64,000 bases of DNA from Astropecten irregularis (Eukaryota > Echinodermata > Asteroidea > Paxillosida > Astropectinidae). Below, in pieces: positions 1 to 64,000 of this stretch. A program made the translations under genes and the position numbers. The notes beneath the pieces were generated by a model, which searched no databases, was not told the DNA's origin, and saw only the letters and a list, made by a program, of their open reading frames with translations. The first letter of the stretch is position 1. Every line of letters begins with the position of its first letter. The stretch spans positions 24,201,873 to 24,265,872 of the forward strand of contig OZ020248.1 of the NCBI GenBank assembly GCA_963971285.1, read 5' to 3'.

Positions 1-280
1 CTTCTTCAAGATTGAGGTTCTGAGAAGAACCCGTTTTTAAAATTCAATGTTTCAAGCAGTGTGCCCTGTTCATCTTCAGGTGGGTGACTAGAATTTCTTC
101 ACTGTTAAATCCTGTTAGCAAACTATTGATAAGTGATTAAACATTTTTTTAACAAGTCTCCCCTTATTAAATAAAAAGTGACAACTAAAACTAAAAAGTC
201 ATGAATATTAAATGATTTAATATTCATGATTTACTGCGGTACCCGCCGCGATATTGGATTTGATTCACCTTGCAGACCCC

Positions 281-443
281 AGCTAGCTCGGTGGCCTAGC
301 AGGTATTAAGGCATCTGCACAAGTAAGCAGGAGGTCGTGGGTTCGAATCCCACCTTAGCCAGCATGTGATTTTGTTCACGTGCTCTCACAAGCATTGAGC
401 ATGCAGTGCTCATCCACATCGGTGAAGGGCAAGCCTAATTTGC
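281..443 (+). repeat. tRNA-derived SINE
   Basis: The head resembles a tRNA gene, with an A-box-like GGTGGCCTAGC and the B-box-like GTTCGAATCCC near 340-352. The tail ends in GGCAAGCCTAATTT, and the same tail recurs at about 4950-4963 behind another tRNA-like head. No complete tRNA fold is evident, so a retroposed SINE fits better than a functional tRNA gene. Confidence 0.6.
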
Positions 444-1251
444 ATATGAAACTAAAAAGCATAAAGAGATTAGTAAGAAATTAGGCTTTTTTTGAAACAT
501 TTTTATGCATTTTGAAAAAAAAATGGCAGAAGGGATTGAAACTTTTCTTCCTTTTTTCCAAATGAAAATGTTTCCATTTGCAGCATAGCTTTGCAGTCGC
601 AGCGTTTCAGCCATCGCCATATTTTTCTCTCCCCTTTTTATCCTGTTTTTTTTTTAGGCTTTGAGCAGGCAATTCTGTCATCGAAATCTCTTTCTTCCTT
701 CCAAAATTTTCCTTTGCAGGGAAAAAAAAAATCTGTTGGAATCCCATCGAAAACATGATTTTGTTTATTTATTAAACTTGACTCCACAGAGACAATTCTT
801 TCACAGATCTTGACACTATTTTTAGTTATAATGCGTCTCTTCTGTTAGTAAATGTCGAATACAAAAAAAGGTAAGAATTGCTGTCGATTCGTACATGTAG
901 AACGTACTAAATCATGAATATTTAAGTAGAGCAGTTAGGCGGACAATGAATGGCATGGCAAGGGCACAACGTAGAGATAAAATGAAACATTTCTTGGGTG
1001 TGGAAGTAGGGAATTGAACGATCTGTATCCTTAGTTCTATTGTGAATGATTTTTATGTCATTTATACTTAAGTGGTATTTTTTCCGCTCTTGTTTGTGGT
1101 GAGCTTTGCAGACAAACTGTGAACTCTAAGGATGTGTTTCATGGTATTGAGTACACTTTGACTGTATAAGAGGTGCATTGTGAGAATTAGTCTGTAAAAT
1201 GAAGAGCATGTGTAGGGAGTGCAAAAGAGAGTTGGGCATTTTGAAGTCAAG

Positions 1252-1269
1252 CACACACACACACACACA
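1252..1269. repeat. (AC)n microsatellite
   Basis: Nine AC dinucleotides in a row inside the U2AF intron. Confidence 0.9.
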
Positions 1270-2667
1270 AAACGAGAGTTACTGGTTGCTTTTCAGAGTA
1301 CAATGTCACTCACCGTTTTTCTCTTTTTGTTCTTCCCCCCGTTCTTTCCCAACGTCTTTTAAATCCCCAGCTAGAGGGGCCAAGTTTTAAAGTGTTTCCA
1401 TTTCGCACGCACGCTCAGTTGCAATTCGTTCCATTGCTTTCTGTGGCTGGGGCAGCCTAAACTCTCTCACTGTCAGTCGGCTCCCCCTAGTCTGCCGGTA
1501 AAAAAGCATGATGATGTGGAAACCATGAGAACGTAAACAAAGGCAAGTTGTAGTCGGTTGTTGGCCGTGCCTGAAACCTTTCCCCCCGGCCGACCCACCG
1601 GGGGGATTCTTGCTTCAACAGCTGGATGGGTTTGTATGTCTATATCATGTGACTTGGGGATGTTAGATGGCCTTTAGAGACGCCTCCCTCCCTCGTCCCA
1701 GTAAAACATGATGCATGCTACAATGTGAACACAAGCCGCAGCTAGGCAAACCTTGCGCACTGCGGTCCCAACCACAACCATCAAATTCAAACTGCGAATA
1801 ATTTAAATAAGTCTCCAATTAACCTACTGATCCCAATTATTTCTGTGAGGTTTGCAAAAAAGAATGTCTGTGGTCAACCACCACACAAAACAGCTATGAG
1901 AAGCCAGAAAATCAGCTTAGAGACAATGCTCACAGACAAATTGTACTGTTTGGACATGTTGCCAAATGAAAAGTGCAGTGAATCCTGTGTACAGGAAGCA
2001 GTAAAGCCTTAAATAATAACCAGTGTTATTTATTATTCCCACGGCATTCCGTGTGACTTTCATGGAACATGTTTTCTGTGGTGGTCGACCATTTCTTGTT
2101 TTTTTTATTTATTTTTTTTTCATTTTTTTTTTCAACAAAATGTAACCGATGTAAGATTATACTTGGTGTTGAAATCACAGATGACATTGCATGTAGAGCG
2201 ATAGTTTACTGACTTGTGGTTTGAAAATATACAAAAAACATGGCTGCCGTTTGGGCAGTAGAAACAAGGAAAGTATAATTGCGAATGTCCGCAATCTGTG
2301 ATTTTCACACTTGATCTAAATTTAATTGGGACGTAAACTAAATAGCACAGGTCTTCCAGTGGTAAGGATGTGCTGATGTTTGGAAAAAATACGAATATTT
2401 TTGTCGTAAAACTTGATTGTACTGTTGTATGAATTTACAGCCCAGATTATTATTAAATCGAAGAGAAATATTACGAAATGAATTTTGCATCACGCGTTGT
2501 CTGCCACTCAGTAAGCATGAGCACAAATTTCATAGAGAAAAAAATATTGCACATCTATTCACACAGTGGAAGATCTCTGCTGCAACTCTGACCAATCAAA
2601 ATGGCCTCCTGACCCTAGACTGACACTAGTCCCTCCGTCTTTTTCTCCCGTTTTTTCCCCTACTTAA

Positions 2668-6669
<4,002 letters not shown>

Positions 6670-7495
6670 GGCTGCACGATGGCAGATAATATCTTGGGAG
6701 GTGGTCGGGTAATCTACAACCCAATTACACTTCTTCCCTTCCTAAGTTAAAAACTAACCGCTGTTAACAGGTAAAATTGTTGTAGATACAGCACTAAGAA
6801 ATGTTCGCCGTGGGCACTAGAGTCGTTTCCCTTTTTATATGTACCCACTTTGTTATAATCGGCTCCATAGCCATCACTTTTTTATCCCAAAAAGCGCCTC
6901 TCTTGAATTTGCACGATGAATTGTTTGAATTTCATGGTCTATGGTTAATACCGCAGCAGGAATTGCTTAGTAACTGTTGTTATGGCAACAGTGAGGTAAC
7001 CAATAATGCGTCGACAGCAGCTTCTTGCATAGCATAGAATTCAGTAGCATTAGTGTCCAATGGAGTAGACTGTAAATATAACCTTTTTGTTTTTGTTTGT
7101 TTTTTTTCCTCCAAAAACTGTATGTTGCACACGTAGTTCAGGTAGCATTCCTGCCCTCTTGATAGTGTTGACACCAACTGCCTGTTACAGTTCACATTTA
7201 GTCGATTCTCCTCCGCTCGGATTTGCCGAGTCCCATTCTGAGATACTACAAATCTTTTACCAATTGGGGGTGTTGTACTGGCCTATTGGAAGGCATATTT
7301 TCGTTGTAGTTTTTTTTACTGATTATATTTCAAGGGTTTTCACTTTGATAACACCAGTAGCAAAAAAAAGAAATATTGTCTATCTTCATGGGTGTGTCAT
7401 TCACGTATGCTTTGTAATTTTGCTACTTCTAACATGTTAAGCTCATGCTCTCCACCGCCTTAAAAAAGAAACTGCTTTATATACATCAATAAAGA
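6670..7495 (+). other. U2AF2: U2AF 3' untranslated region (probable)
   Basis: About 820 bases follow the stop codon without a convincing coding frame and end at a canonical AATAAA. Similar hexamers near 9425 and 9445 mean a longer 3' UTR cannot be excluded. Confidence 0.55.
7488..7493 (+). promoter_or_regulatory. Polyadenylation signal AATAAA
   Basis: First canonical AATAAA downstream of the U2AF stop at 6669, followed by an AT-rich stretch. Placement is by position only. Confidence 0.5.
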
Positions 7496-7832
7496 ATTTA
7501 GTAAGATAATGATTATAGTAAGTACAGTAGAGGCATTAAAACAATGAAAGATAAAGGTTGTTGTAATAAATGACAGTGGTATTGGTTAGTTGACTGTTAA
7601 AATGCATTTGCTGGTTGCCTATGTGAGTAATCGCACTGTCTTTGTGGATGTAACCCGGTGGTCTAGGCCTACATGCAAAATAGGGTATTAGAGTCAAAGG
7701 CATGATTGGCTAATACCATGCAGAAAAAGAATTAGAAAAAGGATATCAGAATTGAGCAAGAATCCCCAACCATCTTACATTCATCACTTCCTTGTACTAC
7801 TTTGTTACACAGAGTACAGACTGCAGCCCCAA

Positions 7833-8071
7833 GGCCAATTTCATAAAACTGTTAAGCACAAAAATTTGCTTAGCACAAAAATGTCTCGCCCAATAAAACA
7901 AACCACCATTGAAAATTCCATTTGATATTCATGGTCAGCGAACAACAGCCAAAGAACAATCACAAGTGATACACAACACGTGGACATTTGGTTGTTAACC
8001 CTGTTTTTATTGAGACAGAAATGTCATGCTTAGCACATTTTTGTGCTTAACAGTTTTATGAAATTGGCCCC
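7833..8071. repeat. Fold-back element, GGGGCCAATTTCAT family
   Basis: Starts GGCCAATTTCATAAAACTG and ends with its inverse CAGTTTTATGAAATTGGCC. The interior ACGTGGACATTTGGTTGTTAA recurs, inverted, in the copy at 24029-24270. Confidence 0.85.
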
Positions 8072-8263
8072 TGGTATAGACCAGCAGTTTCAAATGACAG
8101 CATTTGCCGTGTATCAAAGCATAATGCTGTCCAACCATCATGTTGTCTGTTGACAAACCACAAACCATTTGGTTGTCACTGGCCAAAAGACACTACAAAA
8201 TTTGCTTTATGAGGGCATACTGTCGTTCAAAACTTTTTAACCAACCAGGATTTCATCTCTTTG

Positions 8264-8410
8264 CAGGCGTGCAACTTTTCCTCGGATAAACTGATTTCCT
8301 CGTTTTTCTCATCACACCCATGCCATTGAAAATAGACAAACACTGACACACAGTTTTGCAAATATTGGAATTTCCTCGTTTTTGTTTAGGAAGTCTGAGT
8401 TGCATGCCTG
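8264..8410. repeat. Short repeat with CAGGCGTGCAACTT / AAGTTGCATGCCTG-like ends
   Basis: Left end CAGGCGTGCAACTTTTCC, right end GAGTTGCATGCCTG, and interior TTGGAATTTCCTCGTTTTTG. A relative at 19619-19721 has the same ends and interior phrase. Confidence 0.5.
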
Positions 8411-9530
8411 TCTTTGGCTAAAATTATTGAGAATTGGTCTATATTGGTCTCGAGTTTTGTCTCGTTAAAAAGGTGTACATGTGTAATAATTTTTCCCCAT
8501 ATTGCCAGGGAAAGCAAATAACCTCATATATCAGCATACACTGTAGTATAAGGAGCTATGCGTAGTTTATGATCATGTTCAGTGTTCACAATATTCTCAA
8601 TTTTTTGCATTGGTTTCCCCTTGTATTAGTTTTGAGCAAACTTTACAAAAGCTATTTTGCATGTTTTATGACTCAAAGAAAATTAACAACGAAATTCCAA
8701 TCTGTTTTTTGTAGATACGACCAAATTTCAAAGCTCGGAATGATAAACTAAACCTCTTCAGTCTCAAGTCAACCATGTTTAGAAAAAGCGTTATCCCTGT
8801 ACAAAGCCAATACCATCATGTTGTGACAATGTCCAATGGAATTACGTGATAATATTTTACCTTATGTTTTACGATTATGATTTGATTTTTTTTTTTGTAC
8901 TTTATTTGCATTTTTAATGAATTGTAAACAGTTTGTGCTTGTTAGTGAAATTCTCTCTTTTTTTTGCCCCGTTTTTTTTTTTTTTTTTTTTTTGTGATGC
9001 AGTCTACAATATTTGGCTGATAGTGGATTCACGTTGTGTTTTCTTGTTCTGCTTTTTGCCTCAACACATAGCCAAATTGTTAGTCACTGTTAAAAGGCTA
9101 GGGTCTTACATACATCAAAACACTCAAAACCACAAAGGCTGTGACAAAAGGCTTGTTTTTACTGGACCAAGAAAGTTGACTGGATTTGAACCCGAACCTT
9201 TGGAATAGCGGACCATAGCTCTACCATCTCTATCAAGCCATATGACATGGTCTTCTTTAATATTGTCTAAAAGCTCTTGTTTCACTCTGTTACTTAAAAA
9301 ATGTCCATTTACTTTTGTTTTCTTTAATTTCCCCATTTCTTTGGACAGGATGTTTAAGCTTTCGCTTTTTGTTTTATTCAGTACCTATTTTATTTCATTT
9401 CAAGTTGGTCACTATAAAATGAAATAAAAACTCTTAACTACAAAATAAAACTTGTGTCTGATGTTGTATTTTGTAATTCTGTCTGTTGAAGAGGGCGGCA
9501 GTACCAGGCAAATTAAAAAAATTGCAATTT

Positions 9531-9893
9531 TAAAGGTAGTATCACACTTTGGTTTTTGTCAAAGAAATACAGATTCATGGGCAGCAATATGAATGAAGAT
9601 ACAGTCACAGTCATCTGTGAAAATTTCAGTCCCATACGGTGCCTACTTTTTGAGAAAATCATGAAAAACGGCCACAGTATTTCTAAAGTCTTTTCTCTTT
9701 TATTTTTTATCTTTTAAAAGATCAAAAATATTTTCGGTCGTTTTACTCTTTTCTGGATAAATACAGCATTTCCGGCGGAAAAATTGTAACAGATATGTTT
9801 CTGCCACCACCATCTTCATACTATGTAAGTTATACGTAAATCTGTGAACATTTCTCGCTTCTTACCAGTATGGTAAGTATGATACTACCTTAA
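9531..9893. mobile_element. MITE-like family, TTAAAGGTAGTATCA ends
   Basis: About 360 bp, starting TTAAAGGTAGTATCACACTT and ending GTATGATACTACCTTAAA. Shared interior words include ATACAGATTCATGGGCA, TCATCTGTGAAAATTTCAG and TTTCTGGATAAATACA. Relatives are at 18578-18937, 22366-22742, 33901-34210 (opposite orientation) and 57338-57710. No coding capacity, so a non-autonomous DNA transposon is the likely nature. Confidence 0.7.
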
Positions 9894-10933
9894 AGGCAAC
9901 AAGTTGAAACGAACTCCTTATTTCCCCTAACAAGATATTTAGGGTTAATGTTTGTTGAATTACGTGTACATCATAGTTTTGAAAGTACATGTACAAACAA
10001 TTAAATTATTGTAAATGTGAATGGATATAATGATTATATCTTTCTCCATTGAATTAAAATGCTGGGGATTTTGTTTCGTTTGTTTTCTCAGTGGAAAGTG
10101 AAAGTTGAAACTGTTCTTTTGGAGGAAAAATATAAGGCCCATTATAGAATTTTAGTTTACCCTTTCAAGGATAGCAGGCCTTTCATATTATAAGTGTACA
10201 CAATTTTACAACAAACTGTCCCACAATGCATTTCTCATATACCTTGACTGCACACTTCCGGCCTATTCGCGAAAGGGTAGATTTTTATAGTGATTTTATT
10301 TTGCAGTTAAATGCTGCTTAACAAAATAATGTAAAAAACAAAACAATCCAACCTTGTACGAGAGTACATACATGAAGGGGAATTTTAGCTGGTGACCTAT
10401 TTTATATGTTTGCTAAGCAAAAAGTGTGAAACGGATGACGTCGTGAGCAGCATAACAGCGATTGCATGTCGTGGGAATTCCCCATGTGTAGTTGGGAATT
10501 TCCAAAGGCAATACCACTTTACTAGAGGGGTGTTCTTTCGTTATTAACGACGCATAACTCGTATTAAAACTATTAATGATCAACAATTCAATGCATTGTG
10601 ATAATATATACACAAATACATTACTTTCCAGACATTACTGAATGATTTCGGCCATTTTGTGTAAAATAAAATCCTGATGTCATTTCACTTTTACCTCGGT
10701 ATTACCTATTTCTGAAAATGACCCGCTCTATAATAACAGCCGGCGAGCTAGGCAGTGTTCACTTTTGCCACTCGAATCCAATCGTGTACATCCGTCGTTC
10801 TTGTTTGCCGTCAGATTTCGACATTTTGCCATCAGAAAAAGGCGCCATTTGCTCCAAACGTGGTAAGTCTTGTCATAGTCATTATAAGGAATCTGCATGG
10901 TTGCATGTGGGTTGCAAAAGTAACCAGTATTTT

Positions 10934-11983
10934 CTAGGGCTGTGCATTCACGGGTAATTTTGGACCCGAGTACCCTTTGCCCAAACGGGCGGGTACCCGG
11001 GTACCCGCGATATAATATAAAACATAAGAAATTAAGAACCCGGAAGTATGTTGTGTAATGGCCGTTGGTGAGTACCGTATCGGGGCTCCGAGCCAGGCGT
11101 GCTAAAAAATTACCAGACCTTTCCCAAAACACCCCGACCTTTAGCGGATTTCGGCTTTTATTAGGGGTGCCGAATTTTAGTTTACGCTATTTCTACCGAT
11201 ATGACAGGCCAAGCAAAAGTTAGCTTGATCTTTTTTCCGACATCGAACACCGACATCAAACACGATGTATGCATTGTCAGGGTTGTTATTTCGTTGCGTG
11301 TTCCCCGTAAAATATTCTGACCACCCCGTAAATCGCATTTTCCTGATCAGCTAAATCTTACTTGAATTTCAGTCGGTAATTTTGTCCAGTTGGCCAATTA
11401 GAAGAAACACACTTTTCACGTATAGAAAAATTACTAGGGCGACAAACGCATTATTAAGACGTAATCACGATGCATTGTGCACATGGTCAGCATGGTAATC
11501 CCGAATGTTCCATGACTAGTATCCGCCCCACACACGGCCACGCGTAATAGCCACGATGTCAAAACAACGTGCACCAGTCTCGACCACGTGTGGGCAGGAA
11601 GACTACATACTGTGGTACACCGTACGTACTGTGTGTGCACGGTGTAGGCTCGGTCGGTTCCGATGATCTGCCGTACGCGGTAGGATTTTTGGTCGGTACA
11701 TGTAGGCCTACATCGCGGCCGGGGTGCGTCGCGTTGTCGGGTACCGTAGATCGCGGCCGGACTGCGTCGATAATTGTGGCTCGCTGCCGGCTTCGGTACA
11801 GATTTGCCGTAAATAATCTGCTTTTGACATTGCAAAAAACTACCAATTTTGCAGGTCAGTGATGTATTATAAGAAAAAGGGCATGGTTGTTATTTTTTTA
11901 CGGGTAATAGAATCGAAAAAATGGAGCCGGGTACTCGATGGTTTCGGTCGGGTTTCGAGTACCCGGGTAGAACGCACAGCCCT
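10934..11983. mobile_element. Non-autonomous hAT-like DNA transposon
   Basis: A 1,050-bp element with inverted ends (CTAGGGCTGTGC and GCACAGCCCT) flanked on both sides by the same 8 bases, AGTATTTT, at 10926-10933 and 11984-11991. Subterminal GGGTACCCGGGTACCCG on the left is echoed by GAGTACCCGGGTAG on the right. An 8-bp target duplication with terminal AGGGCTGTGC is characteristic of the hAT superfamily. No transposase frame is visible, so it would need an enzyme supplied in trans. The interior around 11520-11800 is unusually rich in CpG for this region. Confidence 0.85.
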
Positions 11984-12187
11984 AGTATTTTCACAAAATG
12001 TGCAAATTTCAGACCATGAAATGATGAATTTCTAGTTAACAACACCCTTTGTGAATTGTGTTAGAAGTAGTTCGTCGGTGAGCTCGACACACCTTAAATG
12101 ATGGTAAAAGATAAGAATTTATTTCCCTAGGCTAGGGTAGGGAGAATGTTGACCTGTAAACAGGGCCCATGCCAGATATCTCAGACC

Positions 12188-12336
12188 AGGAGTCGATTTC
12201 ACCATACTCATCGTAACTTACTATCTATCGTAGGAGTTAGGACTTATGATTGCATTGCAGCCCTTTGTAGAATACGATAGATTATCCTTCTTAACTTGAG
12301 TTACGGTCGATCGTAGGGCTTTGTGAAATCGACCCC
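12188..12336. repeat. Fold-back element, GGGGTCGATTTCA family
   Basis: Begins AGTCGATTTCACCATACTC and ends GGGCTTTGTGAAATCGACCCC. The near-complementary halves contain ATCGTAACTTA and TTAACTTGAGTTACG. Related to 4743-4878 and 47771-47918. Confidence 0.75.
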
Positions 12337-12389
12337 AGGATGCATAGCGATGTATCTGGGCCCAGTGTACGGATCTAGGAGGATGCAAA

Positions 12390-13155
12390 CTTCTAGTTCT
12401 AGTCGAGTCACATATTGAACCTTAGTCCATGACACATTTCTCGACTCGACTCGAGTCATGATCGAGTCCCGAGTCATCCAGGTCAAGTCTGACTCTGAGT
12501 CACAGACACAATAAATTGTGTCAAATTTCAGTCACCTTTAAATTTGATGACTGTTTGTAGTGTGTTACATATCCTAATTTTTTGGACAGTTTTTCTTGAA
12601 TCACATTAAATCTAGAAATAGGCTTAAGAAATATGTGCTAATCTGATATAGTCGTTGAGTTATTAATCGTTTGAATAAAATAATTTGATCAATTGATGTA
12701 TGAATCAAATGTTACAATCGCGTTGGGAAACCGTTAGTCTGCTACTAACTGCGTATCACGAGTATCTACCAACGCAGCTGCGAGTGTCATAATATGTATG
12801 GAAGGCTGGGTACATGTTTTGATACATTGATCTCAATAATCAATATATCTGTAACCGTACTGTGTCCACCTTGGCATGGCCCTGCCTGAAATGTCGGAAA
12901 ACATCACTAGCTAGCGACTGCAGTCTAACTCAGCATTATAAACAATTGTCGTAAAAACAATTTTTTTTTCACTGGTTTCTTTTTTTTAATTGGTGAGTCA
13001 CAATGGTCGAGTGTATCAGTACAACTAAAAGTCAAGTCAGTAGGTCAATGTTAGGGTCTGATGAGTCAAAGTTATTTGTTTTTTGTGACTCAAGTCCGAG
13101 TCATTTAAAAAATAACTAGAGTCTGAGTCTCACTCTGAGGCACGAGTCAAGTCTT
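12390..13155. repeat. Region bounded by GAGTC/GACTC-rich blocks
   Basis: Dense GAGTC/GACTC words at 12402-12505 and 13003-13152 bracket an AT-rich middle. The two blocks may be the ends of one degenerate element, but no target duplication was found. Confidence 0.3.
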
Positions 13156-13284
13156 GGAATTTGGCATGGTGATGGAAATCACCCAATAATCATGTTAAAT
13201 TATATTAAAAGTAATTGCTCATTAATTGTTATTCATTGCTCAATTTTATGTCATTGAAAAGTGATGAAAGAATAATTGACTGGA

Positions 13285-13372
13285 GCGGGATTCAAACTTG
13301 CACATGACCCCCGATTGATTACCAAATTAGCGGATTATCAGTGGTCTGCCAACTGGGCCAACCCTACGTTGT
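13285..13372 (-). repeat. tRNA-derived SINE, reverse orientation
   Basis: Read on the minus strand it has GGGTTGGCCCAGTTGGCAGA, then GTTTGAATCCCGCTCCAGTC, matching the head and end of the SINE at 60661-60740. Confidence 0.55.
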
Positions 13373-13884
13373 TCACTTTTTAATGACATGAAATTAATCC
13401 AGCCAGTTTCCCTATTGATTATTTGATGATATGATTGTGCATTTTCTTATGAATATTAACTACTATTTTTAAGAGGATATAAGTAATGCTATGAAACTTG
13501 AAAGAAATAGTCACAATATTCATAAAAAAATGGTTGTAGACCATTTATTGGTTTGACACTTTCCAAAGGTTAGAGATAAGCTAAAACTGAACTACATGTA
13601 TGTGCAGTGCACTAGTGTATTTTAATTAAGTCAATAAAAAGTAATTAAGTTTCATTTTAGAAAAAAAGTATCCCACCGGCCCAACACTAAATCGAGGGGT
13701 GAGGGCACTAGATATGTTTTCCAAAATCTTCAGAGTTGTTCAGCACTGAACAACTCACATTTTTGAAGGGAGTCACCAGTAATATAAATTGTGATAATTC
13801 AATTTCTTTCTCTAAAAATGCATAAAAATATTTTAATTGGCTTTAATTATATTCATTATTTTCTTTTGCTTTTATATTCAACAG

Positions 13885-13927
13885 GATTTGATGTACAGTA
13901 GGCCGGAGAATCTGTCACGCATCTACA
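13885..13927 (+). promoter_or_regulatory. Probable 5' UTR end of the Toll-like receptor gene
   Basis: A T-rich tract followed by CAACAG at 13879-13884 looks like a 3' splice site, so the coding exon probably starts at 13885 with an untranslated exon upstream. The upstream exon was not located. Confidence 0.4.
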
Positions 13928-16600
13928 ATGCATAGCATTCTGACCATCGGCACCATGAAGTGGTTAGCTCTGGTTGCTCTCTTGATGACCAGTCTCCATC
14001 AAGTTGAAGGCTTCTCTCACTCAAGCCATACCTCTGAGGTCCAGGTTAGTCACAGCCCCGTTCATCGGGGCTTTCCGTGCAAAATAGTCAGCTCTACTTT
14101 TGTTGACTGCAGTAGACTTGACATAATATACATCCCAGCGGGGATTCCAAAGACGACTGAGACCCTCCTGCTTAACAATAATAAGATCCATGCATTCAAC
14201 ACCACATCCCTTGCTGGACTCACTAATCTTCGACTTTTAAACATGTCCAGCAACAGCATTAGCAAGTTCAAAGTGGGTCGATACTTCAGCGATCAGAAGC
14301 AGTTGGAACACCTCTACCTGTCTAAGAACCAGATCAATGGGATCACTGAGGAATCCTTTGCAGGCCTTGATAAATTGAAAACGTTGGACCTATCCTCGCA
14401 GAACAATAACCTGAGGATAGGCTTTCCAGATTTCCTTACGCCGGTGAGTAGGACTCTCGAAACCCTTCTGCTTTCGAATGTGGGGCTTCCAACCGCCAAC
14501 TTTGGGAAAGACTTGAATCTCACGTCACTGAAGACGCTCAGTCTTGCTAAAAACAACTTTAAATTAAAAGGTCTTGGCAGAAGTGACTTTGAGGCATTAT
14601 CCGGTGCAGAACTTGAGACTCTTGATCTGTCATATAACTCCATAGAAGATATTGACATTCATGTTCTGTCGCCTCTCCGAGGAGTAAAATATTTGGACTT
14701 GACTTCTTTTACTGACACCCCTAATCCTACACTCTTAGCAAATGTCAGCAAAGCTGCAAGCATGAGTAACACCCAGAAACTGGTCTTATCCTCACTTGGT
14801 CTAACATCCTTAACCTCATCCATGTTTGAGGGTCTCAGCAACTCCACATTGAAAGAACTGGACCTTTCCTTCAATAAATTAACGGAGTTGAATAATGAAT
14901 CCTTTGGATCTGAACTCACCAGCCTTGAGAATTTGAATCTGTACAGCAATTTAATATCATCCATAAATCCCAAATCCTTCTCCGGTTTGACACATCTGAA
15001 GACGTTGGACTTGGAGAGCAATGATCTGAAAGAGATAACTCCTGGAACTTTTGAGACCAATTCTACCCTTCAAAACCTCTATCTGAATGACAATGCCATT
15101 GCAGGTTTGTCTCCAGATGGTTCCTTCAAGGGTCTTACCAATTTAAAAGTCCTGCATTTGTCCAAAAACATGATCTCTCAGACTTATCAGGGTGGGGAGT
15201 TTCAAGATCTGGGACAACTTAATCATCTCGATTTAAGCGAAACCAAAAAGAAAAGTGGCCGTACATCTTTAACCAAATCTTCGTTCGTAAAGCTCCCCAA
15301 CTTGAAGTATCTTAGCTTGAAGAAGGTGGGCTTGAACAATATTATCAGTGTACCATCTCCATTTACAAGCCTCTCAAAGCTACAGTTCTTGGATGTGACC
15401 AACAACAACATGGATAAATTTCATCCGGATACTTTTGTCGCTCTTAAATCTCTGGAGACATTGTATCTGGACCACAACCATTTTAACAACATGTGGCATC
15501 CCGAGACAGCTCACGGAGTTCCTTGCTTGTTTCTGAAAGGCCTGGTGTCACTGAAGAAGCTTGATCTCTCATTCAACGGTTTCCAGAGTGTGCCGGAAGG
15601 TGCCTTCCGTGACCAAGCCCATCTCAAGACCTTACATCTGAGCAACAACAAGCTCTCTGTCATCTCGGGCAGTATATTTAAAGATCTGAAGGCACTTGAG
15701 TATCTTGACCTTCACAAGAATAACATAAACGTTGTGAATGAGACCATGCTGGCACCCATTCGCAGGACCCTGAAGGCTCTCTACATCAGCGGCAACCCCT
15801 TCTCCTGCAGCTGTCAGCAGGAATGGTTCCGCAACTGGATCGATGACACCCCCGTCAAGATGATCAACCAGAGTCTTTGTCTGTGTGCTTCACCTCCAGA
15901 GTGGCGAAACAAGCCCCTAATGGCCTTTCATCCTGATGTCTTAAACTGCGACGGAAAGCTACCACTGCGCGACTGGATTGGCATAGGCGTAGGAAGCTTC
16001 TGTCTTTTGCTGATTGTCGTCAATTTGATCGTTCACCGCTGGAAGATGTACTACATGTACCTACTGGTGAGGGCAAGCCATCGCAAATCGAAGAGGCGTC
16101 AGGGCTATGCCCAGCTCTTTGACTATGATGCCTTCATCTCATACAGTGGTGCCGATAAAGAGTGGGTGACAGAGATGCTCATACCCAATCTGGAGATGGG
16201 AGATGACCCCTTCACCCTGTGCCACCACGAGCGTGACTTTGAACCGGGGACGGAGATTGTGGACAACATCATCGAGTCAGTGGACCGCAGCCGGCGAACC
16301 ATTTGTGTCATCTCCCAGAGCTACCTGGAGAGCAGCTGGTGTTCATTCGAGAGGCGCGTCACCATGAGCAAGCTTTTCATCAGCTACGAAGACGTACTCA
16401 TCCTGATCATCTTGGAAGACATCCCGGATAAGAAGATGTCCAAATATGACCTCATCCATCGCGCTATAAAGAAGAAGACCTACCTGAAGTGGCCTTCTGA
16501 GGGTGAAGATGCCAGGCAGGTCTTCTGGCAGCGCCTTAAAGATGTTCTGAGCGAAGACCGCGTCCCGGAGAATAATGAAGTCATAGCAATCAATGCATAA
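13928..16600 (+). CDS. Toll-like receptor, single coding exon
   Basis: An intact 890-residue frame for a type I innate immune receptor. In order: a signal peptide (hydrophobic KWLALVALLM), an N-terminal cysteine cap near residues 48-63, a long array of LxxLxLxxN leucine-rich repeats, and one C-terminal cysteine cap from about residue 624 (NPFSCSC...LCLC...LNC). A transmembrane helix follows at about 682-704 and a TIR domain at about 731-875. TIR box 1 is YDAFISYS, box 2 is RDFEPG with the BB-loop proline kept, and box 3 has FW. One juxtamembrane cysteine cap makes it a vertebrate-type (single cysteine cluster) receptor. The second ATG at 13955 has a stronger context (CACCATGA) and places the signal peptide at the N terminus, so the true product may be 881 residues. 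An acceptor-like polypyrimidine tract and AG end at 13884, suggesting a 5' UTR intron. TIR receptors of this kind signal through MyD88-type adaptors. The ligand cannot be predicted. Confidence 0.96.
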   Translation: MHSILTIGTMKWLALVALLMTSLHQVEGFSHSSHTSEVQVSHSPVHRGFPCKIVSSTFVDCSRLDIIYIPAGIPKTTETLLLNNNKIHAFNTTSLAGLTNLRLLNMSSNSISKFKVGRYFSDQKQLEHLYLSKNQINGITEESFAGLDKLKTLDLSSQNNNLRIGFPDFLTPVSRTLETLLLSNVGLPTANFGKDLNLTSLKTLSLAKNNFKLKGLGRSDFEALSGAELETLDLSYNSIEDIDIHVLSPLRGVKYLDLTSFTDTPNPTLLANVSKAASMSNTQKLVLSSLGLTSLTSSMFEGLSNSTLKELDLSFNKLTELNNESFGSELTSLENLNLYSNLISSINPKSFSGLTHLKTLDLESNDLKEITPGTFETNSTLQNLYLNDNAIAGLSPDGSFKGLTNLKVLHLSKNMISQTYQGGEFQDLGQLNHLDLSETKKKSGRTSLTKSSFVKLPNLKYLSLKKVGLNNIISVPSPFTSLSKLQFLDVTNNNMDKFHPDTFVALKSLETLYLDHNHFNNMWHPETAHGVPCLFLKGLVSLKKLDLSFNGFQSVPEGAFRDQAHLKTLHLSNNKLSVISGSIFKDLKALEYLDLHKNNINVVNETMLAPIRRTLKALYISGNPFSCSCQQEWFRNWIDDTPVKMINQSLCLCASPPEWRNKPLMAFHPDVLNCDGKLPLRDWIGIGVGSFCLLLIVVNLIVHRWKMYYMYLLVRASHRKSKRRQGYAQLFDYDAFISYSGADKEWVTEMLIPNLEMGDDPFTLCHHERDFEPGTEIVDNIIESVDRSRRTICVISQSYLESSWCSFERRVTMSKLFISYEDVLILIILEDIPDKKMSKYDLIHRAIKKKTYLKWPSEGEDARQVFWQRLKDVLSEDRVPENNEVIAINA

Positions 16601-17637
16601 ACAAGATGAAATCCCAGTCCTTGGGCTAAATGATGGGGCAAATTTGTTAACTAAATGCTACACCCTGAAACCTTTCTCTAAGTGGATGGCTATGCAGCAC
16701 TTTAAAAAAGAAAATTCATCAAAAACCTGGCAGCAATGAGCAATCCATTTCAATTTGTATTGACTTGAGAATTACTAAATTTTGTTAGTTACATTCAACA
16801 TAATGCTTGTATCTAGCTTTAAGTTTAAATTTTTGCATGTGCAGTATATTACATCTTATATCATCCAGACAAGTTTGGTTCTTTTAGACATGTTAGATGA
16901 CCGTGTAATTGTAATTAATTGTAGCATCAGCAACTTTGTAGTTTGTGTCTATTCTAGTCACAAATTACATGCAACCTTTATTGTGCCCTCTGGCTTAAGT
17001 TTACTACTCCTCAGTACAATTTTGCTGATGCTATCATCATGGGCACAAATCGAGCCCTAAATGTTGGTGGAATGACCGGGTTTTACTTGTGTAATGAGAT
17101 AGTGCATTTAGAGAAAGAAAGTCACATAAGGACAATTGTAGATATTGTAAATAGCATGTATGAACAAAACAGCCAGCCAGTAAAAATTTTTCTCGACCTT
17201 GCCATTGCTTCTTCTTTGCTTTCAATTTTATTGGCTGAAATATTATTCAGCTTTTTGCTACTTCATAATTTCTTGTGCATTCTCATTTAAAGGATATTTT
17301 CCCTTGAGGTATTTTATTAAATATATAGTAGGGCCTACATCATTACATATTAAGATTTGTTTTATAATTTATTTATTGATAAGTTACGCAATAGGGCGAC
17401 ATATTTTACGGAAACAAATGTCTGGGCGCCAGACATTCTGTTACTCTGTTATTTTTGCCTCGAAAACTAGAAAAATTTCACATGTTGGAAAGTTTTTTCC
17501 TTATTCCTCAATCCTAGTGCAAAACCTTTGTTTATAATATCGTTTGGTTCGCCAGGGTTTCCTGTCATTTTTGTTCACACATCTATGGGAATGTCGACCC
17601 GATTGGGAATTCAGAGATCGTTATTAGTTATCAATAC

Positions 17638-17765
17638 AAGTAATAAACTGCTGCATACTTCTCATCAGCCAAAATAATGACTTGAAATAATATTAAATGC
17701 TCGAAGTTAGGAGGGCCTGACGCGTTTCGGCCCTAGATCAAAACGCATCAGGCCCTCTTTCCAAG
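17638..17765. repeat. Interspersed repeat shared with 6328-6450
   Basis: Shares AAGTAATAAACTGCTGCA, CTCATCAGCCAAAATAATGA and AGTTAGGAGGGC with the copy in the last U2AF intron. It also contains GGCCTGACGCGTTTCGG and the partly inverted AACGCATCAGGCC. Confidence 0.5.
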
Positions 17766-18577
17766 CACGATGTTTTTGTGGAGGATGTTATTTAGAGCAT
17801 ATATTCCAATAATCTAAATTATCGGCCACGTTTGGCTTCGTTTGTGTGTGGAATAAGAAATAACGTGGAGTTGCAAGTTCATTAGAAGGGATTAATTCCT
17901 TATTTTCAGGTAGTCAAAGTCTGCGAGAAAGTCGGTGTTTCCCAAAAGGACACATTTTGTCTAAAAGAGTTTTATTAGATTGCATTTGAAACTATCATGA
18001 AATCAAGTTTCCCCTTTTCTCCAATCTTATACAAGATTTTGATGGGGTTAGTAAGATTTGTGAAACTCCTAGGATTTCGAATATGAATTATCACTGAATT
18101 GAAATAAAAATAGTTTCAGTTCGGTTTCATATTCTGCGAGTAGGCCTACATAGACTTGAAACTACATGTACATGACTGTACATCATAATGTTCAGTGCAT
18201 AACGCCCAACCGTGTGTGCCACAGTTTAAACAAAACTGAAATCATTTTCATTGCAGACCCTAAATAAGATGGTCTCTGTTTTCATTGTCATAACTCTTTC
18301 ATGTAAATTCGTCCTTGACTGTTCTATTATTTTTCTATAATGCAGGTCTGTTACAAAACTTTTCACAGGGTCATTTCTATAAAAAAATTAGTTTCAGTGC
18401 AAAGTAAAAGTTTGAATTTTGTGAAACAAAAACAACGCTGAACATTTAGGCCTACAGGAAATTAAAGTGAAACTTTATTGATTTTAGAATGAGAATATTT
18501 GTAAGTTGTAAAGGGAAAGTGTTCTATTATAAATAGGTTTATTTGGAGGCATTTGATTCAACCGTTGACTTAAATAA

Positions 18578-18937
18578 AATGTAATATCATACTTTGGTTT
18601 TTTCAACGAAATACAGATTCATGGGCACAAATATCAAGACAGATACAGTAACAGTCATCTGTGAAAATTCCAGTCCCATACAATGCCCACTTTTTGAGAA
18701 AACAGTGATAAACAGCCACGGTATTTCTTAAGTCTTTTCTCTTTTATTTGTGATCCTTTAAAAGATCAAAAAGATTTTCGGTCGTTGTTTTACTTATTTC
18801 TGGATAAATACACCATTTCAGGCGGAAAACCTTTGACGGTATGCTTCTACCACCACCTTCTTCATACCCTGTAAGTTATAGGTAAATCTGTGAACATTTC
18901 TATTTTGGTTTCTTCCAAAGTATGATACTACCTTTAA
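18578..18937. mobile_element. MITE-like family, TTAAAGGTAGTATCA ends
   Basis: A copy of the family described at 9531-9893, with ATATCATACTTTGG at the left and CCAAAGTATGATACTACCTTT at the right. The left terminal GGTAGT has decayed. Confidence 0.7.
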
Positions 18938-19269
18938 GTGCAGTTGCTGTCTGTACAATTAAAAAGAATGTTGTTTTGTGTGCATTTAATTACATAATAG
19001 TAAATGACATGTACATGCAATGTAAAGAAATGTTTACATACTTCTATTGGCTGCTTTACCTATTATATTTAACAACATTATAGATGATTTTGCTCGTGAA
19101 CAACATCATTATTGCAATAAATGTGACATCTAAGATGGTGTTTTCTCTGCCTGGAAAAAAAGCGAAGTATGTACCTTTCAACTTTCATCCATGTATTATT
19201 CCATTGATGTTATCTTGAACTAAGTTGTTTGGCAGAGCTTCATCCCTTTTATGTATTCTCGTACATACA

Positions 19270-19443
19270 TAATACAGAGGAACGCCACTATTATTACTAA
19301 CACCGCTATACCGAACATCATCCCTGGCTCCCAATTTGTATAGGCATGCTGAACAGTGTTCACTATAACGAACAACAACGCACTATAACAAACGATTTCT
19401 TTGCCTATAATACCGGGGTGTTCGTTATATTGGTGTTCCATTG
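19270..19443. repeat. Short repeat related to 4467-4657
   Basis: Read on the minus strand it contains ATATAACGAACACC, GGGATGATGTTCGGTATAG and GTGGCGTTCC, matching words of the repeat at 4467-4657. A hydrophobic frame on the minus strand coincides with it and is not taken as a gene. Confidence 0.5.
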
Positions 19444-19618
19444 TAATTGTAATAATGATATAACCAGGTTGATGACTAAAATGACATGAAATTGCATAAT
19501 GTTATTGTCAAGGGATGGTACTAAATCTCTACTAGTATTACATTATCCGACCTTCAAAGAATTCACTTTCAGAAAGATTCGTTATAACATGAATCTTATT
19601 TTTTTTGTCGACTACCCA

Positions 19619-19721
19619 TGCAGGCAGGCAACTTTTGCTTTAATTTGGAAAGTAACTGTGAACAAAGTATGGTGAAGATTGGAATTTCCTCGTTTTTGGT
19701 ATAGCCTAAGTTGCATGCCTG
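19619..19721. repeat. Short repeat related to 8264-8410
   Basis: Begins CAGGCAGGCAACTTTTGC and ends AGTTGCATGCCTG, with TTGGAATTTCCTCGTTTTTG inside. Confidence 0.5.
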
Positions 19722-20292
19722 TTTAACAAAAATAAACAACTTAATTATAATGTTGGTTTGCATCGACCAGTTTCAATAAATGTAACATTTCACTTTGTTG
19801 AGGTAAAAACCCACTAGGCCTAATGGTCGAGAAAGAGTTGCTCTAAAACGTCATTTTCCTGGATAGACTTACACAATCTTTCCTGCCAGTTTCTAGTCAA
19901 TTTTCCAATTTTTTTGTAAAATTGTGTTCATTTTTCTTCACTGCGTTTTAAAAACAATCTCATTACATATATATGGAGTATATATATGGAGCTATTTTCT
20001 TTTTCCATGCTTGTTGAAAAAAGGTTTTGGGACTCGGCGAGGAATTCGAGCGTATTATTTTTGGCAAAATCGAGTTAAGATTCGCCTCAGTTTTATATTG
20101 GTTATCAATATCGTCTGTATTATCATAGTTATAGCTTGATACACAATTTAGCCAATGATTCGTACTTAAAATGAAATTATTGTAAAACTTCCGTTTAGCT
20201 CAATTATTTACAAAAAGGAAACGTTTCATCGCCGTTTCCAATGCCAACCCGAAGACGTGAACACGACCACAACAGTGACATGATGAGAGTCA

Positions 20293-20651
<359 letters not shown>

Positions 20652-20655
20652 ACTT

Positions 20656-20942
20656 CTATCGTCTTGCCATTCTGTCGTGGTTCTGGTACCCAGACTCCCT
20701 CCTCTTCCTCCGCCTTCTCTCCAATGATGACGGGTAGTTGCGATAGGAGCACCAGACGATGACGGACACTACTATGAACACCATCAGCAGGGTGGCGCCT
20801 ACCGTGCCGGCAATAATGGCGGTATCACGGTCCTCCTTACTCAGCAACGTCACACTTTGCAGAGTTTGTGTTTCCCGCCTTTTTCTCAGCAGGGAATGCA
20901 GGTCTTCCATGGGCTGTCCCGCCTGGCGCATGGTCGGTGCAC
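20656..20942 (-). CDS. Terminal exon of an unidentified single-pass membrane protein
   Basis: About 95 codons from an acceptor-like CTATAAG (exon starts at 20942) to a TAG at 20656-20658. It encodes an acidic-basic stretch (QSVTLLSKEDRD), one strong membrane segment (AIIAGTVGATLLMVFIVVSV) and a short, very basic tail (RRRRKRRESGYQNHDRMARR). That is the layout of the C terminus of a type I membrane protein with a small cytosolic tail. It is clearly richer in G+C than its surroundings, as real coding sequence would be. The exon enters in phase 2, so at least one upstream exon must lie at higher coordinates, but none is certain. I do not recognise the family. Confidence 0.5.
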
Positions 20943-21535
20943 TTATAGAAAACGGCAATGTGAGTATACTTCAGTTTCAGCAAGCCACTTTTCTCAACTG
21001 TATGCCCCTAATGTGTAGACTTGCCTTTCGCTACGTACATCGTCTTCAAAGTTAATACCGGCTTTCGTCTTCATTCAACCTGTGTATTAGAATAAAACAA
21101 AATAGACAGCTACTTATGTAAACCAGGCTGTGTGCACTCTCTAAATACAAAATAGTGAAAAATACCACTCTTACAAAATCGAATTGTCCTTCATAATGGC
21201 TCAAATAGTGGTATGGTGGTTATTTCACTCTTTCTGAGTGGTTTTCACTCTGGGGCTGAGTGAAAAAGCACGATACAAACATCACTCTAAAAGAGTGGAA
21301 AACAACCCGAAAAGGAGTTGTCCTTCATTATGGCTCTTCAAAGAGTGGCTTTTCACTCTGTAGAGAGCAACATAAAATGGAAGCCATGAATAGTGACGTC
21401 ACTGAAGCCACATCCTCGGGGGAATTACAGTTTCTTTTTCTTGTATTTAGCTCATAATTATGAGACCGTGTCTAAATGCGATGATGAATTCTTCACGTCA
21501 CTCGTATAAAGTAAGGATTGTGTCACTCTCTTTAC

Positions 21536-21674
21536 CGAGTGTCGTGATTATTGAGTGGTTTGCGGTTTGATTTCTAGGAGGTAAATCAAGATCGGATGCG
21601 ACACTGTGCTTGGGAGCAGGTGCGCTGTACTTGAGCAGAACTCTCAAATCCCTCACTCGATCATGATAGCTATA
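21536..21674 (-). CDS. Weak candidate internal exon
   Basis: On the minus strand, an acceptor-like CCAG or TATAG (21669-21674) is followed by an open frame encoding YHDRVRDLRVLLKYSAPAPK and then DLDLPPRNQTANHS, up to the donor-like CTCG|GTAAAG. It contains a potential N-glycosylation site (NQT) and could be an extracellular exon of the membrane protein ending at 20656. The phases of the two do not join directly, so another exon would be needed between them. Confidence 0.2.
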
Positions 21675-21756
21675 CTGGCCCATCGGCAGTTTTAGAAGAG
21701 GGCTTTTCCGGAATCAGTAAGAATCGCTAAAAATAGTCAAAATATCAGTCTGTGCA

Positions 21757-21928
21757 CAGTGTCGGCGTCGCCAAGGGGGGGGGGGGGGGAGGCATGTGCC
21801 CCCTTGGAAAATTTTGAGATTTGAGATTTGGGTTGGTGAAAAGAAATATAATATATATTGTAGTGCCCCCCAACAATTGCTAGTGCCCCCTTGTGCCCCT
21901 CAGACTCAAAAGTCTGGTGACGCCACTG
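21757..21928. repeat. Short element with CAGTGTCGGCGTC / GACGCCACTG ends
   Basis: Imperfect inverted ends surround repeated AGTGCCCCC words and a run of G. A reasonable MITE candidate, with no coding content. Confidence 0.45.
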
Positions 21929-22365
21929 TCTGTGCATAACGTACAAACACAATGGGTTTGTCACGGTGTTTTGCGATGTTTACCAAACACGATGAAGCAA
22001 TAAAATGTCCAGTTACAAAACATCGCGGGGCCTAAAAGTACATGCAGGGTAAAATAAACAATCTTGTTTGGGCCCTTTATTAAATAGGGGGCCTATCTAA
22101 TCATTCGCTCGTGTACGATGAAAGCACACACTAGTATAAGAGATAGTTTTGAATATCAAAACATATCTCGACATACCAATATTTTTTTCACACACTGCAG
22201 GTGAACATGAAAGTTAAACATAATTTTGTTTGCCTGCCTATGGACAGACAAACAAGAAAAGCAACTTTAAACCGACTGACGAAATTGACTGATGGCAATA
22301 AATAAAAACATCATCAATCATAATGCCTTTTACTTCAAACGCATGGAACTGCAATAGTTCCCAAC

Positions 22366-22742
22366 TTAAAGGTAGTATCATACTTTGGTTTTTGTCAAAG
22401 AAGTACAGATTCATGAGCAAATATATCAAGGAAGATTCAGTCACAGTCATCTGTGAAAATTTCAGTCCCATACGGTGCCCACTTTTTGAGAAAATCTCGA
22501 AAAACGGCCACAGAATTTCTTATGTCTTTTCTCTTTTATTTTTGATCTTTTAAAAGATTTTGAAAGATCAAAAAGATTTCCGGTCGTTGTTTTACTCATT
22601 TCTGGATAAATACACCATTTCAGGCGGAACAATTTTAACGGTAGGTTTCCACTAGCACCATCTTCATACCCTGGAAGTTATATGTAAATCTGTGGAAATT
22701 TTTGTTTTGGTTTCTTACCAAAGTATGATACTATACCTTTAA
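22366..22742. mobile_element. MITE-like family, TTAAAGGTAGTATCA ends
   Basis: Starts TTAAAGGTAGTATCATACTT and ends CAAAGTATGATACTATACC. The interior is as in 9531-9893. Confidence 0.75.
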
Positions 22743-23382
22743 TATTAAGGGAAACCATTTCAACATAATTTTTATGTATTGTGTCATCTTAAGAGATTAG
22801 AATTGCCAGACAATCTGGTATTTAACTCTTAGCAGAATCAAACATTAACACGATCTAGTTTTGGTCCTCGAGGCTACGTATAAGGAGAGTGGGGCTATTG
22901 ATAGCTACGGCACGAGCACGGGATCTGGCTTTCTTCTTTATTTAAATAAATCTATAATATTATATTGCATCATAATCTGGAAGGTGTAAAAATGAGACAT
23001 TTTATTATTGCCTCCGGGCGCTCGGCATGAAATTATTCGCTGTCTTCAGACAGCAGCTACCAATACCATTGATGCTTGGGGCATCTTTACCTCAGTTGTG
23101 TGTAGAGAGAGTATAGTAAGCCTATACTGCACGGGACGGTTATCTTGATCATGTTTCTTCATAACATATTTTTTGTTTGCATAAACGTACACCACTCAAC
23201 TCCCAATAAGTGGCAATATTTTTGTATTCAAAATCTCAGTTGTGTATTGAAAACCAATTCCAATGACGTTCCGTGGAATAAAATGCTATCCTGAGTCCAT
23301 GTACATTAATATTGTTCGCATAATGATTTCGTAATATAGGTTTATACACAAGCATTAGGACCTCTCGCAATGGGGCGCATGA

Positions 23383-23637
23383 GGTTATATTAGAATTGTT
23401 TTTGCACTTTGTTGATGTCATCGTTCGTTATATAGTTTGTTGTTCTTTGTTTGTTTGTTTGTTTGTTGGGGTGTTTGTTTGTTTGTTTGTTTAATGAAGT
23501 GTTTCTGTCCGGTTATATTAGAATTGTTTTTGCACTTTGTTGATGTCATCGTTTGTTATAGTTTGTTGTTCTTTGTTTGTTTGTTTGTTTGTTGGGGGTG
23601 TTTGTTTGTTTGTTTGTTTAATGAAGTGTTTAAGTCC
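23383..23637 (+). repeat. Two-copy 128-bp tandem duplication with (TTTG)n
   Basis: The block beginning GGTTATATTAGAATTG at 23383 recurs at 23511. Each copy contains GATGTCATCGTT, two (TTTG)n runs separated by GTTGGGG, and TTTAATGAAGTGTTT. Confidence 0.9.
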
Positions 23638-24028
23638 GTTTGTTCTCGGTGTTTGCTTTCTTGCTCCATTGTTTCCCGGCCCATGACTCGTTAATTTGTT
23701 TGCCAAATGATTTCTGAATTCTGAAGTTTGAACAGTAAATTTTTTACACTGTATTACATGAATTGTCCCGGTTTGTAATACCAAACACATACGAAATCGC
23801 TTAAATAAACACTGACTGTAGGCCAAACGTATATATACAATCCCCTCTTATACCCATGTAGGCCTATGCAGGCAATTATAATGCAATACCACTCCATGCT
23901 ATGTGGGACATGCAATGGGACAAAATTAATATGTCCCCGAATATAATCACAATACTTTGAGGTGTTAGATTATTTAATACAAATAGTACAATAGCTTCGA
24001 AGCCATGGCACCAACTTAGTTATAGCCT

Positions 24029-24270
24029 GGGGCCAATTTCATAAAACTGTTAAGCACAAAAATTTTCTAAGCATGACATTTCTGTCCAGTAATAAAATAG
24101 GGTTAACAACCAAATTTCCACGTGCTGTGTATCACTTGTGATTGTTCTTTGGCTGTTGTTCGGTGACCATGAATATCAAATGGAATTTTCAATGGTGGTT
24201 TGTTTTATTGGGTGAGACATTTTTGTGCTAAGCAAATTGTTGTCCTTAACAGTTTTATGAAATTGGCCCC
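24029..24270. repeat. Fold-back element, GGGGCCAATTTCAT family
   Basis: Starts GGGGCCAATTTCATAAAACT and ends AGTTTTATGAAATTGGCCCC, a complete copy with near-perfect inverted ends. Confidence 0.85.
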
Positions 24271-27200
24271 TAGTTTTTAATCGGTAAAGTTGAGTTCCTT
24301 CTTGTTATTATATAGAGCTTAATTGGATAATGCACTTGAAACGTGAATAATAATAGATAGCTCACCCACAACTGCAGCACGGGATAAACTGTCACAAATC
24401 GTACCACATCTGAGTGAAATGACATAATTTTAAAACTCGACATGATGAAGTCTAAAATTTCAGCACACATGGAGCAGTGACGATTACCTATAATCTGTGA
24501 CGTTACCTGTTTCATCTCAGTCGAAGTTTATACGATTCTTCTCCGGCGGTGTAAAATCCACCATCAGAAAGACCATGTCCTCATCACGATATAGTAACCG
24601 ACTCCGATGTGATGTCCTCATTGACTGCATGGAGAGTGTATAGGAAGAGAGTACTTGTCTTCGTCAGCGATCCTTCGTGCATCGACAGCAACTATACCAG
24701 TATACCATGAAGGCACAGGCTATAGGCCTGTGTGCAAATAAATCAAGCGCGCATCGTGACCGAACGCACTAAAGATCAGCCCTCCAGGCCTAGGGCCTAC
24801 TGCATAAAATACAGACGGTATTATCCTCGATCAGTGAAATTAGACGTGTCTCATGGCTAGGCTTTCCTCAAGAACTGAGCTGACAGCCGAACCTATTTCG
24901 ACGTATGGCTTAAAGGCTTCATGCTATAAGAACAGTGCAACATAAATTTGTGCCAATTAACAATACAACCTCTCTCATTGATAATGCATAATTCATTTCG
25001 GCTGTATCAAAACAGTTATTTGTTTTCATGCAAAACAATGTTACTTTACATATGATAAATATTTCCATATCCATGAGGGAAAAAACAAACAGTGGCAGCC
25101 AATCCGATTTGAATGCAACTTTTCTGCAGGATTTTATTTTACCGTCTTTTTAGGTGCCTTACCATCAGTACAGTATTCGACCCAAACGCGCTTAATTGTC
25201 AATAGTGAATTAATTTTACCTTCCCTACCTTATGCATGGCTCCATTCCACATACATTTTTCAAACACAATGAACAGAAATAGATGTTTTTTGATACTGTC
25301 ACTTTAGTGATACCCTGTTTTGAGCAAGGAAAAGGAGTTTATCAAATCGCGACCTTTATTTTCCAAGCCGCACAGTTGTAGGAGACAGAACGAAAAGGCC
25401 TCAAGTAAGCTTATACGCATTGTAGCCAGGCATGCAAGGCAGGCGGGCATGGTCTATAAGCTCCATGGTTTATTCATATTATTTTGTGCTGAAGGAAATT
25501 CGATCTTCATCTTATGCATAGGCCTATAGGACGTGGACTTTCAAGTGAGAACTTGTGAAAGAAAAATAACGGCCTTATGTTGCCACGCTCAAGCCATTGA
25601 ATTTTCTATTGCTTTTTTTGGTATTAGCTTACCGTACAGAAGCTGTCACAGTATTGACAAAATGCACAGCGTATGTGCTTTGAAATACCCACGGAGATAG
25701 CCTATCCGCCAACGCAAAATTGAAATACTACCCCGACTGAATCGAGCTTCTCTCGGGAAGGCATTGTTAGATAACCGCTGAAGTCCAACGACATTTCAAT
25801 AGATTTGTTCGATAGGGCCTAGATTTTTTTTGTTTGGGGGGGGGGGGGAGTTGAGACGGCTGGAAGTTTCAATCTATAGATATTTCCTGAAAGGATTTCG
25901 GCCTTTGTCTTTTTGGAAAGATCCTAAATGTCAGGCTAATTCCTTTTTTGGTTGATGGCCTCTTGTAGTTCATAACTACATGAATAATCAATTTTTTATT
26001 CTTTTAGTTTTGTTGATGTTTGTGGTTATTGTCGTTGTTGTTTGTTGTTGTCATTTGTTGTTGTTGGGCTATTGTTGTTGTTGTTGTTGTTCATGTCATT
26101 GTTGTGGTTGTCGTTGCTGCAGTTATTACGTGTACAGGCATACGTGTAGGCCTACGTATACAAACTTGCCGTTAAAAATATTTCTGCCTGAAATGCTGTA
26201 TTTTTCAGAAAATAGTAAAACAAAATACCGAAAACAGCTAGGCAGTTTGATCTCCGAGATCAAAACCTCACAATTACACTGACCACCTCACTATTATTTT
26301 GCGTAACAATAATTGCAACGATTTTCGCTGTTTTCTATTGTTTCCATTGTTCACTTGAGCTGAAAAATTCACAGATTTGTTTTTATTCCATGACACTGAA
26401 TCAAAATGAACAGATTGCAGCTGTTCTATCAACTTTGCCGAAGTATAGCACCGTCCTATAAGTCATTGGTCCCCTTGTGTACGTGTACTGTGCAATGTTA
26501 AAACGCGTGTGACTGCATTTTGGTGACCAGTGTATTCCACTGTCTCTATAGGCTGGCCCCAAGTCATCAGAACAGAAACGTCGAGTACATGGAAAGCGAC
26601 GTCTGGGTTCCTGTCTGAAATATTTCACGTGTCTCTGTCAGTTGTTCGATGCACAGTGAGGATCAGGACTTTCTTGGAACTTTACTTGAGGATTATTCGA
26701 AGGAACTTATACAATTCCTAGCCCAACATGGACGAAGGGAAAAGTGGAACACGGCCAGAATGTCAAAATTGTGCCACAGGCCCATACCCTGGAAAGGAAA
26801 CGACGGGACCACATCATTCGGTGTGTAACTAACAGACAGCACGTGGCAATTAGGAACAAGTCAAAGGAATTCCCGTTGGCGCAATGATCCGTGTCGTGCT
26901 GGTGTTTCGCGGTAAGTCATTATACTTTAAGGCCTAATTGGTCTACATTTTTCTAAGTAGTTTTGGATAACATGAGGCCTGTAATCAGTTTGACGTTTAA
27001 ACTCTGTGCATTGTTGTGTTCAGTGAAACCATAGACCCCCTGTAGCTTTATGATTGGGATTTGTTTACTTAAGTAATTAATAATTAGGACAGGCCTGTGA
27101 ATGAAAATTCAGCCCCGGAAAAGATGGTAATTTATGCAGAAAGAGTATGATGACCATATTTTGTTGAGATGATCCGGGGACAGTGATCCATGTCCTGGGG

Positions 27201-29012
27201 GAGGGGTATAATTTTGAAAAAATTTGAATCCAGATGGTGCCTACATGCCAAATGGTGGCATCTATGGACGTCTTGTCCGGTTGACATGAGAGGGTTACAT
27301 ACTTACATGTCTTAGGCGGTTATATTCGCATACTTCTCTGAAGAATGGATCTTCTTCAGCACAGCATTTGTGTTCGTTTTTTTTTTATTTAGGACAATTC
27401 GAATTTTCGGGGGCATTTCGTCAAATCGGGGACATTTTCGGGGACAATCTTTCATCGGGGACGGCACTGTCAAATCGGGGCCTGTACCCGGAAATCGGGA
27501 CGTCTGGTCACCTTAAGAAAGAGTGACAGTAATTTTTGTTTCCGTCGTAGCTTGTCTATTCAACCTTTGTCAAGTTTGCTCTTTACAATTACTGCTGTTA
27601 CCTGCAGTAGCTAGCCTACGCAGTGAAACTATGCAGAAAAACGAACTCAAAGCGGCATACAATAATTATGTGATGATTATTGTGTTTATAACTACGGTGA
27701 GTCCGTAATTGGGTGGTGAATGTTACCGTGACACTCTGCCATTTTTTGCCATTTTAATCGGAGTCTTGTCCATAGCAGTTACTGAAATGGAACACTGGAT
27801 AAGAAGTTTTCTACTCATCAATAAGTCCATACATAAAGCATTTTCAAACCACAATAATTATTGGTAGCATCAAACATTTGAATCGATCGATTCAAAGAAA
27901 CTAGACCTAGGCCTACATCCTTTGTGACGATTCGTTTCGCTTGTAAAAAATTAACACTGTTTAAAATGATTTTAACATTATTATAGGACACTGATGACTC
28001 TTATTAGTTGTGATCACCTTGGTAGTTGCTAACGTCTGTAACGTCGAAAAAGAAAGTTATTTGCCACCATTATTTTTTGTGTGCGCTTTTTTTTTTTTTT
28101 TTTTTTTAGAGCTTTATTGAAACAGCGCCCTCATTCTGCAATTAATAACGTACGTAGTTTAATGAAGGCCAACAGATCGTAGACCTCATGTAGTTGCTTC
28201 CTTCGAAATATTCGTTTTGGAAAATTATGTTGTTGGCCTATTAAGTGATAATATTGTGAATGTATAGAAACTATGTAGTATTATTTTGCATTGTTATCAT
28301 ATTTTAAACCGTATAAGTGCATTGTTGTGCTTTTTAGAAACGCGCAGTTTTTTATATATTTTTTTTTGTTATATTATTGTTTCAATGAAGCTTCAATTTA
28401 AGGACAAAATTACCATGAATGTGCTTTAAAGAGGCCACAAAATCTAGATTCTTTCACTATGAGGGAAGCCTGTTGCCATTCAACGACATGGTCCGTTGTA
28501 GTAGAGTGTGTGATGATCTGGCCGATACGTGTAATTATTTATCCAATTTGTCTTTCCGACATTGTGCTCTATGTTCGTAGAGTCTGGTATTGAAACCCCC
28601 TCCTGTCTCACTAATTATAATACATGAATACTTTTACACAAGAGCATGGGATTTGGTAAACGGCAGCATTATTCTTGGAATCTAGCTTGTCTTTGTTGTG
28701 GGTGTAAAGCTAAGAGAAGATTCCACTTTCTTGCCACTTCATGTTTATGGATGGTCTTGATTTCATGAAATGCCTGGCTTGCATTATGGTGTAGGATAGC
28801 GGTCTAGTATTGGTTCCAGCTAGGTTTGGTCATGATTTTTCCGTTATGGGTTCCGTAGTTTGAAGCCATTGCTGCGTAACATCGGGTATATAGAAGTGTA
28901 TTACAAGTCGCATTTAAGGCTTTGGTTGTCACATTTCTCCTTTATACTGCATGGCAGGTCACAGAAACAAAAATGCATTGTAGTTTGTAATTAGGTCTTG
29001 GTGACCTTTGTT

Positions 29013-29200
29013 TAGGTTGGATCCGACCCGACCGACTCCGCCCATACCCGACCCAGCCTGGACAGACCCTATCCAGCAGAGCCCCGACCCTACCCGGCGG
29101 ACACCACGACTCACCTCGCCATACCCCGCACGCCCAGTCCCGCCCCTCCCTCCCCGTCCGCCCCGCCCCTACCCGCCCTGACCCGCCCTGCCACGCCCAA
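29013..29200. repeat. GC-rich pentanucleotide-like array (CCCGA/CCCTG)
   Basis: Degenerate tandem words CCCGA, CCCTA, CCCGC and CCCTG. It stands at the left edge of the duplicated block, in the place corresponding to the array at 38070-38322. Confidence 0.75.
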
Positions 29201-30645
29201 CAATTTTTGTAAAAACCGCGTACTTCCATGATACACTCCTGTTGTCATCCATTCACGGCACAAACACGCCTTCCCATCAATTAAAATTACTGTTCACTAT
29301 TATCATCAACAACCACCTTATGTTTGTAATTAAATACTGTTCTGTATTGTAAACACAAAAAAGTAATGGTCAATAGGAACAAAACGATTTCAATCAAATA
29401 TTGTCTGAATTTTATTTCAACCATTTATTGACATTGACAGCATTCTTTGTGATTAGATTACTACCGTTCTGGGGCGTTGTCACAGTACTAAAAAGAAACT
29501 TGTTCCAATTTGTTCCTGCCTAGAAGCTTTTTCCTTAACATTAGAATTTTTTAAAACAAATTTTTTTTCACTAGTTTTTTTTTTCATGTGAAATGCTTCT
29601 TGTCAGGCAGTAAGTGCCTACTTCGAGTCTTGGCCAAACTACCTGTGTGTGGATCTAGATTGCCCTTTTAATGTTGTACCTGGTATTTGATATTTATTTT
29701 AAAAATTTTTTTCATGCTTTTTAAGTCTATTAGCTTAAAATTAAGTGAACCGAGTAATATTATTGCAAAGCCAAGTGCGACGTGAAAATAAATAAAATCT
29801 TCATCTAATGTTGGTTTTCTAACAAAGGTAAGCCCTACCATTAGGTTCGTACTGTGGTAAGCATGAAACTATCATTGTAAGTAAATTTGAATGCAAAAAC
29901 CAGTTTTAGTCTAACTAAAAATTCAAATAAATTAAGATACACAGACTGAGTTAATTATTCAAGACAAAAGTCGTGAGATACGTTTTAAAACACGACCGTG
30001 CACTGATTAGATTTCAATTTTAAGTGCATACTCTTTGATGAATAATTATCTAAACTCCAACTAAATTTTTAAAAACATCATTTTCAAGAAAAGAGATGAA
30101 TATATAATATAACACTTTTAAACTAAATTGGACTTCAATAACCGGTTCATCAGGATTGAGTATACATCAATATAGTGTCTCTACATATCAATGAATTTGT
30201 ATCTTGGTTTAATACAGTAATAAAGAAAGATGAAAACGTCAGAATCAATAACATTAACGAGGTGATATTATTCAAAACTATTTCTCAAGTAATCAATAAA
30301 GCAAATTAGTGTCCACATTAATAAGGATAAACATTACACTTGCGTAAGCATTAATACACAAGAATTTTCGTTTTTACAATAATTAGCAATAATTAGTCCT
30401 ACGTCTCTCTCCATACATTTTGTGTAATTCGCAGTTTTGAATTGAAAACAGGAATCCAAACCCGAACAATGATTATAAAATTATTTAGCACAGGCATTTT
30501 CCCGAAAATATGGATGGATAAGTGTGCGCGCTGCGTTTGTGCTGTTGTAAATTTGTCCGAAACATATTATTACATCTATGCCGATTGGCGAAATTTGTAA
30601 ATTTTAAATTTAATCTCGAAATGAAGAGGATCAACGGCTTTGAAT

Positions 30646-33600
30646 TTAGACATGTTTTTGGTAAAAGCAGTAAAAAAGTTTGTGGTTATTGTAGTTCCCG
30701 GTGTCGCACGGATGACTCCCTTCCTCGTAGTCTTGGTTGTTATCATCTTCGTTATCCCAGCGAAACCACTCGAGTGTGACGTACATACCATATACCTCCT
30801 GACACTGCTTGGTGTAGGCGAAGAGATAGAACGGTCTGCTTGTTGGCAAGATGATCGGATAAGACGTCTTACCTCCGGTCATGCAGCAGTAGTTGATGAG
30901 AGTGTCATTGTCGTAAACTCCCGATGGCACGGTGCCATTGACTGTGTTACGATTGTCGTCGTCCTCGTCATCCCAGAATATGGATCCGGTTAACATACCT
31001 GAAGGAAATGTATACGAGATCCGAAAATACAGTTCTTTTTAAAGTTTTTTTTTCAAGTTGAAGGATGATGCCAACCATGTTCTTTTTAACAAAAGAAATT
31101 CAACCATAAAAAAAAAGAGTAAAATTACAACCATTAACATTACACAAAATCAGTGAATAAGCCGCGTATACATACCGTTTGGGCAGTTGTCTCCATACTT
31201 GAACACGCAGTATTTGCCATTGGGCCAGTTTCCACCATTATCACCAAGATGGTCTACCGTCTTCATGCAGAAGTGCTGCCACATGTCATTCTTTCCAAAC
31301 GGACCCTTGAAATTAATACTGGCTGACCAGTCGTTACTGGGGTTGTATTCTTCCGTGTCTTGGTAACGGTATCCGGTTTCCCAGGTAAAACCGGTGTCAT
31401 TCGGGCAACCACCAATCGGCATCGGTAAACCGTAGGCACCAAAGGGCCAAATGGTTTCCACTGTGGTATTTTGGTAATAGCAGAAACGAAGTTTGTGGCC
31501 TTGGTAGGTCCGGGCACGGTACGGATGACTCCCGTTCATGCGGTCTTGGTTGTTATCATCTTCGTTATGCCAGCGAAACCACTCGAGTGAGGCGGTCATG
31601 CCATACACCTGCTGACAACGTTTACGGTAGTCGAAGAGATAGAACGGTCTGCTTGTTGGCAAGGTGATCGGATGGGATAGGACACCGTTGGTCATGCAGC
31701 AGTAGTTGATGAGAGTGTCATGGTCGTACACTCCCGATGGCACGGTGCCATTGACTGTGTTACGGTTGTCGTCGTTTTCGTCATCCCAAAATATGGATCC
31801 GGTTGACATGCCTAAGCAAAAGCCACCAAATTAGATCATTAATTCATTGGTCTTGAGAGCTGTCAGCTTTGCGGAAGATTGAAATCATGTTAATGTAATA
31901 TAGAAATAAAACATTAATGAGTGATTGAAGCAAAAATAAATTATTACACCTACCGTTTGGGCAGTTGTCTCCATACTTGAACACGCAGTATTGGCCATTT
32001 GGCCAGTTTGCATCATTATCACCAACACGGTCTACCGTCTTCATGCAGAAGTGCTGCCACATGTCATTCTCTCCATACGGACCCTTGAAATGAGGACTCT
32101 GTGACCAGTCGTTATCCGGGTCGTCGTTTTCCGTGTCGTGGAAACGGTTACCAGTTTGCCAGGTAAAACTGGCATCATTTGGGCAACCGCTGATTGGCAT
32201 CGGTAAACCGTAGGCACCAAAGGGCCAAGTGATTTCTACTGTAGTATTTTGGTAATAGCAGTAATGCAGTTTACGGCGGTCTTTCCGTTCTGAAGTGTAA
32301 GGATGGCTCCCGTCTTCGGTGTATTGGTTGTTATCATCTTCGTTATCCCATCGAAACCACTCGCGTCTGACGGTCATGCCATACACCTCCTGACACTGGT
32401 CGGTGTAGGCGAAGAGATAGAACGGTCTGCTTGTTGGCAAGGTGATCGGATCGGATGTCATACCACCGGTCATGCAGCAGTATTTGACGAGAGTGTCATG
32501 GTCATATACTCCCGATGGCACGGTGCCATTTAGTGTGTTACGATTGTCATTATTCTCGTCGTCCCAGAATATGGATCCGGTTGACATACCTGAGGAAAAG
32601 GCAACAGATTAGAAAGTTCAGTTGTTTTGAAGGCATTTATTTCAGCTTTACGGGTCTTTAAGTTAGAAAATAACAATAAACAATAACAAAAGGCAGAAAT
32701 CGTTTCACAGTAGTGCGCCACCATGGGTTTGCAACGCGTTTGCCAATTTGTCGACAAACTGTGCGCATCTTTCCACATGCGCAGTTTGTCGGCAAAATTA
32801 ATTCCTCGCATTGTGATTGGCCAACGCGTTGCATGCAAACTCGTATATAGAGGCGCAATATTGTGAATCGCCCGGTATTTATTACACGTACCGTTTGGGC
32901 AGTTGTCTCCATACTTGAACACGCAGTATTGACCATTTGGCCAGTTTGCATCATTATCACCAACACGGTCTACCGTCTTCATGCAGAAGTGTTGCTCCAT
33001 GTCATTCTCTCCATACGGACCCTTGAAATGAGGACTGTCTGACCAGTCGTTTCTAGGGTTGTCGTTTTCCGTGTCTTGGTAGCGGTAACCGGTTTCCCAG
33101 ATGAAACCGGCGTCATTCGGGCAACCAGAGATCGGCATCGGTAAACCGTATGTCCCCAAAGGCCAACTGGTTTCTAATACAATATTTCAGGGAAAAGAGA
33201 AAGACAAACTGAACTTGGCATAAACCTTCGGCAAAAACCTCAAATGGTAGATATTCTCCACCGAGCCAACCGTTATCATGAAAAGTCAGAGAAGTTGGGA
33301 CTTCTGTTGCACAGTTATGGAACTGGAAGCAACCTACAAGGTAGTAAGAGATATAATTTAGAATAACACATTCTTACCTTTGCGTGTTACATTTGGCAGG
33401 AGGTCAATCTTTTTTTCACTAGAACAACCGACAGTCTGTAAATTAAAAGAAAATTAATAATCTGAAAATTAATACGTTTTTTCTTCAATCGTCAACTGTA
33501 TTATTTCTTTAAGACCTAGTAAAACGTGTATTGAAAACAGATGAGAGTTTGCCAATGGTGTTATTGGTGTATCAAAAAATGCGAAGTTTCATATACGCAT

Positions 33601-35176
33601 GCGTGATAGCCGTCGGCGAGTCCCCACACGCGTCATCACCAATGCAAATTAGGTAATGACGTGATCACCTTTTTACAAAAATGTCTTTGGCGCCGGCTCA
33701 AAATCGGCAAATTTGTGGTCCTATTTCCGGGATAGGAAATCCTTAAATTGTTTTGGTTCTTATTATCTAAGAATTGGAAAACTGTTCAAATAGTCATTCA
33801 TGAGGAAAAAATCGATATTTCTCTATTCGTTTTACTAGGTCTTTAAAAGTTTCCTGTGACAACATTTGGGAAAGGGATGAAAGTGCTTTAAAATGGTTGC
33901 TTAAAGGTAAATTGTTAGCATACCGAAACAGAAATCTTCACATTTTTACCTATAATCTACAGGGTATAAAGATGGTTTTGCTAGAAACATACCGTTAAAA
34001 CTCTTCTGCCTGAAATGTTGTATTTATCCAGAAAAGAGTTAAACTAATGACCAAAAACTATTTTGATCTTTAAAAAGATAAAAAACAAGGTTGAAAAGAT
34101 AAAAAAAGAACATGAAATTTCCACAAATGACAGTTACTGTATCTTCTGTAATATTTTTGCCCATGAATCTGCATTTCTGTGACAAAAACCAAAGTATGGA
34201 ATTACCTTTAATGCATATTTAATTACTTTATAGATTTAAATTATTATGTACATGTTAGTGCTTTATTTTGACCCAAAAGTTGAAAATTAGAACATGAATG
34301 CCCCGCCCATGCCCCGCCCATGCCCCGCCCTTCCCCCAAAATCCCCCCTGAACCGATCCACGGAACAATGCTTGTGACGTCACATACAGAACAAGACAGG
34401 CTTGAACCGATGTAGCTCATGCTGGCTCACGCACATTCAATATAAGATTTTGCTCTTTGATTTGAACAAAAACGCGGGGTCGGCAGGTTTGCGACTTGTA
34501 TACCTTTTGGCGTTCTGCTTGTGATGTACCGAGATTTTTCGTCGCGAAAAATGAGGTACTTAATTATGGGTCTAAAACACGCCCCTTTTTACATAATATA
34601 TTGTTTATCACAAACAATGATAGACATGTTGAGTTTGATACCAATACAGATGTATTTGTATCAAATGAGTTTTGATTACAATAAACCTTTAACTTTCGTC
34701 CAATGTGACGTTAGCTATTCTTTTCATAACTCGTTTGTGATGACTCCAGGTAATTTAATGGTTTCAGAATTGATTTTATAAGTATTGGCTATAACGTTTT
34801 GTATAAGCAAACCTACCTGTATCTGCGAGTACGTGTACACCCAGCCATGCCCTTGCTTCAAATCATCAGTGTAGTCGTAGTGGGTAGCGTTGTTCAAATC
34901 ACACTGTCCATTACTGGACGCGAAATTGACAGAAATACAGTGCGGTTGAGCCTTGCATGTGTTCCAGCATTGCTTGTGGTTCTTAGCTATGGTGGTGTTG
35001 TACATGTGCCCTATCAATGCAAAATCAACGATGCCGCACCAAGCTATTGCAGACTTGGTACCGAAGCCACCCAAGTCATAGGTAGCCATGCTACCACCAA
35101 CAATAATAATCATGATTAGAGAAATCAGCCAACGACCAACAGCCACACCAGGCATTGCGAACAACTCCACAGCCAT
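30646..35176 (-). CDS. PAN-ApeC gene 1: secreted protein with three ApeC domains
   Basis: Six exons (minus strand order): 34817-35176, 33378-33435, 32892-33173, 31954-32589, 31176-31811, 30646-30998. They join in frame into 774 residues. Exon 1 has a hydrophobic signal (RWLISLIMIIIVGG, about residues 15-28) and a PAN/apple-like region with cysteines 47, 70, 74, 80 and 92. Exon 2 (TVGC...NVTRK) adds a sixth cysteine and a linker. The rest is three ApeC (apextrin C-terminal) domains, at about 143-346, 355-558 and 567-770. Each runs from WP-G-YGLPMP-GCP through HFKGPYG, QHFCMKT and WPNGQYCVFKYG, then FWDDE, YCCMT, PFYLF and EWFRWD to YCYY. ApeC proteins studied in amphioxus bind bacterial peptidoglycan, so secreted microbial recognition is likely by family, not shown here. 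I start at MAVEL because gene 4 lacks the upstream ATG present in genes 1 and 2. No obvious polyadenylation signal was seen. Confidence 0.88.
32700..32880. repeat. Fold-back insertion in gene 1 intron 3
   Basis: Contains TTTGCAACGCGTTTGCCAA and the partly inverted GGCCAACGCGTTGCATGCAAA, and ends near GAATCGCCCGG. Related sequence lies at 51985-52095 and 61100-61232, again next to ApeC exons. Confidence 0.55.
33901..34210. mobile_element. MITE-like family, reverse orientation
   Basis: Begins TTAAAGGTAA and ends AACCAAAGTATGGAATTACC, with TTTATCCAGAAAAGAGT and GCCCATGAATCTGCATTTC as reverse-strand versions of the words in 9531-9893. It lies in intron 1 of ApeC gene 1. Confidence 0.65.
34297..34336. 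repeat. Three-copy ATGCCCCGCCC tandem repeat
   Basis: GCCCCGCCCAT occurs twice, followed by a third GCCCCGCCC, in intron 1 of ApeC gene 1. Confidence 0.8.
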
Positions 35177-35751
35177 GCTGCTGCTTCTGTGATCTCGACG
35201 AAAATGGCAGCCGCTCAAAACTCGTTAAATTCGAAGCAGCCTAAATTTCTCTTCAGATTGGCGATTTGCGGAGTAAGACGAACTAGCCGTTGCCTGGCGA
35301 CTAATCAAAATAAACCTTGAGTGGGTCTTTTCGGCATACACACAACGCACAGGCGTTTCAGCGCTCTGCCAAGACAATAATCACATCATTTACGCTCTAC
35401 CGTTTCAGATAATTGTTCCAGAGCGGTGTTGGCCCAAATGGCATGAAAACGACATATTCCTGTATGATTATTATGACGAGAAAAATACTTCAACCCGTTG
35501 AAGGGAGGGAAATATCATAAACTGCAGATTTTATTTTAGGTGATTAAGATTGTTTCTGATGTAGCATTCCCTCGAAGTATTTTTCCTTGTGTTCTTCATT
35601 TTGTTTGTGGAGGGTTGGGTTGGGTAGGAGTACAGCGAAAATGTATAATGTCTCAGGGACATTTCATCGAAATGTAGCAAAATGATTGTAAAAAAAGCAG
35701 ATTGAATTTCGCTATTTTCTCATGATTCAATGCGTTTATCGTTTGAACAAA

Positions 35752-35865
35752 GCGACGGCGAGGTAAGGCGAGGCGAAGCGACGTCAGCTGAGCCAAGTCA
35801 AGGGCAGCCAAGGCAGTGTATGGGAAGGCTAGGTGAGGTGAGGCTGGGTGAGGCGAGGCGGGCCT
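35752..35865. repeat. GAGGC/GAGGT pentanucleotide array
   Basis: Degenerate AGGCG and AGGTG words upstream of gene 1. A shorter GAGGC run is at 37028-37055. Confidence 0.75.
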
Positions 35866-35957
35866 AAGTCCTGTGAATCAAAATACTACCTTTAAGATGT
35901 CTACGCAATGTGACATATCGCACTCATATCACATCACCACTTACACAACTTTTCAAA

Positions 35958-36542
35958 TTAAAGGGTGGTACAGAACTGGTTTTTGCGACAAAACCGTTGC
36001 TGACAGTGAAAGCACATAATGTAATCCATCATATACTTTAACTGACAAACCTGTAGAAGTTTGAGGTCAATCAGCCATCTGGGTCACGAGAAAATAGTGA
36101 AAACCCGTGTACAGAGAACTGTACACATTTCGAGTAGTGTAGACACGTCCTCAGACCTGGGGGGGGGGGGGGGGGCGGGGGGGCCGGGGGGGTTATCCGT
36201 GTAGCTGGGTCGTACTTCCATATACGTTTGTGCACAAAATCATTTTTTTATACATATAACAGGTGAAAACCTGGGGGGGGGGGGGGGTTGCAACCCCCCT
36301 AGCCCCCCCCCCCCCCGGGATCTACGCCCATGCGTGACATTTCAACGAATGAATAAAACTCTTCGAAGCGATTTATCCCAATCGGAAAATAGTTTCATTT
36401 ATTTCTCAATGAATATGGCATTTCAGACAAAAACATTTCATGGGATGTTTTCTCCTATCATCACCATTATACTGTGTACGTTTTATGTGAATCTGTGATC
36501 ATGAAGTGTATTTTGTCTTACCAATTCTGTACCATCCCTTTA
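35958..36542. repeat. Fold-back element with TTAAAGGGTGGTACAGA ends and poly-G insertions
   Basis: Starts TTAAAGGGTGGTACAGAACTG and ends CCAATTCTGTACCATCCCTTT. The interior has long G runs (36160-36195, 36273-36288) and a C run (about 36303-36316), probable expansions. The ends suggest a distant relative of the TTAAAGGTAGTATCA family. Confidence 0.6.
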
Positions 36543-36679
36543 AGTGTCACGAAATAATAACCAGCCGCTAGTTTTTGTCAATTACTGAATTTTTTACCGC
36601 ATCATAATGACGAGAAATGTTATTTCATACGACTAATCGACAAAACATCTATTTGGAGGTAAATTTTCAAATAGAATAT

Positions 36680-37560
36680 CCTCATGGCATAAATTGAAAA
36701 TTGCTATTCAAATATCGTATAGACGAACATGGCGGTGTTTTGCGATAAATGAGAAACTGTGCATGGAATCGAGAGTCGTGTTTACATACACACAACGCAG
36801 CGGCATTTCAGCACTGCACCGAGACAATAATCACATCATTCGCATGGGCTAATTCCTCAGCTAATTGGTCCAGAGCGGTGTTGGCCCGTTGGCATGGAAA
36901 CAAACAAACAATGCAGCTTACATGGAAGAAAAAGACACCTCTTACAATAGAAAATGTAATATAACAAAATATACACACAATGAATATATATTTCTCTATA
37001 AAATTCACATTGATCAAACAAAAATAGCGGCGAGGCGAGGCGAGGCGAGGCAAGGGCGGAGATGTAAGAGATCCATAGATATTTTGAAATAATTTCAGTC
37101 ATACAACATCAACAAACAAATCCAGATTTGGATTGCACTGGTCAAATCCGGACCAGTCTCCAGATTTTTAACCAATTACTGAATACTTTTACTGAAACAA
37201 TAAAGGTTGAAAAGAAATACTATTTTATACGAAACAGACGAAATTTTATTTGAGCTTTAATCATTGTCTAAAAGAAAATGTAGACGGCATAAATTCAAAT
37301 TGCCCTTCATGTATATTTTGTATTTAGGCGAATATGGCGGTGCTTTGTGTTATACAATACTGTGTGTTGAATTGATAGTCGTTTATGCATATACCCAACG
37401 CAGCGGCATTTCAGCACTGCGAGACAATAATCACATCATTCATGGGCTTATGCTTCATCTAATTGGTCCAGAGCGGCTCGTTGGCATGGAAACAAACAAA
37501 CAAACAAACAAACAATGCGGCTCACAGGGAAACCCTAACAAAGGAAAAGACTTATACCTG
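36680..37560. repeat. Two extra copies of the ApeC gene 5'-flank module
   Basis: Copies at about 36680-36985 and 37285-37560. Each carries, in order, CATAAATT...TTGC, a GCG-rich AACATGGCGG or AATATGGCGG word, CACACAACGCAG or ACCCAACGCAG, GGCATTTCAGCACTG, ACAATAATCACATCATTC and TTGGCATGGAAACAAACAA. The original lies at about 35185-35480, next to gene 1. Confidence 0.7.
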
Positions 37561-38069
37561 TTGAAGGGATGGCAAAATCATAACCTACAGGTTTTCCCGA
37601 AGTTTGTAGTCTCATCCGGATTTTATATTCTGATTTTACCTCTCCTCAAAATACCCTTCCGTTTGATTATGCATTATTTGCTGTGGAGTGTTGGGCTGGG
37701 TAAGAGTACAGTTAAAAAGGTTATTTAACATCTGAAATCTCATCGATATGTGAGCCAAATGATTGTAAAACGCACGATGAATTACGCTTCTTTGCTATGA
37801 TTCAATTTACGATTGAGATGGAAATTTCCACAGATAGGAGGCGTGAGGCAAGGCAAGGCAGAGTCCTGTGAATCATACTCGTTCTTTCGCGGTGATGAAT
37901 ATTATAGTGTGACATATCGCAGTCGCAGAGTTTTTTTTATGATGTAACCTTTCCTCAAAATGCTCTTTTTGTTTTTAATTTTTCGTGGAGAATTAGGCTG
38001 GGTAAAAAAGTACTTAAAAAAGATAATCATAAAACATCTGAAATATATGTCTTCGACATGTGAGCACGG

Positions 38070-38322
38070 CCCCGCCCTTCCCTGCCCTGCCCTGCCCTGC
38101 CCTGCCCCGCCCCGCCCTGCCCTGCCCTGCCCTGCCATGCCCTGCCCCGCCCTGTACTGCCCTGCCCTGCCCTGCCCTGCTCTGCCCTGCCCTGCCCTGC
38201 TCTGCCCTGCCCTGCCCTGCCCTGCCCCGCCCTGTACTGCCATGCCCCGCCCTGTAATGCCCTGCCCCGTCCCGCCCCGTCCCGCCCGACCCAGCACCGC
38301 CCCGCCCTGCCCCGCATGCATC
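38070..38322. repeat. CCCTG pentanucleotide array
   Basis: About 250 bp of CCCTG with CCCCG, CTCTG and CATGC variants, at the junction between the two duplicated ApeC blocks. Long open frames here in several phases on both strands are artefacts of the repeat. Confidence 0.95.
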
Positions 38323-39986
38323 CAAAACCGCGAATACTAAATTGAAAACAGAAAACAGTAATGATCAATAGAAACATGAAGATTTCCATCAAATATTGTG
38401 TGAATTTTATTTAAACCTTCGATTGACATTGACAGCGTGTAACGTTGGATTACTACCGTTCTTGGGTGTGGTCACAGTATTAAAAAGGAACTTTCTTTAG
38501 GGCAAGGGTAAATGTGACGTTGCTGAAGTCACACGATGTAATAGCCCAATTTGTTCGTTCCAGGAGCCTTTTCCTTAACATCGGAATTTTCTAAAAAACT
38601 ATTATTTTCCACTCATTGGTCTTCCATGTGAAATGTTTCTTTTCAGGCAGTAAGTGCTTACTTGGAGTCTTGGCCAAACTACCTGTGTCTGGATCTAGAT
38701 TGTGGTTTCCTTCTTAATGTTTTGTCTGATATTTGATATTTATTTTTATAATTTTTTTTCATGCTTTTGTAAGTTTATTAGCTTAAAATTAAGTGCACCG
38801 CGTAATATTATTGCAAAGCCAAGTGCGACGTGAAAATAAATGAAATCTTCATCTAATGTTGGTCTTCTAACCAAGGTAAGCTCTACCATTAGGTTCGTAC
38901 TGTCGTAAGCATGAAACTATCATTGTAAATTAATTAAATCGAAAAACTATCTAAACATTTCAAATAACCACAAGATAAACCGAGTGAGTAAAAAATTAAG
39001 TCAAAATACGTGAGATAAGTTTTTAAAACACGAGCGGGTGTCATCTAAATTTCATTACTGCATAATTTATGGGCAATTCCACTCTACAACTCTTCCACTC
39101 TTCCACTTCCACTTACGTTACATTTTAAGCAACTTTGACTTTTATCTTAATTATTCTTGAAGGACTCCAATTCAGAAATGTGTTATTGGAATCAGCAAGT
39201 ATACCGCTTAAGATTCCTTAAAATGCTTGCAAACACGCCAAAAAAGGTAACTTACGTTACAAAATAGACACTAAACCATCGCAATGCCAATATTATGCTT
39301 TGATAACTAGTTATCAAAATTCCACAAAAAATATTCAAGAAAAGACTATGCTTATAATGTATCATCTTTATACTGAATTTGGACTGTAATAAGAAATATA
39401 TCATAATTGAGTTCATAATTATTATTAATGATGTGCCTATAGTATAAAATGTGTACGTCCCTTCAAATCAATGACTTTGTTTTGTGGTGGACATAAAGTT
39501 GGTTAAATGTAGCAATAAAGAAGAATGAAAATGAATCATTATCAATTAACGAGGCGAAAGCTAATATTTAAAACAAATTTTCAAATAATTTTTAAAGCAA
39601 AGTAATTATTGACCACATTAATAAGGCTTTATAACATTACAATTGCGTAAGCGTCGGCAGTAATATACAAGACTTCATTACAATAATTAACAGCAAGTAG
39701 TCCTTCCTCTCTCCATTACAATATTTAAGATGACTGCAATTTAATTAGCTGCATTGTTTTGAAGTTTTGAATTGCAAATATGAATTCAATCCCGAACAGA
39801 AGTTATCTAATTCTTGAGCACAGCCAACTCACGAAAATAAGAATGGATCTCAAATGCGCTCAGCATTTGTTGTAGTTGTAAATTCTCTATTTTTTCCGAA
39901 ACATAATTACATCGATGCCGATTTTTAGCCCAATCCGTAAATTTTCAATTAAATCTCGAAATGAACAGCATCAACAGTTTCGAAAT

Positions 39987-42900
39987 TTATTTAGTAATTT
40001 GGTAATAGCAGTAATAAAGTTTGTGTCCATGATATTCCCAGTTGCCGAACGGATAACTCCCTTCCCCGTGGTCGTTGCCATCTTCGCAATCCCAGCGAAA
40101 CCACTCGAGTGTGACGGCCATGCCAAGCACCTCCTGACACTGGTCGGTGTGGGGGAAGAGATAGAACGGTCTGCTTGTTGGCAAGATGATCGGATCGGAT
40201 GTCATACCACCGGTCATGCAGCAGTAGTTGATGAGAGTGTCATGGTTGTATACTCCCAATGGCACGGTGCCATTGACTGTGTTACGATTGTCGTCGTTCT
40301 CGTCATCCCAGTTTATGGATCCGATTGACATACCTGAAGAAAAGGTACGAGACCGAAAAATACAGTCCTCTTTAAAAGGATTTATTTCAAGTTTGAGGAT
40401 GATCCAGCCATGTTCTTTTAAAGACAAAAAGTATTTCAACAAAATAAAACAGGGAAAATCATTACCAAAATCACACAAAATCACCGAAACAATAAATGTA
40501 TACGTACCGTTTGGGCAGTTGTCTCCATACATGAACACACAGTATTCACCTCGGGGCCAGTTTGCATCATTATCACCAACAAGGTCTACCGTCTTCATGC
40601 AGAAGTGCTGCCACATGTCATTCTTTCCACATGGACCCTTCAAATGCAGACTGTCTGACCAGTAGTTACCGGGGTCGTAGTTTTCTGTGTCGTGGAAACG
40701 GCTACCAGTTTCCCAGGTTAAACCGGCGTCATTCGGGCAACCGCTAACTGGCATCGGTAAACCGTAGGTACCAACGGGCCAATTGGATTCCACTGTGGTG
40801 TTTTGGTAAAAGCAGTAATGAAGTTTGTGTCCATGATAGTCCCAGTCGCCGAACGGATAACTCCCTTCCCCGTGGTCGTTGCCATCTTCGCAATCCCAGC
40901 GAAACCACTCGAGTGTGACGGCCATGCCAAGCACCTCCTGACACTGGTCGGTGTGGGGGAAGAGATAGAACGGTCTGCTTGTTGGCAAGATGATCGGATC
41001 GGATGTCATACCACCGGTCATGCAGCAGTAGTTGATGAGAGTGTCGTGGTCGTATACTCCCGATGGCACGGTGCCATTGACTGTGTTCTGATTGTCGTCG
41101 TCCTCGTCATCCCAGAATATGGATACATTTGACATTCCTGAAGTAAAAGAGGCAATTTAGACTTGAACATACTACAACTTGAAGTATACTTCGACTGAAA
41201 AGTTTCTGTGGTTCAAAACACTCCTCGAAGAAAAACATAAACAGTACGGTGAAACTATAATCGATGTGATAACCTCGTTTACAATCAAATCAATTCATTG
41301 AAAATCGTCTGCGCAAGTAACATGGCACCGAGTAGATTAGCAGCTGCAAGAATATTTGCACGAGTATGCAGTATAATTTATAAGAACTGCGTCCACAATA
41401 CCAGGATATTGAAGCTCTCGAATAGATATATATAGCCTACTTACCGTTTGGGCAGTTGTCTCCATACTTGAACACGCAGTATTGGCCATTGGGCCAATTT
41501 GCATCATTATCACCAACACGGTCTACCGTCTTCATGCAGAAGTGCTGCTCCATGTCATTCTTTCCATACGGACCCTTGAAATGAGGACTGTCAGACCAGC
41601 TGTTGATCGGTCCGTTGTCTTCCGTGTCGTGGAAACGGCTACCACTTTTCCAGGTAAAACCGGCGTCATTCGGGCAACCGCCAATCGGCATCGGTAAACC
41701 ATAGGTCCCCAAAGGCCAAGTGGTTTCTACTGCAATATTTCAGAAAAAAAAACAATAAAGAAAACGTGAAGTTGGCATAGACCTTCGGCAAAACCTTTGG
41801 GAGAAGTCTCAACCGAGTCAACCGTTTTATAGACCTTTCTTGTATTTACAACCATTGGTGGTCAAATGTTGCAATTCATTTCAGCTTTACCACAGACGGC
41901 GTGACCAAATTCAACATTTTTGCAACTGCTTTCCATAGCTGTGCAAACTACAAATGCCACCACTGCTTGTGTTGTTTCCATTACATTCAAAAATACATCT
42001 TTCAATGTTTATGCAACGTTGTGTACAAATTGTAGTAATTTTTTTTTATATGTTAAGACTTCTGTTGCAGTCAAGGTAGGGATACAGAAGGTACTCAGGG
42101 ACAAAGAAAAACACTACGTACCTTTGCGTGTTACATTTGGCAAGGGGTTCATCGTCTTTTCACCAGAGCAACCGACGGTCTGTAAATTAACAAAAAAATA
42201 TAATCCGATATAAAATCCCCTTTTCTTCATTTGTCAACTTCATTATTGCTTAAATTTGTTTTTTTTTTAAGGTGTTGATCATTTGTTCTTTGTTCTTTTC
42301 ATCATTTCATCACGTTTGTAATAGGCACGATTCTCACACACCAAAAAGCGCGACTATTTGGGTCGCACTCCAAAATAGTCGCGCTTTTTGTTGTGTTCCC
42401 ACAGCCAAAAAGCGTGACCCAAATCGTGCTGTATGATTTCTATCAAACTGCCCGTGCGCAGTGAAGCGTGAAGTTGGCATGCATCCTGCGCTAAACTCGC
42501 GCCTTGCATGATGGGATATAAAAAACCGGTATATTTTTGGTGCAACGTTCACACAGCAAATAATCGCGATAATTTGCAAAAAGACGCACTATAAGTGCGA
42601 TTTGGAGCGCGCTCCAAATCGCACTAATAGTCGCGATTATTTGTGTCCCCACACAAATAAGAGCGACTATTTGGGTCGCGCTCCTAAATAGTCGCGCTTT
42701 TTTGGTGTGTGAGAACGTGCCTTAGACTCCATGTACTTAAATGGTCTAAGAATTGATTTAATAAGTATTGGCCAACGTTGTGTATAAGCCAATTAACCTA
42801 CCTGTATCTGCGAGTACGTGTACACCGAGCCACGCCTTTGCTTCAAATCATCAGTGTAGTCGTAGTGGGTAGCGTTGTTCAAATCACACTGTCCATTACT

Positions 42901-43161
42901 GGACGCGAAATTGATAGAAATACAGTGCGGTTGAGCCTTGCATGTGTTCCAGCATTGCTTGTGGTTCTTAGCTATGGTGGTGTTGTACATGTGCCCCGTC
43001 AATGCAAAATCAACGATGCCACACCAAGCTAATGCAGACTTGGTACCGAAGCCACCCAAGTCATAGGTAGCCATGCTACCACCAACAATAATAATCATGA
43101 TTAGAGAAATCAGCCAACGACCAACAGCCACACTAGGCATTGCGAACAACTCCACAGCCAT
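39987..43161 (-). CDS. PAN-ApeC gene 2: secreted protein with two ApeC domains
   Basis: Five exons (minus strand order): 42802-43161, 42122-42179, 41445-41729, 40508-41137, 39987-40333. They join in frame into 559 residues. Signal peptide, PAN-like region with cysteines 47, 70, 74, 80 and 92, and exon 2 (TVGCSGEKT) with the sixth cysteine are as in gene 1. ApeC domains lie at about 144-345 and 354-556. The intron between exons 4 and 5 stays open in frame, so a naive translation runs through it, but donor (CG|GTACGT) and acceptor (CTTCAG|GT) match the other genes. The two C-terminal ApeC halves are identical over 198 bases. The last codons read ITK-stop, with an AATAAA overlapping the stop codon. 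Compared with gene 1 one internal long exon is missing, giving one domain fewer. Confidence 0.88.
42323..42724. repeat. Fold-back element with AGGCACGATTCTCAC / GAGAACGTGCCT ends
   Basis: Inverted ends flank several short palindromes built of CGCGACTATTTGGGTCGC words. It lies in intron 1 of ApeC gene 2. Confidence 0.75.
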
Positions 43162-43889
43162 GCTGCTGCTTCTGTGATCTCGACGAAAATGGCAGCCGAT
43201 CAAAACGGCATAAAGTGCCCTTCAAATTGCCGATTTGCGGAGTATTAAGATAAATTAGCCGTTGCCTGGCGATTAATCAAATTAAACCTTGCGAGAAACT
43301 GAGGTTATTTTTAGGCATACACACAATACGAGGCATTTCAGCGCTGTACCAAGACAATAATCACATCATTCATGGGCTGCCGCTTCAGCAAATTGTTCCA
43401 CAGCGGTGTTGGCCCGTTGGCATAGAAACAACGCCGCTTATAGAGAGAAAAAAACCACTCCACCAAAAGGAAAATGAATCATAACAAAATCTGAACACAA
43501 TGAATATTTCACTCCATGATAATTTTGTCAGCCAAAATATTTATAACTGCTGAAGGGATAATTATAGAAAATCATGAAACACAGATTTACCTGAATTTTG
43601 AAAATCTTCAAAAAACAAATTTCGATGTAACCTCTCCTCAAAATACTGTTCTTTTTGTTTTTAATTTTTTGGATGAATTGGCTGGGTAAGAGCACAACAA
43701 AACATTAATAAAATGTCGGAAATAAATCTCATTGAAATGTTATCCAAATGATTTCACTACTTTTCCATGATTCAATTGACGATTAAATTCGAAATTCCCA
43801 CAGATATTTCATCGTATGATAAGTATTATTTTCTGCAAGGAAAAGCAAGATGAGACGAGATAGACCAATTTATGAATTTTTCTCAAGGT

Positions 43890-44560
43890 GAAGTGAGCCA
43901 AGCCGAGCCGAGCCGAGCTGAGCCGAGCCGAGCCGGACCGATTGATAAGGCAAAACAAACCAATTTAGGCAATTTGTTTGGAAGCCGAGCCGATTTTAGC
44001 TGATTTGAGCCAAGTCGTACCGGGACGAGCCAGGCCGATGTTAGCCGAGCTGAGCTCTGCCGAGCCGAGACGAGCCGATCCGAGACGAGACGGGACGAGA
44101 CGAGCCGAGCCAGGCCGGGCCGATTTGAGCCATGTGAAGCCGGGCCCATTTTAGCCGAGCCGGGCCGATTTTAGCCGAGCCGAGCTGAGCTGAGCTCTGC
44201 CGAGCCGAGACGAGCCGATCCGAGACGAACCGAGCCGAGCCGAGACGAGACGAACCGAGCCAGGCCGGGCCGATTTGAACCATGTGAAGCCGGGCCCATT
44301 TTAGCCGAGCCGAACCGATTTTAGCCGAGCCGAGCCGATTTGTGCCAAGCCGATTCGAGCTGAACCAAGCCGAGGTGAGGCGAAGCGAGGCGAGGCGTGG
44401 CGAGGCGAGGCGAGGCAAACCTATTTAGGCATGATGGGGTAAGGCAAAGCAAAGTGAGCCAAGTCTGACCAAACCGGGCCGAGCCGAGCCGAGCCGGGCC
44501 GGACCGAGCTGAACCAGGCCATGCCGTGCCGAACCTAACCGAGCCGAAGCTGGCTAGCTG
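43890..44560. repeat. GAGCC/GAGAC pentanucleotide array
   Basis: About 670 bp of degenerate GCCGA, AGCCG, GACGA and AGGCG words, with longer internal repeats such as GAGCCAGGCCGGGCCGATTT near 44105 and 44256. Reading frames rich in Ala, Arg, Leu and Ser here are repeat artefacts. Confidence 0.9.
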
Positions 44561-44807
44561 AGCTGATCCGAGCACGAGGTGACGCAAATACCTGTGTGAA
44601 TTAAAATACGCAGTCCTTCAAACAGATGAATATACATTTTTACATAATTGCAGTCGCAGGACTTTAAATTTAGTGTTAAAAATATATGAAGATCAGTCTG
44701 CAGTTTTTTCTTATTACTGAATTCTTTTACCGAAAAAGAAATGATGAAGATAAATTTTACCTCCAACAGAAAAAATGGAATTGAGATAAATTCTATATAA
44801 GAACATC

Positions 44808-46720
44808 AAGACGGCATAAATTAAAATTGCCCTTCATGTATATTTGTATTTAGGCGAATATGGCGGTGTTTCGCGTTAAATGAAAAACCGTGCGTACAAT
44901 GGAGAGTCGTATATCCATACACACTACGCCGCGGCATTTCAGCACCGCGAGACAATAATCACATCATTCACGGGCTAACGCTTCAGCTAATTGGTCTAGA
45001 GCGGCTCGTTGGCATGGAAACAGACAAACGAATAAACAAACAATGCCGCTTTAAGGGAAGAGAGAAAACACACAGAAGAATGAAAACCCATTATAATAAA
45101 AACCTATACACAATGAATATATTCCTGAATGATAAACATGTAGAAAAAAACTTAATGGATTGAAAAACATAAAATGCAGATTTTCTTAAAGTTTGCAGTT
45201 ATCAAGATTTGTTTCTGATTGGTTGCGTTACGCATGTTAAGAGTACCGTAAAAATATTAATTATATTTTAAGAGACATCTGGAATAGGCATGTGAGAAAA
45301 ATGATTGGAAAAGGCAAAATGGAAATTGCAACATTCCATGATTCATTTGTTGATTGAATTCGAAATGTCAACAGATGAGCGCTTGCACACAATTAGTACA
45401 TGTTTTATATTGCGTCAAGTATGATTTTTTCCCGCCAACCCATGGTGCATTTATTGTTTGAATAGACGCGGCACAATACACGGGTTTACACTTCGAAAAG
45501 TGCGCATGCGTGGAAGTGCCTCGTTTTGAAGTTGCGATCAAAATCTAAGATGGCCGCCAAGGTGTAAACCCGTGTATTTGCCTCTTCGTGGACTAATTAT
45601 ACAAACATAGCGGCGCTTTGCGATAAATAATATGCAGCTCTTGAAATCGACAGTCGTTTATGCATACACACAACGCAGCAGCATTTCAGCACTGCGAGGC
45701 AATAATCACATCATTCACGGGCTAACGCTTCAAGTAATTGGTTTAGAGCGCTGTTGCCTCGTTGGCATGGAAATAACGCGGTTTATTGGGAAGGAAAAAA
45801 ACAATTCCAACAATGGAAAATGCATTATGATAAAATCTAAACGTAATGAATATATTTCACTATGATATTACTATGTCGAGGAAAATACTTATTCCCTGTT
45901 GAAGGGATGGCAAAATCATAAAACTGCAGATTTTCCTGAAGTTTGTAGGTTAATAAGATTTGATTTTATTTAACCTCTCCTAAAATACAACCTTCAGTTT
46001 GATTGTTGTTGCTGATTGTTGGGCTGGGTAAGAGTACAGTAAAATATCTAAAAAGAACAACATCTGAAATAAATTTCATCGAAATGTGAACCAAATGATT
46101 TTAAAACGCACGTTGAATTTTGCTTCTTTGCTATGATTCAAAATTGACGGTTGAATTCGAAATTGTCACTGAAAGGAGGATGAGAGAGGCAAGTCAAGGC
46201 AAAGTCCTATGAATCATACTCGTTCCTTCGAGGAGCTGCATTTAAATAATAATAGTGTGACATATCGCAGTCATACCACATCACCAAAGCACTTTGTAAA
46301 TGTGGTGTCACAAATATAGGACAACCAGCTCCCAGTTTTTACCAATTACTGAATACCTTTATCGAAACAATTGAATAATAATGAGGGATTTTTTATGTAT
46401 ACGACCACAACAGACACTAATTTATTGTGTTGTAAATGTTGTAAAGGGGCATACAGACGGCATAAATTTAAAATTTCCCTTCAAATTGGCGATTCACCGA
46501 TAATTGGAAGAAACATGGCGGCGCTTGGTGATAAATAGAATAATCAGTGCATGGAATCGAGAGTTGTTTATGCATACACACAACGCAGCGGCATTTCAGC
46601 ACTGTGAGACAATAATCAAATCATTTACGGGCTAACGCTTCAGCTAATTAGTCCAGAGCGGTATTTGGCTCGTCGGCATGGAAACAGTGCGGCTCATAGA
46701 GAAGAGAAAAAAAAAGAAAA
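44808..46720. repeat. Three tandem copies of the ApeC gene 5'-flank module
   Basis: Copies start near 44808, 45590 and 46450. Each has a GGCGG word, CACAC-ACGC-GC, GGCATTTCAGCAC, ACAATAATCA-ATCATT, GGGCTAACGCTTCA and TTGGCATGGAAA or CGTCGGCATGGAAA. Spacing is about 0.75-0.9 kb. The original beside gene 2 is at about 43200-43470. Confidence 0.75.
45477..45577. repeat. Fold-back with ATACACGGGTTTACAC ends
   Basis: ATACACGGGTTTACAC at 45477-45492 and its exact inverse GTGTAAACCCGTGTAT at 45562-45577, inserted in the first extra copy of the 5'-flank module. Confidence 0.8.
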
Positions 46721-47109
46721 AAGGAAAATGCATAGCAAAGCTTAAATATGATGAATATATTCCTATATGATAATCGTGTCGGAAAAAAATTATGGTAAAA
46801 CAACAAATGCAGATTTACTTGATGTTTGTAGATTATCTAGGTTTTTTTTCTGAGCTAACCTATCCCCAATATACTCTTATTTGTTGTTTTCCATTTTAGA
46901 GTTCATGTACATCTGAAAATATCCTTAAAACAGCTTAAATTAATTTCTTCGAAATTTGTGCAAAATGATTGTAAAATGCATACTGAATTTCGCTACTTTG
47001 ACATGATTCAATTGAGGAATTGGGACACATAATTTTGATCGCACAAAGTATGATTCCTGTATTTGTTTTTTACCTAGACCCTTTCTATGTTTGTGTGGTT
47101 TCAACAATG

Positions 47110-47375
47110 CCAAGGCACCGAGGCAATAAGGCAAGGGAATGCGATGTGAGGCGAGGCGAGTGGTAGAAGGCAAGACAAACCAATTAAGGCATAATGAGGG
47201 AAAGCGAAGTGAGCCGAGGCAGTCCGGTCCGGTCCGGTACGGTCCTGGCCGGGTCAGGCCGAGCCGAGCTGAGCCGAGCCGAGCCGAGCCGTGGCGAGTG
47301 GAGTTGAGTTGACTCGAGTCGTGTCTTGTCGTGTCGAGTCGAGTCGAGTCGAGTCGAGTCGAGTCGAGTCGAGCT
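47110..47375. repeat. GAGTC/GAGCC pentanucleotide array
   Basis: GAGCCGAGCC words pass into GAGTCGAGTC repeated about eight times near 47333-47372. It marks the right edge of the duplicated ApeC gene 2 block. Confidence 0.85.
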
Positions 47376-47770
47376 GAGCAAATTGTATTTGAGAAAGTAC
47401 AAAATACCGCCCTTGCTGTGGGGGCACAGAATATGTCGTTAATGTGCGCGAAAACGTATTTTAAGCACGTGGTCTCGTTTGTAAAAGAATGGGCCAATAT
47501 TCGATCATCGGGGAAAAATAAAACCGCTTTCTTTTTTTTGCGCGACATAATGAATTATTATCTTCATAATGTTCTGGAAATGTTAAATTTTTAAAGCAGT
47601 CGGCAAGGAAACACACACATTTTTTATTCACTATATGAATATTTTATTAACTCACATCTTGTATACATAATTGTTTTGATTGCCATTAAACGTTCGTTGT
47701 GCCATTGATTCTTCATTAATTTTGTTTTAGAATTAGTATAGTTTCACCAGTAAATGATTTTACTTATCAG

Positions 47771-47918
47771 AGGTCGATTTCACCAAACTCTTCGTAACTT
47801 GCTATCAATCGTAAGACTTTTGATGCATTGAAGCCCAGCGTGGGATATGTCCCCTACGATGGGTTATCCTTCGTAACTCGAGTTGCGATCCATCGCAGGG
47901 CATCGTGAAATCGACCCC
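47771..47918. repeat. Fold-back element, GGGGTCGATTTCA family
   Basis: AGGTCGATTTCACCAAACTC at the left, CATCGTGAAATCGACCCC at the right, and TTCGTAACT words in both arms. Confidence 0.75.
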
Positions 47919-48429
47919 TGTTCATAGATCTTCGACGAAGTTCTCAACTTCACTGTGTATTGTAATAGCTAGAATTGCATTGATTACATCAACCAATTAA
48001 CATACCCACAATGTGCTTTGTAACATCTTAACATGTTTTATATTCCAGGTAGAGTTGAGATGTTTTGTTTTTGTAAATCGATGGTTGTGATGTTCTTAAT
48101 CTGTAGACTAAAGCTTAACAAAATCGATAATCAGCATTTATTCATAACATATTAATATAGTTTATTAAAGTATTCAAGAGTTGTAAGAATATAACTTAAG
48201 TATAGTGACTATAGTGTGAAATATTAATAAATCGCGTGACACGGTACATAGGGTAAAATACAATCGTCACTTATTCAAAGCACATTTAACATTTTAAATA
48301 TAATGAAATATCAATCAACATTGAGGGAATCTTACCACAGCTAAAGGTCAGATTAAAAGGCTATTTAAATGTGAACAAATCGATTTGAAGGAAAACAGCC
48401 TTTTGGGGCTGGACATTTCAGTTGCAGGA

Positions 48430-48495
48430 GAAATGTTTTTTTAGTGGTCGCCAGTTCAAATCCCGCTGCAGTCAATGTTCATAGTTCATCTTTAA
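48430..48495 (+). repeat. Decayed tRNA-derived SINE end
   Basis: GTCGCCAGTTCAAATCCCGC followed by TGCAGTCAATGTTCA resembles the end of the SINEs at 54752-54845 and 60661-60740. Confidence 0.4.
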
Positions 48496-49086
48496 ATTAC
48501 TTCAAATACTAATATATTTCACTTACATTTTACAACAATAATAAATACCGTACAGATGCTATTTTTGTTACCTTAAATGGCTTCATATTGTAATAATACT
48601 GTAATAAAAACTTTGTATATTCTATTTCACTTATATTTGATAATTATAATTAATAACATTCATTCGCTTTATTAAACAAAATTATACATAAAACTTGATT
48701 GCCCTTTCATTTCCATTCACTTTCCTTTGTGAAAAACCACATGGAACGTTTCGCCAGTGACGCTTAACATCGAGCCAATCATTTGAAACTGTTGCCGAAT
48801 TGCGTGTCATTTACATATTCATTTCCGCTCTCTGCATTCCACAACTAACCACTACTAGGAACATTTTTAATTTTTTTTTATTTAACGTTTATAGATTAAA
48901 AATTTCAACACAGTTAATTACTAATTAAAGAGAACTTGATAAATAACTTTCCACCAAATGATGTAATTTAAATTTATCACCGAAACTTAGGGTTTGCTTG
49001 GATTAATTTCCAAGTCGGTAATTACGTTCAACATACTACCAATGTGATCTTCTTCTTTTCGAGTCACTACGCTAGTTACTGAGTCA

Positions 49087-49332
49087 CTAGATAAGTCCAC
49101 TCCAGTGTTGGATGCATAGCATGGCAGGGGGAGTTAGTGCCATCAGATCCTCGGGTGTGCATGGCTGTGACATAAGTGAGCAGACAAGAAGATGTTGCAT
49201 GGTCTGCTCTTCTCCGCACAGGCAGCTGGTGTCTTCAGTGTCGCTGTACCCCCATTTTGCAAGATTGGTTTTGCAACGGCCAACAGCAGTTCTAAGTCGG
49301 TTGAGGCATGACCAATGTGATAAACCAACCAT
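49087..49332 (-). pseudogene. Fragment of a non-LTR retrotransposon polyprotein
   Basis: The minus-strand translation has CLNRLRTAVGRCKTNLAKWG, then CLCGEEQTMQHLLVC. This cysteine-containing tail follows the reverse transcriptase domain in many LINE elements. Only about 80 codons remain, with no reverse transcriptase catalytic motifs nearby, so it is a dead fragment. Confidence 0.7.
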
Positions 49333-51783
49333 ATGATCGATTGACAGATCAATCGTTTGATCGATCTATTCGATCAACATTTTCGTTTCTTCAATTTTAT
49401 TTACGATCGACCACCAGGTCTAGGCACCGATACTTTCGTAGTAGCAGTAATAGACACAATTTTTGTTTGAGTTCGTACGTGGGTGATTGCCCTCCACGTA
49501 GTCTTGGTTGTTATTATCTTCGTCATCCCAGAGAAACCACTCGAGTGTGACGGTCATGCCATATACCTCTTGGCACTGGTCGGTGTAGGCGAAGAGATAG
49601 AACGGTCTGCTTGTTGGCAAGGTGATCGGATCGGATGTCATACCACCGGCCATGCAGCAGTAGTTGATGAGAGTGTCTTGGTCGTATACCCCCGATGGCA
49701 CGGTGCCATTGACCGTGTTACCATTGTCGTTGTTCTCGGCCTCCCAGAATACGGACCCAGACTCCATACCTTAAGAAAAAGTCATAAAATAATGCGCTTT
49801 TTAAGCTTGGATTCATCAGCGACAACTACGTTGCGGGTAAAGCACTGAATGATACACGGCAGTTATTGCGCCTGCGCAATGACACCCACGTCTGAACAAC
49901 CTCTGCTGGCCAGCTATGGACCGTTTCGTGGCCGGATATATGACAAATGCTTTGTGGGGCAGTTTTCGCAAAAATCTTAGGACAAATAATCCCGTAGACT
50001 AACGGTCCGCAAAATTATCTTCTTTTTTTCTAGCTATATTAGTACAATGTGAGAAACAAAAAGGTCTTTGGGAATTTGACGATCCTGTAATTTATCGTGA
50101 TGTATCGTTTAAGTGTGATTGTATATTTACAACACCAATTAAAAGAAATATTTTCCTTATCTTGCGAACCTGTCGCAACTTTTTCAATGTCTACATGTAG
50201 AAAACGCAGCCCGATAAATGCCTCCAGAAGACAGAGTGTTTGTCTGGTTTAATAAAAAGACGTTTCCACACAGTTTACAACACCTGTAATATTTCCCGCA
50301 AAATGGCATACCTGCATAGTGTTCTCCCTACCCCTCCGTTTGATAGCCTCCACGCACCCAAGTACGACCCAAACCTATGGCTTCATATAAAATGGGAATG
50401 TTTTATTGGTACCCGTCTGTTGAACTCCTAAAGTTACCTCTTAACCAAATCAAAAACAGCCTCAGCTCGCACTGAACAAGGTATTACTATACGTACCGTT
50501 TGGGCAGTTGTCTCCATACTTGAACACGCAGTATTGGCCATTGGGCCAGTTTGCATCATTATCACCAACACGGTCTACCGTCTTCATGCAGAAGTGCTGC
50601 CACATGTCATTCTCTCCATACGGACCCTTCAAGTGCAGACTGTCTGACCAGTCGTGACTAGGGTTGTCGTTTTCCGTGTCGTGGTAACGGTAACCGGTTT
50701 CCCAGGTAAAACCGCCGTCATTAGGGCTACCGCCAATCGGCATCGGTAAACCGTACACGCCGTCGGGCCAAGTGGATTCATCTGTAGAATTTTGGTAAAA
50801 GCAGAAATGCAGTTGGTGGCCATAATATTGCAAAGTGTAGGGATGGGCCCCGTTCTTGTGGTCTTGGTTGTTATGATATTCGTTATCCCAACGAAACCAC
50901 TCGAGTGTGACGGTCATGCCATATACCTCCTGACACTGGTCGGTGTAGGGGAAGAGATAGAACGGTCTGCTTGTTGGCAAGATGATCGGATCGGATGTCA
51001 TACCACCGGTCATGCAGCAGTAGTTGATGAGAGTGTCATGGTTGTATACGCCCGATGGCACGGTGCCATTGACTGTGTTACGGTTGTTGTTGTTCTCGAC
51101 ATCCCAAAATATAAATCCGGTGGACATACCTATCAAAAAAGTAACGAAAACTATTTGGTTGAAACGTGTTAAAAATGTTTTAACACGGCAAGGGAAAGGC
51201 TCCGTTGAAAGGTAATAAAAGTAAATATAAATATAATATGATCTCTAAGCTTATCAAATATGGATGTCCGTTCAGGTGTTCATTTGCATTACTCCTCCAC
51301 TAAATCTTTACACTACAAGGAAAACAGTTTTCTTTAACACGAAAGGTGAACAGAAATCCGTGAATCCACTGTTAGTGTATTCGTACCTTTTGGGCAGTTG
51401 TCTCCATACTATATTTGCCATTGGGCCAGTTTGCATCATTATCACCAACACGGTCTACCGTCTTCATGCAGAAGTGCTGCCACATGTCATTCTTTCCATA
51501 CGGACCCTTCAAATGCAGACTGTTTGACCAGTCGTTTTTAGGGTCGTAGTTTTCCGTATCTTGGTAACGGTAACCGGTTTCCCAGGTAAACCCTGCGTCA
51601 TTCGGGCAACCACCAATTGGCATCGGTAAACCGTAGGTCCCCACTGGCCAAATGGATCCCACTGTGAAGGAAAAAGTAAAATAACGAGATTGGACGTCAG
51701 TTTCTCCGTAAGGATTTCAGGAATGGTGTGGTTTTTTTCTAGCCACCAGCCTCATAGTTCCGGCTACACAGAACCTGCCCGAT

Positions 51784-51895
51784 TCGTCTCTTGGTAACGG
51801 TAACCGGTTTTTCAGGGAAAACCTGCGTCATTTGGGCGACCAATTATTGGCATCGGTAAACCGTTAACTCCCAACGGCCAACTGTAGTAGCAAGA
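51784..51895 (-). pseudogene. Partial ApeC N-terminal half exon
   Basis: A decayed copy of exon 3, next to the exon 3 of gene 3. On the minus strand it gives CCGTTGGGAGTTAACGGTTT, CCGATGCCAATAATTGG and CCGGTTACCGTTACCAAGAG in the exon's order, then degenerates. Its 3' half and donor are absent. Confidence 0.75.
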
Positions 51896-51984
51896 CGAAG
51901 AGGAAATATTATTATACGACTTTTACATCCTCCTATATATTATTTCGTTATGGGTCCGGTTCCAACTATTCGGGCGATTCCAAT

Positions 51985-52095
51985 GAGAGCACCATTATGA
52001 GAATGAAACGCGTTTGCCGATCACAACCGAGGAGTTAACACTGTGTTGGCAAACGCGTTGCAAACTCAAAATAGCGCACTATAATGGAGTCGCCC
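51985..52095. repeat. Fold-back insertion beside gene 3 exon 3
   Basis: AAACGCGTTTGCC and GGCAAACGCGTTGCAAAC lie in inverted order, followed by GGAGTCGCCCGATTT. Same family as 32700-32880. Confidence 0.5.
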
Positions 52096-52352
52096 GATTT
52101 ACGTAGCGTATATTGGGTCGTCCGAACGTAACTGGAATGCACAAATGCACATGCGCATGGTGTCCCTGTGTAAAACGGAAAGTTTTAGTCCATTCCAGCT
52201 TGTGTTGAAAGGATATACCAACGTCGTGGCATGGCTCTTCACAGTGTAGCATAGCATGAAGGCGCCTTTCCATATATGCGTTTTTTCATCCGCTGCGTAT
52301 ACGCTGCGTGTAGTTATTTTTATTTTTACCATTTTGGACACACCCAAAATAA

Positions 52353-52440
52353 GGCTGGATTATAAAGCGCTAGTACGGCGTTCCTGGATTGGGGGGATCA
52401 AATCCCGCATCAGTAAATTGGTCCAATACTTATCTATGAC
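52353..52440 (+). repeat. Decayed tRNA-derived SINE
   Basis: GGCTGGATTATAAAGCGCTAG followed by GGGGATCAAATCCCGCATCAG recalls the head and B box of the SINE at 60661. It lies in intron 2 of gene 3. Confidence 0.35.
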
Positions 52441-54594
52441 ATGAATAGATAAATTGTAAAAATTCAATTTGCGGAGCTTGGCAAAATGGAGTTTTACCAC
52501 AAAGTATAATGTGCCTTCCAAGCAAACCCCAAACGCACAACATACCATAGTCCCTTGGTATTGCACTGTACGACGTGTACAAGTAAGAGTGTTATCTTTC
52601 GTGTGGGTAACCTGTATATTCTGCAAGAAGCAATGAGCCAGTGTGGCTGACAACTGGCGTATATATAGTATACTAAAAGAAAAATTTGCTTACCGCTTAT
52701 AGGTTCGGTTGGTGGAGAGCGCATCGTCACATCCCAAGTTCTGTGGAATTACAAACATCAACATGTAACTTTCAGCAAGAAATTGAAATACTGCTTTACA
52801 TTGAAATACTGCATAGCGCTAAAATTGACAGAGTTTTAGTGCTCTTTAATATGCAGATCTTTTTTCTTTTTTTTTTAGGTTTTGTTCGTTTTATTTTGTT
52901 TTATTAACCTTTTGTGTATGTGTATACATACAGCCACGCCCTTGCCAAACCGACCTGCAATATCCAATAAAAAACGAATATACACATGAGGTTAAAAACT
53001 TAAAAACTCTACTCCCAGGACTAACTCACTGATCCGCTTTAATCGATTTATCGATTGATCGGTGACGTAACGTCACCACAATCGAACGGCCGCTTACATA
53101 AGCCTCGTTGAGGCCATCTCACGACCTCTTTTAGGATCCGAGTTGGGATCACCGCAGTGATCTTCAATGAGGATCATATGATCCTCCGCCCTAAAACAGG
53201 GTCAAATGCAAAGATAGCACTACTGTGAGTTACCTGTATCTGCGAGTACGTGTACACCCAGCCACGCCCTTTCTTCAAATCATCAGTGTAGTCGTAGTGG
53301 GTAGCGTTGTTCAAATCACACTGTCCATTACTGGACGCGAAATTGACAGAAATACAGTGCGGTTGAGCCTTGCATGTGTTCCAGCATTGCTTGTGGTTCT
53401 TAGCTATGGTGGTGTTGTACATGTGCCCTATCAATGTAAAATCAACGATGCCGCACCAAGCTAATGCAGACTTGGTACCGAAGCCACCCAAGGTACCCAT
53501 GCTACCACCAACAATACTAATCATGATTAGAGAAATCAGCCAACGACCAACAGCCACACCAGGCATTGCGAACAACTCCACAGCCATACTGCTGCTTCTG
53601 TGATCTAGAGGAAAATGGCGTCGATCGCCAAGGAGAGGTTAGTTATAGTATCAACGTGCATGTGTCAATCAGCTTGGGATCAATAAAATATGGCAACAGG
53701 TAGGCCCTAACACAAGCCACCAGTGTGTAAGTGATTTGCTCTGCCAGAAATAGAAACAGCATGCACCGACCGTGAAATGAACCGAAGACACAGGACTGCA
53801 CTCCAATATTGATCGAGTTCCAACAGCAATTTCAAAAGAGTACGGCGTGTCGATCAATTGCGTTAAAGGTGCAGTCCATCGTTGTTGGTCTTCCTTTTGG
53901 CATGGAAGCCTCCATTCCCGCGTTTATTTTGCACATCACAACACCGTGACATGTGTAGATAAAACTGTTTCTACATCCTTCGCCATACAAAAAAAAAATA
54001 AGTTGCAGTGGTTGCAGTATCTACATACTGTTATACAGATTTCTTAATGGTAGCTGCGTATAAATGATAAACAATTTTGATAAATATAATTCATTCATTC
54101 ATTTATTCATAAATGGTAAGATTGCACACAAAAATGAACGATCCTTTGGTCGTTAACAGTGTCAATACAGTACCTTTAAGACACGAAAGCGCTGTGTTGC
54201 TGAAATTCCAGTTTGGCTAAAAATACCTTGATTCTCGCATTTTTCATTGATCACTGACCTGTGATGAAATACATATTTTTGGGATTTATTTCAGTCAAAA
54301 TATAAGGGAAGTGCCCCTTACTGCATGGTGAGCCAGTGTCTCTCATTATTGTTTTTAATGATGACATACTGCGCTGCCCATCATATAGGCATTTATCACC
54401 CTTTTTAACAGCCATGCATTGAAATATCTCACTGATGTCCATGGTAAATAATTTATAAACATTACTCTGATTCGCATGTACATAAATACACCATCAGACA
54501 CGTGCTGATCCAGTGATTTTCAATTTCGTGTTCTGTCCAGGCTAAAATGATATTAAAAAAGAAGTGGTTATATTCATTAAAACGCCGTATCCTC

Positions 54595-54845
54595 TTTCAG
54601 TGATCCCATGTACTGTTTCTCATGTTGTAGCATAACTAACGCTGCGCGTATCTTCTCAACTGATCCTTGGGATATAGCGGTATGTGAGTGGTTTCATGGC
54701 TTCTGACTGCCAAATGGACAAAGATTGACTATTAGAGACACCACTAACATAGTGCTGGACAGTTCAGTTGGTGAGAGCGCCGGTACGGTATTCCGAAGGT
54801 CGCTTGTTCGAATCCCGCTCTAGTCAATTTTTCTCTGTTCAATGA
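54595..54845 (+). repeat. SINE-bearing repeat, copy 1
   Basis: CCGTATCCTCTTTCAGTGAT, then TTTCATGGCTTCTGACTGCC, then a tRNA-like part with CAGTTGGTGAGAGCGC and GTTCGAATCCCGCTC. The same order occurs at 60494-60770. Confidence 0.65.
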
Positions 54846-54850
54846 CTTCA

Positions 54851-57800
54851 AACAAGAAGTATAACGAAACCACTGGCGCAACAGGTACACACTTGACGTA
54901 TATAATTATATAGGAGTTATAAAATGTGGATCATCTTATTAAGGTCATGTTTGTACTGGTATGCACATTTGGGGTATTATTGTTACATGTGTGTTCTATT
55001 ACGTGTTAGTTGGTTTATTGGTAATTTGTCTCTGCTTTCGCTACGTTGGAAACCTTTTGAAAGCACAATTTGTGATAAAGTCTCCTGTATTATTGTGTAT
55101 CTGCATGTAAATTGTTCTCGGGCGCTGGTGTATTGCAATTTGCCCCTCGCATATTCCAATCTGAAATCTTACTTAATGTAACTGGCATATGAACCATTTT
55201 TTGCATTTGTCATACTTTGGGTTACCAATGGCAATGGATGATATCATGACGAAGAGGCCAACGTCGATCCATTGTATTCCAAATCTACATTCTTAATTTT
55301 ATCTTTCAACCTTGAATGTTATTTCAGGTCTTACTTTAATTCGAAATTCAAAGTAATTGCATTGTATTCATTAATTGCTGTCAATTGTTGCCGTTACCAA
55401 TAGCAACGCATCAATACCAAAGCCTACTCTTCATTCCTCTTCAAAGTTTTAATTGCCAGAGCTGTTTTTTTTTCTTTTGGGCGGGAGCGCTCGCCTTTTT
55501 TACAAATACGAGCTCATTAAAATCGAACAACCAATCAGCTTGTCCTTTTAATATTATCCTTATGGCGCCAATGGGACTGCGCCAAAAGCAAACGCCGAAG
55601 ATCCAGTGACCTTTAAATTGAAATCTTATTTCTTTTAATAATAAAATTGTTTGATAAAATCAGGATTCGTTATTTTCTTCCATTAAAATTTCATATCTTA
55701 AAATCCTCTTTAGTAGTTAGAAATTTCTCGTATGTACAGTAAACATTTCTTGGTGTTACCAATGGAAACGCAGGGAGACAAATCAGTCAGGCCTGCTCCT
55801 TTAATTGTTGTTTTCTTATTTATCTTAAATCACAGATTTTCCATTTCAATGACTTTCCCAGCGTCCAGGCATCGCCAGTTCCTCCCGTTACCAATGAAAA
55901 CGGTTCAAAACAAAATAAAACAGCCTGGTAAGTTATTATCTGAAATCTTGACTTTTCTAAAATCTTGTTATTGCAATTTTGTTGCGAAGTTCGTAAAGCG
56001 CTTATTCGTGCGTACGCATTGACTTTATATCCAATGCAAGTGGGTCCACATGCAAAGCAAACTGGTTGGTCGTTTGTATTGTTTAATCTGCCCATCTCGT
56101 GTGCTTTTCACCGAAGCTTTTTATCAAACTAGGTATATCCCAATTGTTTATTAGCAATTATTTTGTTGCTGGTGGAGGCGAGCCAGTTACTATGCACATT
56201 CGTGTATGCATCGTCCGAGACGTATTGCGAAAATAATTTCAAATGTAAGGACTTTTATGAAGGCACAATTAGGATTAAAACAACAAGTGTACAATTTGCC
56301 ACTGGTGCTATGAACACACACTTATCGCCTACAAGCGTGTTGTAATAGGGATCGTTTACTATGTTCGTGTTTCTATTGATTTTTACATTTGGGGTAATAT
56401 TGTTAAGTGTGACGTTAATTTATTGGCAGTTATGCATTTCCTTTCGTTGTGGGTTATATATATTTTGGGGGAACTTTTGAAAAGCACAATTTGTGATGAA
56501 CTCTTTTGTAGTTTGTCTGCCTGCATGTTTCGTCTTGATATTGTTCTCTGGCTCTTAAAGAACCGCATCAAAACAAAACGTCGAGGACAGTAGGCCCATT
56601 GTGACTTCTAAATTGAGATCCTATATCTGTTTTTGTTGTGTTATTGACCACATTGTTTATAAAATTGGTTACCCGCTATACGTGATTTTTCTTCCATTAC
56701 CAACAACCAGTTCAGTTTAAATCTTTAATTTTAAATCCTCTTTAGTAGTAGTTACACATTTCTCGTTCGTGGAGTTAACAATTCTTGTTGTTTCCAATGG
56801 CAACACAGACAAAACAGCCAGCCCATCTCCTCTGTGCTTTAATATCTTGCATCTTCCATTTTTCAATATCACTGACATACCTCACGTCCATGCGTCGCCA
56901 GTTACCAATGGCAACGTTTGTAAACAAAACAAAACAAAACAGCCCAGCAAGTTATTTATTGCGTTTTTATTTTCATGTCTGAAATAATGGCTTTTCTTAA
57001 TCTTTTTATTGCAATTTTGGTCGCGACGTTGGTGAAGCGCTTATTCGTGCGTAGGTGTTGCCTTTAAAATCCTTTGCCTATGATTTCAAATAAACAACAG
57101 ACCGGTCGGTCTTTTGTACGTTTGTTAATCTGCCCATCTCTCGTACTCTTCACTGCCATTTTTAATTTAACTAGTTGTATTCCAAACAAATGTTCATTAC
57201 CAATTTCTTTTGCTGCCAGTGAAGACGTATTTCATCCAACCGAACGGTCCAGTCGTTAGGTCCTTTTGGTGTTCAATCTTCCTAACTACGCACATTCGCA
57301 TGCATCATCCAACACGTGTTGCTCAAATCATTTTAAATTTAAAGGTAGAATACATGATGGGTCAATAACCTTCCCAAACAGAAATGTTCACAGATTTACG
57401 TATAAGGTTCAGTGTATGAACATGGTACTGGTAGAAATATACCGCTAAGGTATATCAGCCTGAAATGGTGTGTTTAGCCAGAAATTAGTCAAACAAACAC
57501 CGAAAACAGTTTTGATCTCCGGGTAAGATCAAAACCATTCCTTATGTTTTATAACAAATATTGAGTCGAGTTTTCCCTGTTTTCTCGTGACTTCGATGTC
57601 CGATTTAGTTCACAGTTTGTCAGGTTTATTATAGCATGCATAATGTGAATCAGTCAAAGGGTGAGTGCTGTTCTTTAACCTTTTACCAAATCTTGTTTTG
57701 TACCTTTAAGGAGTTTCTTGGAGGCGATAGTACGATTTAAACAAGAAGTGTAACGTATGCCACCGGTTGTTATAAGTACACACTTGTCTCATATAGGAGT

Positions 57801-58720
57801 TACAGAACATGGTTCATTTGCTGTGGTCGTCAATATGCTCATTGGGGTATTATTGTTAAGTGAGCCGTTGATTTCTTGGTAATATTCCTTTGCTTTCACT
57901 GTGTGTTATATAGATTTATTTTTTTCTTTGGGGGGGGGGGGAGTTTGGGAACCTTTTGAAAAGCACAATTTTGTGTTGAAGTCCTTTGTAATAACCTGCA
58001 TGTTTTTTCTTGATGTTGTTCTCTGTCCCTAAAAGAACCACATCAAAACCAAACGTCAAGGACAGTATAGGCCCATTGTGACTTTAAATTGGAATCTTAT
58101 TTTTGTTATTTACTGAATTTTAAATACAATTGGTTACCCTGTGTTCGTGGAACTTCGTGATTTTCTGTTGCCAAAGAACCAGTTCAGTTTTAATCTTTAA
58201 ATCTGAAATCCTCTTTAATAATTCTCGTTCGTGGAGTTAACAATTCCTGGTGTTACCAATGGCAACACAGGCAGACAAACATCGAGCCCTGCTCCTCTGT
58301 GTTTTTATATCTTCAATCTACCATTTTTAATATCACTGACATTTCTCGCGTCCATGCGTCGCCAGTTCCTTCCGTTACCAATGACAACGTTTGTAAACAA
58401 AACAAAAACAGCCTGGCAAGTTATTGACTTTCCATATTCAGGGCTGAAATCTTGGCTCTTCTAAATCTTTTAATTGCAATTTTGGTCGCGACGTTCGTGA
58501 AGCGCTTATTCGTGCGTAGGCGTTGCCTTTGAAATCCTTTGACAATGACTTCAAATAAACAACAGACCGGTCGGTCTTTTGTAAGTTTTTTTTTATAATC
58601 TGCCCATCTCTAGTGGTCTTCACTGCCATTTTTAATTAAACTAGGTGTATTCAATTCGTTCATTGCCAATTTCTGTTGTTACCAGTAGACACGCATCTTA
58701 CCCAACGGAGAGAGCCAGTC
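54851..58720 (+). repeat. Three-copy tandem repeat of about 1.45 kb
   Basis: Copies begin near 54851, 56271 and 57736. Shared landmarks in order: ACAAGAAGT, GGGGTA-TATTGTTA, ACCTTTTGAAA-GCACAATTT, AAATCCTCTTTAGTAGT, CCAATGGCAACACAG, GTTACCAATGGCAACG, GCGCTTATTCGTGCGTA and GACCGGTCGGTCTTTTGTA. Copy 2 also carries a MITE at 57338-57710. Reading frames in it differ between copies, so it is not coding. Confidence 0.75.
57338..57710. mobile_element. MITE-like element, divergent copy
   Basis: Starts TTTAAAGGTAGAATACATG and ends TTGTTTTGTACCTTTAA. TCTGGC-AA and TAGCCAGAAATTAGTCAAAC mark the interior. It resembles the 9531-9893 family in ends and layout, inverted relative to it. Confidence 0.5.
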
Positions 58721-58891
58721 CTTGGGTTCCTCGTAGTCTTCAATCTTCTTAAATAAAGTCTTTTAGAATGCAACCTAATAACCTCGTTTTTCTGCATGAT
58801 TATTTTCCTAGTTACCATTGGTAACACATCCAAAACAAATGTCTACGCCAGTGGCTCCCTCGTGTATCTTAAAGATTGGAGTTTACTGCCT

Positions 58892-58906
58892 CCAATTGGT
58901 ATATAA
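58892..58906 (+). promoter_or_regulatory. Putative core promoter of ApeC gene 4 (CCAAT and TATATAA)
   Basis: CCAAT at 58892-58896 is followed by TATATAA at 58900-58906, 56 bases before the ATG. The sequence just downstream (AACTAACCTCTCCTTGGCG) also occurs upstream of gene 3 on the minus strand (about 53620-53650), where the TATA-like word is ACTATAA. Motif placement only. Confidence 0.4.
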
Positions 58907-58961
58907 CTAACCTCTCCTTGGCGTTCGACGCCATTTTCGTCGAGATCACAGAAGCAGCAGT

Positions 58962-61900
58962 ATGGCTGTGGAGTTGTTCGCGATGCCTGGTGTGGCTGTT
59001 GGTCGTTGGCTGATTTCTCTAATCATGATTATTATTGTTGGTGGTAGCATGGCTACCTATGACTTGGGTGGCTTCGGTACCAAGTCTGCAATAGCTTGGT
59101 GTGGCATCGTTGATTTTGCATTGACAGGGCACATGTACAACACCACCATAGCTAAGAACCACAAGCAATGCTGGAACACATGCAAGGCTCAACCGCACTG
59201 TATTTCTGTCAATTTCGCGTCCAGTAATGGACAGTGTGATTTGAACAACGCTACCCACTACGACTACACTGATGATTTGAAGCAAGGGAGTGGCTGGGTG
59301 TACACGTACTCACAAATACAGGTACGTTCTCGACCTCATGCATTATTCTGCCTTTTGTATTGAAAAGTGCATGTTGGTTTGGCATTGGCATGGATGTGTG
59401 TATATATAGGTACTCGCAAGCCCAGGTAAAACTTTCCTATTATAAACTGTAGGGGCGATTGTTTCTAAGCAAGCTCACAGGACAGTGGGCAATGTGAGAC
59501 GTAAATGCTTGCAATATTTAAACTCTCGGTCGTAAGATCGACTCTCGCTCCTGCCAATTTGTCTTTGTTCATTTAAAATTAACCGGGATTAACGTAAAAT
59601 TAATCCCGACAGTTTCCCTTTATTTGACAATCTCAAAACCAAAAGACTTTGGGCAATCATCATTAATTCTTTGGCCATCGTTCAATCTGTTACCAAGTTG
59701 AAAAAAAAAAGATTCAGCGGCCGATTTCATAAAGCTGTGCGACGCGTCGCAACTCGATTTGCGACGCGTCCTAGCTGCGACGCGTCGCATCTATGCGGTG
59801 AGTCCATAGAGAAAGGATGCGTCTTAACTCTGCAACGCGTCGTAAGTTTTATGAAATCGGCCCCTGGTCATCCCATCCTGTCTTAAATTTAGTGGTATCT
59901 TTATTTATAAAATCTAATATACTATTGTAAGTTAAGCCCATTAAGCATGTCTATAAATCGTACACCTGTACGTTAGCTTGTACATACGGTGAGCCTTTAT
60001 CAAACCTGATGTATTTTCCCAATAAAGCAGAGTGTGCACCGTCAATATTTCCGGTAACATTCTCGGTAACATGTTGACCTTGGGCCAATTTCATAGACCT
60101 ACTTAGCACAAACAATTGCTTAGCACAAAAATAGCTTGCCCAATAAAACAAACCATCATTGAAAATTCCATTTAACACTCATGGTCAGCAAACAACAGGC
60201 AAAGAACAATTGCAAGTGATACAAAACACACGGAAATTTGGTTGTTAATCCTGTTTTTTCTAAGACAGAGATGTCATGCTTAGCGAATTTGTGGGCTAAG
60301 CAGCTCTATGAAATTGGCCCCAGGTATACATGTACGTTGTTGCTGAAAATGTTGTCAGTGTACACATAGCAAAGCGAGTTGGGTAACAAGTCGCCCATGC
60401 AACTGTCGCTCAGACGAAAGATTTGAAATGCATTTACTTCGCTGACATGTTGCCGATACTTTGATGTGGTTATTTCACGAATGTATTAATTAAAAAGCCG
60501 TATCCTCTTTGAGTGATGCCCCATGTACCGTTCCCAGGTTGCAGCATTGTTGCGTGTATCATTGAAACGATCCCTGGGGTGTGACGGTGTGTGCGTGGTT
60601 TCATGGCTTCTGACTGCCAAACGAACAAAGATAGTTGACTATTGGGGTCACCACCAACATAGGGCTGGATGGCTCAGTTGGTAGAGCGCATGTACGGTAC
60701 TCAGGAGGTCGCCGGTTCGAATCCCGCTCCAGTCAATTTTTCTTTATTCACCTTTTAATGACTTAAAAACTCAGTCAGTTTCCCTTGTGGTTATTTCACG
60801 AATGTTTTGTAATTTCACAGAACTTTGGATGTCGAATGCCGAGGCGCTCTGGACCAAACGAACCGATTAAAGGTACGTTACTCCCGTTGTTGACCGCCCG
60901 ACTGGAGCCTAGCTTCTTGCAGCATGTACCCACGAAAGATAATAACCGTGCACGTCATGCAGTGCCATACATAGGCACTGTAGTTAAATTAATTATATGT
61001 GGTTTGCTTGAAAGGCACATTATACGTTTGGCTGAAACCTTTGATGAGCTGTATACCTTTCCACACAAGCTGGAATAGACTTAACATTTCACACAAAACT
61101 AGATGGGAAAATGGCGTCAGAAAACGCATAGTGCACCGCTCTGTTTGTCGACAAAATTAATTCTGCGTATTGTGATTGACCGACTTGTTGCACGCTCATG
61201 GTCATGCACTATTTGGAGTCGCCCGAATAGAGGGACCTGGGGCCGATTTCACTAACGCTTTGCGATCATCGCTAAGCCCAAATCCATCGCTAAACGGAAA
61301 ATTGATCGCTACTTTGTGTAGGATTTTTCTGTTTAGCGATGGATTTGGGCTTAGCGATGATCGCAAAGCGTTAGTGAAATCGGCCCCTGATCATGAACCC
61401 ATGATCTAAAAACGAAAATAAGACAATACAAAACAAAATAACGACCATTTGCATTGTGTATCGCTTTCTCCCTCTTAATACTACAGTGGAAGGCCGTTGG
61501 CCGTTGGGAGTTTACGGTTTACCGATGCCAATAAGCGGTTGCCCGAATGACGCTGGTTTTACCTGGGAAACCGGTTACCGTTACCACGACACGGAAAACA
61601 GTGGACCGAGCAACAGCTGGTCTGGCAGTCCTCATTTCAAGGGTCCGTATGGAAAGAATGACACGTGGCAGCACTTCTGCATGAAGACGGTAGACCGTGT
61701 TGGTGATAATGATGTAAACTGGCCCAATGGCAAATACTGCGTGTTCAAGTGTGGAAGCAACTGCCCAAATGGTACGTAATTTTAAAGTGAGCTTCCTCCA
61801 TGATTTCACGAATTTCTCTTAGGCTTTGGTGTTAAAAGAAGCACATTTTTGTTCGATGCAAATACCAGTGGTAGAGTAATACGTGTACACATAAAACCCC

Positions 61901-64000
61901 AAATGGACTTCATTTTACATGATAAGCTAGCATTAAATTATATCTAATAAGCTAAAGGAAGCAGATAGAGGCAAGCATATACCTTTATCTGCTACCGAAC
62001 GAGCCTTCCCTTGCCGTGTGACAACATCGAGAGATGAATATAGAAAAACAAAAACAAAATAGAAAAACAAAGGAAAAAAAATGATTGAAGCACGATTCGT
62101 GCCAGCGAATATCGCACCAAGGGTCGCTTGTTCGAATCCTGCTCCTGTCTTTGTTCACTTTGGAGCACTGTGGAGTGCTGTCGCCTAGTGGTCTGGCCTA
62201 GTGGTCTGGCGTGTTGAACTCGAAGTCTTGTGGTCAATCTACAGATCGTGGGTTCGAATCCAGCCACATGTTAATGGCGCTTGCGTCCTTGGGCAAGACG
62301 TTTTGTCACACATGGTTTCAGGAATGTTAATTATGGCCCGATGACCAGGGATAATAACAAAGTTGTAATGCGCAGTAGAGTATATTCATATACATGTAGT
62401 AGCTGCGCAATATAAATGTCCTAAATTACTAGGTGTTCGGGTTCAAGCCGAACACCTATTGTTATTGTTCGATTTTTTTTCTCCTTCCGCTCAAACTTGT
62501 CAGTAGGACTTCTTGGTGATAAGTACAAGATATTGAGTTGAAACTTGGTGGGAACTTTGGTCATGATGTCAAGTTGTATTTAGAAGATTGACGTCATGAT
62601 GACGTCATCGGGTATCAAATTACACGCGTTTTTAGGAAAACCTTTGGTGCTTTATAACTTGAGAACCACATGACCTATGATTTTGATATTGACAATTAAT
62701 ATATTCAGTGTTGTGTACAAATGACCTTCACTTCCGGGATTTGGGCACATAAAACATATTTGGCTAAAATAAAGATGTCTTGGGCTTTCAGAAAATATAA
62801 AAGATGACGTCATGCGAGCTATATAGCGCCCTCTACGGTTGGTTAAAGATATGCAGTGATTACGTAATCCGAAAGTAAACAATGGATTTATGCCAAATTT
62901 GGTATGTGTGAAGCACTTATGCACCTTGACATGTTTGCAAAATTTGAAATCTGTGACATTATTTCACCGGAAGTTATGCTCTTTTACAGAGAAAAATACG
63001 TAATTAATCAAATGCCATTTACTCGGTAATTATGTACATTTATGAAAATTGCAAAAAAAATTACATCGTACGCATTGAATGACCTCTTTTAACTTTCAGT
63101 TCGTTGTGATGAACTAACCGGAAGTTATAGTCAATGCAATATTGCATTTATTTAAAGGTGACGCATATGAACAGTATATGTAACATGTGTGTACAACAGT
63201 GTCATTCCCATTGCAAAAATAACATGTACATTACATCTGTGAGGGACTATTGGTCACACACGTTCCAACATATGTTCACATCACAGTTCCACCACGAAAT
63301 AAGACTCCGAACACCTAGTGGTTGTTCACACAGCCACGTGTCTAGTTATTATTATTATTATTATTATCTTATCAAATCAGTTTTCCTCGTGATATTTGAT
63401 GATTAAAAAAATTTTGTTACTTTTTCGATAGTTATGTCAACCGGATCCATATTTTGGGATGACGAGAACAACGACAATCGTAACACAGTCAATGGCACCG
63501 TGCCATCGGGAGTATACGACAATGACACTCTCATCAACTACTGCTGCATGACCAATGGCTCGACATCCGATCCGATCTTCTTGCCAACAAGCAGACCGTT
63601 CTATCTCTTCGCCTACACCGACCAGTGTCAGGAGGTGTATGGCATGACCGTCACACTCGAGTGGTTTTACTGGGATGACGAAGATGTTAACAACCAAGAC
63701 CGCAAGTATGGGAGTCATCCTTATGATACCGGATACTACAACCGATACATCCAGGAATGGGACGATGACGTCGTGTACTACCATGATCACAGACTGGTAT
63801 ACTGCTATTACCAAAACGCCACAGGGGAATCCACTTGGCCCTACGGTGCCTACGGTTTACCGATGGCAATTGCAGGTTGTCCGAATGACGCCGGCTTTAC
63901 CTGGGAAACCGGTTACCGTTACCACGCCATGGGAAAATTCAACACCAGTAATGACTGGTCAGACAGTCTGCATTTCAAGGGTCCGTATGGAAAGAATGAC
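58962..64000 (+). CDS. PAN-ApeC gene 4, 3'-truncated by the window edge
   Basis: Exons 58962-59321, 60821-60872, 61487-61771 and 63432 to beyond 64000, in frame for 422 residues. Signal peptide and PAN cysteines 47, 70, 74, 80 and 92 match genes 1 and 2. Exon 2 encodes NFGCRMPRRSGPNEPIK and supplies the sixth cysteine in a quite different linker. ApeC 1 runs from about residue 142 to 359, and ApeC 2 has begun and is cut at GPYGKND. The C-terminal half of ApeC 1 carries about 14 extra residues, including EWDDDVVYYHDH, between the GSHPY motif and the closing YCYY, which the other genes lack. At least one more exon must follow to complete ApeC 2. All visible splice sites are canonical and there is no disruption. 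The gene is on the opposite strand from genes 1-3. Confidence 0.87.
59719..59874. repeat. Fold-back element, GGGGCCGATTTCAT / GCGACGCG type
   Basis: Starts CGGCCGATTTCATAAAGC and ends TTTTATGAAATCGGCCCC, a complete copy of the element truncated at 2914-3044. It lies in intron 1 of gene 4. Confidence 0.85.
60082..60321. repeat. Fold-back element, GGGGCCAATTTCAT family
   Basis: Begins GGGCCAATTTCATAGACC and ends CTATGAAATTGGCCCC, with the interior as in 7833-8071. It lies in intron 1 of gene 4. Confidence 0.8.
60494..60770 (+). repeat. SINE-bearing repeat, copy 2
   Basis: The tRNA-like head GGATGGCTCAGTTGGTAGAG and B box GGTTCGAATCCCGCTCC lie within a unit that also occurs at 54595-54845. Here the tRNA-like part is the best preserved of the window. 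Lack of a closed acceptor stem speaks against a functional tRNA. Confidence 0.65.
61100..61232. repeat. Fold-back insertion in gene 4 intron 2
   Basis: AAACGCATAGTGCACCGC, GTCGACAAAATTAATTC, TTGTTGCACGCTCATGG and GGAGTCGCCCGAA correspond to parts of the repeat in 32700-32880. Confidence 0.5.
61239..61387. repeat. Perfect 57-bp inverted repeat (fold-back element)
   Basis: Arms 61239-61295 and 61331-61387 are exact reverse complements around a loop of about 35 bases. Ends are GGGGCCGATTTCACTAACGC and its inverse. It lies in intron 2 of gene 4, 100 bases before exon 3. Confidence 0.95.
62163..62360 (+). repeat. tRNA-like SINE, second type
   Basis: GTCGCCTAGTGGTCTGGC (partly doubled), GTGGGTTCGAATCCAGCC, GCGCTTGCGTCCTTGGGCAA and GATGACCAGGGATAA follow in the same order as at 5851-6300. 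It lies in intron 3 of gene 4. Confidence 0.6.
62428..63319. mobile_element. Element with 13-bp ACTAGGTGTTCGG inverted ends
   Basis: ACTAGGTGTTCGG at 62428-62440 and its exact inverse CCGAACACCTAGT at 63307-63319. The left end forms a hairpin with the AACACCT that follows at once (62431-62457). The 890-bp interior has no convincing coding frame but several ATGACGTCAT words. Non-autonomous transposon-like, superfamily unknown. It lies in intron 3 of gene 4. Confidence 0.55.
63345..63368. repeat. (TTA)n microsatellite
   Basis: Eight TTA-type units shortly before exon 4 of ApeC gene 4. Confidence 0.85.

Follow-up and report, generated by a model that had tools for sequence, protein, structure and literature searches.

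A PAN–ApeC gene array

Eight neighbouring genes (G1–G8), one of which is broken (G3), form an array of ~79 kb at C11:24.2325-24.3117 Mb of a genome whose echinoderm origin is supported by mitochondrial COX1. They share a common plan, in which a signal-peptide/PAN exon is followed by an exon of 47-58 nt carrying the sixth PAN cysteine and then by 2-5 ApeC domains, which number 3, 2, 2, 3, 4, 4, 4 and 5 in array order. The window, i.e. the whole 64-kb stretch of DNA analysed, contains three minus-strand genes (G1–G3) and one plus-strand gene (G4) within 30646-64000; G4 runs past the right edge of the window to 68832 (window numbering), and G5–G8, with up to five ApeC domains, lie beyond that edge. 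The initial annotation had described four PAN and serial-ApeC paralogues with a signal peptide and two or three ApeC domains. All four are present and the window genes are so composed, although the array is really one of eight genes, G3 is broken and the ApeC number rises to five. Exon ends were fitted to GT/AG and phase, and the splices listed below are sequence-based predictions.

34817..35176, minus strand: G1 exon 1, signal peptide and PAN with five cysteines (Pfam match and spliced model)
33378..33435, minus strand: G1 exon 2, 58 nt, sixth PAN cysteine, phase 0 to 1 (spliced model)
32892..33173, minus strand: G1 exon 3, N-half of ApeC 1 (half-domain genome search and spliced model)
31954..32589, minus strand: G1 exon 4, C-half of ApeC 1 and N-half of ApeC 2 (half-domain search, fused-exon scoring)
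31176..31811, minus strand: G1 exon 5, C-half of ApeC 2 and N-half of ApeC 3 (half-domain search, fused-exon scoring)
30646..30998, minus strand: G1 exon 6, C-half of ApeC 3 and stop (half-domain search and spliced model)
42802..43161, minus strand: G2 exon 1, signal peptide and PAN (Pfam match and spliced model)
42122..42179, minus strand: G2 exon 2, 58 nt (spliced model)
41445..41729, minus strand: G2 exon 3, N-half of ApeC 1 (spliced model)
40508..41137, minus strand: G2 exon 4, C-half of ApeC 1 and N-half of ApeC 2 (spliced model, fused-exon scoring)
39987..40333, minus strand: G2 exon 5, C-half of ApeC 2 and stop (spliced model)
53234..53587, minus strand: G3 (broken) exon 1, signal peptide and PAN (spliced model)
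52694..52740, minus strand: G3 second exon, out of frame relative to that of G4 (comparison with G4)
51779..51880, minus strand: ApeC N-half relic in a G3 intron (65% over 34 aa)
51405..51665, minus strand: G3 N-half of ApeC 1, 10-nt frame-shifting deletion near its end (comparison with G1 and G4)
50497..51129, minus strand: G3 exon, C-half of ApeC 1 and N-half of ApeC 2 (spliced model, fused-exon scoring)
49420..49769, minus strand: G3 last exon, C-half of ApeC 2 and stop (spliced model)
58962..59321, plus strand: G4 exon 1, signal peptide and PAN (Pfam match and spliced model)
60821..60872, plus strand: G4 exon 2, 52 nt, sixth PAN cysteine (spliced model)
61487..61771, plus strand: G4 exon 3, N-half of ApeC 1 (spliced model)
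63432..64000, plus strand: G4 exon 4, C-half of ApeC 1 and N-half of ApeC 2, continuing to 64109 past the window end, with two further exons to 68832 (spliced model, fused-exon scoring)

Seven of the eight models are intact, with reading open over 559-1202 aa and consistent phase. Their sole strongly hydrophobic stretch is N-terminal (19-residue mean 1.8-2.1; later values ≤1.06), and the encoded proteins, each with a predicted signal peptide, a single PAN module and 2-5 ApeC domains in tandem, have no obvious membrane anchor. All seven are Cys-rich and hold more acidic than basic residues. The six-cysteine PAN-like module that had been proposed is found in the intact G1, G2 and G4, where five cysteines lie in exon 1 and the sixth in the short exon that follows (G1 and G2, 58 nt; G4, 52 nt), but the second exon of G3 (47 nt) falls 5 nt short of its G4 counterpart, which shifts the frame. 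The first ApeC N-half of G3 also lacks 10 nt relative to G1 and G4, and the gene, which spans 49420-53587, holds 24 stops when spliced as it stands.

The suggested comparison with Pfam, carried out by hmmscan, places both domains of G1, G2 and G4 over the cut-offs. ApeC (PF16977) was matched by 3, 2 and 3 stretches of the spliced genes (E 8e-218, 9e-138 and 4e-209; 457-719 bits, cut-off 26.5), and PAN_1 (PF00024) modestly exceeded its cut-off of 21.4 at 25.7-26.2 bits, or 25.7-28.2 bits once the start of G8 is added; a G7-like sequence, differing from G7 by two residues, scored 28.5 bits. ApeC in the remaining array genes was found by a genome search with half-domains. Eight cysteine columns are invariant in 25 of 25 ApeC domains of the seven intact genes (both G3 domains left out), and eight conserved cysteines are described as an ApeC hallmark (PMC8361754, PMC9585378). 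A loose D-x-[ED]-[DN] scan, modelled on the three published DXED motifs, matched near positions 30, 100 and 172 in many of the domains, though not in every one.

A phmmer search of solved structures with one ApeC domain returned nothing convincing (best E 0.7), and PAN gave only weak matches to factor XI apple domains (best E 0.058). Applied to sequences taken straight from the window, AlphaFold2 gave no confident ApeC fold for a fused C+N exon with four relatives (pLDDT 32), nor a confident fold for a G2 stretch of N-half, read-through intron and C-half with six N-halves (pLDDT 28). Distant bacterial homologues of ApeC are published. Our search for prokaryotic or viral relatives with a five-row alignment, which yielded 9 pattern matches in genome contigs and 22 in viral contigs, none of them confirmed, does not contradict this, because the method reaches a limited distance.

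The domain-straddling exon and ApeC number

An exon that fuses the C-half of one ApeC to the N-half of the next was recognized at 19 of 150 scored places in the genome, all 19 of them inside the array. G8 contains an internal repeat of 1,480 bp, intron included, and G7 one of 729 bp, each 91% identical. The G8 repeat shows that domains were added by tandem duplication, and in G7 and G8 copy number is shown to grow by tandem duplication of the phase 1-1 fused C+N exon; the other genes presumably followed the same route. A tree of C-halves contains within-gene sisters in G2, G7 and G8 as well as positional relationships. The changing domain number noted in the initial annotation thus holds across the array, and these relationships, together with the within-gene duplications, support its description of the family as expanding.

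Duplication of the fused exon leads to the expectation that C-half k and N-half k+1 share a history. The correlation between them was r = 0.18 (p 0.09, 18 pairs), with r = 0.00 for the halves of one domain (25 domains), and one of five same-exon comparisons reached p 0.03 uncorrected (loop versus the opening half of the N-half that follows). This test is uninformative, since the N-half lacks any internal signal (r = -0.08 between odd and even codons).

MAFFT aligned N-halves over C-halves, which gave rise post hoc to the idea of ApeC as two repeated modules. Comparison of the halves by hhalign returned P 0.007 (global) and 0.017 (local) at a probability of 2-3%. The local score was not significant against column shuffles (reached by 16/300 and 28/500), and the global score was reached by 0/500 column shuffles, 0/103 rotations, 0/300 shuffles of the first 70 columns, 0/1 reversal and 4/300 block shuffles. 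This mixed, post hoc likeness makes a two-module ApeC a weak lead.

Uniformity of the PAN exon and variation of ApeC

The PAN exon is far more uniform than its surroundings. For all 21 pairs of intact genes its dS (0.013-0.114) is below that of the closest ApeC framework (0.142-0.23), and for each of the 15 pairs compared with exon 2, a set that excludes G3 and G4, it is below exon-2 dS as well. When all eight genes are compared in blocks of 40 columns, identity is 0.91-1.0 within exon 1, 0.84 in the block immediately upstream of the ATG, <0.55 further upstream, and 0.56 and less past the 3' end of the exon. Gene conversion, or a recent spread of exon 1, may keep the exon uniform. Direct purifying selection that includes synonymous sites or transcription/splicing signals is a serious contender, albeit the less probable one: it would fit the sharp fall of identity at both exon edges, and five PAN exons from a different subfamily (L028-L032), scattered across C10:2.6-6.3 Mb, likewise share 96-98% identity. 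Nevertheless, dN and dS of the PAN exon are lowered in proportion (dN/dS 0.44, compared with 0.42 for the ApeC framework), which is better explained by recent common origin or conversion than by coding constraint.

Variation in ApeC is highest in a C-terminal loop that differs in length between domains, where high dS may partly reflect misalignment. By a simple counting method, dN/dS was below 1 in every segment tried and pN below pS in every block, and positive selection in the loop is not supported. Across array segments dN/dS is 0.2-0.6, which, together with the cysteines retained in every intact domain, points to purifying selection. Along ApeC, pS is strongly uneven (0.08-0.66 per 15-codon block), which confounds the effects of mutation, codon constraint and conversion.

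Known ApeC proteins and putative function

ApeC had been taken to occur usually once per protein. Single-ApeC proteins are indeed known, but a dual-ApeC module (mollusc ACP group 6) is also reported in Cnidaria, Tardigrada, Echinodermata and Platyhelminthes (PMC9585378). As described there, dual-ApeC proteins share serial ApeC with the array, which differs in its 2-5 ApeC domains, leading PAN module and eight genes in one array; exactly two domains are found in G2 and the broken G3, and 3-5 in the other six genes. Since dual-ApeC proteins have already been reported in echinoderms, the array is a variant of known ACPs. The survey of Li et al. 2021 (Mol Phylogenet Evol 155:107009), reportedly the one cited for the echinoderm dual-ApeC type, may itself list PAN-ApeC proteins.

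Short-form ACPs (amphioxus ACP1/2/3/5, oyster CgACP1, snail BgACP1) resemble the array in their signal peptide, ApeC with eight cysteines and secretion. As far as their published descriptions extend, they carry a single C-terminal ApeC and no PAN is mentioned, amphioxus ACP5 adding CUB, whereas the array genes combine PAN with 2-5 ApeC domains; binding has been shown for the short forms and is predicted for the array. Apextrin (MACPF-ApeC), first known from sea urchin, has a C-terminal ApeC in common with the array but differs in its MACPF, since no MACPF/perforin domain was matched by hmmscan in full spliced G1, G2 and G4 (three of the eight genes). Other PAN and ApeC genes of the same genome (L036, L038, L039 and, in part, L037) also have a PAN exon followed by an ApeC divided at the same point between its N- and C-halves; unlike the array, L036, L038 and L039 hold one ApeC per locus read and no fused C+N exon. 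The SpTransformer genes of sea urchin belong to a different protein family. As an analogy, they offer clustered echinoderm immune genes with coding-exon repeats and putative local instability (PMC10887614).

Short-form ACPs of amphioxus and molluscs have been reported to bind peptidoglycan and agglutinate bacteria (PMC9585378, PMC8361754). Because ApeC domains from other animals bind the cell walls of bacteria, the array proteins are probably multivalent microbe binders. The reading we favour, and consider reasonably probable, is that they are soluble multivalent ACPs: their ApeC domains would bind microbial cell-wall peptidoglycan, so that the proteins agglutinate or coat microbes with a valency set by ApeC number, the near-constant PAN would mediate a shared interaction, e.g. 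assembly or docking, and the variable loop would adjust the ligand preference of its ApeC, with growth by exon duplication and PAN conversion forming part of the same picture. The recognition role is extrapolated from single-ApeC proteins of amphioxus and molluscs, and transfer of the ligand is uncertain because published binding concerns such proteins and ACP orthologues between phyla are said not to exist (PMC8361754).

It appears rather unlikely that serial ApeC and PAN instead cross-link the animal's own glycans in egg coat, cuticle, mucus or adhesive secretion. Such a role would recall the founding apextrin, described as a secreted apical matrix protein with a proposed cell adhesion role in sea urchin embryos (PMC8361754), and an ApeC-bearing multidomain protein of limpet pedal adhesive mucus (PMC7333891), and would suit the Cys-rich, acidic composition of all seven models; however, the ACPs tested experimentally in the literature cited, i.e. 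the short forms named above, are reported to bind microbes, and arrays of changing domain number are more usual in recognition than in structural families. That the array is relaxed and decaying, with few functional genes and with copy-number and loop variation as neutral by-products of unequal crossing-over, is very improbable: the frame-broken G3 with its ApeC relic and the lack of any segment with dN/dS above 1 would fit, but the seven open models and the evidence of purifying selection speak against it.

A bolder and doubtful proposal is that of a constant/variable recognition family, in which a near-invariant PAN head, maintained in many genes by conversion or recent exon spread, would be joined to an ApeC-repeat tail that changes number by tandem duplication of the domain-straddling exon. 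Individuals would possibly differ in valency and loop sets, and ApeC itself would possibly consist of two ancient ~95-residue repeats, with the conserved intron lying between them.

Few studies have dealt with ApeC, a lectin-like domain of invertebrates, and the binding tests described in the literature cited concern single-ApeC proteins. In this compact array, valency ranges from two to five through visible exon duplication while the N-terminal module is almost constant. The array would therefore allow the contribution of domain number and loop sequence to microbe binding, as well as differences between individuals, to be tested directly.

Organization of the array and its gene models

In the A. 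irregularis assembly (475.7 Mb, 168 contigs), the window (G000:C11:24201873-24265872) together with its stitched neighbours spans 153 kb and contains eight genes sharing one plan. G1-G3 lie complete within the window, which also includes the first part of G4. A total of 27 ApeC domains was located by tblastn, distributed from left to right as follows:

G1, G2 and G3, minus strand: 3, 2 and 2 ApeC domains
G4, G5, G6, G7 and G8, plus strand: 3, 4, 4, 4 and 5 ApeC domains

The only other seed match in the 153 kb at E values up to 1e-3 was an ApeC relic within G3. Other features of the window are:

13892-16597, plus strand, about 14 kb from the array: Toll-like receptor gene contained in one uninterrupted reading frame of 902 residues, which encodes numerous leucine-rich repeats and a TIR domain
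37902-38410, between G1 and G2: low-complexity tandem repeat that is open in more than one frame, with G/A/Q/R-rich translations
46940-47554, between G2 and G3: short tandem repeat translating to 'RLDST' runs

Exon 1 (354-360 nt) encodes the signal peptide and a PAN domain with five cysteines, the sixth being supplied by exon 2, which is 58 nt long in six genes, 52 nt in G4 and 47 nt in G3. The N-half of the first ApeC domain follows, and then one to four fused exons, each joining the C-half of one ApeC domain to the N-half of the next, while the last exon carries the final C-half and the stop codon. The seven open models encode 559-1202 residues and contain 39 introns, of which 38 are GT-AG and one, in G5, is GC-AG; intron phase is 0 after exon 1 and 1 at all later junctions. 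Since exon ends were chosen by splice-site and phase rules, these joins are consistent but not independently proven. G3 contains two frame disruptions and, barring an assembly error at this locus, is probably a pseudogene.

The initial annotation had proposed secreted proteins combining a PAN-like module with serial ApeC domains, and both domains were confirmed by Pfam HMM matching of the predicted proteins of G1, G2 and G4. In these three of the eight models, ApeC was matched with E values of 8e-218, 9e-138 and 4e-209, in 3, 2 and 3 stretches, respectively, and PAN_1 scored above cut-off in the same models and in the start of G8. A simple hydropathy scan revealed no hydrophobic stretch beyond the signal peptide that would suggest a membrane anchor.

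Constant and variable segments

The eight exon 1 sequences show 96.8 % nucleotide identity and a dS of 0.06, and beyond this exon identity drops steeply. The dS of the ApeC framework is 0.26 (25 domains), while that of exon 2 (six genes) is 0.70, a rough value because it is based on 57 nt per gene. In all 21 pairs of intact genes, PAN has a lower dS than the closest ApeC-framework pair. A similar contrast is seen on contig C10, where five PAN exons of a dispersed subfamily (L028-L032, 2.6-6.3 Mb, most of them widely spaced) are 96-98 % identical and ApeC halves from seven loci are 80-93 % identical, although this is a trend rather than a matched test because the locus sets largely differ. Candidate explanations for the uniformity of the PAN exon are conversion, recent exon spread and constraint. 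Positive selection was not detected by a simple counting method, dN/dS being 0.2-0.6 in all segments tried.

Within ApeC, eight cysteine columns are invariant in all 25 domains of the intact genes, and variation is highest in the last ~60 columns, where length is also variable. The conserved intron falls between the N-half and the C-half, which can be partly aligned collinearly (e.g. window 31174-31467 and 31468-31812, minus strand); the halves may possibly represent an internal duplication, for which the statistics are mixed.

Duplication history and relatives in the genome

Internal repeats of 91 % identity were found in G8 (1,480 bp; 104731-106207 versus 105925-107392 in window numbering) and G7 (729 bp), both including intron sequence. 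In a C-half tree of 36 rows (27 from the array, 9 from outside), within-gene sisters (G2.1/G2.2, 100/99; G7.2/G7.3, 99/95; G8.1/G8.2, 100/99) occur together with position-wise pairs across genes (G5.2/G6.2, 98/94; G5.4/G6.4, 99/89). The internal repeats and both types of pairing thus indicate that gene duplication and domain duplication have each taken place. The array C-halves are separated from the outside rows with moderate support (88/67), many further forks being open.

In this genome, a Pfam ApeC search in which 150 of the 208 candidates were scored gave at least 162 half-domain matches, and a search for PAN relatives, with 150 of the 375 candidates scored, yielded at least 12 outside the array at E < 1e-20. 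At three loci elsewhere (L036, L038 and L039), PAN precedes just one ApeC, whose halves are divided at the position seen in the array, and L037 has the same arrangement, its final half being cut by the end of the fetched stretch. In a search blind to serial-ApeC genes that retain an intron between domains, 150 of 206 candidate places were scored and 19 of these matched the fused exon across its junction, all within the array; the same search gave at least 54 C-half matches on other contigs (hand count).

On the mitochondrial contig (C168), reading frames for COX1 and COX2 flank a frame read by eye as ND4L. Its COX1 begins 'STNHKDIGTLY' under the echinoderm code (table 9), not under table 5; this code and this gene order are echinoderm marks. 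Two other COX1 matches were noted. L033 (G000:C131:32162-33484), unlike the mitochondrial copy, is an uninterrupted 552-residue frame in the standard code, and its contig is perhaps derived from a bacterial symbiont or contaminant. L035 (G000:C25:9951047-9952018), on a larger contig, contains seven TGA codons and probably represents a mitochondrial sequence copied into the nuclear genome.

Proposed function of the array proteins

Dual-ApeC proteins have already been reported from echinoderms, according to PMC9585378. No description of an ApeC and PAN pairing was found in the literature searched, which did not extend to the survey of Li et al. 2021, and absence from print is not claimed; in the passages shown for ApeC, apextrin and PAN text matches, 'pan' was an author name or part of 'panels', 'pan-genome' and the like. 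Further sources were PMC12373286, PMC7333891, PMC8878817 and PMC10855680.

The main rival to a microbe-binding role is a matrix or adhesive function, for which there are precedents in apextrin itself (PMC8361754) and in limpet mucus (PMC7333891). Single-ApeC proteins of amphioxus and molluscs, as described in PMC9585378 and PMC8361754, bind peptidoglycan and agglutinate bacteria, with no killing or inhibition of growth observed. By analogy with these proteins, the array products probably bind microbes, and the presence of multiple ApeC domains in one secreted chain would be expected to confer higher avidity.
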